Source: Qipengyuania flavescens (GTDB lineage: Bacteria > Pseudomonadota > Alphaproteobacteria > Sphingomonadales > Sphingomonadaceae). From it: a stretch of DNA of 64,000 bases. Numbering within the stretch: the first letter of the stretch is position 1; every line of letters begins with the position of its first letter. This document shows positions 1-64,000 of the stretch, in pieces. Below the pieces are notes generated by a model. That model saw nothing but the letters and a program-made list of their open reading frames with translations, was not told the origin of the DNA and ran no database searches. Where the stretch lies: assembly GCF_029688735.1 (NCBI RefSeq), contig NZ_JARULD010000003.1, positions 124,001 to 188,000 on the forward strand, in the 5' to 3' direction. A program made the position numbers and the translations under genes.

Positions 1-280
1 CGATGCCGACGCCGACCGGCACCGCGACCTGGCCGAGCGAGAAACGCCCGGAGGCGAGACCGATCAGGCCGCCCGCAAGGCTGAGCACAGTGATGATCTT
101 GCCGCCCGAACCTTCGAGGAAGTCGGTGAACTTGGTCAACGCGGGATCGAAGGTGGTATCGGCCCCGGCAAAGGCGGCACCGGCGCAGGCCAGCGCCACG
201 CAGGCGGGAAGAATGTAGTCGCGGCCGCGAGCCCCGTTGGGCGAGCGCTGCTGGACCGGAAGGGCAGTCTTGGTGGTCAT
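1..280 (-). CDS. F-type/TrbC-VirB2-like conjugative pilin (TraA-like), 3' end cut by window edge
   Basis: Reading the minus strand from the ATG at 280 gives a protein beginning MTTKTALPVQQRSPNGARG. A hydrophobic leader follows (DYILPACVALACAGAAFA), then a short acidic stretch (TTFDPALTKFTDFLEGSGGK) and a hydrophobic Gly/Ala segment (about residues 61-90). This is the layout of the small pilin subunits (TraA/TrbC/VirB2) of type IV secretion systems, which are processed by signal peptidase and form the conjugative pilus. The stop codon lies left of the window. Pilin genes usually open the traL-traE-traK-traB operon, so an integrative conjugative element probably extends leftward. A GAAAGG ribosome site precedes the ATG. 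Confidence 0.72.
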   Translation of the reverse strand, partial: MTTKTALPVQQRSPNGARGRDYILPACVALACAGAAFAGADTTFDPALTKFTDFLEGSGGKIITVLSLAGGLIGLASGRFSLGQVAVPVGVGI

Positions 281-648
281 GGATGGAACCTTTCGAGGGA
301 TTGAACATCAGCCAGCGATGCGTTCGCTGTATGTTCTTTCCTCTCCCCGGAGCCGGGCTGTAGGAAATCGGGAACTGGATTTTGGGGCTGCTGCCCAAGC
401 AAAAAGCGACATCTGGAGGTGCGCAAGCTGGGATTCGCGCAGGTTGATCGCGGATCAGCGCCAACTGTGCCGCGTTTGGCGAGGAGCGTGCCGCCATATG
501 CGCGAACACGACCGGAATTCGCGCGAATCGCCGAAGGAAGCCGATTCGGTGGCTCCTCTATGTTCTGTAATTGTTCTTTTCGTTTTCCTACAGGCTTCCT
601 TCGCGGTTAGCCGGTGAGTCGATCACCTCCAGAGATAAGGATTCGTCG
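281..648. promoter_or_regulatory. Divergent intergenic region between pilin gene and regulator
   Basis: No convincing gene is visible in these 368 bases. They separate the leftward pilin gene from the rightward HTH regulator, so both promoters should lie here. Pyrimidine-rich stretches containing TGTTCTTT recur at about 333-342 and 570-580 and may be regulator sites; this is inference only. Confidence 0.4.
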
Positions 649-1140
649 ATGACCAACATGGCGCTCTTTGCCGAACAACAGGTTCGCGCCGACCTTGCCC
701 GGCTGCTTTTGGCTGCCGTCGAAGCCAGCGGCCGTGCACGCTGCGACATCGCGCGCAACGCGCAGATCCATAAAGATGCCTTGCGCCGGGTCCTCGCCGG
801 CGAACGCTCGGCCAGCCTCGGAGAAGCCTTGCGCATTCTTGCCGCGTGCGGCGTCGCGCCGCACGCACACCTGCTCCTGTTCCTCGTCAGCAGCGGCGAT
901 CATGCGATTGCGTGGCTGCAATCGGACCTCGCGCAGTTCTTCGAGGACTTTTCCGGCGAACTGCCCTCGGCGCTCGAACGAGTCCTAGGCAACCAGGTTC
1001 ATGAGGTGAAGCCGCGTTGGGCCAAGGGCACGGCACACCGTGTCGCCCGCCTGCTTTCCGATCACATCGATGAGCTCGAACGTAAGGACGCGCTGCTTGG
1101 CGATGTCTTCGCCGGTGCCGAAAGAGGCCATCGTGGGTGA
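649..1140 (+). CDS. HTH-type (XRE-like) regulator of the conjugative element
   Basis: A 163-residue protein. Residues about 10-60 form a helix-turn-helix of the lambda-repressor type: a helix (VRADLARLLLAAVEASG), a turn, and the recognition-helix stretch IHKDALRRVLAGERSASLGE. The C-terminal half is helical and unfamiliar. The start at 649 is chosen because AGATAAGG precedes it; a longer upstream reading has no ribosome site. It overlaps the next regulator by 8 bases. Proteins of this kind sit upstream of tra operons in sphingomonad conjugative elements and probably control transfer genes. Confidence 0.65.
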   Translation: MTNMALFAEQQVRADLARLLLAAVEASGRARCDIARNAQIHKDALRRVLAGERSASLGEALRILAACGVAPHAHLLLFLVSSGDHAIAWLQSDLAQFFEDFSGELPSALERVLGNQVHEVKPRWAKGTAHRVARLLSDHIDELERKDALLGDVFAGAERGHRG

Positions 1141-1348
1141 AGAGATCGACAAAGGAGCGACGGAGTCTCGCCGGGTGACGCGGCTTATTCGCTTGCCCGA
1201 AGTGCAGCACCGCGTCGGGCTTGGCCGTTCGACGATCTACCGTTGGATGAGCGAGGGCAAGTTTCCCAAACCCGTACAGCTCGGAGGCTATTCCGTGGCA
1301 TGGTCGGAAAGAGAAGTCGAAGCCTGGATTTCGGACCGCCTGAAGTGA
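1133..1348 (+). CDS. AlpA-family DNA-binding regulator
   Basis: A small protein of 71 residues if started at the GTG at 1133, which has AAAGAGG at the right spacing; an ATG at 1103 is the alternative. It carries the AlpA/MerR-like winged helix signature: RLIRLPEVQHRVGLGRSTIY, then a recognition region with RWMSEGKFPKP, then WSEREVEAWI. AlpA-type proteins regulate prophage and integrative-element genes, often integrases or excision. It overlaps the end of the upstream HTH gene, so the two are translationally coupled. Confidence 0.8.
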   Translation: MGEEIDKGATESRRVTRLIRLPEVQHRVGLGRSTIYRWMSEGKFPKPVQLGGYSVAWSEREVEAWISDRLK

Positions 1349-1557
1349 CCGCTTATTGGTCTGGAGCTGACTGGTTGGAGGCGGACGTGCCATCGACAGG
1401 GGCAGTCAAAGGCATCCTTTGCGCGGTCGCCGGATCGAAGCAGTCGGCCCGATACCCTCGAGTATTGGGAGCGCTCGTCGCTGCAAGAACCGAGCTGCTT
1501 TCGGAAGCCACCGGCGCCTATTAAGGAACATACAATATTGAGTAGGTCGAGCCGATC

Positions 1558-2116
1558 ATGACAAAGTGCATCGAACAAGATTTCCCGTGTCAAAATCAAG
1601 AGTACGATGCGTTCGATCAAATAGCGCTCTTAGAACTAAGCCAGCCAATTTCTGCCCATGAGTTGGTGAACGAGAGCGCATTTTGTGCGGAACTGCCGGT
1701 CGACGACGAACTTCGTATTGGGAACATAACGTACAAGCTCTATCTTAAATTCCTCCGTGGTCAGACAGGCCTCTATCACCTGTGGGTAGACTATGACGCC
1801 TGCGACGACCATGGCAATTACACGATGTTATGCGTGTATGTCGGGAAAGGGTTTGCTGAGCTTCGCGTTGATAGCCACGTCAAAAAAATGGCCGAAGAAT
1901 GCCCAGCTATACGTGACATTCACCAGCATGGAGAATCGTCTCTCTAAGTACTACGAGCAATTGTTTCTCGATGTGTACGATTTCGAATTAAACAACATTG
2001 AGAATTCTGGCGCAGAACATCTGTTTGCGGTTTGGGATGAGGAACGCCATCACTTGGAAACGCACTTGAATGAGGTTTCCAATCTGAGCAAAATTCAAAG
2101 TTTCGACGACTGGTAA
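1558..2116 (+). pseudogene. Unrecognised protein with GIY-YIG-like spacing, frameshifted in an A7 run
   Basis: Two overlapping reading frames join into one coherent protein of about 185 residues if one A is removed from the A7 run at 1882-1888. The first frame gives MTKCIEQDFPCQNQEYDAFD and runs through YVGKGFAELRVDSHVKK. The second continues WPKNAQLYVTFTSMENRLSK to a stop at 2116. The spacing YVGKG...R...H...E-N-R is reminiscent of GIY-YIG nucleases, but this is only a resemblance by eye. Base composition is visibly more AT-rich than the neighbouring genes, suggesting recent acquisition. The shift could be a real mutation, transcriptional slippage or a homopolymer sequencing error. Confidence 0.5.
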
Positions 2117-2310
2117 GAAGTCGTAATCCGACCGGCCTCAGGTCGAACGAACTCCAGTCTACAGCCCACGCCGTTACCGGTCTGGACGTCTGGTGTTTTG
2201 GCGCAGAGCGGCGGCGATATTACACCCCAAAAGCGACCGCCGAGCACGAATATGGCCGCATGATTCTTCAAGAGATCGCACACCTGCGTGGAGCAATGAG
2301 AGCTTCCGGA

Positions 2311-2779
2311 TCAGATCGGCTTAATGCCTTCGAATTGGACATCGGCAGCGTGTCCCCGCCAGATGGGCCTTTCAACGTTTTCCGCCAACGCAAAGCCAAA
2401 AGATGCGAAATTCCCCAAGTGACTGAGAGCTTCGCATTGCTTAGCGATGGCCTCTACGTTGCTCGGGATCTGAGCCACCTTTTCTGGATATCGCGCTGCT
2501 CGTACGATTACCCACTCGGGTCCATTGTCTCCGACAAATCAGATGTTCGGATCGACGTTGGGATTTGAGTGAGTGGACATGATCTCGAAACCCTTCCTTT
2601 GGAGCCATTGCTTGACAACTTGAACTGCAAAATCAAGTAGTTCCCAGTCGGTAACCTCAATGAGTTCATCTGAGGCCAGGGAAAACGGATCGACCGATTG
2701 CGCGTTTCTAAGGTCGATCAAGCCCCAACCGCCCAACTGCGGTTTCCAGCCTGTCAGCGTCCTTCCCATCGGCCAGAGG
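2311..2779 (-). pseudogene. Truncated unrecognised gene with in-frame TGA, cut by the IS at its 5' side
   Basis: The minus strand carries a protein-like reading from the IS boundary: LWPMGRTLTGWKPQLGGWGL and onward to NPNVDPNI. A TGA at 2541-2539 interrupts it, then the same frame continues FVGDNGPEWVIVRAARYPEK to the stop at 2311. The TGA sits where Trp (TGG) would read naturally (NI-W-FVGD). The 5' end is missing because the IS3 element begins at 2780. A 102-codon plus-strand frame overlaps it but looks less protein-like. Function unknown. Confidence 0.55.
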
Positions 2780-2854
2780 TGACCTTCCCCCCGAAAAGTG
2801 GTCCGTTTTGAGAGTTAGGATTTCGGCTATTTACGGCTTGAAAGGGGCTGATGA

Positions 2855-3133
2855 ATGGCACGGAAGAGATACACGCCGGAACAGATTATCGGGATACTGC
2901 GTGAGGCCGAAGTTCGGCTCTCGCACGGAGAGAAGATCGGGGAGATCAGCCGATCGCTGGGGATTTCGGAGCAGAGTTACTATCGCTGGCGACGCGAGTA
3001 CGGTGGGCTGAAGGTCAGCCAGGCTCGGCGATTGAAGGATCTCAAGAAGGAGAACCAGCGGCTCAGGAAGGCGGTGTCTGATCTTACGCTCGATGCGCTG
3101 ATCCTGAAGGAGGTTGTCGAGGGAAAGTACTGA
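2855..3133 (+). CDS. IS3-family transposase OrfA
   Basis: A 92-residue DNA-binding subunit. [20 protein letters not shown] opens an HTH_Tnp_1 domain, with the recognition helix around [21 protein letters not shown] leucine-zipper-like helix ([20 protein letters not shown]) ends in [12 protein letters not shown]. OrfA binds the terminal repeats. Production of the active OrfAB recombinase in this family requires a -1 frameshift near the orfA end, and here the downstream frame is open through the GGGAAAG stretch at 3121-3127. Confidence 0.92.
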
Positions 3134-3165
3134 GCCCTTCACGGCGTCGGCTGGCCATCGACCAT

Positions 3166-4047
3166 GTGCAGGAGGCATTAGATATCTGCCAGCGCCGTGC
3201 CTGCCGGGTCGTTGCCCAGCACCGCTCGACCCAGCGCAAGCTGCCCGCACCACCAGCCGACGAGAAGCCGCTGACAGCTGCAATCATCCGGCTGGCCCAG
3301 CAATATGGTCGCTACGGCTATCGCCGGATCACGGCGCTGCTGCGCAATGAAAGTTGGTTGGTGAACGCCAAGCGGGTCGAGCGGATCTGGCGCCGTGAAG
3401 GGCTCAAGGTTCCGCAGAGACAGCCAAAGCGCGGGCGTCTGTGGTTCAACGATGGATCATGCGTGAGGCTGCGTCCGCAATATAGTGGCCATGTGTGGAG
3501 CTACGACTTCGTCATGGATCGCACCCATGACGGCAAGGCCTTCCGCATGCTTACCGTGATCGACGAGTACAGCCGCCAGTGCCTGGCGATCCATGTCCAG
3601 CGCAAGCTCAAGAGCGATGATGTCCTGGCCGTGCTGACCGAGCTGTTCCAACGCCATGGTCCGCCTGATCACATCCGTAGCGATAATGGCGCTGAGTTCA
3701 CTTCTCATGCCGTGCGCGACTGGCTCTGGCGGATTGGTGTGAAGACTCTCTACATCGAACCCGGATCACCATGGGAGAATGGCTACAACGAATCCTTCAA
3801 CGGCAAGCTCAGGGATGAGCTTCTCAACGGGGAGATCTTCTACACTCTGAAGGAGGCAATCATCCTGATCGAGCGCTGGCGTATCCACTACAACACCGTC
3901 CGGCCACACTCTTCGCTGGGCTACCAGCCGCCGGCCCCACAAACGATCTTGCCTCGTCCTGCCATGCTGCCTTACGCTGCGCTCCAGGCCGCCCAGCAGG
4001 GCGACCCCAACCGCCGGAACTCTAACTTAACCGGTGGACCACCCTGA
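3166..4047 (+). CDS. IS3-family transposase OrfB (DDE integrase domain)
   Basis: Given from its first ATG; the functional product is probably an OrfA-OrfB fusion made by a -1 shift just upstream, where this frame reads [13 protein letters not shown]. It has an HTH_21-like region ([20 protein letters not shown]) and an rve integrase core with the DDE triad: first Asp in WSYDFVMD, second in IRSDNGAEF, Glu in [18 protein letters not shown]. The C-terminus has the family's [13 protein letters not shown] motif. All catalytic residues are present, so the copy may be active. Confidence 0.9.
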
Positions 4048-4059
4048 TGGGGCAGGTCA

Positions 4060-4108
4060 GCAGCATGGTGGCGGCAGGCACCGCTTCGGCAGGTTTCTGT
4101 TCGGTCAT
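4060..4108 (-). pseudogene. 5' stub of a gene truncated by the IS (possibly NUDIX hydrolase)
   Basis: On the minus strand an ATG at 4108 with a good GGGAGAAG ribosome site begins MTEQKPAEAVPAATML and runs straight into the IS end. The PAAT(M/V)L stretch followed by a beta strand is how many sphingomonad NUDIX hydrolases start, so that is the best guess, though 16 codons cannot prove it. The rest of the gene is not visible in this window. The intact ribosome site means a fusion peptide reading into the IS could still be made. Confidence 0.4.
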
Positions 4109-4185
4109 TTCCACTCTTCTCCCTTGATGTAGCCAATATCGGTGCCGGGCGGCCGTGGTCTAAGCGTTCATTGTGTGTGGTCTTA

Positions 4186-5772
4186 TCAGTTCCATCTAGG
4201 AATGAGTGCTATTCCCGCGAAAGCCAGAACAATTCCTGCCAGTAACAACGATTGGTCGGCCAGCAATGCGGCAGAGATGATCAACGCTGCCACCACCGGA
4301 CCCTTGACGGGGGTGCTGCGGTCCTCTTCCCGCGTCAGATGGTTCAGACTGGCTGGGTCGATGGATACCTGAATCGTACCTGATCGAGCGACCGAGGCAA
4401 CGTTATCGATTAGCTCGGGCAGCGATGCCGAGAAATCAAGCAGGCCACTGCGGACCTTGGCCAAATGATCCCGCGCGGCTCCGATCGAAAATCGCTCGGC
4501 AAACAATTGCATCACGATCGGCTTCGTTTCTTCGGCGATATTGTAGTCCGGCGCCAAAGAGCGAACGAAGCCCTCTGCGGTCAGCAGGGTGCGCAGCAAA
4601 ATAGCGAGGTCGGGCGGCAATACGAGGCGATAATCGCGCAACAATCCGAAAACCCGATCGAAAATTGCCGCGAATTCTATCCCGGCAAGAGCTGTGCCGC
4701 TAAATTCCGCGATCAGCTCATCCAGGTCCATCACCAATTGCGCGCGATCCACGAGTGGATTGCCTGCCCAGTCGAGCAGCAGATCGGCCACCTTGTCTAT
4801 CTGTCCGTTCGCGATAGCGAAAATCAGTCGGACGATTTCCTGACGCCGCGCGCCGCTGAGAAAGCCGACCGAGCCGAAATCGATGAAGCCTACCTGGTTC
4901 CCTTCCATCCAGAAGACGTTGCCGGGATGCGGGTCGCCATGAAACTCTCCATTGAGAAGGATCATCCGTAGCACTGCATCGGCATAGCGCTTCGCGAACT
5001 GGGCATTCCCTGCCGGATCAGTTGCCGGGTGCCGCGACGCGGGCTTTCCGCCCAGGGCTTCCTGCACATTGATCGTCAAGCCTGTGAGTTCCCAGTGGAT
5101 CGCGGGCGTCTTCACCCCAAGCATCTCCAGATAACCGCCAATCCTTTCACAGGCACGTGCTTCTGCCGCCAGGTCCATCTCCCGCGCTAAATTCTTGGCG
5201 AATGTCTGAAGGAATTCCACGGGTCGATAGCGGGCAATGTCGCTTGACCGACGCTCGGCGAGGCCCGCGAGCCGTGTCAACAGCCTCATGTCCGCCTCGA
5301 TCCTGGACGCCATGCCGGGTCGGCGGATTTTCACGATAGTCTCGCTTCCGTCCAGCAGGGTTGCGACATAAGTCTGCGCGATAGAGGCTGAGGCGATCGG
5401 GTTTCTCTCGAAAGCGGCGAATTCACGTTCCCAGTCGCTGCCCCAAGCCGATACAATCACCGGTTCGATCTTATCGAACGGCAGCGGTTCCACCTGGTCG
5501 TGGAGAGTGCCGAACGCGGAAATCCAGGGTTGTGTAAACAGATCGCTTCTGGTCGCCAGGAGCTGGCCAAGCTTTATTCCGACAGGGCCGACATCGCGCA
5601 ACAGCGCCACCACCGATGCAGGACGCAAGTCCTCGGTATCTGGCTCATTCTCCGAAACCGGCATAAAGCCAAGCAAGCTTCCGAGATTTTTCAGACCGTG
5701 CCGGGCGAAAATCTGACCGAGTTCTGCTAGCCGCGTCAGTTCACCGACACTGTTTTCCAGATCATGCTTCAT
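4186..5772 (-). CDS. ABC1/AarF/UbiB-family atypical kinase
   Basis: A 528-residue protein of the ABC1 kinase-like family, whose members (UbiB, AarF, Coq8) are ATP-binding proteins supporting isoprenoid-quinone and lipid metabolism. The family KxGQ signature is IKLGQ at about residues 66-70, SASIAQ replaces the glycine-rich loop at about 128-133, and the invariant Lys lies in IVKIRRPG. HGDPHPGNVF and FIDFGSVG supply the catalytic and metal-binding Asp. Two C-terminal membrane helices end the protein, as in UbiB. The ATG at 5772 overlaps the upstream MarR stop as ATGA, so translation is coupled. A second, canonical UbiB gene lies at 49723, so this accessory copy probably has a specialised role. 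Confidence 0.85.
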   Translation of the reverse strand: MKHDLENSVGELTRLAELGQIFARHGLKNLGSLLGFMPVSENEPDTEDLRPASVVALLRDVGPVGIKLGQLLATRSDLFTQPWISAFGTLHDQVEPLPFDKIEPVIVSAWGSDWEREFAAFERNPIASASIAQTYVATLLDGSETIVKIRRPGMASRIEADMRLLTRLAGLAERRSSDIARYRPVEFLQTFAKNLAREMDLAAEARACERIGGYLEMLGVKTPAIHWELTGLTINVQEALGGKPASRHPATDPAGNAQFAKRYADAVLRMILLNGEFHGDPHPGNVFWMEGNQVGFIDFGSVGFLSGARRQEIVRLIFAIANGQIDKVADLLLDWAGNPLVDRAQLVMDLDELIAEFSGTALAGIEFAAIFDRVFGLLRDYRLVLPPDLAILLRTLLTAEGFVRSLAPDYNIAEETKPIVMQLFAERFSIGAARDHLAKVRSGLLDFSASLPELIDNVASVARSGTIQVSIDPASLNHLTREEDRSTPVKGPVVAALIISAALLADQSLLLAGIVLAFAGIALIPRWN

Positions 5773-6257
5773 CGGCTTTCTTCGCAAGTGTCAGCCTGCT
5801 TCTGATTCTCCGCAACTTTTCGAAGCATCGTACGCAGGAGGTCGATTTGAGGCGCAGACATTCCCTTCCAGAGAATTTCGTGGAGTCGATCAGCCGCTTC
5901 GCGCAGTTCCGGCCAGATGGTTCTTACTTGCTCGGTGAGGTGGAGGTTCCAAACCCTTCGATCGTGCGCCGCCCGCTCTCGCTCGATCAAACCTTTTTCA
6001 ACCAAAACTGCGACAGCCTGTCCTATCGTCGCCGATTCAAGCTCGAGCAGGCGAGAAATCTCGGTCTGTGTTAGCGTAGGTTCTCGCAACAAGGACGCGA
6101 TGATCCGCCATTGTGTTTGATTGAGGTCGAGCCCCACGATCAGAGCGTCGAAGGTCCGCCGAGCGGTCCTGTTCACCTCTTCTAGCAAATAAAGGATGTC
6201 ATCCTTTTCGTTGGGGGCGTAATCACGTATCTCATCTTTCGGCATATGCTTATCCAT
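5769..6257 (-). CDS. MarR-family transcriptional regulator
   Basis: About 162 residues from the ATG at 6257; an ATG at 6245 is equally possible and a longer frame reaches 6356. It has MarR winged-helix architecture: a dimerisation helix (DDILYLLEEVNRTARRTFDA), LNQTQWRIIASLLREPTLTQ, recognition helix ISRLLELESATIGQAVAVLV, and the wing IERERAAHDRRVWNLHLT. The C-terminal helices re-form the dimer interface. It directly precedes, and is coupled to, the ABC1 kinase gene. It is related by eye to the broken MarR gene at 6563-7020 and to the truncated one at 35222. Confidence 0.88.
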   Translation of the reverse strand: MDKHMPKDEIRDYAPNEKDDILYLLEEVNRTARRTFDALIVGLDLNQTQWRIIASLLREPTLTQTEISRLLELESATIGQAVAVLVEKGLIERERAAHDRRVWNLHLTEQVRTIWPELREAADRLHEILWKGMSAPQIDLLRTMLRKVAENQKQADTCEESR

Positions 6258-6562
6258 AGCGCTATCTTGGAAGGCTCGCGCATGCCTGGCGTGTTCAAGC
6301 TCAGCGTCAACCATATTCGCTAGCAGTGCCGCCATGCAAACACTCGCTGATTTCACGCTACAGCAGAAACTGAATCCGATGGTCGCTCAAGCTGATAAGG
6401 AACCGAACGGCGCTGGGTGAGTGCGGGGGCTCCGGCCACCTCGCCTGCCACGACTGCCGGGATGTTATGATCGCATGCGCTCGGCGTCCCTCATCTGAGC
6501 ATCAGACCCCCTGAAGGGCAAACGCGGGCGTGAACGCGGGGCATGGGCTCGATTTCGAGTGA
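6258..6562. other. Intergenic region without recognisable gene
   Basis: About 300 bases upstream of the MarR gene, containing its promoter and the 3' flank of the broken MarR gene. No ORF with recognisable protein features and no strong hairpin were seen. A short direct repeat of AACGCGGG occurs near 6518-6540. Confidence 0.4.
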
Positions 6563-7020
6563 TTATGGCTCGCTGCCCAGATTGTCATGCATCCTAGCCA
6601 GCGATCCGCGTAAGCGCTCCAGTTCCCCAAAACGGATCCCCCCGAGCAAGCGAGCATACATTGCATCAGCTTCTACTCGCATCTTGGGAAGTAGCTCGAT
6701 TGCGGCAGGGCGTAAATGAACCCGCCAAACGCGCCTGTCGTTCTTCGCGCCTGCGTCTTTCCACCAGCTCAAGTTCTTCCAGGCGATCAATAGTCTGGCC
6801 GATGCTAGCGCGCTCTAGCTTCAGTTCCCGAGCCAGCTCTGTCTGGGTCATGCCTGGGCTCCGAAAGATAAGCCAATATACTCCATTGCGTCCGCGTGAG
6901 CCCGAATTGTTCAACCGAAGAATCGGCGGTCCTGCGCAAACGCCGGGTCACTTCCTCCATAAGAAAGAACAGCCGATCGGTATCGGTGAGGGAACTTGCC
7001 CCCCTTTGTATCCGCGTCAT
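6563..7020 (-). pseudogene. MarR-family regulator with two frameshifts
   Basis: Three minus-strand frames follow one another to make a full MarR protein. The first, from an ATG at 7020, has DRLFFLMEEVTRRLRRTADS and FGLTRTQWSILAYL. The second has RSPGMTQTELARELKLERAS then IGQTIDRLEELELVERR. The third has KNDRRVWRVHLRPAA and ends DNLGSEP at 6563. The first break is at an AAA run near 6864-6866 (TTT on the coding strand), the second at about 6737-6765. Both look like single-base gains or two-base losses. It faces the hydrolase gene at 7115, from which it is separated by the palindrome at 7084-7099, so it was probably that operon's repressor. Confidence 0.8.
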
Positions 7021-7083
7021 AGCCCGTCATGGCAGCCATCTAGGGCAACCTACCATAGCGGATCAGGAAATAAAGCCGTTTAC

Positions 7084-7099
7084 TGTAAATCGATTTACA
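7084..7099. promoter_or_regulatory. Perfect 16-bp palindrome, likely MarR operator
   Basis: TGTAAATCGATTTACA is an exact inverted repeat lying 15 bases before the ATG of the hydrolase gene and about 60 bases upstream of the start of the divergent, broken MarR gene. Size, symmetry and position fit a MarR-family dimer site overlapping a promoter or leader. With the regulator broken, the downstream genes may be constitutive or controlled by the paralogous MarR at 5769-6257. Confidence 0.65.
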
Positions 7100-7114
7100 A
7101 TATGAGGTTGCGGT

Positions 7115-8002
7115 ATGCAGTCGCAAACTTTCCATATCGGGGGAAATGGTGGCATCTCCATAGCAGCCGAAGCGACCGGAAATGCCGATGCTTTACCGGT
7201 CTTGCTCGCGCATGGGGGCGGCCAGACCCGTCACGCATGGAAACGTGTCACAGCCGATCTCGCCAATGCGGGATTTCGTCCGATCGCAATTGATATGCGC
7301 GGTCATGGCGACAGCGAATGGTCTGCCGAGGGCGCTTACGAAACGCGCGACTTCGCTTCAGATCTCGTTGCGATCGCTTCAAAAATGGACCGCAAGCCAG
7401 CGCTCGTCGGGGCCTCCCTTGGCGGGTTGGCCGGACTGATCGCCGAAGGACACCTTGCGCCGGGCCGCTTCGCGTCGCTCACTCTCGTCGACATCGCGCC
7501 GCGTATGGAGACGGGGGGCGTTATGCGCGTAGTCGGCTTTATGGAGGAGCACGTGGAGACCGGTTTCTCTTCACCGGACGAAGCGGCAGAGGTCATCGCG
7601 CGCTACATGCCACATCGCCGCAAGCGCGGAGCCGGCAAGGGCTTACGGCGCTATCTGCGAGAGAAGGAAGACGGCCGCTACTACTGGCATTGGGATCCGG
7701 CCTTTATCCGCAACATCACACTAGCCAAGCGAAGCGATCCGGCTCATCAGGAACGCCAGTTTGATGCGCTGAACGATGCAGCCAGCAGGCTTTCGCTGCC
7801 ATTGCATATTATTCGCGGCGGATCGAGCGATCTGGTTTCCGAAGACGCGGTCGCGCAATTGCTCGAACTTGTTCCACACGCTGAATACACCGACATCGCA
7901 GAGGCAACACATATGGTGGTTGGCGATGCCAACGATGCCTTTTCGGCAGCGATACTCGATTTTCTCAAGCGTAATCACAGTCCGCAGGGAGCCGTTACAT
8001 GA
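7115..8002 (+). CDS. Alpha/beta-hydrolase fold protein
   Basis: A 295-residue soluble hydrolase. The oxyanion region is HGGG (33-36), the nucleophile elbow is VGASLGG with Ser101, and the probable acid and base are Asp239 (in GGSSDLVSED) and His266 (in ATHMVVGD). A strand with DMRGHGDS is typical of epoxide-hydrolase/haloperoxidase-like members. It is coupled by an ATGA overlap to a hotdog thioesterase gene, so an ester or thioester substrate is plausible, but the true substrate is unknown. Expression is probably governed by the palindrome just upstream. Confidence 0.88.
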   Translation: MQSQTFHIGGNGGISIAAEATGNADALPVLLAHGGGQTRHAWKRVTADLANAGFRPIAIDMRGHGDSEWSAEGAYETRDFASDLVAIASKMDRKPALVGASLGGLAGLIAEGHLAPGRFASLTLVDIAPRMETGGVMRVVGFMEEHVETGFSSPDEAAEVIARYMPHRRKRGAGKGLRRYLREKEDGRYYWHWDPAFIRNITLAKRSDPAHQERQFDALNDAASRLSLPLHIIRGGSSDLVSEDAVAQLLELVPHAEYTDIAEATHMVVGDANDAFSAAILDFLKRNHSPQGAVT

Positions 8003-8412
8003 CCGATAATCTGACAAGGATCGATCCTAAGCGCCTCGAAGAGATCCTGCAGATTGCCCCGTTTCACCGGTGGCTTGGCCTCACTTTACGGTCATGCTCG
8101 AACGAGCAGCTTGAACTGGAGATGCCTTGGCGCGACGAGATCGTGTCAAACCCGGCAATCGGTTCAGCGCATGGCGGCGTGCTCGCCTCTCTGATCGATT
8201 TAACCGGGCTCTACACCTTATTGTCGCAAGGTACAGGGGCCAAGGCGACCGCCGATCTGAGGGTCGACTACCACCGCCCGGCAACCTCGGGACCACTCGT
8301 AGCATCGGGCAAAATAATCAAGATCGGTAAAAATATCTCGGTCGCTGAAACACGTGTATACGGTCCTACTGGCAACCTTTTGGCTAGCGGCCGCGGTGCC
8401 TACGTATGCTAA
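7999..8412 (+). CDS. PaaI-like hotdog-fold thioesterase
   Basis: A 137-residue protein of the acyl-CoA thioesterase PaaI/4HBT group. PWRDEIVSNPAIGSAHGGVL leads into the hotdog helix LASLIDLTGLYTLLSQ. ATADLRVDYHRPAT is the hallmark strand, followed by VASGKIIKIGKNISVAETRV. The HGG motif and the following Asp match the active-site region. It would hydrolyse an aryl- or acyl-CoA thioester in the cytoplasm. The start overlaps the hydrolase stop (ATGA), indicating a two-gene operon. Confidence 0.88.
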   Translation: MTDNLTRIDPKRLEEILQIAPFHRWLGLTLRSCSNEQLELEMPWRDEIVSNPAIGSAHGGVLASLIDLTGLYTLLSQGTGAKATADLRVDYHRPATSGPLVASGKIIKIGKNISVAETRVYGPTGNLLASGRGAYVC

Positions 8413-8452
8413 CAGCGTTATCCTAATGGAACTAACTGCAGGGCGAAAATTA

Positions 8453-8477
8453 GCAGGTCTGTTCCTCGAAGACCTGC
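8453..8477. terminator. Hairpin downstream of the thioesterase gene
   Basis: An 8-bp perfect stem (GCAGGTCT / AGACCTGC) with a 9-base loop lies 40 bases after the thioesterase stop. It has no strong U-run on the plus strand, so it is either a weak terminator or simply an RNA end structure. Confidence 0.4.
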
Positions 8478-8539
8478 AAAATAGTCCCACGACTTTCAGA
8501 GCGAATTGCGTCGCGATAGCCGCCTTCCAATGAGTGACG

Positions 8540-8740
8540 TGACCCCCTGATCTTCCCCCCAGCCGGGATTAGAGCCGAGCTGCGTTGATGCGTATGAGCG
8601 CGGTTGAAGCAATGGGCTGCGCAGCGGAGCCCGTAGGGCGTGGCGAAGCAGGCCATTGCTTATCTAGTTCGGCGGCGAACGCCGCCGGTGTCGCGTAGCC
8701 AAGGGATGAGGGCGGTCTCTCTCGGTTGTAGTCTTCCACC
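8540..8740 (-). mobile_element. 3' remnant of a second IS3-family element
   Basis: On the minus strand the frame reads VEDYNRERPPSSLGYATPAA then FAAELDKQWPAS and stops at 8569. This is the C-terminus of an IS3-family OrfB different from the one at 2.8 kb. It is followed by a terminal-repeat-like end, TGACCCCCTGATCTTCCCCC on the plus strand from 8540. The upstream part is interrupted at 8741 by a fragment of the first element. Not functional. Confidence 0.75.
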
Positions 8741-8891
8741 TGACCTGCCCCATCAGGGTGGTCCACCGGTTAAGTTAGAGTTCCGGCGGTTGGGGTCGCC
8801 CTGCTGGGCGGCCTGGAGCGCAGCGTAAGGCAGCATGGCAGGACGAGGCAAGATTGTTTGTGGGGCCGGCGGCTGGTAGCCCAGCGAAGAG
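8741..8891 (-). mobile_element. 151-bp terminal fragment of the IS at 2780-4059, inverted
   Basis: The sequence from TGACCTGCCCCATCAGGGTG at 8741 to CCAGCGAAGAG at 8891 matches the reverse complement of the right end of the complete IS (3909-4059) with a single mismatch noticed (AAGATT against AAGATC). It therefore carries the last part of orfB in opposite orientation. It has inserted into, and been partly deleted with, another IS3 element whose pieces flank it on both sides. Confidence 0.92.
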
Positions 8892-8980
8892 GGATTCCTG
8901 CAGCGAACACCGCTGCCGGCCTCTCCCTATCACATCATCGACGATATTGAGCACACGGAACTTTTGTTCGGACGCCACCT
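8892..8980 (-). mobile_element. Internal orfB fragment of the second IS3-family element
   Basis: The minus strand reads SEQKFRVLNIVDDVIGRGRQ, matching the FRVLNIVDDVTRECLA stretch around the first catalytic Asp region of IS3-family OrfB proteins, then degenerates. Orientation agrees with the C-terminal piece at 8540-8740, so both belong to one element split by the 8741-8891 fragment and by deletions. Confidence 0.6.
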
Positions 8981-9003
8981 AGTCGTGAGCAAATAAAAGT
9001 TCG

Positions 9004-9042
9004 AAAAAGAGGGCTCGACACAGCGAAGCGCCGAACCCTCTT
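9004..9042 (-). terminator. Intrinsic terminator of the TonB receptor operon
   Basis: On the minus strand AAGAGGG and CCCTCTT pair around a 25-base loop that can itself fold partly, and a run of T follows. It lies 18 bases after the receptor stop codon. Confidence 0.65.
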
Positions 9043-9059
9043 GCAATTAGCGAGTAAGT

Positions 9060-11792
9060 TTAAAACTTGCCGCGCACGGTGATGCCGTAAGTCCGGGGTT
9101 CCGCAAGAAAAGCGGAGAACGTTTGTTGCGGAGCCACGAAAGGCGTGTTGAAGGCCACCTGCGTATACCCAACGTCAAACAAATTATTGACCCATCCCTC
9201 GATCGCGAAGCGATCCGCAATATTGGTCAGACCCACACGCCCGTTCACTACGACGAAGCTGTCCTGTTCCTTGCCGAAGAGCAGGTCGGAGCCGGTGTTG
9301 TAATCACCAGCCATACGAGCGTTCACGAAGACCAGGCCTTCGAGCCCACTGTCGCCGATTGGCGGCGTCCACGTAAGCGACGATGTTGCCACGATCTCTG
9401 GTGCATTCGACAGGTTGTCGCCTGGCAGCAAGCGTAGTGCGGGGTCGAGCGGTGCCCCGGTATCGTCCCCGATAAGATTGTCTTCAAAGCTCGTATCAGA
9501 ATAGGTGACGCCAAGGGTAATATCCAAATCACGAGCGGGCCGTAGATAGGTTTCGATCTCGACACCTTGAGCGATCAGACCTGGTGCAACTTCATCGGAA
9601 GAGCATGCACCGGTTGTCGCGCTTGCGTCTCTGTCGGCCCCGCCGAGATCGCTATCGCAACTATTGACCGTCTGCACAATGTAGAACGCCCCATTGAACG
9701 TGTTCAACTGGAAGTTACTGAACTCTTGCCGGAAGCCTGCAATGCTAACCCCGAACTCGCGTGTCGAGTATTTGAGGCCGATCTCATATGCATCGACTGT
9801 TTCTTCATCGAACTGCAGCGCGGCTGCCGAGATATTGGCCGGATCGAACGCAAGCGGATTTGACAGTGCAGACCTGTCGAGGTTGAAACCGCCCGCCTTG
9901 TAGCCGCGTGAATACGAACCGTAGACTAGCAGATCGGGAGTTGGCTTCCAGCTCAGGATAGCCGTGCCGGTAAACTCCTCTTCTTCGCGCGAGTCTTCGA
10001 GAGAAACTCCATCGAGCTCCGATGTCGAATTGCCTTGGCAGGAAAGGCTGATGATACCACCGGCCAGAGGTGCCAAAGTCGGAACACCCAGAAAGCCTCC
10101 GAGCAGATTGCGGTTTGTCGGACAAACCGTGTTGTCGTTGCGGAAAGTTGCGTCGAAGTCCTTGGTTTCGTTTGTATAACGAAGCCCCAGCGTCAAATCG
10201 AGCGTATCCGTGATCGCAAAGATATTATGCGTGAAGAACGCGAAGTTCTCACTCGTCTGATTGTAGACCTCGCTGACCGTTCCCAAATCGCTGATGCTTG
10301 CAAGGTTGTTGATACCTGCGAGGATCGCCGGGGTTGCAGCGCCGAATGCCGGGCTTCCGGTCAGCGTACCGTCCAATGCCGCCACGTTGGCACCCAGGCA
10401 ATTGGAAGCCCCCGGATTGACCAAAGCCGGGTTGATCGCGATAGCGATGCGGCACGCTACGAAATTGCCGTACTGGGTGCCGAACCGCAGATTGTCACGC
10501 ACCTGCAGTTCTTCATTGGCGTAATACGCGCCGATCAACCAATCGAGTTTGCCATCGAAGGCCTCACCGGTAAGGCGCAGTTCCTGAGTGAATGTTTCAA
10601 AGTCTCGAGCAAGAGCATTCTCGGTCGGAGCGCGGTAGAGAATATCGACAGTAGTGTAATCGGTGTCAGATCCCTGGCTGTTGGCATATTCACGGTAGCC
10701 CGTGATAGACGTCAACGTGACGTTCCCGAAATCCCAATTGATCTCAGCCGAAATACCGTAGTCTTCGGTTTCGCCTTCATAGCTTCTGCCCGGCGTAGGG
10801 TACAGGTCGCGGTTGAATGTATCCTGGGTGAGGGCACGCGGATCCTGCCCAAGCGCAAGCAACACGGGAACGATCGGATTTGCGGTACTCGTCAGGGCGG
10901 CCCCATCCGATGGCCTCGTAAAGGGATCAAATCCAGCGCTGATCCGTGCAAGCGGAGCAAACTCGGGCTGGACGAACGTCGCGGCACAGCACGCTTCGTC
11001 CTTTTTGGAATAATCCCCGACAAGGCGAATGGACAGGTCGTCATTGGGTTCGAACAGGAGCTGACCGCGGACCAGATAACGATCGCGATTGTTGATCGTC
11101 CCGCCGTTGGTAATATCGTTGTAGAAGCCGTCGCGCTCAAAGTAAACGCCGTCCACACGCGCAGCTACGGTGTCGCCAAGCGGAGCGTTTATGCCACCTT
11201 CGACGCGGATCGCATCATAGTTGCCATAAGTGAAGGCCCCGTATGCGCTGAAATCGAACTCGGGCGGTGCGGTGTAGATATTGATCAGGCCTGCCGATGA
11301 GTTCCGCCCGCCCAGAGTACCTTGGGGACCGCGAAGGATTTCGACCCTGTCGATAGGGCCGAGCTCACTCAGGGCGCTTCCCGAACGAGAGCGATAGACT
11401 CCATCGACAAAAACCGCGACCGAACTTTCCAGACCAGGGTTGTCGCCGACCGTGCCGATACCGCGAATACGCGCGGAACCGTTAGCTTCGTTGCCGGTGG
11501 AAGACACCAGCAGGGACGGTGCAACCTGGTTCAGCTCACGTATGTCGCTGGCGCCCGAATTCTGGAGGGTTTCTCCGGAAACAGCTGACACGGCGACTGG
11601 AACATCCGCCAAGACCTGCGATCGCCCTTGCGCGGTAACAATGATTACGTTTTGGTCTTCGACATCGGCCCCTTCAACCAGATCCGCATCGGGTTCGCCA
11701 ACATCCTGGGCGAAGGCGGCTGTCGGTGTGAAGGCAAGTGCCGCTGCCAATGCACCAAGGGCGCAATGGTGGCGTGATGGAAATCTTTTCAT
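9060..11792 (-). CDS. TonB-dependent outer-membrane receptor
   Basis: A 910-residue protein. A signal peptide ends near AAFAQ (about residue 28). A TonB-box-like stretch (NVIIVTAQGR) is followed by a plug domain with RGIGTVGDNPG and the conserved VEILRGPQGTLGGRNSSAG region. A beta-barrel of about 700 residues ends in an aromatic C-terminus (GKF). Such receptors import large or hydrophobic substrates using energy from TonB-ExbBD; in sphingomonads many serve hydrocarbons, terpenoids or aromatic compounds rather than iron. It lies last in the leftward P450/acyl-CoA dehydrogenase cluster after a 166-base gap, so it may also have its own promoter. Confidence 0.93.
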   Translation of the reverse strand: MKRFPSRHHCALGALAAALAFTPTAAFAQDVGEPDADLVEGADVEDQNVIIVTAQGRSQVLADVPVAVSAVSGETLQNSGASDIRELNQVAPSLLVSSTGNEANGSARIRGIGTVGDNPGLESSVAVFVDGVYRSRSGSALSELGPIDRVEILRGPQGTLGGRNSSAGLINIYTAPPEFDFSAYGAFTYGNYDAIRVEGGINAPLGDTVAARVDGVYFERDGFYNDITNGGTINNRDRYLVRGQLLFEPNDDLSIRLVGDYSKKDEACCAATFVQPEFAPLARISAGFDPFTRPSDGAALTSTANPIVPVLLALGQDPRALTQDTFNRDLYPTPGRSYEGETEDYGISAEINWDFGNVTLTSITGYREYANSQGSDTDYTTVDILYRAPTENALARDFETFTQELRLTGEAFDGKLDWLIGAYYANEELQVRDNLRFGTQYGNFVACRIAIAINPALVNPGASNCLGANVAALDGTLTGSPAFGAATPAILAGINNLASISDLGTVSEVYNQTSENFAFFTHNIFAITDTLDLTLGLRYTNETKDFDATFRNDNTVCPTNRNLLGGFLGVPTLAPLAGGIISLSCQGNSTSELDGVSLEDSREEEEFTGTAILSWKPTPDLLVYGSYSRGYKAGGFNLDRSALSNPLAFDPANISAAALQFDEETVDAYEIGLKYSTREFGVSIAGFRQEFSNFQLNTFNGAFYIVQTVNSCDSDLGGADRDASATTGACSSDEVAPGLIAQGVEIETYLRPARDLDITLGVTYSDTSFEDNLIGDDTGAPLDPALRLLPGDNLSNAPEIVATSSLTWTPPIGDSGLEGLVFVNARMAGDYNTGSDLLFGKEQDSFVVVNGRVGLTNIADRFAIEGWVNNLFDVGYTQVAFNTPFVAPQQTFSAFLAEPRTYGITVRGKF

Positions 11793-11933
11793 GTGCCTCT
11801 CCTCTAAGAATGTGCCCCATCCTAGGCACTAGTCGATGTTAGAAACGATGCCGATAAGCGCGTTTCATTTCAAGACTTGGTAGATGAATTGACGGATTAT
11901 TTCACATTGTCGACAAGCATGTGGCAAAAATGC

Positions 11934-11956
11934 CATGCAGGTCACTACATGCAGGT
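11934..11956. repeat. Short direct repeat next to the receptor promoter
   Basis: CATGCAGGT occurs twice, at 11934-11942 and 11948-11956, separated by five bases. Just beside it, TGGCAAAAATGCCA at about 11922-11935 is a short palindrome. Both lie between the acyl-CoA dehydrogenase stop and the receptor start, where a promoter or leader control site would be expected. Confidence 0.4.
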
Positions 11957-11958
11957 TT

Positions 11959-13029
11959 CTAGTAGCCAGAAAGCTTGGAAAATCGGTCCTTTAACCAGCT
12001 CGACGAACCGAAGCTCTGCTCCAGCACGCGGGCGCGCTTGAGATAGAAGCCGACGTCGTACTCATCGGTCATGCCGATCCCGCCGTGCAGCTGGATGCCC
12101 TCGTTTGCCATGGTGTGCATAACGCGGTTGGCTTCCGTCTTGGCGATGGTCGCCGCGCGCGCCACGCCGAAGCCGGCATCGACGGCTTGCAGGCCCGCCT
12201 CGACCGCGCTGCGCATCTGGGCGAGATCGGCGAAGAGGTCCGCCATGCGGTGTTGCAGCGCCTGTAAGCTCGCCAGCACCTGGTTGAACTGCACGCGCTG
12301 CTTCAGATAGTCGAGCGTGTCGTCGAACACCTGCTGCGCCATGCCGAGCATTTCGGCTGCGGTGAGCACGCGCGCGCGGTCGAGCACGTCATCGAGCAGG
12401 CTGTCGCCGCCATTGGCGAGCTTCTCCGCCGCCGCGCCGTCGAAGGTGACGTCGGCATGGCTGCGCTGGTCGGTCAGCTTGCGGGTGGTGAGCGCGACGC
12501 CGTCGCCTTTCTCGACCAGGTAAAGCCCGTCCTTCGCCGCGACGACGAACAGGTCCGCACCATGCGCTTCATGGACGAAGGCCTTGGTGCCGCTCAGCTT
12601 GCCGTCGGACACACTGGTCTCGATCTTCGCAGGATCGTGGCTCGGCCCTTCGTCGACGGCGAGGGTGGCGATGGCCTCGCCGCTCGCCAGCCTGGGCAGC
12701 CACCTGGCCTTCTGCTCGTCGCTGCCGCCAAGAACGATCGCCGAGGCGGCGACGGTGTTCATCACCAGCGGGCTGGCGGTGAGCGTCTTGCCGAGTTCCT
12801 CGACGACGAGGCCCGCGGACAGGAAGCCGAAGTCCGACCCGCCATGCTCTTCGGGGATGATGACCCCGGCCCAGCCCATCTGCGCCATCGTCGCATAGGC
12901 GTCGCGGTTGAAGGCTTCGGGCTCGCCGCTGGCGCGGACCTTGCGGAATTCGGTGACCGGGCTTTCGTTGACGGTCCATTCGCGCGCCATGTCGCGCAGC
13001 ATTTCCTGTTCTTCGTTGAGAACGGCCAT
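11959..13029 (-). CDS. Acyl-CoA dehydrogenase, small partner subunit
   Basis: A 356-residue FAD enzyme of the acyl-CoA dehydrogenase family, shorter than the usual 380-400. N-terminal helices (MAVLNEEQEMLRDMAREW), VIIPEEHGGSDFG, a divergent middle beta domain (LATLAVDEGPS...), and a C-terminal FAD/interface region with EGIQLHGGIGMTDEYDVG. Such short, divergent subunits are typical partners in heterotetrameric dehydrogenases for steroid or other bulky CoA esters (FadE26-27, FadE28-29, Scd4AB types). It sits 18 bases after the large-subunit gene, consistent with a complex. Confidence 0.88.
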   Translation of the reverse strand: MAVLNEEQEMLRDMAREWTVNESPVTEFRKVRASGEPEAFNRDAYATMAQMGWAGVIIPEEHGGSDFGFLSAGLVVEELGKTLTASPLVMNTVAASAIVLGGSDEQKARWLPRLASGEAIATLAVDEGPSHDPAKIETSVSDGKLSGTKAFVHEAHGADLFVVAAKDGLYLVEKGDGVALTTRKLTDQRSHADVTFDGAAAEKLANGGDSLLDDVLDRARVLTAAEMLGMAQQVFDDTLDYLKQRVQFNQVLASLQALQHRMADLFADLAQMRSAVEAGLQAVDAGFGVARAATIAKTEANRVMHTMANEGIQLHGGIGMTDEYDVGFYLKRARVLEQSFGSSSWLKDRFSKLSGY

Positions 13030-13047
13030 TGTCCTTGCTCCCCTCTC

Positions 13048-14259
13048 TTACTGGTGGTCGAGCATGCCGAGCACGCGCTTGGCGATGATGTTGTTCTGGA
13101 TTTCGGTCGAGCCGCCATAGATGGTGGTCGCCTTGCCGAAGAGCCACGCGCGCACGGCCTCCAGCTCGCCGTCCGAAAAGCCGTCGCCTTCCCAGCCGAG
13201 GCCCTGCAACCCGCGGATTTCGATCAGCAATTCGCTGCGTTCCTGGCTCAGCTTGGTGCCGAGCTTCTTGAGCACAGAGCTGATTTCGGAGACGCCGCCA
13301 GCTGCCTTGCTCTCTTCCATCGCGCGGCGCGCGGTGAGCAGGAAGCTGTTCCAGCGGATTTCGAAATCAGCGATCTTGTCGCGCAGCACCGCATCGGCGA
13401 GTTCGCCGTCGGCGCCCGTCGGCTGGTACTTCTTGGCGATATCGCCAAGGCTCTGGCCCATGAGACGGGCGAGGCTGCCGCCGCCCGAGATATTGGTGCG
13501 CTCGTGCTGCAGCAGGCGCTTGCCGATGGTCCAGCCCTGGCCTTCCTCGCCGACGAGGTTTTCCTTGGGCACCTTCACGTCGGTGAAAAAGGTTTCGCAG
13601 AACGGGCTGGTCCCGCTGATCATGGTGATCGGGCGAACTTCGACACCGGGCTTGTCCATGTCGATCAGCATGAAGCTGATGCCCTTGTGCTTGTCGCTCT
13701 TGTCGGTTCGCACAATTGCAAAGCACTTGTCGGCCCATTGGCCGCCGCTGGTCCAGGTCTTCTGGCCGTTGACGAGGTAGTGGTCCCCCTTGTCCTCGGC
13801 AAAGGTCTGGAGGTTGGCAAGGTCGGAGCCGGCATTGGGTTCCGAATAGCCCTGGCACCAGCGGATCTCGCCGCGGGTGATCGGCGGGATGTGTTCCTTT
13901 TTCTGCGCCTCGTTCCCGTATTCGAGCAGCGTCGGCCCGAACATCATGACGCCCATGCCGCCGATCGGGTTGTAGGCACCCGCCTTGGCGAATTCCTGGT
14001 CGATGATCTTGGCCTGCGCCTTGGTGAGGCCGCCGCCGCCGTATTCCTTCGGCCAGGTGGGGGTGCCCCAGCCGCGCGCGCCCACGGCTTCGCGCCACTT
14101 GGTCTGCGCCGGCGTTTCATTGGTGGGGCCGTCCACGCCGGCCAGCGCGTTCGACTGGCCCTTGAGTTCGGCGGGAAAATTGTCCGCCAGAAACTGCTGC
14201 ACTTCCGCGCGGAAGGCGTCTTCGTCGGTCTGGGTTGCGGGCTCGATTTGTGTGGCCAT
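13048..14259 (-). CDS. Acyl-CoA dehydrogenase, large subunit
   Basis: A 403-residue acyl-CoA dehydrogenase. TPTWPKEYGGGGLTKAQAKI and WCQGYSEPNAGSDLANLQTF belong to the N-terminal and FAD-binding regions. VNGQKTWTSGGQWADKCFAI is the middle beta domain, and TTIYGGSTEIQNNIIAKRVL is the C-terminal dimer/FAD motif. It introduces a 2,3-double bond into an acyl-CoA. Gene order ferredoxin, large ACAD, small ACAD, TonB receptor suggests oxidation of a CoA-activated side chain after P450 hydroxylation. Confidence 0.92.
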   Translation of the reverse strand: MATQIEPATQTDEDAFRAEVQQFLADNFPAELKGQSNALAGVDGPTNETPAQTKWREAVGARGWGTPTWPKEYGGGGLTKAQAKIIDQEFAKAGAYNPIGGMGVMMFGPTLLEYGNEAQKKEHIPPITRGEIRWCQGYSEPNAGSDLANLQTFAEDKGDHYLVNGQKTWTSGGQWADKCFAIVRTDKSDKHKGISFMLIDMDKPGVEVRPITMISGTSPFCETFFTDVKVPKENLVGEEGQGWTIGKRLLQHERTNISGGGSLARLMGQSLGDIAKKYQPTGADGELADAVLRDKIADFEIRWNSFLLTARRAMEESKAAGGVSEISSVLKKLGTKLSQERSELLIEIRGLQGLGWEGDGFSDGELEAVRAWLFGKATTIYGGSTEIQNNIIAKRVLGMLDHQ

Positions 14260-14327
14260 GGGTGTTTTCTCGAAGAATCAAGGAAAGACAGATAAGAATG
14301 TAGGCTACGGGGACGAGGATCCCTCCG

Positions 14328-14654
14328 TCAGTATTGTTGTTCGGGTAGGTGAAGAACCAATCCATCCAGCATCGGCTTCATCGGAATCTGACAGGCAAGG
14401 CGACTGTATTCAGTGGTGCCTTCGGCGAACTGCAAGAGGTCGGCCTCCATTCCATCATGCATAAGCCGACCCACCTTGTCGATCCATTCGGGATCGACAT
14501 GCACATGACAGGTCGCGCAAGCACATACCCCTCCGCAATCGCCATCGATACCCGGCACGTCATTGTATAGCGCCGCTTCCCTGGCTGTCTCGCCTTCTTC
14601 TATTTCGACCTCCCGTCGCTCACCATCGCTAGCCACGAACGTAATTTTGATCAT
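14328..14654 (-). CDS. [2Fe-2S] ferredoxin, adrenodoxin/putidaredoxin type
   Basis: 108 residues from MIKITFVASDGE. The cluster ligands are Cys40, Cys46, Cys49 and Cys88 (C-x5-C-x2-C...C), with the surrounding GDCGGVCACATCHVHV typical of P450-partner ferredoxins. It follows the P450 gene by 28 bases on the same strand and would pass electrons to it. No ferredoxin reductase gene is present in the window, so that protein must be encoded elsewhere. The chosen ATG at 14654 gives the standard family length; longer readings only extend into the P450 gene. Confidence 0.93.
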   Translation of the reverse strand: MIKITFVASDGERREVEIEEGETAREAALYNDVPGIDGDCGGVCACATCHVHVDPEWIDKVGRLMHDGMEADLLQFAEGTTEYSRLACQIPMKPMLDGLVLHLPEQQY

Positions 14655-14682
14655 CTTGAACTCCGCATTTCGATCTCGAGAG

Positions 14683-15945
14683 TCAGCGGGCGCGGAGCCG
14701 CACCGGCAGCCTGGTGATTCCGCGGACGAGGTTTGAAAAAAGACGCTCTGGTTCACCTGTAACCTCGACCCGGGAAAAGCGCTTGTGAATTTCTTCCCAG
14801 ATGATCCGCAGCTGCAGTTCCGCGAGCCGGTTTCCCATGCAGCGGTGAATGCCATAGCCGAATGAGAGGTGATGGCGCGGATTTTTGCGGTCGATGATGA
14901 ACTGGTCCGCGCGCTCGATAGCACTCTCGTCGCGGTTGCCTGACAGGTACCACATCACCACCTTGTCGCCCTTCTTGATCTGTTTGCCGCCGATCTCCCA
15001 ATCTTCCAGCGCGGTGCGGCGCATATGAGTGAGGGGGGTCTGCCAACGGATGATTTCCGGAACCATTTTGCTAATGAGCGAAGGATCCGCGTCGAGTTTC
15101 GCGTACTCGTCCGGGCTTTGGTTCAAGGCGAGCACGCCGCCGCTGATGGAATTGCGTGTTGTGTCGTTTCCACCGACGATCAGCAGCATAAGATTGCCGA
15201 GAAACTCGAGGAACGGCATGTCGCGCGTGGCGGGAGAATGAGCCATCATCGAGATGAGGTCGTTCTTCGGCTCCTCGTTTATCCGTTCGTCCCACAGAGT
15301 CTTGAAATACATCGCGCAACCGATGAGTTCTTCGCGCCGCGCCTCGTAGGATTCGACGATCCCGGTTTCAGGTGCCGCAGTTGCTACATCGGACCAGCGC
15401 GTCAGCTTGCGCCGCTCCTCCCAAGGGAAATCAAACAAGGTTGCCAGCGTCATCGTCGTCAACTCGATCGCAACCTTATCCACCCAGTCGAAATCTTCGC
15501 CAATCGGGAGTTCATCGAGAATCTCTCCCGCGCGCTTGCGGATGATCGGCTCGAGCAGTTGCAGGTTGGACGGAGCCACTGCCGGAGTCACCGCCTTGCG
15601 CTGCTGATCGTGCTTGGGCGGGTCCATCGCTATGAACATTTCAAGTTCGAGCGCGCCTTCCACCGAATGCATGTCCTGGATTGCAATTCCGCCTAGCTTC
15701 GCTTCCGAAGAGAAGACCTTATGATTGGTGTCCACCGACATGATGTCGTCGAACTTGGTAATGGACCAGTAAGGGCCGACATAGCTCTCGCGGCAGTAGT
15801 GGACAGGTTCTTCGGCGCGCAACCTGTCAAAAAATAGACCGATGGTATCGTTCTGAAACAGGCTTGGCCGGGCCACGTCGATTTCCTCGATCGGAATTGA
15901 CGCGATCCTCGCCGCGGCATCCGGCTCGGCGATCTGGCTGTCCAT
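14683..15945 (-). CDS. Cytochrome P450, CYP153-like hydroxylase
   Basis: 420 residues, soluble bacterial class I P450. The oxygen-binding I-helix is LLIVGGNDTTRNS (GGNDTT at 258-263), the E-x-x-R pair is Glu297/Arg300, and the haem loop is FGYGIHRCMGNR with ligand Cys369. GGNDTTRNSISGGVLALNQ and the C-terminal HRCMGNRLAELQLRIIWEEI stretch are characteristic of the CYP153 alkane/cycloalkane/terpene hydroxylase group. It is probably the first oxygenation step of the pathway, fed by the adjacent ferredoxin. It is transcribed divergently from the GntR regulator gene. Confidence 0.85.
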   Translation of the reverse strand: MDSQIAEPDAAARIASIPIEEIDVARPSLFQNDTIGLFFDRLRAEEPVHYCRESYVGPYWSITKFDDIMSVDTNHKVFSSEAKLGGIAIQDMHSVEGALELEMFIAMDPPKHDQQRKAVTPAVAPSNLQLLEPIIRKRAGEILDELPIGEDFDWVDKVAIELTTMTLATLFDFPWEERRKLTRWSDVATAAPETGIVESYEARREELIGCAMYFKTLWDERINEEPKNDLISMMAHSPATRDMPFLEFLGNLMLLIVGGNDTTRNSISGGVLALNQSPDEYAKLDADPSLISKMVPEIIRWQTPLTHMRRTALEDWEIGGKQIKKGDKVVMWYLSGNRDESAIERADQFIIDRKNPRHHLSFGYGIHRCMGNRLAELQLRIIWEEIHKRFSRVEVTGEPERLFSNLVRGITRLPVRLRAR

Positions 15946-16146
15946 AAGAACTATTCCTTCTACATCTCAGGCCTGATCGGCCTTCAGTCATCCTTAAGGG
16001 AGACATCTCGTGCAGTCAATAAATCGTATACTCTTTTAGTCCCTTGCAGACACCAATCCCATCGGATAGTGTGCCGATCCAGCGAAGGTTTGCTAATATC
16101 CTTATACTGTTTATTCGAGAGGTGCGGGTGTGCTGATGAGTGGCGG
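15946..16146. promoter_or_regulatory. Divergent promoter region of the two catabolic operons
   Basis: About 200 bases between the P450 start and the GntR start. TCGTATACTC (about 16024) and CCTTATACTG (about 16100) share a TATAC core and may be GntR operator half-sites or -10 elements; both readings are inference. The bracket position suggests one regulator controls both operons. Confidence 0.4.
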
Positions 16147-16875
16147 ATGCCGGCGATGAAGAAGGCCAAGCGTGCCCTTTCTCTTGCGCAAAGCATCGTG
16201 AGGGACATCGAGGCGGGTCGCCATAACCCGGGTGACAGGCTTCCGCGCGAGGATGAAATGCTCGCGCGTTACGAGGTTGCGCGCGCAACTTTGCGGGAGG
16301 CTTTGCGGTTCCTGGAATTGCAAGGGGTCATCCATCTCCAGCTCGGCCGTGGTGGAGGTCCCGTCGTAGCCCGTCCGCAGACCGGCGATTTTGCAAGCAG
16401 TTTGTCATTGATTCTGCATTTCATGGAAGCCGATTTGCGTGGTTTGCTTGAATTGCGCGAAGCAATTGCTCCCGATGTCGCAGGGTATGCAGCCCAGCGT
16501 GCAACTACCGCTGATCTCAGCGCGTTGGCAGGGTGTCTGGCGGAATTGAGGCATCATGAAGCCTCTGATCAATTCGAGGAACTTAATCGCAGATTTCACG
16601 ACTTGTTGGGTTGGGCGAGCGGCAATCCGCTGTTCGGTTTGCTGACCTCTGCGATGCATCTGTTGACCCGCGAGTTTTCCCATTCGCTGGGATATTCGGC
16701 ACAGGAACGGGCGGTGCAGATGAAGTTTCTGGTGCGGGTGCTCGAGGCAGTGCGGACTGGCGACAGCGCCGCGGCCCGTCAAGCAATGAGCCGGTTGGTG
16801 GCCGGCTCTGCCGTCTATCTTTCGGAGCGCAGTCCCGAGCTGGTCTCGCAGCGGGTGCGGTGGGGGCAGCTGTAG
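16147..16875 (+). CDS. GntR-family regulator, FadR/FCD subfamily
   Basis: 242 residues from the ATG at 16147 (16156 also possible). The N-terminal winged helix has LAQSIVRDIEAGRHNPGDRL then PREDEMLARYEVARATLREA and LRFLELQGVIHLQLGRGGG. The C-terminal FCD domain begins DLRGLLELREAIAPDVAGYA and has helices with ELNRRFHDLLGWASGN. FCD domains bind acyl-CoA-like or acidic ligands with a metal. It stands first before the rightward catabolic operon and divergent from the P450 operon, so it is the likely pathway-specific switch. Confidence 0.9.
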   Translation: MPAMKKAKRALSLAQSIVRDIEAGRHNPGDRLPREDEMLARYEVARATLREALRFLELQGVIHLQLGRGGGPVVARPQTGDFASSLSLILHFMEADLRGLLELREAIAPDVAGYAAQRATTADLSALAGCLAELRHHEASDQFEELNRRFHDLLGWASGNPLFGLLTSAMHLLTREFSHSLGYSAQERAVQMKFLVRVLEAVRTGDSAAARQAMSRLVAGSAVYLSERSPELVSQRVRWGQL

Positions 16876-16925
16876 AATTTTCAATAGTTTGAGTGTGCGT
16901 TTAGGCAAGTGGCTGGAGAGGAAGA

Positions 16926-18068
16926 ATGGCGTTGAAGAGCCGAATATGCGAAATGCTGGGGATCCGGTACCCGATCCTGCTTGCCGGGATGGGCGGAGCG
17001 AGCGTTCCGGCGCTGGCGGCTGCGGTTTCGAATGCCGGCGGGCTCGGGGTCCTGGGTGCCGCGGCGTGTTCGCCCGATCAGTTGCGTGACTGGATTCGCC
17101 AGACCCGGGAATTGACCGACAAACCTTTCGGTGTCGATACGCTGCTCCCCGCGTCGGTCAGGCGCGGCTCTGCCCCTCAAAGCGGTGCTGCACCCCAAAA
17201 TCCCATGGATCTGATGGGTGAATATCAGCAGTTCGCGCGCGACTTCATGGATCGTGAAGAGCTTCCGGAGGTCGATGCTGCCGCCGCCATGCGGGCGGCG
17301 GGCGCGCCTGAAATGGGCAAGGGCGGCCCGCAGTTGTTCTCGAAGGAATTCTTTGAGGCGCAGATGGAAGTGGTGATCGAGGAAAAGGTGCCGGTTTATG
17401 CTGCCGGCCTTGGCAATCCTGAACCCTGGATGGATCGGCTCCATGCCAATGGCACCAAGGTCATGGCGGTGATCGGCAAGGTCAAGCACGCCGAACAGGT
17501 CGTCGGGTCGGGCATCGACATGATCGTCGCGCAAGGGCACGATGGCGGAGGTCACAACTCGCCGATCGGGACTATTTCCTTGATTCCCCAGGTGGTCGAC
17601 GCCGTTGGCGATCGTGTTCCTGTCCTTGGGGCCGGCGGTATCTCGGATGGCCGGGGTGTTGCCGCTGCGATGATGCTGGGGGCAGAGGGCGCGTGGGTCG
17701 GCACGGCATTTCTCGCGACCGAGGAAGCGGGCATCGAGCGCTTCCAGAAAGAGGCGATCACCGAAAGCGGCGATACCGATACGGTCGTTAGTCGATCGCT
17801 TACCGGCAAACCGGCGCGCATGATCCGGAACAAATGGGCCGACGCCTGGGTGCAGGCCGGAAAGGAACCTCTGCCGATGCCCTATCAGTCGATGATCTCC
17901 GGCCCGGTCATGGCCTCCGGGATCAAGGCCGAGCGCAAGGATGTCATCCCCGGCTTCGCGGGGCAAGGCATCGGCCTGATCGATTCGATCCGGCCTGCCG
18001 CCGAAGTGATGCGCGACCTGGTCGATGGAGCCGAGAAGGCGTTGGCGTCCGCTGGTATCTACAAGTGA
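16926..18068 (+). CDS. NAD(P)H-dependent flavin oxidoreductase / nitronate monooxygenase family (IpdC-like)
   Basis: A 380-residue FMN TIM-barrel of the nitronate monooxygenase family. The start has the family signature GIRYPILLAGMGGASVPALA, followed by SNAGGLGVLGAA. The phosphate-binding region is IVAQGHDGGGHNSPIG then VLGAGGISDGRGVAAAMMLG and AEGAWVGTAFLATEEA. In steroid degraders, the IpdC member of this family is a CoA-ester reductase/dehydrogenase. Here it leads an operon of CoA-ester enzymes, so a role on a ring-derived CoA ester is more likely than nitronate detoxification. Confidence 0.82.
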   Translation: MALKSRICEMLGIRYPILLAGMGGASVPALAAAVSNAGGLGVLGAAACSPDQLRDWIRQTRELTDKPFGVDTLLPASVRRGSAPQSGAAPQNPMDLMGEYQQFARDFMDREELPEVDAAAAMRAAGAPEMGKGGPQLFSKEFFEAQMEVVIEEKVPVYAAGLGNPEPWMDRLHANGTKVMAVIGKVKHAEQVVGSGIDMIVAQGHDGGGHNSPIGTISLIPQVVDAVGDRVPVLGAGGISDGRGVAAAMMLGAEGAWVGTAFLATEEAGIERFQKEAITESGDTDTVVSRSLTGKPARMIRNKWADAWVQAGKEPLPMPYQSMISGPVMASGIKAERKDVIPGFAGQGIGLIDSIRPAAEVMRDLVDGAEKALASAGIYK

Positions 18069-18086
18069 AGCGCAGGAGGCAAGAAG

Positions 18087-18152
18087 ATGGCTTACGCCAA
18101 AGGTCATGAATTGCGCCGCCCCGTAGAGCCTCTCAGAGCGCTGGGGCAATGA
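18087..18152 (+). other. Short ORF, probably the displaced 5' end of the Coq4-like gene
   Basis: A 21-codon frame ([21 protein letters not shown]) follows a strong GGAGG ribosome site and ends in TGA at 18150-18152, overlapping the next ATG. Its tail PLRALG runs naturally into [10 protein letters not shown] of the Coq4-like protein, as in full-length Coq4-like proteins. One missing G in the GGGG run at about 18143-18146 would explain the break. It could also act as a leader ORF giving translational coupling. Confidence 0.55.
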
Positions 18153-18841
18153 GGCAGTTGATTGCCGACAAGGAGGATACGGCGCAGGTGTTCCGTATCG
18201 TCAAGGCATTGTCGGGCAATTCCTATTATCGGAATTTCAATCGCTTCATGAAGTCGAGCGATGGGCGGCGTATCGCTTCCGACCGGGCCGACCTACTTGA
18301 AACCTTGTGCGATCGCAAACGCCTTGCGACCTGTGCGTCTGGCACGCTTGGCCGAGCCTACCTCGATTTTGTTTACGGGGAGGGTCTGACAGCAGAAGGT
18401 CTGGCGGAAGCCAGCGAGGCCGGAGGTCTGGAGGACCTCGGCGACCCCGATGTTTCCCTCTATCGTCGGCGCCTTCGCGATTCGCATGACCTGTTTCATG
18501 TCGTCACCGGATACGGCAGGGACGCACTGGGCGAATTGTGCGTGCTGTCCTTCGGAAACGCGCAATTCTATAATCACGGGATCGCTTTCATCGTGGGCGT
18601 CGGCATTCCCAAGATGAAACTGGAAGCTGCCCAGTTGCCAGTGGCGCGCGCTGCATTTGAAGCGTGGCGCCGGGGCCGGGCTGCAGCCGATCTGACCACC
18701 TTCTACTGGGAAGAAAATCTCGATCGTCCGTTGGAGGATGTCCGCCGCGAGTTGCGACTGCGTCCGCCGGAGACCTATCAGAGGGTGCGCGCTCTTTCCG
18801 AACAGCTCGAACGCGATTACCAGGCGGTCAGGCAGGCATGA
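18149..18841 (+). CDS. Coq4-family protein
   Basis: 230 residues from the ATG at 18149, probably missing about 20 N-terminal residues because of the upstream frame break. [20 protein letters not shown] and the metal-site signature [17 protein letters not shown] (H-D-x-x-H...E) identify the Coq4 family. Coq4 organises the ubiquinone-synthesis complex and has been linked to oxidative decarboxylation of the quinone head-group precursor. Its place between a flavin oxidoreductase and a thiolase-like gene, with ATGA coupling downstream, points to a catabolic role not described for the family, though this is inference. Confidence 0.8.
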
Positions 18842-20010
18842 GCTTAAGCGACAAATCGGCCATCACCGGAGTGGGCGAAACCGCTTTCGTGAAAGGCACC
18901 GAGAAAACCGCGGTCGACATGATGCTGGAAGCATCGCGCAAAGCCATAGCAGATGCAGGGCTGAAGCCGTCGGATATCGACGGCATGGTTCCTCCGCCGA
19001 TCTACACCACCTCGGAAGAGATGGCGGCTAACCTCGGTATCGAAGTTCTGCGCTATGCCTCTACGGTCCACATGGGCGGGGCGAGCCCTACCACGGCACT
19101 CCAGAACGCCGCGATGGCAATTGCCAGCGGCTTATGCGACCATGTGCTGGTGACGCTCGGGTGGAACGGTTATTCCGCCTTGCGGCCCAAGCCTGGCGCA
19201 CCGCCGACGCGGCCGATGAACATGAACACCCTGACGAATACGATCCAAGGCTATTACATTCCGTATGGCGTGTTCCTGCCGGTGCAGATGTATGCCTGGC
19301 TCGCCACCCGGCACTCCCGAATTTACGATATCGGCCCGGAAGCGATGGCGGCCGTTGCACTGGCGTGCCGTCGCCATGCGCAGATGAATCCGCAGGCCTT
19401 CACTTATGGCCGGGAACTGGATGCCGAAACCTACCATTCCGCGCGCTGGATATCCGAACCCTTTCGCCTCTACGATTGCTGTCTGGAGACTGACGGGGCA
19501 TGCGCAGTCGTGGTTTCGCGAATAGACCGCGCCAGGGACATGCCGCATGTTCCCGTGAGCATCGCCGGTGCGGCTGAAGGGCATCCTTACCCCGCCGACG
19601 ATATCCCTTCGCGTCCCGACCCCTTCAAGATCGGCCTGAGCTACGCCGCGCCGCGCGCGTTCGAAATGGCGGGGGTCGATCGCGAAGACATGGATTTTCT
19701 GCAGATCTACGACTGCTTCACCTACGTGGTTCTCCTTCAGCTGGAGGCCCTGGGCTATTGCGAACCAGGTGGACAGGCAGAGTTCGTCGCGAATGGCCAG
19801 ATCGAGCTGGGCGGGCGCTATCCCGTCAACACCCATGGCGGCCTGCTGAGCGAGGCCCATGTTTGGGGACTGAACCATGTCGTCGAGGCGGTGCGTCAGT
19901 TGCGCCACGATTGTGGGGAGCGGCAGGTCGAAGGCGCCCAGACCGGCCTGGTGACCGGCTGGGGCGATCTGGGTGACGGCAGTATAGCGATTTTGAGGAG
20001 GTTTGCGTGA
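18838..20010 (+). CDS. Thiolase-fold protein of the SCP-x/Ltp2 type, probable retro-aldolase
   Basis: 390 residues of the thiolase superfamily. [20 protein letters not shown] opens the fold. The region that carries the nucleophilic Cys in true thiolases reads [15 protein letters not shown] (78-92) with no Cys. IYDCFTY (290-296) and [11 protein letters not shown] (331-341) match the lipid-transfer-protein/Ltp2 subgroup, where Tyr residues serve retro-aldol cleavage. The next gene encodes a DUF35 Zn-ribbon protein, the known partner type of Ltp2. It probably cleaves a hydroxyacyl-CoA side chain to a ketone plus a short acyl-CoA. The ATG overlaps the Coq4 stop. Confidence 0.83.
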
Positions 20011-20483
20011 GCGACGAGAAAGATCTGCCGCCCAAGATGCGCCCCTCGGCGCAGGCCGCACCAGCCAAGCCAAAGCCGCGCCCGCAGGATCCGGTGGAGC
20101 AGGAATTCTGGAACCGGTGTCAGGACGGCAACCTTTACTTCCAGCAGTGCGAAGGATGCGGCAGTTTTCGGCATTTGCCGCGCTATATGTGCGCCCGATG
20201 CGGTTCTCCTGAATGGTCGTGGGAGCGTAGCACCGGCAATGGCACGCTGTTTTCCTGGACGGTGACCCATCAGGCACTGCATCCCGCCTTCGCCGGCGAG
20301 ATTCCCTTCATCGCTGCGGTGGTGGAACTGGAGGAGGGAGTGCGCATGGCAACCCGGCTGGTCGATTGCGCGCTCGACGAGCTTGAGCTCGATCTGCCGG
20401 TCACGCTGGATTTCGAGCCGATCTCCGAAGATTTTCGCCTGCCAGTATTCCGACCCGTCGCGATCGCGCGCGCAGAAGGATAG
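20007..20483 (+). CDS. Zn-ribbon OB-fold protein (DUF35), partner of the thiolase-like protein
   Basis: 158 residues. A Pro/Lys-rich N-terminus is followed by the helix [20 protein letters not shown] and a rubredoxin-like zinc ribbon with Cys48, Cys51, Cys62 and Cys65 (CEGC...CARC). The OB fold follows ([20 protein letters not shown], then [14 protein letters not shown]). DUF35 proteins bind CoA esters and form complexes with Ltp2-like aldolases or act as hydratase partners (ChsH2). GTG start overlapping the previous stop (GTGA) gives coupled synthesis. Confidence 0.88.
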
Positions 20484-20489
20484 ACCAAG

Positions 20490-21740
20490 ATGGATCTCGA
20501 CTACGGACCCCAGTATGACGCGTTTCGCGAGGAAGTGCGCCAGTTCCTGCAAACCCACGGTCACCGCGCACCCGATGGCCAAGGCCGTGCCGCGCGCCCT
20601 TCCCCCGAAGCCGTCGAATGGCAAAAGCTGTTGATCCTGCATGGTTACACGGCGCGTACGATTCCCAAGGAATACGGCGGATACGGAGCCGAGCCGGACA
20701 TCCTGAAATCGCGGATCATTGCCGAGGAATTTTCGCGCGCTGGCATCCCCGCAGGCCTTGCGAACCAGGGCATTTCCATGCTCGTTCCCACGCTGCTGGA
20801 ACTCGGAACCGAAGCCCAGAAACGGCAATGGATCGAGCCGACCCTAAATGGCGAGATAGTCTGGTGTCAGGGATATTCGGAACCTGGAGCGGGATCGGAC
20901 CTCGCCGCGCTCAAGACCAGCGCCCGCGTCGAAAATGGCGACTTTGTCATCAACGGACAGAAGATCTGGACCAGCACGGCCAAGCAGGCGGACATGATCT
21001 TTTGCCTTGTTCGGACCGAACCGGACGCGCCCAAGCACGGCGGCATCTCCTACTTGATCTTCTCGATGGACACACCAGGGATCGAGGTCCGACCACTCAA
21101 GACCATGACCGGTCATGCCGAGTTCAATGAAACGTTCTTTACCGACGTGCGGGTTCCCCTGGATCAGATCGTCGGGCAGCGCGGGCAGGGGTGGTACGTG
21201 GCCAATGCCACACTGGGCCATGAACGTGGCATGCTGGGCGACCCCGATGCACTGGAAAACCGGCTCCAGGCGCTGGTCAGGCTGATGCAAAAAGAACGCA
21301 TCGGCCAGGGTTGCGCAATGGACAACGCCGTTCTGCGTGACCGGCTGGTTGCATTGCAAGCCGAAGTCGCGGCGATGAAATTCAACGGCATGCGCATCCT
21401 GTCGAACAGCCTTAGGGGGGATGCCGGCGGCATGGCGAAACTTGTCGTGAAGCTGCAGAGCTGTGAGCTCGCCCATCAGATTTCCGCGCTCGCGATCGAC
21501 GCAATGGGCGAGATGGGCATACTCTATCACGGAAGCGAGCGCGAGCGCGAAGACGGTGCCTGGCAGTGGAACTACATGTTCCAGCTTGGTCTGATCATCG
21601 GTGGAGGCACCGCCCAGATCCAGAAGAACATCATCGCCGAACGCGGGCTGGAAATGCCGCGCGAACCCAAGTTCGCAACGCCTCCCGCCGTCGAACAGGC
21701 GACGGCCGTTGCAAGCGGGCAGAATAAGGGAGCCGCCTGA
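20490..21740 (+). CDS. Acyl-CoA dehydrogenase, large subunit of second pair
   Basis: 416 residues. ARTIPKEYGGYGAEPDILKS, WCQGYSEPGAGSDLAALKTS, INGQKIWTSTAKQADMIFCL and LIIGGGTAQIQKNIIAERGL are the family's N-terminal, flavin-binding and C-terminal interface motifs. The T-A-Q-I-Q-K-N-I-I-A-E-R ending matches large subunits of heteromeric steroid-type dehydrogenases. The C-terminal 30 residues are a loose Ala/Pro-rich tail. The next gene overlaps it by one base and encodes the divergent partner. Confidence 0.92.
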   Translation: MDLDYGPQYDAFREEVRQFLQTHGHRAPDGQGRAARPSPEAVEWQKLLILHGYTARTIPKEYGGYGAEPDILKSRIIAEEFSRAGIPAGLANQGISMLVPTLLELGTEAQKRQWIEPTLNGEIVWCQGYSEPGAGSDLAALKTSARVENGDFVINGQKIWTSTAKQADMIFCLVRTEPDAPKHGGISYLIFSMDTPGIEVRPLKTMTGHAEFNETFFTDVRVPLDQIVGQRGQGWYVANATLGHERGMLGDPDALENRLQALVRLMQKERIGQGCAMDNAVLRDRLVALQAEVAAMKFNGMRILSNSLRGDAGGMAKLVVKLQSCELAHQISALAIDAMGEMGILYHGSEREREDGAWQWNYMFQLGLIIGGGTAQIQKNIIAERGLEMPREPKFATPPAVEQATAVASGQNKGAA

Positions 21741-22831
21741 TGGATTTCGGACTTTCGCAAGACCAAGAGATGCTCTGCGACGCGATCAGCCGCACTCTTG
21801 CTGATACTTGTCCGCTCGATCATGTGCGCGAATGCGCGGAGGGCTCGGTTCCCTTCAGCGACAACGTGCGTTCGGCGCTGGGCGAAATCGGCATTTGGGG
21901 AATGATGGTTCCCGAGCAACATGACGGGCTCGGGATGACAATGCTCGATGCCGCCGCTGTGGCCGAGCAGCTCGGCTATGCCGTCGCGCCGGTGCCTTTT
22001 ATCGGTGCCCATGTACTGGCACCCCTTGCGCTGGCACAGGGCGGTAGCGAGGAGTTGAAGGCGCACTGGCTGCCGAGGATAGCGAAGGGCGAGGCGCAAA
22101 TCGCCGTCGCGATCGCGGAAACGGTGGAGATCCGGGACCGGGCAGGCGTGGACTTCGACGGCGCAAAGCTCGACGGAACGGCTTTGTTCGCGCTCGACTT
22201 CCTGGAAGCCGACGCGTTTCTGGTAGCCGATACCGCCGGTCGTATGCACTTCGTAGCTGGCGATGCTGCGGGTCTGGAGAAGGTTGCTCTCAAAACGATC
22301 GACCGCACCCGGAGCGTAGGGGAGCTGCGGTTTTCTGGCGTAGCGGGCGAGGCTCTCGCGGACGATGGTGGGGCCACAGTCAGGCGCCTGCGGGACGCCG
22401 GCCGGGTGCTCCTGGCCGCCGATAGCCTCGGTGCGGGCCAGGCTATGATCGAAAAAGCGGTCGACTATGCCGGGCAGCGCGAACAGTTCGGACGAGTGAT
22501 CGGCAGCTTCCAGGCGGTCAAGCATATGTGCGCGGAAATGGCTGCCCGCCATGAACCATGCCGTTCGCTGGTCTGGTATGCCGCCCATGCGTTCGATGCG
22601 ACGCCCGACGAGGCTTCGCTGGTGGCATGCCATGCCAAATCACATACGGGCGAAGTCCACCGTTTTGTCGCCCGAACCTCAACCGAGGTGCATGGGGGGA
22701 TGGGTTTTACCGATCTCCTAGGTCTGCATTTCTGGTTCAAGCGAATCGGTTTCGACCGCCAGGTTCTGGGAAGTCCCGAAGCGGTCCGGGCCGAAGCAGC
22801 GGCCTTGCAGGGGTGGACGCAGGTCGCATGA
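21740..22831 (+). CDS. Acyl-CoA dehydrogenase, small subunit of second pair
   Basis: 363 residues. MDFGLSQDQEMLCDAISRTL and MMVPEQHDGLGMTMLDAAAV mark the N-terminal domain. The middle domain is short and divergent; TSTEVHGGMGFTDLLGLHFW is the C-terminal flavin motif. Size and divergence match the small partner at 11959-13029, so the island has two parallel heteromeric dehydrogenases, perhaps acting on successive side-chain lengths or stereoisomers. Confidence 0.9.
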   Translation: MDFGLSQDQEMLCDAISRTLADTCPLDHVRECAEGSVPFSDNVRSALGEIGIWGMMVPEQHDGLGMTMLDAAAVAEQLGYAVAPVPFIGAHVLAPLALAQGGSEELKAHWLPRIAKGEAQIAVAIAETVEIRDRAGVDFDGAKLDGTALFALDFLEADAFLVADTAGRMHFVAGDAAGLEKVALKTIDRTRSVGELRFSGVAGEALADDGGATVRRLRDAGRVLLAADSLGAGQAMIEKAVDYAGQREQFGRVIGSFQAVKHMCAEMAARHEPCRSLVWYAAHAFDATPDEASLVACHAKSHTGEVHRFVARTSTEVHGGMGFTDLLGLHFWFKRIGFDRQVLGSPEAVRAEAAALQGWTQVA

Positions 22832-22894
22832 GACGATGAATTAGGCGCACGCTACCGACAAAATCGTGGCCACCAAGGAGAGAGGAATTAATAC

Positions 22895-24505
22895 GTGATC
22901 GACTGGAACCTTGGCGACATCCTTGATGCAATCGAACCTGCGGTCCCGGAAGATGCTCCGGCGCTGATTCACGGCGACCGGATCATTAGCTGGCCCGAAA
23001 TGTCGAAGCGTTCGAACAATTTGGCGCGCAATCTGCGCGCGCAAGGTGCAGGCGACGGGGCGAAGATAGCCTTCTACATGCGCAACCGTTCCGAATACGG
23101 GGAATTGATGGCCGCGTGCTTCAAGGGCCGCCTCACGCACGTGAACATCAATTATCGTTACCGTCCCGAGGAGGTTTTCTACATCTTCGACGATTCCGAT
23201 AGCGAGGTAATTGTTTACAGTTCCGAGTTCCGCGACTGCATTCTTGAACTGAAGGAACGGTTGACCAAGGTTCATACATTTGTAGAAATCGGCGATGCTT
23301 CGCAGATCGCTTCCTTCGCGCTTCCTTACGAAAAACTTGTAGAAGGTAACGGCGCGCCTCTCGATATCGAGCGTTCTCCCGATGACCTGCTGTTCATATA
23401 TACAGGCGGTACCACCGGCATGCCCAAGGGCGTGATGTGGCGACACGATGATATGCGCAAGGCTCAGCTCGACGCGCAAAAGCTGCTGGGTCCGGTTCCC
23501 CAGACCATGGAGGAAATGGTGGCCCTGGTGAAGCAGGGCGAGCTTGCGCGCATCACTTTGCCGGCGTGCCCGCTGATGCATGGAACCGGGTTCATTACTG
23601 CTATCGGCACGCTCATGTCGGGCGGGGCCATCGTCACGCTGTCCGATCCATCCTTCGACGCGGAAGAATTGTGGGATGCGGTGGACCAGCACAAGGTGCA
23701 GAGCATCGCCATTGTCGGTGACGCTTTTGCCAAACCCATGCTGCAGGCGCTGGACGCCCACCCGAAGCGCTGGGACACGAGCAGCCTGATTTCGATCATC
23801 TCGTCCGGCGTCATGTGGAGTAAACAGGTAAAGGCGGGCCTGTGCAAACATATCCCCCAGGTCATCCTCATGGACAGTTTTGGCGCTTCGGAAGGGCTGG
23901 GCTACGGCTTGTCGGTGACGACCGCACAGGGCGGCACCAACACCGCGAAATTCGGGATCGGGGAATTTTGCGACGTATTCGACGAGAACGACCGGAAGGT
24001 CGAGGCGGGGAGCGGCGTGCCCGGCTTTATTGCCCGCAAGGGCGCAATCCCCACAGGATACTACAAGGACCCGGAAAAGTCGGCCAAGACTTTCAGGACG
24101 ATCGATGGCGTGCGTTACTCCATCCCGGGCGACTGGTGCCGGGTGGAATCCGATGGAAGCCTGACCTTGCTGGGCCGCGGCAGCGTCTGCATCAACACCG
24201 CAGGTGAAAAGGTTTACCCCGAGGAGGTGGAGGAAGTGCTCAAAACCCATCCCGCCATTGCCGACGCGCTTGTCGTCGGGGTGCCTGACGAAAAATGGGG
24301 CGAAGCGGTGACCGCTGTGGTGCATTTGACCCAGGATGCGGACTTCGACGCGCAAGCGATCAAGGATCACGTGCGCCAGCAACTGGCAGGTTACAAAACG
24401 CCCAAGGCGATTTGCCCAACGCAAACCGCCTTGCGCGCGTCAAACGGCAAGGCGGATTATACTACGGCTAAAGACATCGCGAAAGCGGGTGCCGGGGCCT
24501 CGTGA
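22895..24505 (+). CDS. Acyl-CoA synthetase (AMP-forming, FadD type)
   Basis: 536 residues from a GTG with AAGGAGAGAGG upstream. The AMP-binding signature is IYTGGTTGMPKGV (168-180), the adenine-binding region is MDSFGASEGLGYG, and the hinge/C-domain has LGRGSVCINTAGEKVYPEEV. The catalytic Lys is in RASNGKADY. It closely resembles the FadD19-type ligases that activate sterol side-chain or cyclic acids. It would form the CoA ester used by both acyl-CoA dehydrogenase pairs. Confidence 0.92.
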   Translation: MIDWNLGDILDAIEPAVPEDAPALIHGDRIISWPEMSKRSNNLARNLRAQGAGDGAKIAFYMRNRSEYGELMAACFKGRLTHVNINYRYRPEEVFYIFDDSDSEVIVYSSEFRDCILELKERLTKVHTFVEIGDASQIASFALPYEKLVEGNGAPLDIERSPDDLLFIYTGGTTGMPKGVMWRHDDMRKAQLDAQKLLGPVPQTMEEMVALVKQGELARITLPACPLMHGTGFITAIGTLMSGGAIVTLSDPSFDAEELWDAVDQHKVQSIAIVGDAFAKPMLQALDAHPKRWDTSSLISIISSGVMWSKQVKAGLCKHIPQVILMDSFGASEGLGYGLSVTTAQGGTNTAKFGIGEFCDVFDENDRKVEAGSGVPGFIARKGAIPTGYYKDPEKSAKTFRTIDGVRYSIPGDWCRVESDGSLTLLGRGSVCINTAGEKVYPEEVEEVLKTHPAIADALVVGVPDEKWGEAVTAVVHLTQDADFDAQAIKDHVRQQLAGYKTPKAICPTQTALRASNGKADYTTAKDIAKAGAGAS

Positions 24506-26139
24506 GCCATTCGCCCCCTCCTGACTATGATGTCGTAATCGTCGGGGCCGGGTTCAGCGGAATATACCTGCTTTACAAGCTGCGTCAGGCGGGGTTCGAT
24601 GTTCTGCTGGTAGACGCAGCGGAGCAGCCGGGCGGAATCTGGTACTGGAACCGCTATCCGGGAGCACGGGTCGATTCCCAGGTTCCACTTTACGAATTTT
24701 CCATTGCGGAAGTATGGAAAAGCTGGACGTGGAGCGAACGATTTCCAGGCTGGGAAGAACTGCGCGCCTATTTCCTCCACGTCTGCGATACGCTCGACCT
24801 CTGGCCGGCAATGCGAATGAAAACACGGGTCGAAAGCGCGCCGTTCGATGAAGACACCGCCTGCTGGCGATTGAAGCTCGACGATGGCGGAAAAGTAAGC
24901 GCGCGTTTCCTCTTGCCGGCGCTGGGGTTCGCCTCGAAACCCTACATTCCCGATATCCCGGGCCTTAGCGATTTCGAAGGCGAATGGTGCCATACCGCCC
25001 GCTGGCCGCAGGAAGGCATCGACCTTTCCGGCCGCCGGATCGCCCTGATCGGCACGGGTGCCAGCGGCGTACAGGTGGCGCAGGAGGCGGCAAGCTGTGC
25101 GGAGCAGCTGACGCTTTTTCAGCGAACCCCGATTCTCGCCCTTCCCATGCGGCAGGAAAAACTGGACGCTGATCGTCAGCTTCGCGAAAAATCCGAATAT
25201 CCCGCTGTCTTCCAGAAAAGGCTTACGACAAGTGGCGGTTTCGAATGCCAATCGCTGGACATCTCGGCCCTGGCTGTGACCGAGGAAGAGCGGACTACGC
25301 ATTTCGAGGATTTGTGGCAGCGAGGAGGGTTGCGCTTCTGGTATCATAATTTCGCTGACATACTGACGAACGAGGACGCCAATCGCCACGCCTACGAGTT
25401 CTGGCGTGACGAGGTGCGCGAGCGGATCTGCGACCCGACCATTGCCGAGAAGCTCGCTCCCGATGAGCCGCCACATCCCTTCGGGACCAAGCGACCATCG
25501 CTCGAACAGAATTATTACGAGATCTTCGCACAAGACAATGTGACGCTGGTCGATCTGAACGACACCGCGATCACTCGCGTCACCGAGGCCGGGATAGAAA
25601 CAGCCACTGGCATGATCCCGTGCGATCTCATTGTCTTCGCGACCGGCTTCGATGCCGGTCGTGGCGGGCTCATCGACATGAACATCACCGGCCGCGGTGG
25701 GCTGGCGCTGGCAGAAGCATGGAAGAGTGAGATCAAAGCCTATCTGGGCATGGCCGTCGCCCAATTTCCGAACATGCTGTTCGCCTACGGCCCGCTCAGC
25801 CCTTCAGGCTTTTCCAACGGTCCGACAAGCGCCGAAATCCAGGGTGACTGGATCTGCGATTTCCTGATCTGGCTGCGCGATAACAGGATCGGCCTTTTCG
25901 AAGCCGATGCGCTGGCCGAGCGAAGCTGGACCGATATGGTCGCCCAAGTAGGGTCGATGACGCTCTTCCCCAAGGCTGAATCGTGGTACATGGGCGCCAA
26001 TATTCCCGGCAAACCCCGACAACTGATCAATTTCCCCAGCGTATCTGGTTACGCCGATCTATGCCACGATGTCGCACGGCACGATTATCGTGGTTTTATC
26101 AGGAATACACTATCCGGTATGGAGACTGCGCCGAAATGA
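24502..26139 (+). CDS. Flavin Baeyer-Villiger monooxygenase
   Basis: 545 residues. Two Rossmann motifs, GAGFSG (15-20, FAD) and GTGASG (184-189, NADPH), flank the Baeyer-Villiger fingerprint F158-x-G-x-x-x-H164-x-x-x-W168. GGIWYWNRYPGARVD (44-58) is the conserved CHMO/CPDMO-type motif. The enzyme inserts oxygen next to a ketone to give an ester or lactone. The next gene encodes an alpha/beta hydrolase that could open that product. GTG start overlaps the synthetase stop (GTGA). The ketone may come from alcohol oxidation after P450 attack or from retro-aldol cleavage. Confidence 0.93.
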   Translation: MSHSPPPDYDVVIVGAGFSGIYLLYKLRQAGFDVLLVDAAEQPGGIWYWNRYPGARVDSQVPLYEFSIAEVWKSWTWSERFPGWEELRAYFLHVCDTLDLWPAMRMKTRVESAPFDEDTACWRLKLDDGGKVSARFLLPALGFASKPYIPDIPGLSDFEGEWCHTARWPQEGIDLSGRRIALIGTGASGVQVAQEAASCAEQLTLFQRTPILALPMRQEKLDADRQLREKSEYPAVFQKRLTTSGGFECQSLDISALAVTEEERTTHFEDLWQRGGLRFWYHNFADILTNEDANRHAYEFWRDEVRERICDPTIAEKLAPDEPPHPFGTKRPSLEQNYYEIFAQDNVTLVDLNDTAITRVTEAGIETATGMIPCDLIVFATGFDAGRGGLIDMNITGRGGLALAEAWKSEIKAYLGMAVAQFPNMLFAYGPLSPSGFSNGPTSAEIQGDWICDFLIWLRDNRIGLFEADALAERSWTDMVAQVGSMTLFPKAESWYMGANIPGKPRQLINFPSVSGYADLCHDVARHDYRGFIRNTLSGMETAPK

Positions 26140-27107
26140 ATGAAATGAAACCAATCCACGACGGGTCAACAGATATTGATCCCGTATGGGCCGGCGACGG
26201 GGCGGATATACCCGAATGGTTCGCCTGGGCGCTGAGCGTGCCCCGTGAGGAAGGCTTCGTAGAGGTTGGTGGCGCGCGGGTGCATTATCTTCGCTGGGGC
26301 AGGCGTGACCGGCCCAAATTGCTCATGACTCACGGTTTTCTCGCCCATGCCCGCTGCTTTGCCTTCATCGCACCGTACCTTGCCGAAGACTACGACGTGG
26401 TGGCGTTCGATCTGGCCGGTATGGGCGATAGCGAGATGCGCGGCGTGGCCGATATAGCTGCGCGGGGAAAGGAATTTGTCGAGATCAGCGAAGCGCTCGA
26501 TTTGTTTGCGGATGGAAGCAGACCGACGATCATCGCCCATAGCTTCGGCTCGGGTGCAGCGCTGACCGCCGTTTCCCAATCGCCGGATGCCTTCGCCGGC
26601 GTTATTGTCTGCGATCTCATGGTGATGCGGCCCGAAAAGCTGGAGAAATACTGGACCATGGGCAGATCGAGCCCCGGGTCGGGTAATCCTGACAAACCGG
26701 TGCGACGCTACCCCACCTACGAAGCGGCGCGCGAGAGGTATATCCTGTCGCCGCCGCAGGCAGTTGGTGAGCCGTTCCTGATGGATTACATGGCCTATCA
26801 CTCTCTCCGCCGCGATGGCGAGGAGTGGACATGGAAGTTTTCTCCCGAAGTGTTCCGGCGCAGCAACAAGCCCGACGAATGGCTGACAGTAGGCCAGAGG
26901 CTGGTCGATGCGCCCGGGCGCAAAGCGATTGTGTACGGCGAGAAAAGTCAGCTCTTTGATCGCGATTCCGCCCGCTATATCCGGGAACTGGGAGGGGGAA
27001 AGATACCAATTGTTGCAGTGCCCGATGCACGCCATCATCTCATGCTGGATCAGCCGCTCGCGTTCGTCGCTGCGCTTCGGGCGGTACTGGCCTTTTGGAG
27101 CCTCTGA
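26136..27107 (+). CDS. Alpha/beta-hydrolase (candidate esterase/lactonase of the BVMO product)
   Basis: 323 residues, start overlapping the monooxygenase stop as ATGA. The oxyanion loop is THGF (65-68), the nucleophile elbow is IIAHSFGSG with Ser136, FDLAGMGDSE follows strand 4, and the base is in DARHHLMLDQP. Position directly after a Baeyer-Villiger enzyme suggests it hydrolyses the resulting ester or lactone to a hydroxy acid, but the substrate is inferred from context only. Last gene of the rightward operon. Confidence 0.88.
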   Translation: MNEMKPIHDGSTDIDPVWAGDGADIPEWFAWALSVPREEGFVEVGGARVHYLRWGRRDRPKLLMTHGFLAHARCFAFIAPYLAEDYDVVAFDLAGMGDSEMRGVADIAARGKEFVEISEALDLFADGSRPTIIAHSFGSGAALTAVSQSPDAFAGVIVCDLMVMRPEKLEKYWTMGRSSPGSGNPDKPVRRYPTYEAARERYILSPPQAVGEPFLMDYMAYHSLRRDGEEWTWKFSPEVFRRSNKPDEWLTVGQRLVDAPGRKAIVYGEKSQLFDRDSARYIRELGGGKIPIVAVPDARHHLMLDQPLAFVAALRAVLAFWSL

Positions 27108-27110
27108 GAT

Positions 27111-27159
27111 CCCCCATACTAAGAGGCTGGTTCCTGGTCAGAGGCCAGCGAGATGGGGG
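27111..27159 (+). terminator. Nested hairpin just after the catabolic operon
   Basis: CCCCCAT (27111-27117) pairs with ATGGGGG (27153-27159), and inside it GCTGG (27126-27130) pairs with CCAGC (27145-27149). It begins four bases after the hydrolase stop. It has no U-run, so it may be a 3'-stabilising structure rather than an intrinsic terminator. Confidence 0.4.
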
Positions 27160-27442
27160 CAAAGGGCGTTCATATTCATCTTGTACTATATCCGAACCAT
27201 TGTCGCCGTCGGCACGACGAACGCTTCGTTGGTCTCGATGCCAGCTGGGGCAAAAGCTTTATCGGGAGCAACTCGCTTAGCGCGCCAACCATTGCTGATC
27301 TTTAGCAAACGTTCACTCCGCGTGCGATCTGGATCGTGGCCCATGGGGTCAAAAGATAAGGCGCTTTACTAATATCACGCGGACGTATATGCCCATGGAC
27401 GGGGATTGGGCTAATTCTTTCCCTCTCCTCTCCACAGACTAA

Positions 27443-27465
27443 GGGGCGACCCTCGAGGTCGCCCC
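27443..27465 (+). terminator. Strong GC hairpin upstream of the second TonB receptor
   Basis: GGGGCGACC and GGTCGCCCC form a 9-bp perfect stem around CTCGA, followed by ATTTT. It can end transcription coming from the catabolic operon, or act in the leader of the receptor mRNA. Confidence 0.6.
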
Positions 27466-27526
27466 ATTTTGCAGTAAGCGGCGGAGCCAATTATCGTCGC
27501 ACTGAAGAGATGGGAAGGGATGCTAT

Positions 27527-30463
27527 ATGACACTGAGAGCGATGGTGCTCGCCACTTCGGCCATCTTGGCTTGGCCGCAGATGGCTTTAGCGCAGGATTC
27601 CACAACTGATGAGGCGGAACCCCAAGGATCCGTAATCATCGTGACGGCCCAACGCCAATCTCAAAGTCTGCAAGAGGTGCCGATCGCGGTCAGTGCCTTC
27701 GATGCTACGGCTCTCGAAAGCCAGCAGATCGAAAACGCTGCTGACCTTCAATTGACGCTCCCGAACGTCTCATTTTCGAAGGGCAACTTCACCGGGTCGT
27801 CCTTCACCATCCGTGGTATCGGCGATCTTTGTGTTGGTGTGACGTGTGACGCAGCGACGGCTATCCATATCAATGGTTCCCCTCTTTTTGGTACCCGGCT
27901 GTTCGAAACAGAATATTTTGACCTTGAGCGAATTGAGGTCCTACGGGGGCCGCAGGGCACCCTCTTCGGCCGCAACGCTACCTCGGGTGTTGTCAACCTT
28001 GTGACAGCCAAGCCTGACCTCGGTTCTTTCGGCGCGGCCGGAGAGTTCGAGTATGGGAATTACAACAGCATCAAGGCCGAGGGGGTGGTCAATGTCCCGA
28101 TCGTCGATTCTATCGGCGTTCGGGTAGCCGGATTCTTTCTGAATCGCGACGGTTACACCACAAACCTTTTCGACAATTCGGATGTCGACGACCGAGACAT
28201 GTACGCTGTTCGTGGTTCTCTTCGTTTTGAACCCGGTGCCGATACCACTCTCGACTTCATGGCATATTATTTCAGGGAAGATGACACCCGTTTACGTAAT
28301 CAAAAGCAGGCCTGCCAGCGTGACCCGCTCGGCGTGCTGGGTTGTCTGAACAATCGCCGCGACTTTGACATCACCAATGCCAATTCCACAGTCGGCGCAA
28401 CGCTCAGTTCGCAAGAGTTCTTCGCTATTCAGGGAATTCCCTCAGTACTGGGATTGGGAAGCCTGTACGGCCCCGATGCATTTGCAGGATTCGATAAGCC
28501 CGACGATGTGCGCACGGTAAACACGGCGTATACTCCATTCTATTTTGCCGATGAAGTGCAGCTACAGGCCCGTCTCGAGCAGCGCATCGGAGCTATGACA
28601 CTGACTGCAACCGGTCTTTATCAGGACACCGAAGTCGATTCCCGGCAGGACTACTTTCTGGGCATTCAGGATCGTACCGCCTTTGCTACGGCCTTGAACG
28701 TGTTGTCCGGCTTCGCGGCCAACGGTTTGCCTACCGGCCTCCCCGCACCTGCACCGGCGTTCGTGCCAGGTTCGTCGGCGTATTTTACCCCGATTGTGGA
28801 GGCTCTCATCCCCAATGGCCCAGGGGGCGTATTGTGCACCTCCGATAACGATGATGGGAACAGGGGCGCGTTCGAAGGTAATGTATTGTGCGGCGAAACG
28901 CCGCTATCCTTCGACAGGTCTTCAGAGCAACGCGAATCCTGGAGCGGCGAAATCCTCCTTTCCAGTGATTTCGACGGAGCATTCAATTTCCTGCTCGGAG
29001 GGATCTATGCAAAGTCCAAGACTACCGACAACAGTTACTATGTAAACTCATTCGCGCTTGACTACGCCAGTGCCATTCTGGGATCGTTTGGTACTTTGGC
29101 AGGCGGTGCACCGCCATCCTACTTCGCAACATCCATGTACCGCAACAATTCTCTCGAGGCTAATCTTGAGAGCTTCGGTGTGTTCGGGGAGATCTACGTC
29201 GACCTGACCGAGCGTCTGACCTTCACCGGAGGTTTGCGGTATAACGACGACAAGAAAGACGTGACTGCGCGCACGACCTTGATTAGCTTCCTCAATCCTT
29301 ACGCGAATGACGGGGAGCCGTTCGACAGCCCGATCACTCCCTTAACCGGTCCCTCTGGTCTTTTTGATGCCGATCCTGGTACGCCAGGTGAGCAGCTGAC
29401 GCAATTTAGAGAAGTAGGTTTCGATGAAATAACCGGGCGTGCGGTGCTCGACTACGAAGTTACGCCTGACAATTCGATTTACGCATCTTATGCCAGGGGC
29501 TATAAATCCGGGGGTATCAACCCGCCCCTTTCGCCCGTTTTCGATGTGGCTGAAAGCTTCGGATCAGAAACCATCGACGCATTTGAAATCGGATCGAAAA
29601 ATACCTTTGCGAATGGCGCACTGCAATTAAACGCTACTGCATTCTACTATAAGTATAGCGGGTTGCAGCTTAGCCGCATCGTCGCCCGTACCTCAGTTAA
29701 TGATACTATCGATGCCGATATCTGGGGTGTGGAACTAGAGTCCGTTATCCGGCCCGATCCCGATTGGCTTGTCAACTTGACGTTCAGTTATCTCAACGCG
29801 GAAGTTGCCGGCGACCAGTTCTTCTCCAATCCGCGCGACCCGGGTGGCGGCGATCCTGATGCCGTCATCATCAAGGATATCAGCAACGGTGCTAATTGTG
29901 CCGTAACCGGGCCAGCCCCCGGCGTGGCCGACGCATTCGTCGCCGGAGTGAACGCAGCTCTGGGTCTTCGTGGTCCCGAAGAATTTCCTAACGACGGCAA
30001 TCTTGCGTCAAGCGGCGCATTCAGCATTTGCGATGTCTTGGCCGGAGCCGTTCCGGCGGGCAGCGGCCTTGCGGTATTAAGCCCTGGCGTAGAGGTCAAC
30101 TTAAAAGGGAACAAGTTGCCGCAGGCCCCCGAAATGAAGGTTTCGATGGGTGTGCAGTACACCGCCACTTTCGACAATGGCATGACTCTGGTTCCTCGCG
30201 TGGACGTAGCGCTGACTGGTGAGCAATACGGCAATATCTTTAACGGCAGGGTCAACCGGATCGAGCCATTCGTGCAAGCCAACGCGATCGTGCAGTTGAA
30301 CAGTGCGGATGAGCGTTGGTTCGTGCGCGGATTTGTTCAGAACATTTTCGACAGCAGCTCGGTGACAGGCTTGTACTTGACCGACGCATCCTCGGGGAAT
30401 TTTACCAATATCTACACTTTGGATCCTCGTAGATATGGTGTTGCTTTGGGGTTCAGTTTCTAA
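27527..30463 (+). CDS. TonB-dependent outer-membrane receptor
   Basis: 978 residues. Signal peptide about 1-23 (cleavage after MALAQ). SVIIVTAQRQSQSLQEVPIA contains the TonB-box/plug start; RGIGDLCVGVTCDAATAIHI and IEVLRGPQGTLFGRNATSGV are plug motifs. A long barrel ends in the expected Phe (LGFSF). Paired Cys in extracellular-loop-like segments (VLCTSDND...NVLCGETP; NGANCAV...AFSICDVL) suggest loop disulfides. It flanks the catabolic island opposite the receptor at 9060, so both may feed the same pathway. It is not next to iron or cobalamin genes. Confidence 0.93.
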   Translation: MTLRAMVLATSAILAWPQMALAQDSTTDEAEPQGSVIIVTAQRQSQSLQEVPIAVSAFDATALESQQIENAADLQLTLPNVSFSKGNFTGSSFTIRGIGDLCVGVTCDAATAIHINGSPLFGTRLFETEYFDLERIEVLRGPQGTLFGRNATSGVVNLVTAKPDLGSFGAAGEFEYGNYNSIKAEGVVNVPIVDSIGVRVAGFFLNRDGYTTNLFDNSDVDDRDMYAVRGSLRFEPGADTTLDFMAYYFREDDTRLRNQKQACQRDPLGVLGCLNNRRDFDITNANSTVGATLSSQEFFAIQGIPSVLGLGSLYGPDAFAGFDKPDDVRTVNTAYTPFYFADEVQLQARLEQRIGAMTLTATGLYQDTEVDSRQDYFLGIQDRTAFATALNVLSGFAANGLPTGLPAPAPAFVPGSSAYFTPIVEALIPNGPGGVLCTSDNDDGNRGAFEGNVLCGETPLSFDRSSEQRESWSGEILLSSDFDGAFNFLLGGIYAKSKTTDNSYYVNSFALDYASAILGSFGTLAGGAPPSYFATSMYRNNSLEANLESFGVFGEIYVDLTERLTFTGGLRYNDDKKDVTARTTLISFLNPYANDGEPFDSPITPLTGPSGLFDADPGTPGEQLTQFREVGFDEITGRAVLDYEVTPDNSIYASYARGYKSGGINPPLSPVFDVAESFGSETIDAFEIGSKNTFANGALQLNATAFYYKYSGLQLSRIVARTSVNDTIDADIWGVELESVIRPDPDWLVNLTFSYLNAEVAGDQFFSNPRDPGGGDPDAVIIKDISNGANCAVTGPAPGVADAFVAGVNAALGLRGPEEFPNDGNLASSGAFSICDVLAGAVPAGSGLAVLSPGVEVNLKGNKLPQAPEMKVSMGVQYTATFDNGMTLVPRVDVALTGEQYGNIFNGRVNRIEPFVQANAIVQLNSADERWFVRGFVQNIFDSSSVTGLYLTDASSGNFTNIYTLDPRRYGVALGFSF

Positions 30464-30579
30464 CAGGTCCAGATCGTGTTGGCGGGGAGATTGGTGGTCC
30501 TCCCAACGACCCGAACGGACAGTGCCAGCTAGTTCGTATTTCGACCCATGACTTTATAGCTTTTCCAGAGCGGCGTAAT

Positions 30580-30807
30580 GCTCGATGACCGCCTCGTAAG
30601 CCTACCGACAAGGCGGTCATCGAACCGGCCAAATGCGAGCTGCACTCGAAATGCTTTTACGATCGCTCGTTGATGTCGCTACGAGATGCTCGCGGAAAGC
30701 TTAAGGCCTTACATAGATACGACAATGAAGAGTCACCGAATAGTGCAATCGGGATATCCGATGGTGATACTGGCAAACGCACTCTGCGAAAGGCGGAAAC
30801 ATGCTGA
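30580..30807 (+). pseudogene. Strongly diverged C-terminal fragment of an IS3-family transposase
   Basis: The plus frame reads KPTDKAVIEPAKCELHSKC then LMSLRDARGKLKALHRYDNE and SPNSAIG before a stop at 30807. This aligns by eye with the OrfB C-terminus of IS3-family elements (KPTDNAFIE...SLADAREKLEAWRRYYNE..PHSAIG). The catalytic Glu (IE) is retained but flanks are lost and an in-frame stop precedes it. It is clearly inactive and different from the other IS pieces in the window. Confidence 0.6.
30582..30623. repeat. 13-bp perfect inverted repeat
   Basis: TCGATGACCGCCT and AGGCGGTCATCGA pair perfectly around a 16-base loop. It overlaps the start of the decayed transposase fragment and lies downstream of the receptor gene. 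It might serve as a bidirectional RNA end structure for the convergent transcripts. Confidence 0.6.
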
Positions 30808-30903
30808 CCCCTATGATCCAAGATTGGGTCAAAGTGCACGAGGTGCTGACGCGTTAGGAAAAGTTGGAAGGGGCTGCGGGGCAGACTTCTGAGAAAACTT
30901 ATC

Positions 30904-32421
30904 CTAACTCTGTTCAGGTTTCATAACTGATTTTCGATCGACCGGAGCAGGCTCAACCGACGTGCGATTGTCGCGAGACAATTCGACCCATCCCAACCCA
31001 AGCGACTTCTGGATCGCGATCCAGCCATTTGTCATGGCGGCGATCGCCCGATCGAGATTTGCTCTGGCCTGTTCGCGCTTGCGGATCGAAGTGTTGAGTT
31101 CGCCTTGCGAGATTACCCCCGCGGCGCGGCGTTGCTCGTTAAGCTCCGCAGCCGTGTCGGCCTGTCGACTGATCTGCGCCAGCGCGGCTACGTTGGCTCT
31201 TTGTTGCCCGAACCGGGCAAGCGATTGTTCGGCGTCGCGCAGTGCGCCAAGGACCACTTCAACATAACGCGCTTCGGCCTCGTCGCGCGCACTCTCGGCC
31301 TGATCGATCGATGCTGCCGTGCGGCCGAAATCAAGCAGGTTCCACTGTAGCCGCGGCAAAGCGATTGCCGATAAGTTGCCCGGGTCCAGGATGTCGTCGG
31401 GCTCCGATCCGCCCAAACCGAGAATCCCCATGAAGGAAATCTTGGGGAAGCGAGCAGCCTCTGCCACGCCAATCCGAGCATTCGCCGCGGCCAGCATGCG
31501 TTCGGCGGCTCGAACATCCGGCCGCCGCGCTATTAGCGCTGCGGGATCGCCCACCGCGACCCGTTCGGGGGGAAGCGGAATTTCGGCCTGAGCCGCCAGG
31601 AGCCCGTCGAGTGCGCCGGGCGCTTCGCCCGTCAGCACCGCGAGCGTGTCTTTGAATACATCGATGTCCGCTTGAGCTTCCGCGATCTGCGACTTGAGCA
31701 GTTCGAGCTCGGCGTTCGCGTTACCGACCGGGAACAGCGCGAGAGCGCCCTGTGTATAGCGCTGATAGGTCAATTCGAGAATTTGCTGCTGCAAGTCGCG
31801 CTCTCGCTGGACAAGCTCGAGCCGCCCTTGCGCTTCTCGCAGGCTCACATACGCCCGCGCGATTTCGGCGGCGAGCTGGACTTTCGCATCCTCGGCGTTC
31901 GCCACCGAGGCCGCAGCCTGAGCGTTAATGGCCTCGACACGCCGTGCCTGCCCCCCAGCGAAATCGATCTCCCAGTTTGCGTTGAGCCCGAGGTTGTAGA
32001 CGCTGAGGCTGTCCTGCTCTTCGGTGTCTGCAGGAGCGCCGGGCGATCCCGGGGGCGGGCCGCTGCCGATATCTAGCCCTGGGATATTCGCCTGGACCGC
32101 AGTCGCCTGCGCAGCCACGGCGGGTAGCCGGTTGGCGCGCTCCTGGCGGACAGAAGCCCTTGCCTGTTCGATGCGAGCGCGCGCTGCGGCCACGCCCGGA
32201 TTGCCGGCCAGCGCACGCGCCTCAAGTTCATTGAGAACCGGATCGCCGAGCAGCGTCCACCAGTCGCCGGCAATCGGCGCCAACGGATCGATTTCGGGGC
32301 CGGCCCGTACGAACGCATTGCCTGCGTCGGTCGCAAGTTGCGGGGGGCCGGCATAGTCGGGACCGGACATGCAACCCGCGAGGAGCGCCATGGGAGCGAG
32401 GAGGGTTAGGGTCTTGCGCAT
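30904..32421 (-). CDS. Outer-membrane factor lipoprotein of a tripartite efflux pump (NodT/OprM family)
   Basis: 505 residues from the ATG at 32421. MRKTLTLLAPMALLAGC is a lipoprotein signal with lipobox Cys17. The body is two OEP repeats of long helices (GVAAARARIEQARASVRQER; AARFPKISFMGILGLGGSEP), as in TolC-like channels. It forms the outer-membrane exit duct. Encoded 7 bases after the MFS permease and in one operon with the HlyD-type adaptor, so the three make an EmrAB-type pump. Confidence 0.92.
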   Translation of the reverse strand: MRKTLTLLAPMALLAGCMSGPDYAGPPQLATDAGNAFVRAGPEIDPLAPIAGDWWTLLGDPVLNELEARALAGNPGVAAARARIEQARASVRQERANRLPAVAAQATAVQANIPGLDIGSGPPPGSPGAPADTEEQDSLSVYNLGLNANWEIDFAGGQARRVEAINAQAAASVANAEDAKVQLAAEIARAYVSLREAQGRLELVQRERDLQQQILELTYQRYTQGALALFPVGNANAELELLKSQIAEAQADIDVFKDTLAVLTGEAPGALDGLLAAQAEIPLPPERVAVGDPAALIARRPDVRAAERMLAAANARIGVAEAARFPKISFMGILGLGGSEPDDILDPGNLSAIALPRLQWNLLDFGRTAASIDQAESARDEAEARYVEVVLGALRDAEQSLARFGQQRANVAALAQISRQADTAAELNEQRRAAGVISQGELNTSIRKREQARANLDRAIAAMTNGWIAIQKSLGLGWVELSRDNRTSVEPAPVDRKSVMKPEQS

Positions 32422-32428
32422 AGAGTTC

Positions 32429-33982
32429 TCAGTGCATCGAAAGGGATAAGTTCTTCGGGAGAGGCTTGAGGAACAGTACCAGCGGCACCGTGACCAGGGT
32501 AATCGCGCCCATGGCGAAAAAGACATCGTTGTAGGTCATCACGAACGCATCGCGCTGAATGATGCCGGAAAGCATCTCCAGCGCGGCCTGTGGATTGCCC
32601 AACGACGCCGTCATGGTGTCCAGGTATTCCTGTAGCCGGGGGCTGTTGGCGTTGAGAGTTTCTTCCATCCGCCGACTATGATGCCACAGGCGCTGGTCCT
32701 GGAACGAAGCAAGCCCGGCGAGCGCGAAAGAGCCCCCTAGGTTTCGCGCCGCGTTGAAGATGCCCGAAGCATCGCCGGCATCCTCCTTGGCAACCGAAGC
32801 TACCGTCGCCTGGTTGAGGAACATCATCGTGAGGATCATGCCGATGCCGCGCAGGAACTGGCTTTCGGTGAACACTCCACCTCCCGATTCCGCTGTCAGA
32901 TTTATGCTGACGAAACAGCTTAGCGCCATGATGAACATGCCCGCGCCGACCGCAATGCGGATGTGAATCCTGCGGATCATGAACGGGAGAACGGGCATCA
33001 ACAGGAAAGCCGGAACGCCCATCCAGAAGATCACAAGTCCGGTCTGCAAGGCATTATAATCGGAAATTATCGCGAGAAATTGCGGGATCACGTAGGTCGA
33101 GCCATACATGACCATGCCAAGCGCCAGTGCCATCACCACGACGCTGGCAAACTGCCTGCTGAGCATCAGGCGCAATTTGAGCACGGGTTTGCGCGCGTAA
33201 AGCTGTCCGTAGGTCAGAAGTGCAAAACCCACGACCGTCATCAGTGTGAGCTGGACGATCAGCGTGGAATCGAACCACTCCTCACGGTGGCCTTCTTCCA
33301 GAACGATGGTCAGCCCACCCAACCCAAGGATCATACCAGCTATTCCCGCCCAATCAGCCTCGCGCAGGTAAACCCAGTCGGGCTTTTCATGGGGTAACCC
33401 GATGAATAGTAAAGCAAGGAGCAACGCGCAGACGGGCACGTTGACGAAGAAGGCGTAGTGCCAGCTCAGGTTCTCGGTAAGCCAGCCCCCCACCAACGGG
33501 CCCATTACCGGCCCAAGAACCACGGTCATTCCGAAGAGCGCCATGCCAATCGGCTGTTGCGATGGAGGCAGTCGCTTTGCGACGATGGTCATGGCGGTTG
33601 GAATAAGCGCGCCGCCCATGAACCCTTGACCGGTGCGACCGATGATCATCGTCGTCAGATCGGTGGCAATGCCGCACAACACCGAAAAGGCCGTGAAGGC
33701 AGAAACCGCGACGATGAGCAGCGTGCGAAGGCCGAGCAGTCTTTCCAGCCACGCGCTCAGAGGGATGATGATGATCTCGGCAACAAGGAAGGCTGTCGCG
33801 ATCCAGGTGCCTTCGGTTCCGGTCGCGCCGATTTCCCCCTGGATCGTCGGCAGCGCCGAATTGACGATCGAGATGTCAAGCGTTGCCAGCATCGCCCCCA
33901 GCGCACCGGCGGCTACGGCGATCCAGGCCGTAGCATCGGCCTTTTCGACCGGCGGCGAAACCGCTGCAGCGGCGCCTGCCAT
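32429..33982 (-). CDS. MFS drug:H+ antiporter, DHA2 (EmrB/QacA) family
   Basis: 517 residues with about 14 membrane helices. TLDISIVNSALPTIQGEIGA is the DHA2 motif D1 region, FLVAEIIIIPLSAWLERLLG the loop 2-3 motif A region, and VVLGPVMGPLVGGWLTENLS the antiporter motif C. It is the inner-membrane energised component of the efflux pump and exchanges protons for hydrophobic toxicants. Immediately downstream of the adaptor gene (3-base gap). Confidence 0.94.
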   Translation of the reverse strand: MAGAAAAVSPPVEKADATAWIAVAAGALGAMLATLDISIVNSALPTIQGEIGATGTEGTWIATAFLVAEIIIIPLSAWLERLLGLRTLLIVAVSAFTAFSVLCGIATDLTTMIIGRTGQGFMGGALIPTAMTIVAKRLPPSQQPIGMALFGMTVVLGPVMGPLVGGWLTENLSWHYAFFVNVPVCALLLALLFIGLPHEKPDWVYLREADWAGIAGMILGLGGLTIVLEEGHREEWFDSTLIVQLTLMTVVGFALLTYGQLYARKPVLKLRLMLSRQFASVVVMALALGMVMYGSTYVIPQFLAIISDYNALQTGLVIFWMGVPAFLLMPVLPFMIRRIHIRIAVGAGMFIMALSCFVSINLTAESGGGVFTESQFLRGIGMILTMMFLNQATVASVAKEDAGDASGIFNAARNLGGSFALAGLASFQDQRLWHHSRRMEETLNANSPRLQEYLDTMTASLGNPQAALEMLSGIIQRDAFVMTYNDVFFAMGAITLVTVPLVLFLKPLPKNLSLSMH

Positions 33983-33985
33983 CGG

Positions 33986-35113
33986 TCAGTCTCCGGCCGC
34001 GTTGCGGATCGAATCGAGTTGGTCTCTAGCGGCGCGCGTATCGACACTCGCGACAACAGACATGCCCGGCACCAGCAGACGCAGGATCTCGGGCGAAGCC
34101 TGAATGGATATGCGCACCGGGACGCGCTGAACGATCTTGGTGAAATTACCCGTCGCGTTCTGTGGCGGAAGGATTGAGAATTCTGCCCCGGTCCCGGGGG
34201 CGATGCTTTCCACTCTTCCTAATAGCTCGAGGTCCGGCAGCGCGTCGATTTCCAAGGTGACGGGTTGCCCCGGGCGGACAAGTCCGAGCTGCGTTTCCTT
34301 GAAATTTGCTGTCACGTAGAGGCGGTCGGTCGGTACGAGGCTCATAAGGCGTTGGCCAGGCTGGACAAATTGTCCAGGTCGGACCGTGAGGTCACCCACC
34401 CGCCCGGAAATACTGGCCTGGAGCGTGGTCGATGACAGGTTCAGACGGGCGGCCTCGAGTTGCGCACGAGCGGCGTTGGCTTGCGAATTGGCCTGGTCTA
34501 TCTGCTCGCTAAGCGTGTTCTGTCGGCGCTGTGCCGCCGTGAGCGCGGCGCGCGCTGCCGCGACTTGAGCCTGCGCTTCTCTGGCCTGGGCCTCCAGCTG
34601 ATCGAGCCTCTCGCGCGGCTCCGCTCCCGAAGCGGCAAGGGGGCGGTACCGGACAACCTGCTCAGCAGCGAGACCAGCCTGTGCAGATGCTGCTGCGAGC
34701 TGTGCACGGGCCTGGGCAATTGCCGCGTCCTGCTCTTGTTGCTGGGCGCGTACCGTATCTGCTCCGGCGAGCGACGCGGCGATCTGGGCTTCGACCTGGT
34801 TCGTTTGGGCACGATAATCTCGCACGTCCAGCTGGACAAGTGCATCGCCCGACGCGACCGTTTGATTCTCCGTCACTAATACGCGCTCGACGTAGCCCGC
34901 AATTTTGGGGGAGATGATGACGCTGTCGGCGGCAATATAAGCGTTGTCGGTGGACTGCTGGAATCTGCCGTACGTCTGATGATTGTAATACCAGTAGCTC
35001 CCGGCGAGCAGGACCAGAATGCCGGCGATCAGCAGACCCAGCCGGACCCGCGGACTGGACAACCCCGTCGGACGTGCGCCTTCATCGCTAGCCCCTGCTG
35101 TCTCGTCCGCCAT
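33986..35113 (-). CDS. HlyD/EmrA-family membrane-fusion adaptor
   Basis: 375 residues from the ATG at 35113, chosen for the GGCGAGGAGCG site upstream; an ATG at 35134 is possible. One N-terminal membrane helix (LGLLIAGILVLLAGSYWYYN), a split biotinyl-lipoyl domain (YIAADSVIISPKIAGYVERV ... SGRVGDLTVRPGQFVQPGQR), long Ala/Gln-rich coiled-coil helices between, and a beta-barrel (DRLYVTANFKETQLGLV). It bridges the permease and outer-membrane channel. First gene of the pump operon, divergent from the broken MarR gene. Confidence 0.93.
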   Translation of the reverse strand: MADETAGASDEGARPTGLSSPRVRLGLLIAGILVLLAGSYWYYNHQTYGRFQQSTDNAYIAADSVIISPKIAGYVERVLVTENQTVASGDALVQLDVRDYRAQTNQVEAQIAASLAGADTVRAQQQEQDAAIAQARAQLAAASAQAGLAAEQVVRYRPLAASGAEPRERLDQLEAQAREAQAQVAAARAALTAAQRRQNTLSEQIDQANSQANAARAQLEAARLNLSSTTLQASISGRVGDLTVRPGQFVQPGQRLMSLVPTDRLYVTANFKETQLGLVRPGQPVTLEIDALPDLELLGRVESIAPGTGAEFSILPPQNATGNFTKIVQRVPVRISIQASPEILRLLVPGMSVVASVDTRAARDQLDSIRNAAGD

Positions 35114-35221
35114 GATTATTTCGCTCCTCGCCATCGTTTGAGCCGCTGCGCGAGCGATATAGCGGCCAAAACAAAATGCGAAAGTCCTTTACTATTTTTC
35201 TCCGATCGATAGGAATGTCTC

Positions 35222-35767
35222 ATGCCAGAAGATGAGGGCACTCTCGCACTCGACAATGTCATCACCCACGATGATCGAGCGATCTTCATGATGGACCAGA
35301 TCAGCCGCGCCGCGCGCAAGGCATTCGATGACCGAGCACAGCCGCTGAGCCTCAATCGTACGCAGTGGCGTGTGTTGGCGCAGCTCATCAGAGCTCCTGC
35401 CCTGAACCAGACGGACATCGCCAGGAGACTTGAAATCACATCCTCCAGCAGCGGCCTGGAAGACATGACGCCTTCGCGCTTGAGTGACCGGACGCGGCTT
35501 GCGCAAGTCATAGCAATATTCGGTCGCCACGGGCGGGGCGGCATCACGCCCGTGTTGGGACTAGGCCGATCTCAAACCAAAACACATTCGACGCGCCCGG
35601 ATGCCCCGCTCGTGGCGATTGCGCCAGGGGACGAACCTCGGTCATGTTCTATAGCGGACAACCGAATGGAGCATGCGGGACGCGAACTTTCATTGCACCG
35701 GCCCTCTGCCGGACGAACAAACCGCTGGCGGCGTGCTAGATGGAAACTAACGCAAACTTCTCCCTAG
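35222..35767 (+). pseudogene. Collapsed MarR-ABC1 remnant (MarR N-half joined to ABC1-like start)
   Basis: The first about 75 residues are a good MarR N-terminus: RAIFMMDQISRAARKAFDDR, then LSLNRTQWRVLAQLIRAPAL and NQTDIARRLEIT. It breaks off inside the recognition helix. After SSSSGLED the frame continues MTPSRLSDRTRLAQVIAIFG and RHGRGGI, resembling the start of ABC1 kinases (compare RLAELGQIFARHGLKNLGSL in the gene at 4186). The rest is not recognisable. A deletion that removed the MarR C-half of a MarR-ABC1 gene pair explains this. The MarR part faces the efflux operon and was probably its emrR-like regulator. Confidence 0.6.
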
Positions 35768-36690
35768 TGGCGTGGATCGTTGGCATTCTGATGCTTACGA
35801 CCATCGCTTTCGCGATGTGGCTAATCGATCCCAGACCAAATCAGGAAACATATCAGATCAAGTTTGATCGCTCCGTGGAAGGCCTTCAGTCGGGATCGAC
35901 TGTAACACTATTGGGAGTCCCTGTGGGACAGGTAACATCGGTCCGTCTGGCGGAAAATGAACCGGAAAACGTGGTCGTTGTTCTGACTCTCGATCCTTCT
36001 GCGGCGAAAGTCCACGGCCTTGAAGCGACAATCAGCACGGATCTGATAACTGGAGAGGCTGCGCTCGTGCTCGAGGGCCGACGGGGTCGTGAGGGCATTT
36101 ACACCGACAAGTCAGGAAAAAAGATCATTCCCGCCGCGGACGAAACCGGACTATTGGGGAGGGATGCGACCGCCACTGTAGAGACCGTGGCAAATAGCAT
36201 TCGCGCTCTGAACGAAGGACTGGAGCCAGAAAAGCAACGGGTGATCACCTCCGATCTTGTCCGGCTTCGAGTCACGACGGCCGCACTCGCATCGGACGCC
36301 GAAGGTTGGGACGAACGATTGGCCTCAACAAAAGGAAGATTGTTAGACTTAGGGCAAAGGGTTGGTGGATGGGGAAATAATCTTCGAGATGCAGATCGGC
36401 GGATCTCAGGGCGGAGCGCTTCTGCTATCGCGCAACTACGCCTTCGCCAATTCAGGGAGGGGGTGCAGAACGCTGAAAACAAACTTTCCCAGATAAGGAG
36501 TGGCATTCCGGCGGTCGAAGATTCTTTGGTTGAAGGTGAAACGGACCTTCGCGAACTTAGTCGCGAACTTGCTCCTCTCAGTGAAAAAATCGAAGATATT
36601 CAGGTTGAGGGAATTACATCAAATCCTCCCCTCCCAGACTATCGGCCAAAAAGAAGAGAAGCTGGAACGAATATCGATGATTTAAAGTAA
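35740..36690 (+). CDS. MlaD/MCE-domain membrane-anchored protein
   Basis: 316 residues. ANFSLVAWIVGILMLTTIAF is an N-terminal membrane anchor. The MCE domain (about 36-115) has FDRSVEGLQSGSTVTLLGV and PVGQVTSVRL, the F..SV.GL..GS.V...G..VG.V pattern. A coiled-coil region follows (about 190-280), then a charged tail. MCE proteins thread lipids between membranes as part of MlaFED-type ABC systems, but no permease or ATPase gene is adjacent. It overlaps the end of the decayed MarR-ABC1 frame, so it may be the survivor of a deleted operon. Confidence 0.85.
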   Translation: METNANFSLVAWIVGILMLTTIAFAMWLIDPRPNQETYQIKFDRSVEGLQSGSTVTLLGVPVGQVTSVRLAENEPENVVVVLTLDPSAAKVHGLEATISTDLITGEAALVLEGRRGREGIYTDKSGKKIIPAADETGLLGRDATATVETVANSIRALNEGLEPEKQRVITSDLVRLRVTTAALASDAEGWDERLASTKGRLLDLGQRVGGWGNNLRDADRRISGRSASAIAQLRLRQFREGVQNAENKLSQIRSGIPAVEDSLVEGETDLRELSRELAPLSEKIEDIQVEGITSNPPLPDYRPKRREAGTNIDDLK

Positions 36691-36953
36691 ACCGAACGGA
36701 TGACTGCTTCCGGGCAGAGCGCGCAGCCCGTAAAATAGCGGAGATTGGAGCGCAAAGCGGATAACGACCTACTCCGCGGTCAAGTTTGAAATTGAAATTC
36801 CGAGTCCTAAAAAAGGCATCGAACCAATACATTAGAGGGATTTTGCGGGCCTTTTGCGGGCTTTTCAGCTTGACCGAAATATCTAAACATCAGAAATTAA
36901 ACGGAAAAGAAGTTCGAATGTGATGCCTCTTCTGGCACCATTTTTCTAAAAGA
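36691..36953. other. Junction between accessory and core regions
   Basis: 263 bases without a recognisable gene. Left of it lie mobile and degradation genes, right of it conserved core genes. It contains two copies of TTTTGCGGGC (36841-36850, 36852-36861) and a T-rich end before galM's stop. Confidence 0.45.
36841..36861. repeat. Tandem TTTTGCGGGC repeats, possible attachment or arm site
   Basis: Two identical 10-mers separated by one C. Their place at the edge of the accessory region makes an integrase arm-binding or old attachment site plausible, but no integrase gene or duplicated core site was found in the window. Confidence 0.35.
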
Positions 36954-38009
36954 TCAGATTTCCGCACAGTCGAACGCGTAGATCGTCCGGCTTGCGAAGC
37001 TGCGTCCGGGGCGCAGGATCGTGTCGGGAAAGTGCGGCTGGTTGGGACTGTCGGGGAAGAATTGCGTCTCCAGCGCGACGGCGCTGCGAGGGGCGTAGTT
37101 TTTCCCGTGTTTGCCCATCGGCTTGTCGCCGAGGAAGTTGGCGGAATAGAGCTGTAGACCGGGCAGGTCGGTATGGACCGTCATGCGGCGACCGCTGGCA
37201 GGATCGAACAGCGCGGCCGCTTTTCGGACGCCAGCGCCGTTTAGCGCGAAGCAGTGATCGTAGCCCTTGCCGAGCGCGAGCTGTGCGTCCGGGGCGTCGA
37301 TGTCGCGGTCGAGCGGCTTGGGCTCGCGGAAATCGAGAGGCGTCGATGCGACATCGGCCAATGCCCCGGTCGGAATAAGACCTGGCGTTACGGGTAGGTA
37401 GCGGTCGGCGTGGATCTCGAGGACGTGGTCGAGCACGCTGGGCGCGCCCGCGCCTGCCAGGTTCCAGTAGCTGTGATGCGTCGGATTGAACGGTGTCGGC
37501 GCGTCGGTTTCTGCCGCGTAGTCGATGACGAGCCGGTGATCCTCGGTCCAGACGTAGCTTACGGTGGTGCGTAAATTGCCGGGGTATCCTTCGTCCCCGT
37601 CCGCGCTGTCCAAAGTGAAAAGCACGCCGTTGCCCTCGCTCGTGGTGCAAGCCTCCGCGCTCCAGATGCGCTTGTCGAACCCTTCGTGTCCGCCGTCTAG
37701 GGCGTTCGGCGGCTGGTTTGCGTCGAGGTCGTAAGTGCGTCCGTCCAGCGTGAAGCGCGCGCCGGCGATGCGATTGGCGAAGCGTCCAATGACCGCGCCG
37801 TGGAAGTGTGGATCGGAGAGATAGGTAGTGGCGCTGTCGTAGCCGAGGACTACGTCCGCGAGTTCGCCTCTGCGATCGGCTACCTCGAGCGACAGGATCG
37901 TCGCGCCTAGGTCCATCACCGTCAGCCCCGCGCCGTCCGCACTTTCCAGCCGCCAGCAATGGACATCGCGGCCATCGGGCAGGGTCTCGAAGAACTGCTT
38001 TCGTACCAT
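36954..38009 (-). CDS. galM: Aldose 1-epimerase (galactose mutarotase)
   Basis: 351 residues. Interconverts alpha and beta anomers of aldoses. FHGAVIGRFANRIAGARFTL carries the conserved N-R-I motif; the catalytic His pair is in FNPTHHSYWNLAG, and the catalytic Glu in AVALETQFFPDSPNQPHFPD. Full family length, cytoplasmic. Stands alone, divergent from the CitE-like lyase gene. Confidence 0.95.
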   Translation of the reverse strand: MVRKQFFETLPDGRDVHCWRLESADGAGLTVMDLGATILSLEVADRRGELADVVLGYDSATTYLSDPHFHGAVIGRFANRIAGARFTLDGRTYDLDANQPPNALDGGHEGFDKRIWSAEACTTSEGNGVLFTLDSADGDEGYPGNLRTTVSYVWTEDHRLVIDYAAETDAPTPFNPTHHSYWNLAGAGAPSVLDHVLEIHADRYLPVTPGLIPTGALADVASTPLDFREPKPLDRDIDAPDAQLALGKGYDHCFALNGAGVRKAAALFDPASGRRMTVHTDLPGLQLYSANFLGDKPMGKHGKNYAPRSAVALETQFFPDSPNQPHFPDTILRPGRSFASRTIYAFDCAEI

Positions 38010-38141
38010 ACCTACAAGCGCAGCAGATCACCTGCACAACGACAAGCGCGAAGTGCGGATGGGGGCGAAAATGCGCTGTGGCTTGAAAAGCAGGCGCAAA
38101 CAGTGTGCTGCATGAAGCGACGCAAGAGAGAGGCATTCGCG

Positions 38142-39017
38142 ATGAAGATGCGGTCATGGCTGTTCGCGCCGGGGGACAGCGAGAAGAAGATGGGCAAGGC
38201 GGCCGACGGCGATGCCGATGTCGTAATTTTCGATCTCGAGGACGCGGTTGCGCCGGAGAACAAGCCTGCGGCGCGCGGCATGATCCGCGACTATCTCGAT
38301 GCGCATCCGGACAAGCGCGAGCGCATTTTCGTGCGCGTCAATCCGCTCGACGGGCCGTATACGTTGCACGATCTTGCGGCGGTGATGCCGGGGCGGCCCG
38401 GCGGGATCATGCTGCCCAAGGCCTATGGCAGGCAGGATGTCGAGGCGCTGGACAAGTACCTTTCCGCACTGGAGGCAGCGAACGATATCGAGCTCGGCTC
38501 GACGCAGGTGATCGTGCTGCTGACCGAAGTGGCGGAGAGCATGTTCCACGCTGGCGACTTCAAGGGTGCGCCGCGGCTGGTGGCGCTGACCTGGGGGGCG
38601 GAGGATCTTGCCGACAGTATCGGGGCGGCGAGCAATCGCAATCCCGACGGCAGCTTTGCGTTTACCTACGAACTGGCGCGCAGCCTGTGCCTGCTGGGCG
38701 CGGCTACGGCGGGGGTTCCGGCTATCGAGACGATCCAGGCCGACTTCCGCGATCTGGATGGACTGAAGTCGCGCGCGGAGACTGTCCGGCGCTCGGGCTT
38801 TCGCGGCATGCTGGCGATCCATCCGGCGCAGGTGGAGGTCATCAACGCAGCCTTCACGCCCAGCGCGGAAGACATTGCCCAAGCCGAGGAGATCGTTGCG
38901 ATCTTCGCTGCCAATCCGGGCGCGGGCACGATCGGCTGGAAGGGCGGCATGCTCGACCGGCCGCATCTGTCGCGGGCACAGCAATTGCTGGCCCAGGTCG
39001 GGAAGGGGTCCGACTAG
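38142..39017 (+). CDS. HpcH/HpaI (CitE-like) lyase: malyl-CoA/citramalyl-CoA lyase type
   Basis: 291 residues from the ATG at 38142, which has AAGAGAGAGG upstream. MRSWLFAPGDSEKKMGKAAD and ADVVIFDLEDAVAPENK are the CitE-like N-terminus; FVRVNPLDG and GIMLPKAYG form strands of the TIM barrel; LTWGAEDLADSIG supplies the metal-binding Glu/Asp. FRGMLAIHPAQVEVINAAFT ends the barrel. It cleaves or condenses beta-hydroxyacyl-CoA esters such as malyl-CoA. Convergent with tyrA with a 3-base gap. Confidence 0.88.
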   Translation: MKMRSWLFAPGDSEKKMGKAADGDADVVIFDLEDAVAPENKPAARGMIRDYLDAHPDKRERIFVRVNPLDGPYTLHDLAAVMPGRPGGIMLPKAYGRQDVEALDKYLSALEAANDIELGSTQVIVLLTEVAESMFHAGDFKGAPRLVALTWGAEDLADSIGAASNRNPDGSFAFTYELARSLCLLGAATAGVPAIETIQADFRDLDGLKSRAETVRRSGFRGMLAIHPAQVEVINAAFTPSAEDIAQAEEIVAIFAANPGAGTIGWKGGMLDRPHLSRAQQLLAQVGKGSD

Positions 39018-39020
39018 ACG

Positions 39021-39926
39021 TTAGTGGTCGGAGCGTCCGAAATCGGGCCGCGCATCGTCCTGCCCTTCCTCGATGATCGAGCGGCGGATGGTGCGGGTGC
39101 GCTCGAACAGCTCGAAAAGTGTCTTGCCGTCACCATTGCGGATGGCGCGCTGCAGGGCGGTGAGATCTTCGGTGAAGCGGCCCAGCACTTCGAGCACGGC
39201 GTCGCGATTGGTCAGGAAGACATCGCGCCACATGGTCGGATCGCTGGCGGCGATGCGAGTAAAATCGCGAAAACCCCCGGCGGAATATTTGATCACCTCG
39301 CCTCGCGTCACGTCCTCGAGGTCGCTCGCGGTGCCGACGATGGTGTAGGCGATAAGGTGTGGGATGTGGCTGGTCACTGCGAGCACCAGGTCGTGATGCG
39401 CAGGCTCCATGATCTCGACTTTCGCGCCGAGGCCCTTCCAGATATTTGCGACCTGCTCGACTGCCTCGGCAGGCGTGGCATCTTCGGGGGTGAGGATGCA
39501 CCAGCGGTGGCGGAAGAGTTCGGGAAAGCCCGCTTCGGGGCCGCTTTTCTCCGTACCCGCTACGGGGTGCGCCGGGACCACCACGGCATCGGGCAGCGCC
39601 TTTGCGATGGCCTGCGCGACGCTACGCTTCGAAGACCCGACATCGCTGACGATCGCACCGGGCGGCAGCGCGTCTGCGATGCTCTGCGCCGCTGCACCCA
39701 TCGCGCCGACGGGTACACAGAGGATGACGAGCTGTGCTTCGCGCACCGCGTCGTCGGGGCTGTCGCAGACGGCGCCAACCAAGCCGCGCTCCGATGCTTT
39801 TCGGCGAACGTCCGAATCGGCATCCCATCCGGTGGTGGTGATGTCAGGGAGCATCTCGCGCATGGCGAGGCCGATAGAGCCACCGATCAGGCCAAGGCCG
39901 ATGATGGCAATCCGCTCGATGCTCAC
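39021..39926 (-). CDS. tyrA: Prephenate/arogenate dehydrogenase
   Basis: 301 residues from a GTG (39926) overlapping the hisC stop as [24 protein letters not shown] is the Rossmann NAD site. [15 protein letters not shown] and [20 protein letters not shown] carry the catalytic His and substrate residues. [13 protein letters not shown] and [14 protein letters not shown] follow as in TyrA/TyrC. It makes the tyrosine precursor from prephenate or arogenate; the paired aminotransferase is the upstream gene, a frequent alphaproteobacterial pairing. Confidence 0.93.
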
Positions 39927-41023
39927 GCGGGTTCTCCGCAGAGATCGCGCAGGACAGCGGCGATGGCATCCATCTGCTCCGGCGTTCCAATCGTAATCCG
40001 CAGCGCTTGCGGCAGACCCTGCCCGGGGAGGTGGCGGACGGCATAACCCGCCTCGGCAATCGCTTCGAGCGCTGTCGTCGCGGCGAGATCGCCTTCGAAC
40101 ACGACGAGGACGAAGTTCGCCTCGCTCGGCAGGGCGCGCAGGCCGTGATTGCCGAGCGCCGCGATCTGGCTGGCGAAGCGCGCGCGCGCGGCTGCGTTGG
40201 CATCGCGCGATTTTGCGACGAAGGCTTGGTCCGACAGAGCCGCCAGCGCTGCTCTCTGGCCGCTCGCAGTTACATTGAACGCGCCGCGCAGTCGATTGAG
40301 CGCATCGATCAGGGCTGGTGCCCCGGTCGCCCAGCCTACGCGCTCGCCCGCAATGCCATAGGCTTTCGCGAAGGTACGGGTGACGAGGACATTGTCGTGC
40401 CGGGCGGCGAGATCCATGCCGCCGTCGTCTTCGCCCTCGGGAAGAAATTCGGCATAGGCCTGGTCGACCACCAGCAGCACATCCTTCGGCAGGCCGGCAT
40501 GCAGGCGCTCGACCTCGGCGCGCGGCAGGAAGGTGCCGATGGGATTGTTCGGATTGTCGAGCAGCACCACGCGCGTCCGCCCGGTGACGGCGGCGAGGAT
40601 GTTGTCGACATCGGGTGCGTAATCGGAGTCCTCGGCCAGCACGACATCTGCCCCGACCTTGTGCGCCAGCAGCGGGTAGAGGGAGAAGGAGTAGAGCGAA
40701 AACAGCACTTCGTCGCCCGGCCCGGCGAAGGCCTGAACTGCGCCATGGAGGCATTCGCCCGAGCCGGTGCCGCAGACGATCCGCGCCGGATCGATGCCGT
40801 GCAGCGCGCCGATGGCCTTGCGCAATTCCGTGGCGTCGGGATCGGGATAGAGGTTCGGCTCGTGTCCGCCGGCAAGCGCCTCGATCACCCTGGGGCTGCA
40901 GCCCAAAGGGTTCTCGTTAGCCGACAGTTTGACCAGCGGGCGGCCGTCGGCAGCCTTGGACTTGCCGGGCACATAGGCATGGATCGTTTCGATCCACGGT
41001 TTCAGGGTAGGACGGTCTGACAT
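39923..41023 (-). CDS. hisC: Histidinol-phosphate/aromatic aminotransferase
   Basis: 366 residues from the ATG at 41023, which gives the usual [20 protein letters not shown] start. A class I/II PLP aminotransferase: [20 protein letters not shown], then [27 protein letters not shown], and the PLP-Lys region [20 protein letters not shown]. Ends with [13 protein letters not shown]. It converts imidazole-acetol phosphate in histidine synthesis and probably transaminates aromatic keto acids, given the coupled tyrA. Confidence 0.93.
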
Positions 41024-41052
41024 CTTGCGTCTGCGCCATAAAGAATTACGGC

Positions 41053-41120
41053 CCTTCGACAAGCTCAGGGCGAACGGTTAGAGCGCTGAGTTCTAAATCC
41101 GTTCGTGCTGAGCTTGTCGG
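41053..41120. repeat. REP-like inverted repeat
   Basis: CCTTCGACAAGCTCAGGGCG and, facing it, GTTCGTGCTGAGCTTGTCGG form a long imperfect hairpin in the hisC-metX gap. The TTCGACAAGCTCAGG core is a dispersed palindromic element familiar from sphingomonad and erythrobacter intergenic DNA. Confidence 0.7.
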
Positions 41121-41177
41121 TAGCGAAGCTGGCGGGTACCGCCAACCACCGTTCTTTTTGGCGAATGAAGGCTTCGT

Positions 41178-42266
41178 TTGAGCAGGACCTCGCAAACGTT
41201 GACATTGCCGGCACCGCTGCCGCTCGACGGCGGGGGCGAGCTGTCGCGTGTCGAAATCGCCTACGAAACTTACGGCGCGCTCGACAAAGACCGCTCCAAC
41301 GCCATTTTGCTGTGCCATGCGCTGACCGGCGACCAGTATGTCGCCAGCCCGCACCCGATCACCGGCAAGCCCGGCTGGTGGGAGCGGACGGTTGGGCCCG
41401 GCAAGCCCATCGATACGGATCGCTTTTACGTCATCTGCCCCAATGTCATCGGCAGCTGCATGGGCTCCACCGGCCCGGCGAGCGAGGCTTCGGACGGACA
41501 GCCCTACGCCATGCGCTTCCCGGTCATCACCATCCGCGACATGGTGCGCGCCCATGTCGGCCTGCTCGACGCGCTGGAGATCGCGACGCTGCACGCCGTG
41601 GTCGGCGGATCGATGGGCGGGATGCAGGCGCTTAGCCTCGCGGCCAACTGGCCGGAGCGCGCAGACCGCGTCCTCGTCATCGCTTCGACCAGTCGCCACT
41701 CGGCGCAGAATATCGGTTTCCACGAACTCGGGCGGCAGGCGGTGATGGCCGATCCGCGCTGGAACCAGGGCGACTACTATGGCGGCGAGGCACCCGACAG
41801 CGGCCTCGCCGTGGCGCGCATGGCGGCCCATATCACCTATCTCTCAGAAGAAGCGCTGACCGAAAAGTTCGGGCGGAACCTGCAGGATCGGGAAGCCAAG
41901 ACATTCGGCTTCGATGCCGATTTCCAGGTCGAGAGCTACCTGCGCTATCAAGGGAGCGGCTTCACCCAGCGGTTCGATGCGAACAGCTATCTCTACATCA
42001 CCCGTGCGATGGATTATTTCGACCTTGCCGAGGAGCATGGCGGCAAGTTGGCAAATGCGTTTGCAGGGACGCGAGCGCGCTTCTGCCTCGTCAGCTTCGA
42101 CAGCGACTGGCTCTACCCCACGGCGGAGAGTCGCCACGTGGTCCACGCGCTCAACGCGGCGGGTGCGGCGGTGAGTTTCGTGGAGCTCTCCGCGCCTCAT
42201 GGTCACGATAGCTTTCTGCTTGATGTCCCGGCGCTCGACCGGGTGATCGGGGGATTTCTCGGATGA
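41178..42266 (+). CDS. metX: Homoserine O-acetyltransferase
   Basis: 362 residues from a TTG start (41178) with GAAGG upstream; no in-frame ATG gives full length. An alpha/beta-hydrolase acyltransferase: [40 protein letters not shown] with nucleophile Ser, [20 protein letters not shown], and the acid/base pair at SFDSDWLYP and [11 protein letters not shown]. It acetylates homoserine for methionine synthesis. Coupled to metW by an ATGA overlap, the standard alphaproteobacterial arrangement. Confidence 0.95.
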
Positions 42267-42880
42267 CGCTGCTTCACACTCCGGCCACCACGTTCGGGTT
42301 GAGGCCGGACCTCGCTGTGATCGCTAAGCGAGTGAAGCCGTCCTCGAAGGTGTTAGATATTGGTTGCGGAAATGGCGAACTCATGGAGGTCTTGCAGACT
42401 CACATGTGGTGCGATGTACGCGGGATAGAGATCGACGGCGACTGCGTCGAGCGCTGCGTCAGCCAGGGCCTTAGCGTGGTCCAGGGCGATGCCGACCGCG
42501 ACCTCGCCGACTATCCCGACAAGGGCTTCGACTACGCGATCCTCAGCCAGACGCTGCAGACCGCCGCGCGGCCCGACCGCATGCTGGACGAGCTGCTACG
42601 CGTCGGCACCCGCGCTTTCGTCAGCTTCCCCAATTTCGCCCACTGGCGCACCCGCGCTGCGCTGCTGTTCGGCGGCCGCATGCCGGTAACGCGCGCGATC
42701 CCGGTCAGCTGGTACGCCACCGAGAATATCCACCACGTCACGGTGAAGGACTTCCGCGACCTCGCGAAGGAAAAGGGCGCACGGATCGAACGCGAATGGT
42801 TCTTTGCAGGGGAACGGCAGTTGGGCCGAGCGGGAGCCAACGGCCGCGCGGAGTTCGCCGTCTTCGAACTGAGCCGCTAG
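42263..42880 (+). CDS. metW: Methionine biosynthesis protein MetW (SAM-methyltransferase fold)
   Basis: 205 residues. [16 protein letters not shown] is the SAM-binding motif [21 protein letters not shown] motif II, and [20 protein letters not shown] the following strand; [20 protein letters not shown] and [18 protein letters not shown] are MetW hallmarks. MetW stabilises and activates MetX. Its last codons overlap the stop of the convergent fghA gene by four bases. Confidence 0.95.
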
Positions 42881-43716
42881 GCCCCCAACCGCTCCGCGTG
42901 CCACGCGACATGCTCGGCCATGAAGGTCGAGATGAAATAATAGGAGTGGTCGTACCCCTGCTGCATGCGGATTTCGGGACTCATGCCGGCCTTGGCGCAG
43001 GCCATCGAGAGGGTGCCGGTCTTGAGCTGCTCCTCGAGGAAATTGTCCGCCGTGCCCTGATCGACCAGCAGATGGTCGAGCCGCGCGCCGTCCTCGATTA
43101 GCGCGACTGCGTCGTATTCGCGCCATGCCGCGCGATCCTCGCCGAGATAGCGGCCGAGCGCTTTTTCGCCCCACGGTACTTGGCTCGGCGCGACGATCGG
43201 GCTGAAGGCGCTGACCGAGCGGAAACGGTCGGGATTGCGCAGGCCGATGGTCAGTGCGCCGTGGCCGCCCATCGAATGGCCGGTGATCGATTGCCGCTCC
43301 AGGTCGACCGGAAATTCCGCCGCGATCACTTCCGGCAGTTCCTGCTCGATATAGCTGCGCATCCGGTAATGCTTCGCCCACGGCTCTTGCGTCGCATCGA
43401 CATAGAAGCCCGCGCCCTTACCGAAATCGTATTCGTCCGCATCGGGCACATCCTCGCCGCGCGGGCTGGTGTCGGGCGCGACGAAGACGATGCCGTGCTC
43501 GGCGCAGGCGCGGCGATATTCGCCCTTTTCGGTGACGTTCTCATGCGTGCAGGTGAGGCCGGCGAGATACCACAGCACCGGCAGCTTGATCCCGGGCATG
43601 TGCGGCGGGACATAGACCGAGAACGTCATCTCCGTCCCGGTCTCGCGCGACTGGTGGGAGCAGACGAATTGCTCGCCCTCATAGGCCCTGTTTTGCGAAA
43701 GATAGTCGAGCGGCAT
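42877..43716 (-). CDS. fghA: S-formylglutathione hydrolase
   Basis: 279 residues from the ATG at 43716. An esterase-D alpha/beta hydrolase: PVLWYLAGLTCTHENVTEKG, FYVDATQEPWAKHYRMRSYI, the nucleophile in SITGHSMGGHGALTIGLRNP, and the C-terminal His in QGYDHSYYFISTFMAEHV. It releases formate from S-formylglutathione, the second step of glutathione-dependent formaldehyde oxidation; the first enzyme is encoded upstream at 44630. Confidence 0.95.
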   Translation of the reverse strand: MPLDYLSQNRAYEGEQFVCSHQSRETGTEMTFSVYVPPHMPGIKLPVLWYLAGLTCTHENVTEKGEYRRACAEHGIVFVAPDTSPRGEDVPDADEYDFGKGAGFYVDATQEPWAKHYRMRSYIEQELPEVIAAEFPVDLERQSITGHSMGGHGALTIGLRNPDRFRSVSAFSPIVAPSQVPWGEKALGRYLGEDRAAWREYDAVALIEDGARLDHLLVDQGTADNFLEEQLKTGTLSMACAKAGMSPEIRMQQGYDHSYYFISTFMAEHVAWHAERLGA

Positions 43717-43832
43717 GCGTCTATTTCCTGTCGTATCGTCTCTTCGGCTCGCCCCAATACGCGAAGGGCGCAGCCGGCCAAGAACCGCTGCGCCCAAAGC
43801 ACCCCTGTGCGGGACGATATGATCGGTTGCCC

Positions 43833-44213
43833 TTAGCCCGGGCGATACATCGCGCAAACCTTGTTGCCGGCCGGATCGCGCAGATAGGCGAGATAGAGCT
43901 TCATGCCCGCGCCTTCGCGGATGCCCGGCGGATCCTCGATCTCGGTACCGCCGTTCTCGCTGCCCGCCTTGTGCCAGGCGTCGGCCATGTCTTCGCTCGA
44001 GGCGGCAAATCCGATGGTCGAGCCATTGCCGCAGCTGGCCGGCTGGCCGTCGATGGGCTTGGTCAGGAGGAAGATCCCGCCATTATGCATATAGATCACC
44101 CGGCCCTTGGGATCGATCTGCCCCTCGTTTCCGCCGAGCGCCTTGAAGCAGGCATCGTAGAACTTCTTCGAGGCGTCGATATCGTCGGCCCCCAGCATGA
44201 CGTGACTGAACAT
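43833..44213 (-). CDS. VOC-superfamily (glyoxalase/bleomycin-resistance-like) protein
   Basis: 126 residues. MFSHVMLGADDIDASKKFYD is a typical first beta-alpha module of the vicinal-oxygen-chelate fold, and KLYLAYLRDPAGNKVCAMY the last strand. Sits between the two formaldehyde-detoxification genes on the same strand, so it may act on a glutathione adduct, but the substrate is unknown. Confidence 0.88.
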   Translation of the reverse strand: MFSHVMLGADDIDASKKFYDACFKALGGNEGQIDPKGRVIYMHNGGIFLLTKPIDGQPASCGNGSTIGFAASSEDMADAWHKAGSENGGTEIEDPPGIREGAGMKLYLAYLRDPAGNKVCAMYRPG

Positions 44214-44276
44214 ATATTTTCTCTCCTTTACGTTTCGATTCGCTACCTTAATGGGACCCCCGGACCGCGCAAGCAG

Positions 44277-44629
44277 TCAGACGTCGACCGCGACAGTCGC
44301 CGTCTCCGGATCGCCCGTATTCGGCGACTCGGCAGGATCCAGCATCAGCAGCTGGACTTCCCCCTTGCGCGCGGCGGGGCGGTGTTCCTCGCCCGTTGCG
44401 ATCAGCAGCAGCTCGCCCGGCAGCAGCGTTTCGGTGCGGTCGCGAAATTCGACCTCCAGCTCGCCTGAGATGCACAGGAAGAGTTCGTCATGGGTATGGC
44501 TGTGCCAGTCGAATTCGCCATCGAGCTTCGCGATACGGACCTCGTGCCCTTCGTATCGCGCAACGATGCGCGGCGCCCAATGCTCGGTGAAGGTGGCGAA
44601 TTTGTCGGCGAGGACGACCTTCTCCGCCA

Positions 44630-44630
<1 letters not shown>
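44277..44630 (-). CDS. Small cupin protein
   Basis: 117 residues, start overlapping the frmA stop (ATGA). The cupin motifs are DWHSHTHDELFLCISGELEV (motif 1, with metal-ligand His and Glu) and PGELLLIATGEEHRPAARKG (motif 2). A single-domain cupin in the formaldehyde cluster could bind metal or help handle a glutathione adduct; the function is not established. Confidence 0.88.
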
Positions 44631-45736
<1,106 letters not shown>

Positions 45737-45834
45737 AATTCGTGTCTCCTGTTTGCCCGCGGACCTAGGCAAAGCGGCGTAGCCTCGCAAGGACGGTTGC
45801 CCGCCATTCAGGCGAGGGGATATAGAGACGCGGC

Positions 45835-46221
45835 ATGACGAAACTGCTTCTCGCCGCCGGCCTCGCCCTCGCATCGCTCCCGCTCGCCGCGCAGGATGCG
45901 CCTGCTACTGCAGAGGCCGCGCTGCCCACACTAACGCTCGAACAGCGCAGCAGCCTCCGCTGCGGCGTCGCTTTCGGCCTGATCGCCAAGGGCCAGGCGG
46001 AAGGCGATGCGCGCGCCGCCGCCTATCCCGCGATGGAGCCGCGCGGGCGCGAATTCTTCGTGCGGACGATGGCCGGGCTGATGGACGATCACGACCTTAC
46101 CCGCGAACAGGCGAACAAGCTGGCCTTCGAAACCACGGTGACGCTGATGAACGAAGGGCTGGAAGCGCGCGAGGCGATGATGCCGAACTGCCTCCTGCTG
46201 CTGGAGGCTTCGGGCGTTTGA
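45835..46221 (+). CDS. Small exported protein of unknown function
   Basis: 128 residues with a signal peptide ([20 protein letters not shown], cleavage near residue 19). The mature part is helical, with two Cys ([10 protein letters not shown] and [12 protein letters not shown]) that could form a disulfide. I do not recognise a family. Reads rightward, divergent from frmA, followed by another small exported protein. Confidence 0.75.
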
Positions 46222-46281
46222 GCCCGTTCATGGCAGACTCAGCGCAAATGCGGTAAATACCGCGCGACCAGATCTCGGGGA

Positions 46282-46731
46282 ATGACCATGCGTAATGCCG
46301 TCCTGCCTCTCGCCGCCGCGCTCGCGGTGACTGCCGCGCCTGCCGCCGCGCAGGATTACGACGCGCCGGACATGGATGCTGCGGCCGACGCCTTGCCGCT
46401 CGCCGACATGGCCGAGGATATGCGCGATCCGGAGCGCCAGCGCGACATGGCGCTGATGCTCCAGACCATGACCGAAGTGCTGCTCGACCTGCCGATCGCT
46501 CCGCTGGCCAAGGCCGCGGCCGATATGGCGGGGGAGAAGGCCGAGGAAATCGATCCCGATCTCACCCTGCGCAAGGTTGCGCCCGATGCGGGCCGGTTGA
46601 GCGAGGAAGTCGCCGTGGTCGTCCCGCGCGCGATGCAGGCGATGGGCGGGCTTGCCGAAGGGCTGTCCGAAATGACGCCAGCGCTGCGCGATATGGCCCG
46701 CCGGATGCGTGAAGCGCTCCCGAAAGACTAA
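46282..46731 (+). CDS. Small exported acidic helical protein of unknown function
   Basis: 149 residues, start MTMRNAVLPLAAALAVTAAP, signal cleavage near AAAQ. The mature protein is Asp/Glu/Met-rich and helical (MAEDMRDPERQRDMALMLQT) with no Cys. Unknown function; similar short exported proteins are common in Sphingomonadales genomes. Sixty bases after the preceding exported-protein gene. Confidence 0.75.
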   Translation: MTMRNAVLPLAAALAVTAAPAAAQDYDAPDMDAAADALPLADMAEDMRDPERQRDMALMLQTMTEVLLDLPIAPLAKAAADMAGEKAEEIDPDLTLRKVAPDAGRLSEEVAVVVPRAMQAMGGLAEGLSEMTPALRDMARRMREALPKD

Positions 46732-46803
46732 CCAGCCGCCGATCCACTGGAATTTTAGCGTCTTCGCGCGCCGCCGTGGTGGACGCGCGAGTCGCACTGG
46801 TGC

Positions 46804-47490
46804 ATGAGCGGTGGACCGATGTGGCAGCTCTACCAGTTCCCCCTGTGTCCCTTCAGTCGCAAGCTGCGCCTGCTCATGAGCGAGAAGAACGTCGCTTATG
46901 AGCTGGTGCGCGAGAACCCGTGGGAAGGGCGCGACGAGTTCTGGCAGCTGAACCCGGCGGGCCGCACGCCGGTGCTCCACGATCCCGACCGCCGCATCGC
47001 TCTCGCCGATAGCCGCGCGATCTGCGAGTTGCTGGAGGAAACGGTCGACCGTAATCCGATGATCAACGGATCGGCGCTGCAACGCGCGGAAATCCGCCGG
47101 CTGGTCGCGCTGTTCGACGAGAACCTCTATGCCGACGTCACCGCGCCCGCACTGCACGAGAAGATGAAGAAGCGCATCGTCTTGCGCCAGTCGCCCGATG
47201 CGCAGGTGCTGCGCCAGATGGGCCGCCTGCTGCACGGCCACCTCGACTATATCGACTGGCTGGTGGACACGCGCCAATGGCTCGCGGGGCCGACGCTGAG
47301 CCTTGCCGACCTCGCCTGCGCGGCGCAGCTTTCGGTGGTGGAATATCTCGGCGCGATGGACTGGAAGGGCCACGAACAGGCGCACGACTGGTACATGGTG
47401 ATCAAGAGCCGACCGAGCTTCCGCCCGCTGCTGGCCGAGAAGATGGAAGGCCTGCCCCCGCCGCGCGAGTATGCGGCGTTGGATTTGTGA
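46804..47490 (+). CDS. Glutathione S-transferase family protein, FzlA-like
   Basis: 228 residues, with an alternative ATG at 46819 (MWQLYQFPLCPFSRKLRLLM). N-terminal thioredoxin-like domain has FPLCPFSRK and NPAGRTPVLHDPDRRIALAD with the usual ADSRAICELLEE helix; the C-terminal helical domain contains WLAGPTLSLADLACAAQLSV. The opening motif and overall length resemble FzlA, the alphaproteobacterial GST-fold protein that binds FtsZ filaments. A catalytic transferase role is the alternative. Confidence 0.8.
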   Translation: MSGGPMWQLYQFPLCPFSRKLRLLMSEKNVAYELVRENPWEGRDEFWQLNPAGRTPVLHDPDRRIALADSRAICELLEETVDRNPMINGSALQRAEIRRLVALFDENLYADVTAPALHEKMKKRIVLRQSPDAQVLRQMGRLLHGHLDYIDWLVDTRQWLAGPTLSLADLACAAQLSVVEYLGAMDWKGHEQAHDWYMVIKSRPSFRPLLAEKMEGLPPPREYAALDL

Positions 47491-47505
47491 GAACGGCCGG
47501 CCTGA

Positions 47506-47784
47506 TCAGTGTTCTCTTTCGTTTTTCATCCACGGCTCGCGCTGGACCCAAATTTTCGGGACCGAATACTTTTCAGCCCAACCTTTAGCAGCAGCTAACG
47601 CCCGCTCTAGATTCACATCGTTCTCTGATGGTGAACCGTAGAAAACGCTTTCACCATTCGGTTTGCGGCTCCAGCCGCTCCCATAAAAGCCGCCCTCATC
47701 GTTCGCTTCGACTAGAAGCCAACGCTCCTCGTCCCCAAGCACGGGGAGCTTTTCATGAGGCTCAAGGTAGACGACTTCTGCCAT
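47506..47784 (-). CDS. Small conserved protein of unknown function
   Basis: 92 residues: VLGDEERWLLVEANDEGGFY, then WSRKPNGESVFYGSPSENDV and ALAAAKGWAEKYSVPKIWVQ. A compact soluble protein with no recognised domain. Its higher AT content at the 3' end differs from neighbours. Lies downstream of mutM on the same strand, convergent with the GST gene. Confidence 0.6.
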   Translation of the reverse strand: MAEVVYLEPHEKLPVLGDEERWLLVEANDEGGFYGSGWSRKPNGESVFYGSPSENDVNLERALAAAKGWAEKYSVPKIWVQREPWMKNEREH

Positions 47785-47845
47785 TGTTTGCGACTAGCTT
47801 GCCTAGGGCTGTCGAGCAACGCTGCTATGCAGCAAGGACTTGTAT

Positions 47846-48661
47846 TTACCGCTGACAGACCGGGCAGAACCACGTGCTGCGTCCGCCCTGCACGATGCGC
47901 CGGATCGTGCCGCCGTCCTCGTGGTGGCAGGCCTCGCCCTCGCGGCCGTAGACGTGGAAGCGGGTGGCGAAGTAGCCGAGGTTGCCATCGGGCTGGGCGA
48001 AATCGCGTAACGTGCTGCCGCCGTCGCGGATCGACTGTTCGAGCACTTCGCGGATCGCGGGGACGAGGCGGCGCAATTGCGGCATGGTCACCTTGCCGCC
48101 GGCCTTTCGCGGGCTGATCCCGCTGCGCCACAGCGCCTCGCAGACGTAGATATTGCCGAGCCCCGCCACGATCCGCTGGTCGAGCAGCAGCAGCTTGATC
48201 GCCTGTTTGCGCCCGCGCGTCGCCTCGCGCAGGTGCTCAGCGGTGAGCGCATCGCCCAGCGGCTCCGGCCCCAGCGCGGCGAAGGGTTTCCACGTCACCA
48301 GCTCTTGCGTTGTCATCAAATCGACCGAACCGAAGCGGCGCGGATCGTTGAGCGCGAAACGGTTGTGCGCGGTCTCCAGGATCAGGTGATCGTGCTTGTC
48401 GGCATCCTCGGGGTCGATCCGCCAGCGCCCGCTCATGCCGAGGTGAAACACCATCGCATGATCGCGGCTGGTGTGGATCAGCCCGTATTTCGCCCGTCGC
48501 GTCAGATGCGTGACACTCGCCCCCGTCAGCGCCTGCACCAGACCGGCGGGGAAGGGGCGGCGCATGTCGGGACGGTTGACCGTAACGCGCGTGATGGTTT
48601 CGCCCTCGAGGAACCGCGCAAGCCCGCGGACGGTGGTTTCGACTTCGGGGAGTTCGGGCAT
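47846..48661 (-). CDS. mutM: Formamidopyrimidine-DNA glycosylase
   Basis: 271 residues from the ATG at 48661. The invariant N-terminus PELPEVETTVRGL has the catalytic Pro2 and Glu3. KYGLIHTSRDHAMVFHLGMS and the H2TH segment VAGLGNIYVCEALWRSGISP follow; the C-terminal zinc finger is CHHEDGGTIRRIV...FCPVCQR. It removes oxidised purines such as 8-oxoguanine. Divergent from ubiE across a repeat-rich gap. Confidence 0.97.
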   Translation of the reverse strand: MPELPEVETTVRGLARFLEGETITRVTVNRPDMRRPFPAGLVQALTGASVTHLTRRAKYGLIHTSRDHAMVFHLGMSGRWRIDPEDADKHDHLILETAHNRFALNDPRRFGSVDLMTTQELVTWKPFAALGPEPLGDALTAEHLREATRGRKQAIKLLLLDQRIVAGLGNIYVCEALWRSGISPRKAGGKVTMPQLRRLVPAIREVLEQSIRDGGSTLRDFAQPDGNLGYFATRFHVYGREGEACHHEDGGTIRRIVQGGRSTWFCPVCQR

Positions 48662-48746
48662 GGTGGGGTTCGAGTAACAGGAGGGTCGGGGGGCGTCTAT
48701 GAGGAGGTTTTCTGCGTGCGGAAAGCGCATCCGCGCTTCCCTTGCG

Positions 48747-48828
48747 GCGGCATCAGCCCACTCCCCCACCCGGCCACCCACGGCACGGTATTCTATGGGT
48801 GGCCGGGTGGGGGAGTGGGCTGGTGCCG
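48747..48828. repeat. Very long perfect hairpin
   Basis: The 27 bases at 48754-48780 (beginning CAGCCCACTCCCCCACCC) are the exact reverse complement of 48796-48822, with a 15-base loop. After one mismatch, GCGGCA and TGCCGC extend the stem by six pairs. Such perfect symmetry implies recent duplication-inversion or selection as an RNA or DNA structure. Confidence 0.9.
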
Positions 48829-48829
48829 C

Positions 48830-48943
48830 AAGCTATCGACGGACGTCGATAGCGCACCCAACAAAGACTCCGGGAGGGGGAGCGGGACGGAACAGCTAGC
48901 CCTCGACGGATGTCGACGGCGCACCTGACAAAAACTCCTCCCC
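48830..48943. repeat. Two diverged copies of a palindromic unit
   Basis: Unit one begins AGCTATCGACGGACGTCGAT (GCTATCGACG-GA-CGTCGATAGC hairpin) and continues GCGCACCCAACAAAGACTCC. Unit two, from about 48892, begins AGCTAGCCCTCGACGGATGT and continues GCGCACCTGACAAAAACTCC. Both are followed by G- or C-rich tracts. They look like REP-type elements. Confidence 0.7.
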
Positions 48944-48989
48944 CCATTCCCCTTTGCGCTCCGCTCAATTCCCCCTAAAGCCCACCGCC

Positions 48990-49721
48990 ATGACCGACAC
49001 CGTTTCCTTCGGCTACGAAGACATCGACGCGACCGAGAAAACCGGCCGCGTGGGCGAGGTTTTCTCCAGCGTCGCCGCCAAATACGACATCATGAACGAT
49101 GCCATGTCGGGCGGCATGCATCGCCTCTGGAAGAACCGCTTCGTCGCGCGGGTGAAGCCGCAGGAGGGCGAGGCGATCCTCGACATGGCGGGCGGTACAG
49201 GCGACATCGCCTTCCGCTTGGCGACAAGCGGCGCAAGCGTGACCGTCAGCGACATCAACCAGGACATGCTCGATGTCGGCATCGAACGCGCGATGGAGCG
49301 CGGGATCGACGGGCTGGTATGGTCGCGCCAGAACGCGGAGGAACTGACCTTCTCCAGCCGCATCTTCGACGCCTACACCATCGCCTTCGGCATCCGGAAC
49401 GTCACCCACATCGACAAGGCCCTGCGCGAGGCGCACCGCGTGTTGAAGTTCGGCGGGCGCTTCTTCTGCCTCGAATTCAGCCAGACCGACTGGCCGGGCT
49501 TCAAGGACGTGTACGATCTCTATTCGCACAAACTCATGCCGCAGATCGGCAAGGCCATCGCCAATGACGAGGACAGCTACCGCTATCTGGCCGAATCGAT
49601 CCGCCGCTTTCCGAAGCCCGCGGAATTCGAAGCGATGATCCGCGGTGCGGGGTTCGAGAATACGCGGGTGGAATCGATCCTGGGCGGTGCGGTGAACATC
49701 CATTCGGGGTGGAAGGTTTAG
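48990..49721 (+). CDS. ubiE: Ubiquinone/menaquinone C-methyltransferase
   Basis: 243 residues from the ATG at 48990. VGEVFSSVAAKYDIMNDAMS is UbiE signature 1, ILDMAGGTGDIAFRLA the SAM motif, and FCLEFSQTDWPGFKDVYDLY then RFPKPAEFEAMIRGAGF the C-terminal signature. It methylates the quinone ring carbon. It is followed after one base by ubiB, and the two form a quinone-synthesis operon. Confidence 0.96.
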   Translation: MTDTVSFGYEDIDATEKTGRVGEVFSSVAAKYDIMNDAMSGGMHRLWKNRFVARVKPQEGEAILDMAGGTGDIAFRLATSGASVTVSDINQDMLDVGIERAMERGIDGLVWSRQNAEELTFSSRIFDAYTIAFGIRNVTHIDKALREAHRVLKFGGRFFCLEFSQTDWPGFKDVYDLYSHKLMPQIGKAIANDEDSYRYLAESIRRFPKPAEFEAMIRGAGFENTRVESILGGAVNIHSGWKV

Positions 49722-49722
49722 A

Positions 49723-51285
49723 GTGGCGAGACCGCTCACTCACATTCTCCGGCTCGGCAAGTGGGCGCGCATCCTTGCGCGGCACGGCGCGCTGCGCGGT
49801 ATCCAGAACGATCCCAATACGCCGGTTCCGGTCAAGCGGCTGATCGGCATCTTCAGCATTGGCACGATGAAGTCGCGCGAGCCGGATTACGCCGGCGCCT
49901 TCCGTGAGATCGGCCCGGCCGCCATCAAGCTCGGCCAGACGCTCGCCACGCGCCCCGATCTGGTCGGCGAGGATGCGGCGCGCAATCTGCTCAAGCTGCA
50001 GGACGATCTCCCGCCGGTGGATTTCGAGCTGATCCGCCAGAGCATCGAGTCGAGCTTCGAGCAGCCGCTCGAAAATCTCTATGCCGAATTCGACCCTGTG
50101 CCGGTCGGTGCGGCCTCCATCGCGCAGGTCCACCGCGCGGTCACGACCGAGGGCCGGCAGGTCGCCGTCAAGGTCCTGCGCCCCGGCGTGCGCGAGCGCT
50201 TCGCCAAGGATATCGCGACCTACGAATGGGCCGCCGCCCATCTCGAAAGCTTCGGCGGAGAGGCGGCGCGCCTGCGCCCGCGCCTCGTCATCGCCAATTT
50301 CAAACGCTGGACCAATCGCGAGCTCGACCTGCGGCGCGAAGCGGCCAGCGCCTCCGAACTGGCCGAGCACATGGTCGGCACCGAGGGCTACGAAATTCCC
50401 GGTATCGACTGGGACCGCACCAATGGCCGGGTGATGACGGTCGACTGGATCGACGGCGTCAAGATCAGCGATACCGCGGCGATCCGTGCGGCGGGGCACG
50501 ATGTGAACGAGCTGGCCAGCCGCCTTGTGCTCGCCTTCCTCAAGCAGGCGATCGCCGCCGGGTTCTTCCATGCCGACATGCACCAGGGGAACCTGTTCGT
50601 GAAACCGGACGGGACCATTGCCGCGATCGATTTCGGCATCATGGGGCGGATCGACCGGCAGGCGCGCATGTGGCTGGCGGAAATCCTCTACGGACTCACG
50701 ACCGGCAATTACCGCCGTGTGGCCGAGATCCATTTCGAAGCGCAATATGTGCCGAGCTATCACAATGTCGACGAGTTCGCGACGGCGCTGCGAGCGGTGG
50801 GCGAGCCGATGCGCGGCAAGCCGGTGAGCGAGCTGTCGGTCGGCCAGATGCTCGACGGGCTCTTCGCCATTACGCGCGATTTCGACATGCAGACCCAGCC
50901 GCACCTGCTGCTGCTGCAAAAGACCATGGTGATGGTCGAAGGCATCGCCACCCAGCTCAATCCCGGCATCAACATGTGGGACACCAGCGCGCCCTATGTC
51001 CGCAGCTGGATTCGCGACGAGCTGGGGCCGGAAGCCGCCATTGCGGACCGCATTCGTACCGATACGGAAACGCTGCTGCGCATCCCCGACCTCGTGCGCC
51101 GGATCGAGGACCGCTTCCCGCCCAAGGGCGGCGCGCCCGAACCGCCGCCGCTGCCCGATATCGAATTGATGTGGGAAAGGCGCGAACGCAAGGAGCGCGG
51201 ACGCGGCTGGCCGGGCTATGTGCTGGCGGCACTCGGAGGGGGTCTGGCTGCATGGGCGGCAGTGACGCAGGGACTGATCGGCTGA
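49723..51285 (+). CDS. ubiB: UbiB, ABC1-type kinase for ubiquinone synthesis
   Basis: 520 residues from a GTG. The family signature is GPAAIKLGQTLATRPDL (KxGQ), with GAASIAQVHRAVT as the Ala-rich nucleotide loop, VAVKVLRPGV carrying the Lys, and HADMHQGNLFVKPDG and IDFGIMGRIDRQAR the catalytic/metal region. A hydrophobic C-terminus (YVLAALGGGLAAWAAVTQGL) anchors it. Immediately after ubiE. Compare the accessory paralogue at 4186, which has a different kinase-loop context. Confidence 0.95.
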   Translation: MARPLTHILRLGKWARILARHGALRGIQNDPNTPVPVKRLIGIFSIGTMKSREPDYAGAFREIGPAAIKLGQTLATRPDLVGEDAARNLLKLQDDLPPVDFELIRQSIESSFEQPLENLYAEFDPVPVGAASIAQVHRAVTTEGRQVAVKVLRPGVRERFAKDIATYEWAAAHLESFGGEAARLRPRLVIANFKRWTNRELDLRREAASASELAEHMVGTEGYEIPGIDWDRTNGRVMTVDWIDGVKISDTAAIRAAGHDVNELASRLVLAFLKQAIAAGFFHADMHQGNLFVKPDGTIAAIDFGIMGRIDRQARMWLAEILYGLTTGNYRRVAEIHFEAQYVPSYHNVDEFATALRAVGEPMRGKPVSELSVGQMLDGLFAITRDFDMQTQPHLLLLQKTMVMVEGIATQLNPGINMWDTSAPYVRSWIRDELGPEAAIADRIRTDTETLLRIPDLVRRIEDRFPPKGGAPEPPPLPDIELMWERRERKERGRGWPGYVLAALGGGLAAWAAVTQGLIG

Positions 51286-52397
51286 CGGACGGCACGGCGG
51301 CGCCCGCATGGGACCGCTTCGCGCATTGGGGCACCTGGCCCGCGCGCGTGCTGCTGGCGGTCGTCGCGGTGCTGCTGGTGCTGGCGGCGCTCACTCCGCT
51401 CACGGCGACCCAGGATGGCGCACCTGCCGCGGTGCCGGAGATGCCGCTGCTTGGAGAGAGCGGTGTTCCCGCTTCTGAAACAAGGCCCGAACGCGATAAG
51501 GATCTCGCTTTCTACGACCGCGTGATCGACCGGATCGAAGGCGGCGAGAGATATTACGACTTCATCGTCGAGGAACAGCGCGCGAGCGATTACCCCTTGA
51601 GGCCCGGCGTGACCGTGCGCCTGCCGACGCTCGCCTACATTCACGCCTGGCTTGGCCAATCTGGCATGATCGTGATGGCGATCGCCCTCCTGCTAGCCAC
51701 CGTCTGGGCGTGGTGGCGCAGGCTGGGCGACGAGCCGGGCGGCGCTCGCGTCCGGATAGTCGGGGCTGCGCTCATGCTCATGGGCGGCTCGCTCGGCCTC
51801 AATCGTGCATTTTTCGTGCTGCACGAGCTTTGGGCAGGAATGCTGGTCGCGCTCGCCTTCGGCCTGCATCGTCCGGGGCGGTGGGGCTGGGCACTGGTCG
51901 TTGCGGCACTGGCCCTCGCCATTCGCGAGCATGTGCTGCCCTTCGTCCTGCTGATGGGCGCGATGGCTGCCTGGCGGCGCGACTGGAAGGAAACCGCAGC
52001 TTGGGGCGCGCTGGTAGCAATCTTTCTCGCGGCGATGGCCTGGCATGTGGCGCAAGTCACGCCGCAGCTCCTGCCGAGCGATCCCGAAAGCCCGGACTGG
52101 CTGGTGCTGCGCGGTCTTTCCGGCTGGCTCGGCAATGTCGTGCTGAGCTCGAACCTGCGCCTCCTGCCGCATGAAATCGCCGGCCCGATCGTGCTGTTGA
52201 TGGCGCTCGGCTGGGCAGGGTGGAAATCGCCCGCAGGCGTCACCGGGACGTTCCTCTATCTCGGCTACGGCCTCGCCTTCATGCTCGCCGGGCGGGTGAA
52301 CAATTTCTACTGGGGCGCGGTCGTCGCTCCGGCCATGTTCGTCGGCCTGGCATTCCTGCCGATGGCGCTGCGCTCGCTGTTCAGATCGGCGCGCTGA
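51252..52397 (+). CDS. Polytopic membrane protein of unknown function
   Basis: 381 residues from the ATG at 51252, overlapping ubiB by 34 bases. One helix (VLLAVVAVLLVLAALTPL), a periplasmic segment of about 90 residues (ERDKDLAFYDRVIDRIEGGE; YYDFIVEEQRASDYPLRPGV), then about eight more membrane helices. The periplasmic segment before a multi-helix body recalls lipid-linked-sugar transferase/polymerase-type proteins, but I cannot assign a family. Confidence 0.78.
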   Translation: MGGSDAGTDRLTDGTAAPAWDRFAHWGTWPARVLLAVVAVLLVLAALTPLTATQDGAPAAVPEMPLLGESGVPASETRPERDKDLAFYDRVIDRIEGGERYYDFIVEEQRASDYPLRPGVTVRLPTLAYIHAWLGQSGMIVMAIALLLATVWAWWRRLGDEPGGARVRIVGAALMLMGGSLGLNRAFFVLHELWAGMLVALAFGLHRPGRWGWALVVAALALAIREHVLPFVLLMGAMAAWRRDWKETAAWGALVAIFLAAMAWHVAQVTPQLLPSDPESPDWLVLRGLSGWLGNVVLSSNLRLLPHEIAGPIVLLMALGWAGWKSPAGVTGTFLYLGYGLAFMLAGRVNNFYWGAVVAPAMFVGLAFLPMALRSLFRSAR

Positions 52398-52403
52398 GCC
52401 GCC

Positions 52404-52793
52404 TCAGGTCGAACGCTTCGGCCAGCCCCACAACTTTATCGCATAGGCGAGCACGGCGATGTGCAGCGCCTCGACCCCCATCGGCACCATCCAACCTTCG
52501 TACGGCCCCTCTATTACGAGGTTGATGAAGCGGCCGGTGAAGGCGATCAGGAACAGGCCGAGCGCGGGCAGCAGCACATCGCCGCGCCGCCGCCAGGCGC
52601 CCCAGCCCATCGACAATGCGCTGATGTAGAAGAAGGCGGTCATGTCTCCGCGCAGCGTCGAGCTGCCATGCGTGCTCGCGACAGACAGGCCGAAATCCGC
52701 GCCCGACGTGGCCGGGTTTACCAGAAAGCCCGTGCCGATCACCAGATCGATAATTGCCAGTATCAGGATGATTGCGCTCAGGATGACATGCAT
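52404..52793 (-). CDS. Small membrane protein of unknown function
   Basis: 129 residues from the ATG at 52793, chosen because GGAGGGG precedes it; a longer frame reaches 52823. Four membrane helices, from MHVILSAIILILAIIDLVIG to ALHIAVLAYAIKLWGW. No recognised domain. Convergent with the membrane-protein gene to its left. Confidence 0.7.
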   Translation of the reverse strand: MHVILSAIILILAIIDLVIGTGFLVNPATSGADFGLSVASTHGSSTLRGDMTAFFYISALSMGWGAWRRRGDVLLPALGLFLIAFTGRFINLVIEGPYEGWMVPMGVEALHIAVLAYAIKLWGWPKRST

Positions 52794-52909
52794 CGGCCCC
52801 TCCGTTTCCCCTTTCTTTACCATAGGCGGCTACGCGTAATCCCGCAATCCGCCTGCGCTGCGCGCTGGCCATGACGAACGGGGGGCGCTAGCTAGCGCTT
52901 GATGACACG

Positions 52910-54724
52910 ATGGGAATGCATTCGCCGATCCGCGCCCACGCAGGCGCGAGCCAAGCCAGCGAGCGGGATGGCGACGTGAGCGGCCCGCACATTTTGCTCG
53001 TGATCGGGGGCGGTATCGCGGCCTACAAATCGTGCGAACTGGTGCGCATGATCCGCAAGGCGGGGGGCAAGGTGACCTGCGTGCTGACCGAAGGCGGCCA
53101 GCAATTCGTCACCCCCATGGCGCTCGCCGCCTTAAGCGAGAACAAGGTCTATACATCGCTGTTCGATCTCAAGGACGAGGTCGAGATGGGCCATATCCAG
53201 CTCAGCCGCGAGGCCGACCTGGTGGTCGTGTGCCCGGCGACGGCCGATCTGCTCGCCAAGATGGCTGCCGGCATCGCCGACGATCTGGCGACGACGCTGA
53301 TCCTGGCCACCGACAAGCCGGTGCTGACCGTGCCCGCGATGAACGTGCGCATGTGGGAGCATTCGGCGACCCAGCGCAATGCCGACTGGCTGCGCCAGGC
53401 CGGCGTCGCGGTGATGGACCCGGACGAGGGCGCGATGGCCTGCGGCGAATTCGGCCCGGGTCGCTTGCCGGAGCCTGCCGCGATCCTCGCGCGCATCGCG
53501 GAGGAGCTCGACCTCGATATCGACGTGCCCGAACTGCCCGTGCCTGCCGCTGCGCAGCTTGCCGCGCCGGTGGAAGACGACGTTTCGGAAGAGCCCGAGG
53601 CAGAGGGCGATATCTTCGAGGCGCTCGAGCCCGAAGCCGAAGAGGAAGTCGAACAGAGCGGCGGCGGCCTTGGCGGACTGCTGTCGATGATCATTCCGCG
53701 CAGCACCAAGCAACGCACTCACGAGGAAATCGAGGAAGAATTCGCAGCGGAGCCGGAGGAAGAACCGCTCGACGGGGATGAAACGGTCGCCGAAGACGAT
53801 CTGCTCGAGGATCTCCCGGAAGAGGAAATCGCCTTCGATCCGGGTGCCGCGTCCTCGCTGCTCGCTAGCAAGGGCGGGGCTTCGGCCGCGCCGCCGATCG
53901 ATGCGCAGGCGCTCAACCATACCGTTGCCAAGCAGGACATGCGTTCTGCCCCGCAGCCACTCGAAGCGAAGGGCGAGAGCGTTTCGGTCAGCTTCGACGA
54001 ATCGCCGCTGGCCGGACAGGCCGCCTTCGATCCCGATCCCGAACATCGCCCCCTCTACGGCAAGCACGTGCTCGTCACCGCCGGCCCGACGCGCGAGCCG
54101 ATCGATCCGGTGCGCTATATCGCCAACCGGTCGAGCGGGAAGCAGGGCTTCGCGATTGCTGCCATGGCCGCCGCCGCGGGTGCGCGCGTCACGCTGGTGA
54201 CTGGACCCGTGCACTTGCCGACGCCTATCGGTGTGGACCGCGTGGACGTCGAAACCGCCGAGGATATGGCCGAAGAAGTGCGCCGCGCCCTGCCTGCGGA
54301 TGCCGCCTTCATGGTGGCCGCCGTGGCCGACTGGAAGAGCCGCAGCGTCGCGACCGAGAAGATGAAGAAGCGCGGCAGCGCGCCGCCCGCGCTGATCCTC
54401 GCCGAGAACCCCGATATCCTCGCCAGCGTGGCCGCCGGGCGCAAGCGTCCGCCGCTGCTGGTCGGTTTCGCCGCCGAGACCGAGAACGTGGTCGAGAACG
54501 CCAAGTCCAAGCGCAAGCGCAAGGGCGCCGACTGGATCATCGCCAACAATGTCAGCTTCTCCGAAGGCGAAAGCGTGATGGGCGGCGACATGAACCAGGT
54601 CCATGTCGTCACTTCCAGCGGTGTGGAAAGCCTGCCCGAAATGCCCAAGGAAGAGGTTGCGCGCGAGCTCGTCCGCATGGCAGCAGAAGCCCTCAATGGA
54701 GAGGGTGACGAGGATAATGACTGA
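52910..54724 (+). CDS. coaBC: Bifunctional phosphopantothenoylcysteine decarboxylase/synthase with a long acidic linker
   Basis: 604 residues (GTG at 52976 is an alternative start). The CoaC flavoprotein half has [20 protein letters not shown], catalytic His95 in [14 protein letters not shown] (142-149) and Cys178 in [13 protein letters not shown]. The CoaB half from about 383 has [28 protein letters not shown] and AAVADWKSR. Between them lies a low-complexity acidic segment of about 180 residues (203-382), absent from standard 400-residue CoaBC. Makes 4'-phosphopantetheine from phosphopantothenate for CoA. dut overlaps its end by eight bases. Confidence 0.95.
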
Positions 54725-55178
54725 TCGCATCGGGGTACGGATCAAGCGCCTGCCCCATGGACGAGATCTCGACCTGCCGGCCTATGCCACCGATGGTGCG
54801 GCGGGCATGGATGTGGTGGCGGCCGAGGCCGTTACGCTGAATCCGGGACAGCGCCATGCAGTGGCCACCGGCCTCGCAGTGGCGATCCCTGAAGGCTACG
54901 AGATCCAGGTGCGGCCGCGGTCGGGCCTTGCGCTCAAGCACGGCATCTCCGTGCCCAACACGCCCGGCACGATCGACAGCGACTATCGCGGCGAGCTGAA
55001 AATCATCATGATCAATCACGGGACGGACGATTTTCCCATCGCTCGCGGCGACCGGATCGCGCAGCTGGTGCTGGCGCCGGTGACGCAGGCCGAATGGGAC
55101 GAGGTCGAGGAACTGGACGATACCGCGCGCGGCTCGGGCGGGTTCGGTTCGACCGGCGGGCACGAGCGCCTGCACTGA
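54717..55178 (+). CDS. dut: dUTP diphosphatase (deoxyuridine triphosphatase)
   Basis: 153 residues. Trimeric dUTPase motifs: [14 protein letters not shown] (1), [14 protein letters not shown] (2), [19 protein letters not shown] (3), [10 protein letters not shown] (4) and the C-terminal [12 protein letters not shown] (5). It hydrolyses dUTP to keep uracil out of DNA. Overlaps coaBC by eight bases; the coaBC-dut pair is common in proteobacteria. Confidence 0.97.
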
Positions 55179-55182
55179 TTTC

Positions 55183-55737
55183 TCAGCGCACCGCCCGGCG
55201 ATGGGCCCGGTGGAAACAAAATGCCGCAGCGCTCCATATCGCGGCGAACACCAGCAGCACGCCCCACTCGACGGCATGGCCGGGCATCATTTGCAGTGCT
55301 GCGACGCCCAGCACAGGCTGACCGATTGCGATGATAGCCATGATCCAGCGCAAGGCCGCAGGGCGGAAACGGACAATCAGGCACAGTAGAACTCCGCCGA
55401 TCACCAGCACGGTGAAGCCCGCATTCACCGGCTCGCTCTCGGCTCCGATAAATCCAACCGCGGCATTCGCCCAAAGTGTCAGGAAACCTGCGACCGAGGC
55501 GATGGCAATGCCGAGACCCTTTGACGTTCTGCCGCCGAATCGCATGGCGAGCTCAAGACCTGTGCCCAGCACCAAGAGGAGGACCGCCGCAAAACCGAAG
55601 TCCAGCGGCGTCCAGTGTACCTCGTCGGTGAAATGCATGGCGATGGCGGGCAGGGCCAGCAGTGCCAGCGCCGCGCCCCATCCGGCGATGCGCCATCCAT
55701 TCAGCCAATTATGTCGTGCGTTTGCTTGGTCGTTCAT
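55183..55737 (-). CDS. Six-helix membrane protein of unknown function
   Basis: 184 residues from the ATG at 55737. Regular hydrophobic segments (IAGWGAALALLALPAIAMHF; VLLLVLGTGLELAMRFGG; AGFTVLVIGGVLLCLIVRF) indicate about six membrane helices. No recognised family. Divergent from the winged-helix membrane regulator gene at 55872, so both may share a promoter region. Confidence 0.72.
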   Translation of the reverse strand: MNDQANARHNWLNGWRIAGWGAALALLALPAIAMHFTDEVHWTPLDFGFAAVLLLVLGTGLELAMRFGGRTSKGLGIAIASVAGFLTLWANAAVGFIGAESEPVNAGFTVLVIGGVLLCLIVRFRPAALRWIMAIIAIGQPVLGVAALQMMPGHAVEWGVLLVFAAIWSAAAFCFHRAHRRAVR

Positions 55738-55871
55738 CTCGGCTCCTGTGCTTGCGATGCCGGATAGCTGCCGGAAAACCCGCCTGAGCGGCATGAGCAA
55801 TTCGTGAGCAATGCTTGAAAACCTTCCTCACCCCGCCCGCATGGCTTAAAGCGCAATGCGAAAGGGGGCGC

Positions 55872-56891
55872 ATGGAGCAGCAATCGGACAGCGTGCATTT
55901 CGGCGATTTCGAGCTCGACCTGGCGGACCGCCAGTTGCGGCGCGGGGGCGATCCGGTGGAGCTCGGGAGTCGCTATTTCGATGCGCTGGCCTTGCTGGTC
56001 GCCAATGCCGGATCGCTGGTGTCGAAGACCCGCTTCATGGACGAGGTCTGGCGAGGCATTCCCGTTACCGACGAGGCGCTGACCCAGTGCATTCGCACCC
56101 TGCGCCGGGCCTTGGGCGATGATGCAGCAAACCCCCGCTATATCCAGACGGTGCCGAAGCACGGTTACCGTTTCCTGGCCGAAGTCGCGGTAGAAGACGG
56201 TCCCGAGTCACCCGCGCGCAAACCGTCGATCGCCGGACGCGTCGCAGGCGCATGCACCCTATCGGGCGCTCTCGCCGGAGTGCTGGGCGGGGCGTTCTAC
56301 GGCGCGCTCGCAGGCACGGGCGGCGGCGCGACGATTGTCGTTCTGGCGGCATTGGTCGGAGCGCTCGGAACGCTGGCCGGAGCCGCGATCGGCCTCGGCA
56401 TGGCAGCCGCGATCGCATGGCGCGGTCGAGGCGATCCGGCCCTTATCGCGGGCGGTATTGTGGGGGGCGTTGTGGCCGGCGCTCTCGGCAGTACGTTGGG
56501 GCGCGACGGGATTGGCCTGCTGACCGGAGAGGCGCTCGGCGGGGTGACCGGGATTTACGAAGGGCTGGTGCTCGGAGCGGCTGCGGGGCTGGCAGGCTGG
56601 CTAGTGTTGCGCGACGAGGCATCGTCAGCACCGCGCTTCGCATCTGTCGCCACGGTGCTTGGGCTTGGGGCTGGATTGCTGATTGACATCAGCGGCGGTC
56701 GCCTGCTCGGCGGCAGCCTTTATGCGCTCCAGCAGAGCCTCGGCGACACGCAGCTTCGCCTCGAAAACATCGGCGCGGCTTTCGGGGAGAACACCTATGG
56801 CCCGACCGCGCATTTCACCACTGCTATTGGCGAGGGAGCAGTTTTCGTTCTAGCTATCACGATGGGGCTTATCGTCCTGAAACGCCGCTGA
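55872..56891 (+). CDS. Membrane-embedded winged-helix regulator (CadC/ToxR-like) with glycine-zipper domain
   Basis: 339 residues from the ATG at 55872 (AAAGGGGG upstream). Residues 1-103 are an OmpR/PhoB-type winged helix: VHFGDFELDLADRQLRRGGD, LALLVANAGSLVSKTRFMDE, then QCIRTLRRALGDDAANPRYI and VPKHGYRFLAEV. From about 117 onward the protein is an almost continuous Gly/Ala-rich hydrophobic domain (GALAGVLGGAFYGALAGTGG; GGIVGGVVAGALGSTLGRDG), ending in a last helix and KRR. It resembles one-component ToxR/CadC regulators, but with glycine-zipper helices instead of a periplasmic sensor. Confidence 0.82.
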   Translation: MEQQSDSVHFGDFELDLADRQLRRGGDPVELGSRYFDALALLVANAGSLVSKTRFMDEVWRGIPVTDEALTQCIRTLRRALGDDAANPRYIQTVPKHGYRFLAEVAVEDGPESPARKPSIAGRVAGACTLSGALAGVLGGAFYGALAGTGGGATIVVLAALVGALGTLAGAAIGLGMAAAIAWRGRGDPALIAGGIVGGVVAGALGSTLGRDGIGLLTGEALGGVTGIYEGLVLGAAAGLAGWLVLRDEASSAPRFASVATVLGLGAGLLIDISGGRLLGGSLYALQQSLGDTQLRLENIGAAFGENTYGPTAHFTTAIGEGAVFVLAITMGLIVLKRR

Positions 56892-56896
56892 AACAA

Positions 56897-56925
56897 GAAA
56901 GGGCGGCTCTGCAGACCGCCCTTTC
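56897..56925. terminator. Bidirectional intrinsic terminator
   Basis: GAAAGGGCGG and CCGCCCTTTC form a 10-bp perfect stem around a 9-base loop, six bases after the regulator stop and before the convergent lipoprotein stop at 56952. A/T pairs at the base serve as short U-tracts in both directions. Confidence 0.75.
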
Positions 56926-56951
56926 CCGTGAAACCCCAGATGGGGATTATG

Positions 56952-57653
56952 TCAGTCGATCCGGCGGACGACCTTCTCTTCCGGCTTGATCGAGATCCGC
57001 ACCGTCTCGCCCGAATTGCCCGGGAAGTCGGTGAACATCGCCTCGACCAAATTCGGCACGAGATATTGCAGCCGGTTCGAGGTCGACATGGCCTGCGCCT
57101 TGCCTTCGAACAGTCGCTGCCCGTCCACGGCGCGGTCGATCTTCATGTCGATCCCGCTGGTATAGACCGTGTAGCTGCGGATTTCCGGGCCACCGAACCA
57201 CGGATCGTAGAAGCCGAAGCCCCAGCGGCTGCCGAAATGACGCGGGCGGTAATAGGAGAGTCGCGAACGGAAGAACGGGTCGCGATAGCCGTACCACGGA
57301 TCGTAGAACGGATCGCGGAACCCGGTCGAGCGCACACGCTCGCGGCCATTGTCGACACCGTAATCGAAACGGACCAGCAGGCTGGCAGCCTCGGCAGACG
57401 GCGCTTCGGCATAGCCGAGGCGGTTCATCTGCGCTTCGACGAGATCGGCATATTGCGCGAACTCGAGCCCGCCGGCCAGCGCCGGATCGTCGGCGACGAC
57501 ATAGAATGTCTCGCCCTGCGGCGCGGGCAGCTGCGTCTGGAAACGCTGCACGTCCGCCTTGAACGGGGTGGCGCAGGCGGCAAGGCCTGCAAGGATCATC
57601 GGCACGGAGGCGAGTTTCAGAGTGCGCCCCCAACCTTTTTTCAGGTCAGTCAT
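56952..57653 (-). CDS. DUF4136-like lipoprotein
   Basis: 233 residues from the ATG at 57653. LASVPMILAGLAAC is a lipobox signal with Cys27. VQRFQTQLPAPQGETFYVVA then ALAGGLEFAQYADLVEAQMN match the DUF4136 start. A Tyr/Arg/Pro/Phe-rich middle (DPFYDPWYGYRDPFFRSRLS) is unusual and probably disordered or surface-associated. Ends with NSGETVRISIKPEEK. Envelope protein of unknown role. Confidence 0.82.
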   Translation of the reverse strand: MTDLKKGWGRTLKLASVPMILAGLAACATPFKADVQRFQTQLPAPQGETFYVVADDPALAGGLEFAQYADLVEAQMNRLGYAEAPSAEAASLLVRFDYGVDNGRERVRSTGFRDPFYDPWYGYRDPFFRSRLSYYRPRHFGSRWGFGFYDPWFGGPEIRSYTVYTSGIDMKIDRAVDGQRLFEGKAQAMSTSNRLQYLVPNLVEAMFTDFPGNSGETVRISIKPEEKVVRRID

Positions 57654-57830
57654 ACTCAGTCCCTTTCGAACGGACACGCAATGTATCACGATTGCGAATG
57701 AATGCGCAGCCCGCCGCTTCCCTGAGGCACACTGCCAGTTAGTGTGCTTGGGTGTAGACGAGCGGATGTGAACCCGGTTTGAATGCCGGGATTCACATTT
57801 GTTGTGCAATCGCAGGGGCTTGAGACTAGC

Positions 57831-58847
57831 TCAGCGCACCAGGCCGAGCGCCGCATAAGCGGCAGTGAGCGTGTCGCGCCCGGCCTCGCGGGCCTGCGAA
57901 GCGCCGCGCGCAAGGATCGCGTCGAGCGCTTCCTCGTCGTCCTTCAGCTCGAGGAAGCGCGCATTGATCGGGGCCAGCGTCTCGACCAGCACTTCGCCCA
58001 GCGCGGGCTTGAACGCGCCGAAGCCCTGTCCGCCGAACTCGCCCAGCACGTCCGCAACACTCTTGCCAGTGAGCGCGCCGTATATGCCGACGAGGTTCTG
58101 CGCTTCGGCCCGGCCTTCGAGGTCCTTCTCGTTATCGGGCAGGGGCTCGGGGTCGGTCTTTGCCTTCTTGACCTTCTTCATGATCGTGTCGGCATCGTCG
58201 GTCAGGCTGATGCGGCTCATGTCCGAGGGATCGGACTTGCTCATCTTCGCGGTCCCGTCGCGCAGGCTCATGATCCGTGCCGCAGCGGGCGGGATGTAGG
58301 GTTCGGGCAGGGTGAAGAGCGGCGCGTCCTCGGCGCAGAAGTCGTTGTTGAACTTCTGCGCGATGTCGCGCGCCAGTTCCAGATGTTGCTTCTGGTCCTC
58401 GCCCACGGGCACATGGGTCGCCTGGTAGAGCAGCACGTCGGCGGCCTGCAGCACGGGATAGGTGAAGAGCGCGACCGACTGGCCTTCGCGGTTCTTGCCC
58501 GCCTTGTCCTTCCACTGCGTCATCCGGTTCAGCCAGCCCATGCGGGCCGTGCCGTTGAGCAGCCATTGCAGCTCGGCATGGGCGGGGACCTGCGCCTGGT
58601 TGAAGAGCACGGTCTTGGACGGATCGACCCCGCAGGCGACCAGCGTGGCGACCATCTCGCGCGTGTTCTGCGTCAACTCCGCCGGGTCGTGCGGCTGCGA
58701 GATGGCGTGCAAATCAGCGAGGAAAATGAAGCATTCGCCCCCTGCGGCATGCGCCTCGTCTTGCAGCTTCACATAATTGACGATCGCGCCGAGGTAATTG
58801 CCGAGATGCGGCTTTCCGGTGGGCTGGATGCCGGAGACTACACGCAT
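57831..58847 (-). CDS. trpS: Tryptophanyl-tRNA synthetase
   Basis: 338 residues. Class I synthetase: the HIGH-equivalent is [13 protein letters not shown] near the start, and the KMSKS loop is [13 protein letters not shown]. Tryptophan-pocket region [19 protein letters not shown] and [17 protein letters not shown] are conserved. Charges tRNA-Trp. Four bases from the murJ stop on the same strand. Confidence 0.97.
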
Positions 58848-58851
58848 GGGA

Positions 58852-60423
58852 TCAGGGTTCTCTCTTCTTGGTCAGGGCGACGATGCGCTGCTTGTCGAGC
58901 GCGCCGATGGCGAAGGCGACACCGAAATAGACGATGGCCGAGCAGGCGACGAGCACCAGCAGCGCGCCGATCCGCTGGAACAGGCCGGCGGAATACCAGC
59001 CGGTTAGCAAATCGCGCGCGAACCACAAGGCAGCGCCCATGGCGGCGGCGGCGATGAGTTGCCGGGCGATGCGACCGACCAGCTTCAGCGGGATTGTATA
59101 ATATCCGCGCCTCACCAGCACGATGTAGAGATAGGCGACATTGATCCACGCCCCGACCACGCTGGCCAGCGCGACGCCGATAACGCCGTAATCGGCGATC
59201 AGTACGAAGTTCATGGCTACGAACACCGCCAGCGAAATGAATGCGGCGTAGACCGGCGTGCGCGTGTCCGATCGGGCATAGAAGTTGGGCACCAGCACCT
59301 TGACCAGCACATAGGCCGGCAGGCCGAGCACCAGCATGCCGAGCACCTGCCCGGTCAGTTCCGCCTGCTCGAGGCTGAAGCGGCCGCCCTGGAAGATCAT
59401 CGTGACGAAGGGCACGGCGCAGACTGCCAGCGCTACGGCTGCCGGGATGGTCAACAGCATGGACAGCTCGATCGCATCGGACTGGATACGGTCGGTGCCC
59501 TCCTTGTTCTTCGCCCCGACGAAGCGCGAGAGCGTAGGCAGTATGGCCGTCGACAGGGCTATGCCGATGATGCCGAGCGGCAGCTGGTTCAGCCGGTCGG
59601 CATAATTCATGTAGCTGATCGCGCCGCTATCCAGCTGGTTGAGGAAGTAGAGCTGCACCAGCGTATTGATCTGGTAGGCCCCGCCGCCGATCGCCGCCGG
59701 GAGCGCGATGATCGACAGGCGCTTCACCTCCGGCGTGATCCGCGGCCACAGCAGCTTGGGGCGGAAGCCCTCCACCCGCGTCCAGACATAGAGCCAGACG
59801 AGCTGTACCACCCCGCCGATCGTGACGGCCCAGGCCTGGCTGTAACCGACTCGCTCGACGGTCCAGGCCCAGCTGGACATGGCGTAATCGCCGAACAGCA
59901 GCGCGCCGATCAGCACCAGGTTGAGCAGGATCGGAAAGCTTGCTCCGGGCGCGAAGCGGCTGACCGAATTGAGCATGCCGGTGAACAGCGTGACCAGACT
60001 GACCAACAGGATGTAGGGGAACATGATCCGCGCGAAATCGACTTCCATCGCGAAGGTCGCCGGATCGGCGTCGCCATCCCCCAGCAGCGTGATGACCCAT
60101 GGCATGGCCAGCATCATAACCGCACACAAGGCGATCAGCACCGGCAGGAAGACGCTCAGCACGTCGTCGGAAAAACTGCGCGCGTCCTCGATCCCGCCAT
60201 CGCCATGCAACCGCTTGGAAAACATGGGCACGAAGGCGGCAGAGAAAGCGCCTTCCGCGAACAGGCGGCGGAAGACGTTGGGAATGATGAAAGCCTGAAA
60301 CCAGGCATCGGTCACGGCATTCGCGCCGAGCACGCGCGCGAAAATCATCTCGCGCGCCATGCCGGCGACGCGGCTGACCATGGTCAGCCCGCCGATCGTC
60401 CCGACGTGTTTGAGCAGGCTCAC
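58852..60423 (-). CDS. murJ: Lipid II flippase MurJ
   Basis: 523 residues, about 14 membrane helices. The N-terminus [20 protein letters not shown] and [20 protein letters not shown] are MurJ/MviN signatures; [20 protein letters not shown] and [20 protein letters not shown] follow. It exports the peptidoglycan precursor lipid II. Precedes trpS in one operon. Confidence 0.96.
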
Positions 60424-60453
60424 GTCAGAGCCTCCGCCTCAGGCCGGGCGCGC

Positions 60454-60984
60454 TCAGGCGTCGCCGGTCGGTGCCGGAGCGCCTGCGCCCTGTTCCTGCG
60501 CCCGCTGGGCGAGCTGCTGCTGGTAGATGCCGCCGAAATCGATCGGGTCGAGCACCAGCGGCGGGAAACCGGCATCGCGCACGGCATCGGCGATGACGCG
60601 GCGGGCGAAGGGGAACAGCAGGCGGGGTGCCTCCGCAAACATGAAGGCATGCGCGTGTTCGTCGGGCAGATTGCGAATGCCCACGAGGCCGCAATATTCG
60701 AGATCGACGAGGTAGAGATTGCCCTTGCCGGTCTTCGCCGTGGCGGTAACCTTCAGCACGACTTCGTGCACGTCGTCGCCAGCCGGTTCGGAACCGATGT
60801 TGAACTGCACGTCGAGCTGCGGCTGCTCGTTCCACTGGAAGCACGCGGGCGCATTGGGGTTCTCGACCGAAAGGTCTTTCACATATTGCGAGATGAGCCC
60901 GACGGCAGGCGAATTGTCGGCACCGTTCGCGCCGGCTGCGGGATCGGGATTGAGGTCGGTGAGAACGTCGCCTTCGTCGGCCAT
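60454..60984 (-). CDS. secB: Protein-export chaperone SecB
   Basis: 176 residues. ISQYVKDLSVENPNAPACFQ and the DLEYCGLVGIRNLPDEHAHA core are SecB signatures, with APRLLFPFARRVIADAVRDA and PIDFGGIYQQQL near the end. An acidic N-terminal tail precedes the fold. Holds preproteins unfolded for SecA. Divergent from the Tim44-domain gene, the normal alphaproteobacterial arrangement. Confidence 0.97.
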   Translation of the reverse strand: MADEGDVLTDLNPDPAAGANGADNSPAVGLISQYVKDLSVENPNAPACFQWNEQPQLDVQFNIGSEPAGDDVHEVVLKVTATAKTGKGNLYLVDLEYCGLVGIRNLPDEHAHAFMFAEAPRLLFPFARRVIADAVRDAGFPPLVLDPIDFGGIYQQQLAQRAQEQGAGAPAPTGDA

Positions 60985-61224
60985 GATGTCAGTCTTTCGA
61001 TTCTGGTTCGGAATGGTCTCGCGAACCGGGCTTCGTGAGCCGATCCGCTACAGGTCGCGCGCCTAGCAGGTGCCGGGGCGGGGGGCAATCCGCCGCCGCA
61101 GACGGTAGCCGGCGAGGAAACCCGTTCATCGCGGGAACATTGCCGGTTTGTAATTTGTACCTATCTAGGGCAGGAATGCTCCAGCGGCATTCCCAACACC
61201 AAGGGTTAAGCGGACAACCATATT

Positions 61225-61884
61225 GTGATTACCGAAATCGTCATCCTCGCCATGATCGCAGCCTTCCTGGGCTTGCGTCTCTATTCGGTGCTCGGCCGCC
61301 GGTCCGAGCATGAGGAAGAGGTGATCCCGCACCGTTTCGATCGCAGCGATGCAGGCGATGCGCCGCGCGAGGTCGAAGCGCCGCGCGCTGTCACGCCGCC
61401 GGTTGCGCTGCGATCCACCGACAATCGCGTGCCTGCCAACGAGGCTGGCATCCGTGCTATCGCCAGCGCCGATCCGCAGTTCGACCTGCTGGCTTTCCTC
61501 GAAGGAGCCAAGGGCGCCTATGGCATGGTGCTCGAGTCGTTCTGGCAGGGCGACAAGGAAACCCTGCGCGAGCTGACCGACGACGATGTCTACGAAAGCT
61601 TCGCCGGTGCGATCGACGCGCGCGACGAGGCCGGCGAGACGCTGGAAAACCGCTTGATCCGGATCGAGGACGCGAGCGTTCGCAGTGCCGAACTCGATGG
61701 CCGTATCGCCCGCATCGCCGTGCTGTTCGTGGCCGATATCGCCGCCGTGACACGCGACAAGGATGGCAATGTCATCGCCGGGTCGCTGGACGATGCGGTG
61801 GAGAGCCGTGATGTGTGGACCTTCTCGCGCAATGTCGATGCGTCCTCGCCCGACTGGATTCTCGACGAAACCGACCAGGCCTGA
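61225..61884 (+). CDS. Tim44/TimA-domain membrane-associated protein
   Basis: 219 residues from a GTG start. One N-terminal membrane helix (ITEIVILAMIAAFLGLRLYS), an acidic linker, and a Tim44-like domain (FDLLAFLEGAKGAYGMVLES ... VTRDKDGNVIAGSLDDAVES ... DVWTFSRNVDASSPDWILDE). Bacterial TimA/Tim44 relatives sit at the inner membrane; their role is not well settled. Followed 25 bases later by mltA. Confidence 0.9.
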   Translation: MITEIVILAMIAAFLGLRLYSVLGRRSEHEEEVIPHRFDRSDAGDAPREVEAPRAVTPPVALRSTDNRVPANEAGIRAIASADPQFDLLAFLEGAKGAYGMVLESFWQGDKETLRELTDDDVYESFAGAIDARDEAGETLENRLIRIEDASVRSAELDGRIARIAVLFVADIAAVTRDKDGNVIAGSLDDAVESRDVWTFSRNVDASSPDWILDETDQA

Positions 61885-61909
61885 CGGGCCGAACCTGCGG
61901 GAGGGCACA

Positions 61910-63097
61910 ATGCGCGGCTGGACGATCCTTGCAGCGAGCGCGCTGCTGAGCGCCTGCGTCAGTGTGGTTCCTTCCTCTTCGCCTACTGTCAGGCCTGTGC
62001 CCACGCCTCCGGGCGCGGTGACCAGCGCCGCACTTGCCGGCATCCAGCGCGGCCCCGAGATCGCAGGGCTCGGGTTCTCGGGCAGCGATGCCAGCGGCGC
62101 GCTCGCCAGTTTCCGGGAATCCTGCCCCAAGCTTCTTGCCCGCACCGACCAGAGCGGCCTGACGCAGCGCGAGGACTGGCGTCCGGCCTGCGAGGCGGCG
62201 GCGGGCTGGCCGCTGGGTGACGCGAGCCGATTCTTTTCGAGCTATTTCGAGCCCGTGCGGATCGGCGATGGCGCGGCCTTCGCCACCGGCTATTTCGAGC
62301 CGGAGATTCGCGGCAGCCGGACCCGCGCGCCCGGCTACGACGTGCCGGTCTACAAGATGCCGCCCGAGCTGGAGCGCGCTTGGCCGGACGATATGCCGGA
62401 AAGCGAACGCACGGGTCGCCCGCCGCTCGGACGCTACGACGCGAGCGGCAAGTTCGTGCCGTTCTACGAACGCTCCGAGATCGTCGCGGGCGCTCTGGCA
62501 AACCGCGGGCTGGAAATCGCCTGGGCGGCCGATCCGGTCGAATTCTTCTTCTTGCAGATCCAGGGCTCCGGCCTGCTGCGCCTGCCCGACGGATCGCTGA
62601 TGCGGATCGGTTATGCGGGGCAGAACGGCCGCGAATATGTCGGCATCGGCGGCGTCATGCGCGAGCGCGGTCTGCTGGGCGACGGACCCGGCAAATATTC
62701 CGGTTCGATGCAGGGGATCATGCAATACATCCGCGAAAACCCGGCCGAGGGCGAAGCGCTGATGAACCTCAACAAGAGCTGGATTTTCTTCCGCGAACTC
62801 GACACCGATGGGCCGCTCGGCGCGCTGGAAGTGCCGGTGCGCGGCCAGTCGTCGGTCGCAGTCGATCCCAAATTCGTGCCGCTGGGTGCGCCGGTGTTCC
62901 TCGACCTCGACCGCAACGAGGCCGACGGCTTGTGGATCGCGCAGGATACCGGCGGCGCAATCAAGGGTGCCAACCGCTTCGACACCTTCTGGGGCAATGG
63001 CGAAGACGCGCGCCGCATCGCCGGCGGGATGAGCGGGCGCGGGCAGGCCATCGTCCTGCTGCCCCGCGGCACCACCGCCCGCCTGCAGAACCGGTGA
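61910..63097 (+). CDS. mltA: Membrane-bound lytic murein transglycosylase A
   Basis: 395 residues from the ATG at 61910 (GCGGGAGGG upstream). MRGWTILAASALLSAC is a lipoprotein signal, Cys16. The MltA domain has FATGYFEPEIRGSRTRAPGY then FFFLQIQGSGLLRLPDGSLM and RIGYAGQNGREYVGIGGVM. The C-terminal 3D domain carries catalytic Asp in LWIAQDTGGAIKGANRFDTF. Cleaves peptidoglycan to 1,6-anhydro-muropeptides. Confidence 0.96.
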   Translation: MRGWTILAASALLSACVSVVPSSSPTVRPVPTPPGAVTSAALAGIQRGPEIAGLGFSGSDASGALASFRESCPKLLARTDQSGLTQREDWRPACEAAAGWPLGDASRFFSSYFEPVRIGDGAAFATGYFEPEIRGSRTRAPGYDVPVYKMPPELERAWPDDMPESERTGRPPLGRYDASGKFVPFYERSEIVAGALANRGLEIAWAADPVEFFFLQIQGSGLLRLPDGSLMRIGYAGQNGREYVGIGGVMRERGLLGDGPGKYSGSMQGIMQYIRENPAEGEALMNLNKSWIFFRELDTDGPLGALEVPVRGQSSVAVDPKFVPLGAPVFLDLDRNEADGLWIAQDTGGAIKGANRFDTFWGNGEDARRIAGGMSGRGQAIVLLPRGTTARLQNR

Positions 63098-63645
63098 GCG
63101 CCCCGCGGGGCCTGAGCGAGGAAGAAAGCGAAGCCTGGGAAAAACTGGCCGCAACGGTCACGCCCATGCATCCGGCCATCACGAGGCCCAAATCCGAAGC
63201 TGCGAAGCCTCCGCCGCCGAAGCAGCCGAAACTTCGCAAGCGGGAGCATGCGAAGCCTGTGCCAGCACCGGCCCGCGTCCAGTCGAAGCCTTCGCCTTCC
63301 GGTAATCTCGATTCGCATTGGGACCGGCGGCTCAAGTCCGGCGCGTTCCAGCCCGATCTGACGCTGGACCTGCATGGCTATAATCTCGATGCCGCCTACG
63401 ACCGGCTGATGGGCGGCGTCGCGCAGGCTCGCGCTTTAGGCATGCGAACCATCCTGCTCGTCACCGGCAAGTCCCGCCCGGTCGCGGCAGCGGATCGCGG
63501 CGCATCTCGAGGCGTCATTCGCGCCAAGGTGCTCGACTGGCTGGCCGCATCGAGCTACCACACCGCCATCGCCGCCGTCCGCCGCGCGCACCAGCGCCAC
63601 GGCGGCGACGGCGCGCTCTACATCGTTCTCAAACGGGGAGGCTAA
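63094..63645 (+). CDS. Smr-domain protein (MutS2 C-terminal-like nuclease domain)
   Basis: 183 residues from a GTG overlapping the mltA stop (GTGA). A Pro/Lys-rich N-terminal segment precedes the Smr domain: PDLTLDLHGYNLDAAYDRLM (LDLHG motif), ILLVTGKSRPVAAADRGASR (the TGKG-equivalent loop) and RAHQRHGGDGALYIVLKR. Smr domains nick or bind nucleic acids. mltA-smr pairing is standard in Sphingomonadales. Confidence 0.93.
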   Translation: MSAPRGLSEEESEAWEKLAATVTPMHPAITRPKSEAAKPPPPKQPKLRKREHAKPVPAPARVQSKPSPSGNLDSHWDRRLKSGAFQPDLTLDLHGYNLDAAYDRLMGGVAQARALGMRTILLVTGKSRPVAAADRGASRGVIRAKVLDWLAASSYHTAIAAVRRAHQRHGGDGALYIVLKRGG

Positions 63646-63646
63646 A

Positions 63647-63674
63647 AGGGGCGCAGCACTCGCACCGCGCCCCT
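63647..63674 (-). terminator. Intrinsic terminator for the catalase gene
   Basis: AGGGGCGC and GCGCCCCT form an 8-bp perfect stem. Read on the minus strand, it is followed by TTTT, fitting termination of the leftward catalase transcript 10 bases after its stop. It begins right after the smr stop and may serve both. Confidence 0.75.
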
Positions 63675-63683
63675 CCGGTCTAC

Positions 63684-64000
63684 TCAGTCCTGCTTCACGC
63701 TCTCTCGGTCCCAAAAGCGCAGCTCGCCGCACTTCTCGATGAAGGCGCTGGCCGCGTCTTTGCCCGAGGATACGTCCACAAAACCGTCGTCCATCCAGTT
63801 CCATACGCCTGCCGTTTCGAAGAGCGGTTTAACGGCGGGAACGTAGGCGACGAATTTCGCATGGGCGAAGGCGTCATTGACGAAGTCGATGCTCGGCTTG
63901 TCGGTGTTGTAGCGCTTGGCCGAAGCCTCGTTCATGACCACGGCCACCGCATCGTATGTAACCGATGGACCGCCATCGATCTTCTCGTCGGCTTCCATCA
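63684..64000 (-). CDS. katE: C-terminal domain of large-subunit catalase HPII (5' part beyond window)
   Basis: The frame runs off the right edge. The visible about 104 residues, EADEKIDGGPSVTYDAVAVV then FVNDAFAHAKFVAYVPAVKP and ELRFWDRESVKQD, match the C-terminal flavodoxin/class-I-amidotransferase-like domain of large-subunit monofunctional catalases (HPII type), which stabilises the tetramer. The haem domain would lie upstream, to the right of the window. The ATG at 63998 is an internal Met, not the start. Confidence 0.8.
   Translation of the reverse strand, partial: MEADEKIDGGPSVTYDAVAVVMNEASAKRYNTDKPSIDFVNDAFAHAKFVAYVPAVKPLFETAGVWNWMDDGFVDVSSGKDAASAFIEKCGELRFWDRESVKQD

Follow-up and report, generated by a model that had tools for sequence, protein, structure and literature searches.

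The question raised by this locus was whether two divergent sets of catabolic genes in Qipengyuania flavescens belong to one pathway, and on what kind of compound such a pathway would act. The window analysed was a stretch of 64,000 nucleotides (GCF_029688735.1, NZ_JARULD010000003.1, positions 124,001-188,000, forward strand), in which the cluster occupies 9060..30463. ORF calling and Pfam searches verified the gene families, and the genes named in the earlier note were found in the order it described, with a leftward and a rightward set diverging from a gap of 123 bp (Table 1). Intergenic spacing in the rightward operon is -4 to 80 bp, and the second TonB receptor starts 419 bp past the hydrolase. 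Alignment of the promoter region recovered only short conserved AT-rich patches.

Table 1. Features of the window. Locus counts refer to 80 related loci and to proteins with at least 60% identity to the window protein.
Feature	Position	Strand	Evidence and occurrence
UbiB/ABC1-family protein	4186..5787	-	recurrent neighbour; UbiB model 320 bits, below cut-off 488
Alpha/beta hydrolase no. 2 and 4HBT thioesterase	7115..8412	+	recurrent neighbours; relatives near core elsewhere
TonB-dependent receptor 1	9060..11792	-	PF00593/PF07715; 14/80, lower bound
ACAD pair 1, small subunit	11959..13029	-	PF02771 and PF00441, without PF02770 match; 26/80
ACAD pair 1, large subunit	13048..14259	-	PF02770/02771/00441; 29/80
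[2Fe-2S] ferredoxin, presumed P450 partner	14328..14654	-	PF00111; 64/80
CYP153-family P450, presumed terminal hydroxylase	14683..15945	-	3rwl match, heme motif; 73/80
Divergent promoter region	15946..16068	.	TATAC at 16027, repeated at 16103
GntR/FCD regulator	16069..16875	+	PF07729, PF00392; 79/80; real start possibly internal
NMO-family flavoprotein	16926..18068	+	PF03060; 80/80
Coq4-like protein, accessory	18149..18841	+	PF05019; 39/80
Thiolase-fold retro-aldolase, Ltp2/Sal relative (predicted)	18838..20010	+	closest PDB 6ok1, 4u4e, 9myr
DUF35, ChsH2-type zinc ribbon and OB fold, presumed aldolase partner	20007..20483	+	PF01796, PF12172; 80/80
Core ACAD pair, large subunit	20490..21740	+	closest PDB 4x28 and 6wy8; 78/80
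Core ACAD pair, small subunit, without middle-domain match	21740..22831	+	Pfam; 76/80
FadD acyl-CoA synthetase, PRK07798 subfamily	22895..24505	+	NF005863, PF00501; 74/80
Type I Baeyer-Villiger monooxygenase (BVMO)	24502..26139	+	6jdk match, fingerprint; 71/80
Alpha/beta hydrolase, presumed lactonase/esterase	26145..27107	+	PF12697; 69/80
TonB-dependent receptor 2	27527..30463	+	optional; 22/80, lower bound
EmrAB-type efflux (OEP, MFS, HlyD) and MlaD-like protein	30904..36690	.	relatives near core elsewhere
Integrative element right end, copy of tRNA-Leu 3' end	36926..36940	+	direct repeat

Of the 58 related loci that are 20 kb or longer, 56 preserve the order and strand of nine core rightward genes (GntR, NMO, thiolase-fold, DUF35, large and small ACAD, FadD, BVMO and hydrolase), and the divergent P450 was present in 54 of those 56; in the two remaining loci the BVMO and hydrolase were missing at the threshold used. 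Fourteen of the 58 loci were near-identical to the window, and there are therefore fewer independent cases. The co-occurrence of the rightward set, which the earlier note had proposed to check across genomes, was thereby borne out, and its linked catabolic unit of CYP153-type P450, CoA activation, steroid-type paired ACADs, thiolase-fold protein with DUF35, and BVMO stood. The core rightward genes and the P450 are a real conserved unit, more than a chance arrangement. The conserved core does not include the left ACAD pair, Coq4 or either TonB receptor; these are optional, with counts from 14 to 39 of 80, and the view of both operons and two receptors as a fixed set was not supported. Counts for outer genes are lower bounds, since each of the 80 loci was truncated ~10 kb away from the aldolase or by the end of its contig. 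The cluster is widespread in public genomes, including several alphaproteobacterial genera. In a genome (G546) of the same class but another family, a more distant version at 54-79% identity comprises NMO, aldolase, DUF35, the ACAD pair, FadD, BVMO and P450; GntR and the end hydrolase were not found at that locus, and the NMO lies ~6 kb from the aldolase. A 54% relative of TonB receptor 2 was found near the Sphingobium cloacae cluster.

A ~111 kb element integrated at tRNA-Leu carries the cluster as cargo at one of its ends, and the mobile unit extends beyond 9060..30463. The tRNA-Leu 3' end repeat, CCTCTTCTGG(G)CACCA, has two copies in the genome, 111 kb apart; an integrase adjoins the tRNA, direct repeats flank the element, and its right junction is common to five other loci. 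Of the transfer genes, TraC scored above and TraG below the respective model cut-off. No plasmid record in a near-match search covered 80% of the core; annotation at other loci places full cores on plasmids. Near-identical copies in several genera, together with the integrative element, indicate that the trait probably spreads by gene transfer.

The best PDB relative of the P450 was 3rwl (CYP153A7, 622 bits), CYP125-type P450s being more distant matches. Its heme motif, FGYGIHRCMG, contains the heme Cys and agrees with the P450 pattern, and the protein was assigned to CYP153. CYP153 alkane hydroxylase systems have a CYP153A-type P450 and [2Fe-2S] ferredoxin in common with the window; here, however, no ferredoxin reductase was seen in the cluster, and the P450 is divergent from an aldolase/BVMO operon. 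The ACADs are adjacent unlike subunits, one without a middle-domain match, a feature of steroid-type heterotetramers (assembly predicted); no NCBIfam equivalog cut-off was reached. FadD matched NF005863 at 698 bits (cut-off 543) as well as PF00501; a strict AMP-motif pattern found no match, unlike the family models. In Sphingopyxis fribergensis the P450 has an alkane monooxygenase and a rubredoxin at a distance of ~7.5 kb.

Alignment to 6ok1 and 9myr showed that the nucleophilic Cys of thiolases is replaced by Gly in 80 of 80 loci. A Tyr-Asp-Cys-Phe motif and a His at the second acid position were found in all 80, the active-site set Gly/Tyr/Cys/His being invariant; the roles of catalytic residues in thiolase-fold aldolases, including the YDxF/Y Tyr, are described in PMC12329534 (of which extracts were available, as of the other papers cited). 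Because the nucleophile is gone and this Tyr/Cys/His site is constant, the protein is better read as a putative retro-aldolase, a relative of steroid Ltp2 that is distinct from it; the thiolase fold claimed earlier was retained. In the tree, the group was separate from the TcLtp2 (6ok1) clade. Neither the signature of Ltp2 proper, YDHF with a second Tyr (Tyr344), nor Gln352 of Sal proper was found, Cys and His standing in place of the former and His at the position of the latter. The Sal-type Cys3-His1 zinc finger was also not seen in the window DUF35, which has a C4-type zinc ribbon read from the sequence as C-x2-C-x10-C-x2-C. Aldol cleavage yields a carbonyl product, which would explain the BVMO and hydrolase downstream. 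By analogy with Sal, whose reaction gives an aldehyde (PMC12329534, extract), an aldehyde could also be formed at an incompletely substituted beta carbon.

The closest PDB structure to the BVMO was 6jdk at 680 bits, presumably the Parvibaculum BVMO, with cyclohexanone monooxygenases at ~367-415 bits. The type I fingerprint, FxGxxxHxxxW(P/D), is present as FEGEWCHTARWP, along with two Rossmann motifs. A protein search gave 1697 matches at E<=1e-150, and among the best 120 of these one was named cyclopentanone and three cyclohexanone monooxygenase, names that are probably automatic. Neither the matches listed nor the class-level loci (8 of 23 other matching genomes) decided between cyclic and acyclic substrates. 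In Cupriavidus basilensis a 49% relative lies near a hydrolase, ADH, ALDH and glutarate dioxygenase, a neighbourhood that would suit cyclic-ketone breakdown. PDB matches of the hydrolase were weak and, among the 60 listed, mostly haloalkane dehalogenases, which is uninformative as to subtype.

Among curated NCBIfam models, the NMO matched FabK best, at 247 bits, below the cut-off of 453. In 39 of the 80 loci Coq4 separates the NMO from the aldolase, and in the other 41 the NMO-aldolase gap is at most 200 bp; an essential enzymatic role for Coq4 was rejected on the strength of its absence from those 41. No hydratase (including MaoC), alcohol dehydrogenase or aldehyde dehydrogenase was found by Pfam in the window cluster. 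All 19 genomes searched for MaoC proteins had them, whether or not they carried the cluster, so that these proteins are uninformative. In Sphingobium cloacae a crotonase-family hydratase adjoins the regulator, with 94% homologues in two of the 80 loci (L145 and L146); in two genomes (G968 and G804), homologues at 71% are located 12-15 kb away from the BVMO. No close orthologue was found in the window genome, the best match being 41%.

From the observed gene identities, the conserved core and the loss of the thiolase nucleophile, we infer every reaction, the step order and the substrate. Our preferred reading, to which we give slightly better than even weight, is a mobile operon for the breakdown of a hydrophobic compound in which a ring or branch on the beta carbon stands in the way of normal beta-oxidation. 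CYP153 and ferredoxin would hydroxylate a terminal carbon, general dehydrogenases would make the acid, FadD would form the CoA ester, and the paired ACAD would give the enoyl-CoA. A hydratase encoded outside the cluster would then add water to yield a tertiary alcohol, which in steroids requires an aldolase cut (PMC11321319, extract). Here a retro-aldol cut by the thiolase-fold/DUF35 pair would release a ketone together with acetyl-CoA (or propionyl-CoA); from this ketone the BVMO would make a lactone or ester, which the alpha/beta hydrolase would open. The likeliest substrate class, held tentatively and at less than even probability, is alkyl-substituted cycloalkanes, closely followed by acyclic methyl-branched or isoprenoid hydrocarbons, which are possible though on the unlikely side; the bulky alicyclic substrate first proposed is possible, but the acyclic compounds fit the same chemistry. 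In favour of this reading are also the distant version at G546, the crotonase linked to the Sphingobium cloacae regulator, the Cupriavidus basilensis neighbourhood and the Sphingopyxis fribergensis alkane genes. Counting against it are the NMO, whose role is unassigned despite its presence in all 80 loci, the lack of hydratase, ADH and ALDH in the window cluster, with a linked crotonase in only 2 of 80 loci, a BVMO closer to 6jdk than to cyclohexanone monooxygenases, the scarcity of close aldolases beside BVMOs at the eight other loci examined, the genes missing at G546, and the aldehyde that the aldolase could give instead of a ketone.

Under the same aldolase-then-BVMO logic, acyclic 3-methyl-branched or isoprenoid (phytol- or phytane-like) hydrocarbons would pass through a methyl ketone and an acetate ester to a shortened alcohol; phytol gives 6,10,14-trimethylpentadecan-2-one. 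The BVMO score against 6jdk, far above the cyclohexanone monooxygenases, favours this rival, as do the poor growth of a Dietzia CYP153 mutant on pristane (PMC12472514, extract) and the BVMO step shown for progesterone in the sphingomonad Caenibius tardaugens, in which a methyl ketone becomes an acetate ester (PMC12239570, extract). However, pristane hardly induced two BVMO genes in Dietzia (PMC12472514, extract), the Parvibaculum BVMO also converts cyclohexanone (PMC12398983, extract), a BVMO relative is located in a cycloalkanone-like operon, and the solved aldolase relatives of known function act on steroids (PMC12329534, extract). We consider such a substrate conceivable but not probable. 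It is distinctly less probable that the cluster combines two units, with P450, FadD and ACADs serving alkane-type acids and an independent BVMO and hydrolase sharing the operon by chance or co-regulation: seven of the eight other BVMO loci lack a close aldolase, which adjoins in one, while another (G440) has a 25% aldolase relative, and two genomes (G409 and G432) have aldolase relatives without a BVMO match within ~15 kb, but the constant order and strand across several alphaproteobacterial genera and the tight spacing in the window argue for one unit.

Degradation of steroid or polycyclic-terpenoid side chains, to which the steroid comparison in the earlier note points, was judged the least probable of the rivals, at a low probability. 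The large ACAD is closest to 4x28 (FadE26-FadE27), the aldolase is closest to 6ok1, read as TcLtp2, remoter P450 matches include CYP125 types, and a steroid BVMO is known in a sphingomonad (PMC12239570, extract). The Ltp2-ChsH1/ChsH2 and Sal-Shy systems likewise have an aldolase without the nucleophilic Cys and a DUF35 protein, with paired ACADs and a CoA ligase nearby. Against this, the aldolase group lies apart from the TcLtp2 clade, with an active site of Tyr-Cys-His rather than Tyr-His-Tyr (Ltp2) or Tyr-Cys-Gln (Sal), the P450 is CYP153 and not CYP125, the cluster lacks a MaoC hydratase, and a BVMO and hydrolase lie downstream. Among 17 genomes that have a close aldolase, 15 were searched for KshA_C, which was present in 3 and absent from the other 12, including the window genome; this bears on ring breakdown alone. 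On this count steroid ring catabolism (9,10-seco) was not supported and is considered unlikely.

Returning to the preferred branched- or ring-blocked reading, a (1-hydroxycyclohexan-1-yl)acetyl-CoA lyase, EC 4.1.3.35, is reportedly part of the cyclohexaneacetate pathway of Arthrobacter CA1, and we know of no gene for it. Its reaction would be the one predicted for the window aldolase if the substrate is an alkylcyclohexane. As a rather doubtful extension, the conserved Tyr/Cys/His aldolase may be a third thiolase-fold aldolase type and the missing (1-hydroxycycloalkyl)acetyl-CoA lyase gene, the operon then being a mobile aldolase-BVMO alkylcycloalkane route carried between sphingomonad genera on the tRNA-Leu element. 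Cycloalkanone catabolism (BVMO, lactonase, ADH and ALDH) shares the BVMO followed by an alpha/beta hydrolase, but the window has no ADH or ALDH and its ketone would come from the aldolase, not an alcohol dehydrogenase. The pdc progesterone cluster of Caenibius tardaugens likewise has a sphingomonad BVMO, acting on a ketone side chain to give an ester; it comprises four genes with a luciferase-like monooxygenase, and aldolase, ACADs and FadD are not mentioned in the available parts of PMC12239570. No description of the present cluster was found in titles or abstract beginnings among the matches listed, and within the open-licence literature searched the cluster is undescribed. The gene set offers testable genes for an aerobic bypass of branched or ring-bearing beta carbons in hydrocarbons, and appears to enable bacteria to break down ring-bearing or branched oil-like compounds by taking off the side chain, leaving a ketone, and splitting it; the aldolase, if read correctly, would extend steroid side-chain chemistry to further substrates. 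ABC1 proteins were also found close to the core at other loci.

Open reading frame lists and Pfam scans recovered every gene family named in the earlier note. The leftward set comprises a P450, a ferredoxin, an ACAD pair and a TonB receptor. It is separated by a divergent gap of 123 bp from the rightward set of GntR, NMO, Coq4, a thiolase-fold protein, DUF35, an ACAD pair, FadD, BVMO and an alpha/beta hydrolase, beyond which lies a second TonB receptor. Intergenic spacing in the rightward operon was -4 to 80 bp. The nearest PDB relatives were CYP153A7 (3rwl) for the P450 and 4x28 and 6wy8 for the large core ACAD, and the top match for the BVMO was 6jdk. Each kind of enzyme in the cluster is already known; no description of the combination appeared among the open-licence papers that the searches listed.

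Features of the cluster and its surroundings, in window coordinates.
Feature	Position	Strand	Remark
Transposase	2831-4060		rve/HTH_21 domains
152 bp segment	3909-4060		apparent near-identical copy at 8740-8891
UbiB-like gene	4186-5787		
Cluster, TonB receptor 1 to TonB receptor 2	9060-30463		
TATAC, two copies	16027 and 16103		offset of 76 bp within the divergent promoter region; may be regulator sites
NMO-family flavoprotein	16926-18068		
Coq4-like gene	18149-18841		
Thiolase-fold protein (putative aldolase)	18838-20010	+	
DUF35 protein	20007-20483	+	
MlaD-like gene	35740-36690		
Integrative element	about -74,250 to 36,940		C7:49,750-160,940 of the window's genome

In a family-level search of 298 genomes, the aldolase was matched in 47 (E<=1e-60), 17 of which, including the window's own, reached at least 88% identity; none of the four other genomes of the same genus in this sample did so. 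Scanning species genomes with an alignment of the aldolase gave 158 confirmed relatives, and the counts below rest on the best 80 of these, which span Erythrobacter, Qipengyuania, Sphingopyxis, Novosphingobium, Hyphomonas, Henriciella and others. Presence was scored by tblastn (at least 60% identity and half-length cover), and all counts are lower bounds because each locus was truncated roughly 10 kb from the aldolase or where its contig stopped. NMO, aldolase and DUF35 were each found in 80/80 loci, followed by GntR (79), large ACAD (78), small ACAD (76), FadD (74), P450 (73), BVMO (71), hydrolase (69) and ferredoxin (64). The left ACAD pair (at least 29 and 26 loci), TonB receptor 2 (at least 22) and TonB receptor 1 (at least 14) were less frequent, and Coq4 was present in 39 loci and missing from 41. 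The co-occurrence of the rightward genes, which the earlier note had proposed to check, was borne out: all nine core genes (GntR, NMO, aldolase, DUF35, the ACAD pair, FadD, BVMO and hydrolase) were found together, at 55% identity or more, in 56 of the 58 loci that span 20 kb or more. Order and strand were identical in all 56, and 54 also had the divergent P450. Loci L068-L083 (16 of the 80, with 14 counted among the 58) barely differ from the window, and the independent evidence is therefore less than the count. One genome, G033, carries two operon versions (C1:755449 and C1:1961521), of which one is almost the same as the window and the other is about 75-79% identical in DNA.

The thiolase-fold protein had 6ok1 as its nearest PDB entry, then 4u4e and 9myr. 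From residue motifs in PMC12329534, 6ok1 is read as TcLtp2 and 9myr as CtSal; both PDB records are named only 'Lipid-transfer protein' or 'Nonspecific lipid-transfer protein'. Aligned to its solved relatives, the window's protein has Gly at the position of the thiolase nucleophilic Cys, which according to that paper excludes thiolysis. Its Tyr-Asp-Cys-Phe aligns with Tyr-Asp-His-Phe of 6ok1, and its His with Tyr344 of 6ok1 (the paper's numbering) and Gln352 of CtSal, so that it differs from Ltp2 at both sites and from Sal at the latter. For CtSal, the same source names Tyr as the base and Cys as the acid. The Gly/Tyr/Cys/His set (positions 80, 290, 292 and 340 from window 18841, or one more each with the initiator Met at 18838 included) occurs in 80/80 loci, and Tyr-Cys-His also in the more distant relatives G409, Rhodococcus DMU1, G432 and Rhodococcus ZPP. 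Gly or Ser replaces Cys in the Prescottella and M. rufum relatives, and Tyr replaces His in many relatives of 36-43% identity. In a tree of 32 proteins, with several long branches flagged (9myr and 4u4e included), the window's group (13 rows, 99/99) stood apart from the 6ok1 group (13 rows, 100/98) and formed 16 rows with wider relatives (90/83). The DUF35 protein has a C-x2-C-x10-C-x2-C pattern, as in TcChsH2 and different from Shy (PMC12329534).

Steroid side chains are described in PMC11321319 as hydrated to a tertiary alcohol and then cleaved by an aldolase, leaving a 17-keto steroid. By analogy, the aldolase here would yield a ketone that BVMO and hydrolase would cut next, and the position of these two genes right after the aldolase would suit such a pathway. 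A crotonase may supply the hydration step that the cluster lacks. On pSCLO_2 of Sphingobium cloacae, a gene of this family adjoins the regulator. Homologues of it were found in just two of the 80 loci, L145 and L146 (94%); those in G968 and G804 (71%) are located 12-15 kb away from the BVMO gene. No close orthologue was found in the window's genome, where the best match was 41%, the same as in cluster-free genomes. In the G546 version, a zinc alcohol dehydrogenase precedes the aldolase, an IclR gene takes the place of GntR, and the end hydrolase gave no match.

A steroid substrate was considered through KshA_C, which marks the breakdown of steroid rings and was found in three of 15 cluster-bearing genomes searched (G152 and G176, with a close aldolase, are outside the 15) and was not found in the window's genome. 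A Parvibaculum BVMO converts cyclohexanone, according to PMC12398983, and a 49% BVMO relative shares its operon with ADH, ALDH and glutarate dioxygenase, a set that looks like one for cycloalkanone breakdown. Eight BVMO loci were inspected for their neighbours. An 81% aldolase and DUF35 adjoin the BVMO in G804, and G440 has a 25% aldolase relative and ACADs. The G968 locus has P450, ferredoxin, NMO and GntR with no aldolase within the stretch examined, and an aldolase match was absent from the remaining five. The BVMO comparison does not settle the substrate. In S. fribergensis, an alkane monooxygenase and rubredoxin lie about 7.5 kb from the P450. Overall, we lean weakly towards alkylcycloalkanes over methyl-branched alkanes.

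DNA identity between the window and five other loci was 96.8-99.7% up to 36,940-36,947, with divergence beyond. The repeat CCTCTTCTGG(G)CACCA has two copies in the window's genome, one at the 3' end of tRNA-Leu(CAG) (C7:49,750) and one at window 36,926 (C7:160,926). These bound an integrative element of about 111 kb in tRNA-Leu(CAG) that carries an integrase and F-type transfer genes, with the catabolic cluster as right-end cargo. The tyrosine integrase adjoins the tRNA; TraC scored above its model cut-off and TraG below. Of two genomes of the same genus that lack the cluster, G078 has a single repeat copy, inside tRNA-Leu(CAG), and G146 has two, 17 kb apart. Five other cluster-bearing genomes have two to three copies, 25 to 98 kb apart, flanking the cluster. 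tRNA-Leu(CAG) lies at one repeat in G033, G208 and G086, and no tRNA was found at the copies examined, a part of the total, in G058 and G062. The G086 element has repeats only 37.4 kb apart, and its integrase agrees with that of the window's genome in 399 of the 408 positions aligned, the stop being counted; this short version may rely on other elements for transfer.

A weaker second Coq4-family match lies elsewhere in the window's genome (C6:911012-911536). The transposase left of the cluster is of IS3 type. Genes like UbiB, Coq4 and MlaD are also met repeatedly near the core of other loci and perhaps have a role in handling membrane-bound hydrophobic compounds.
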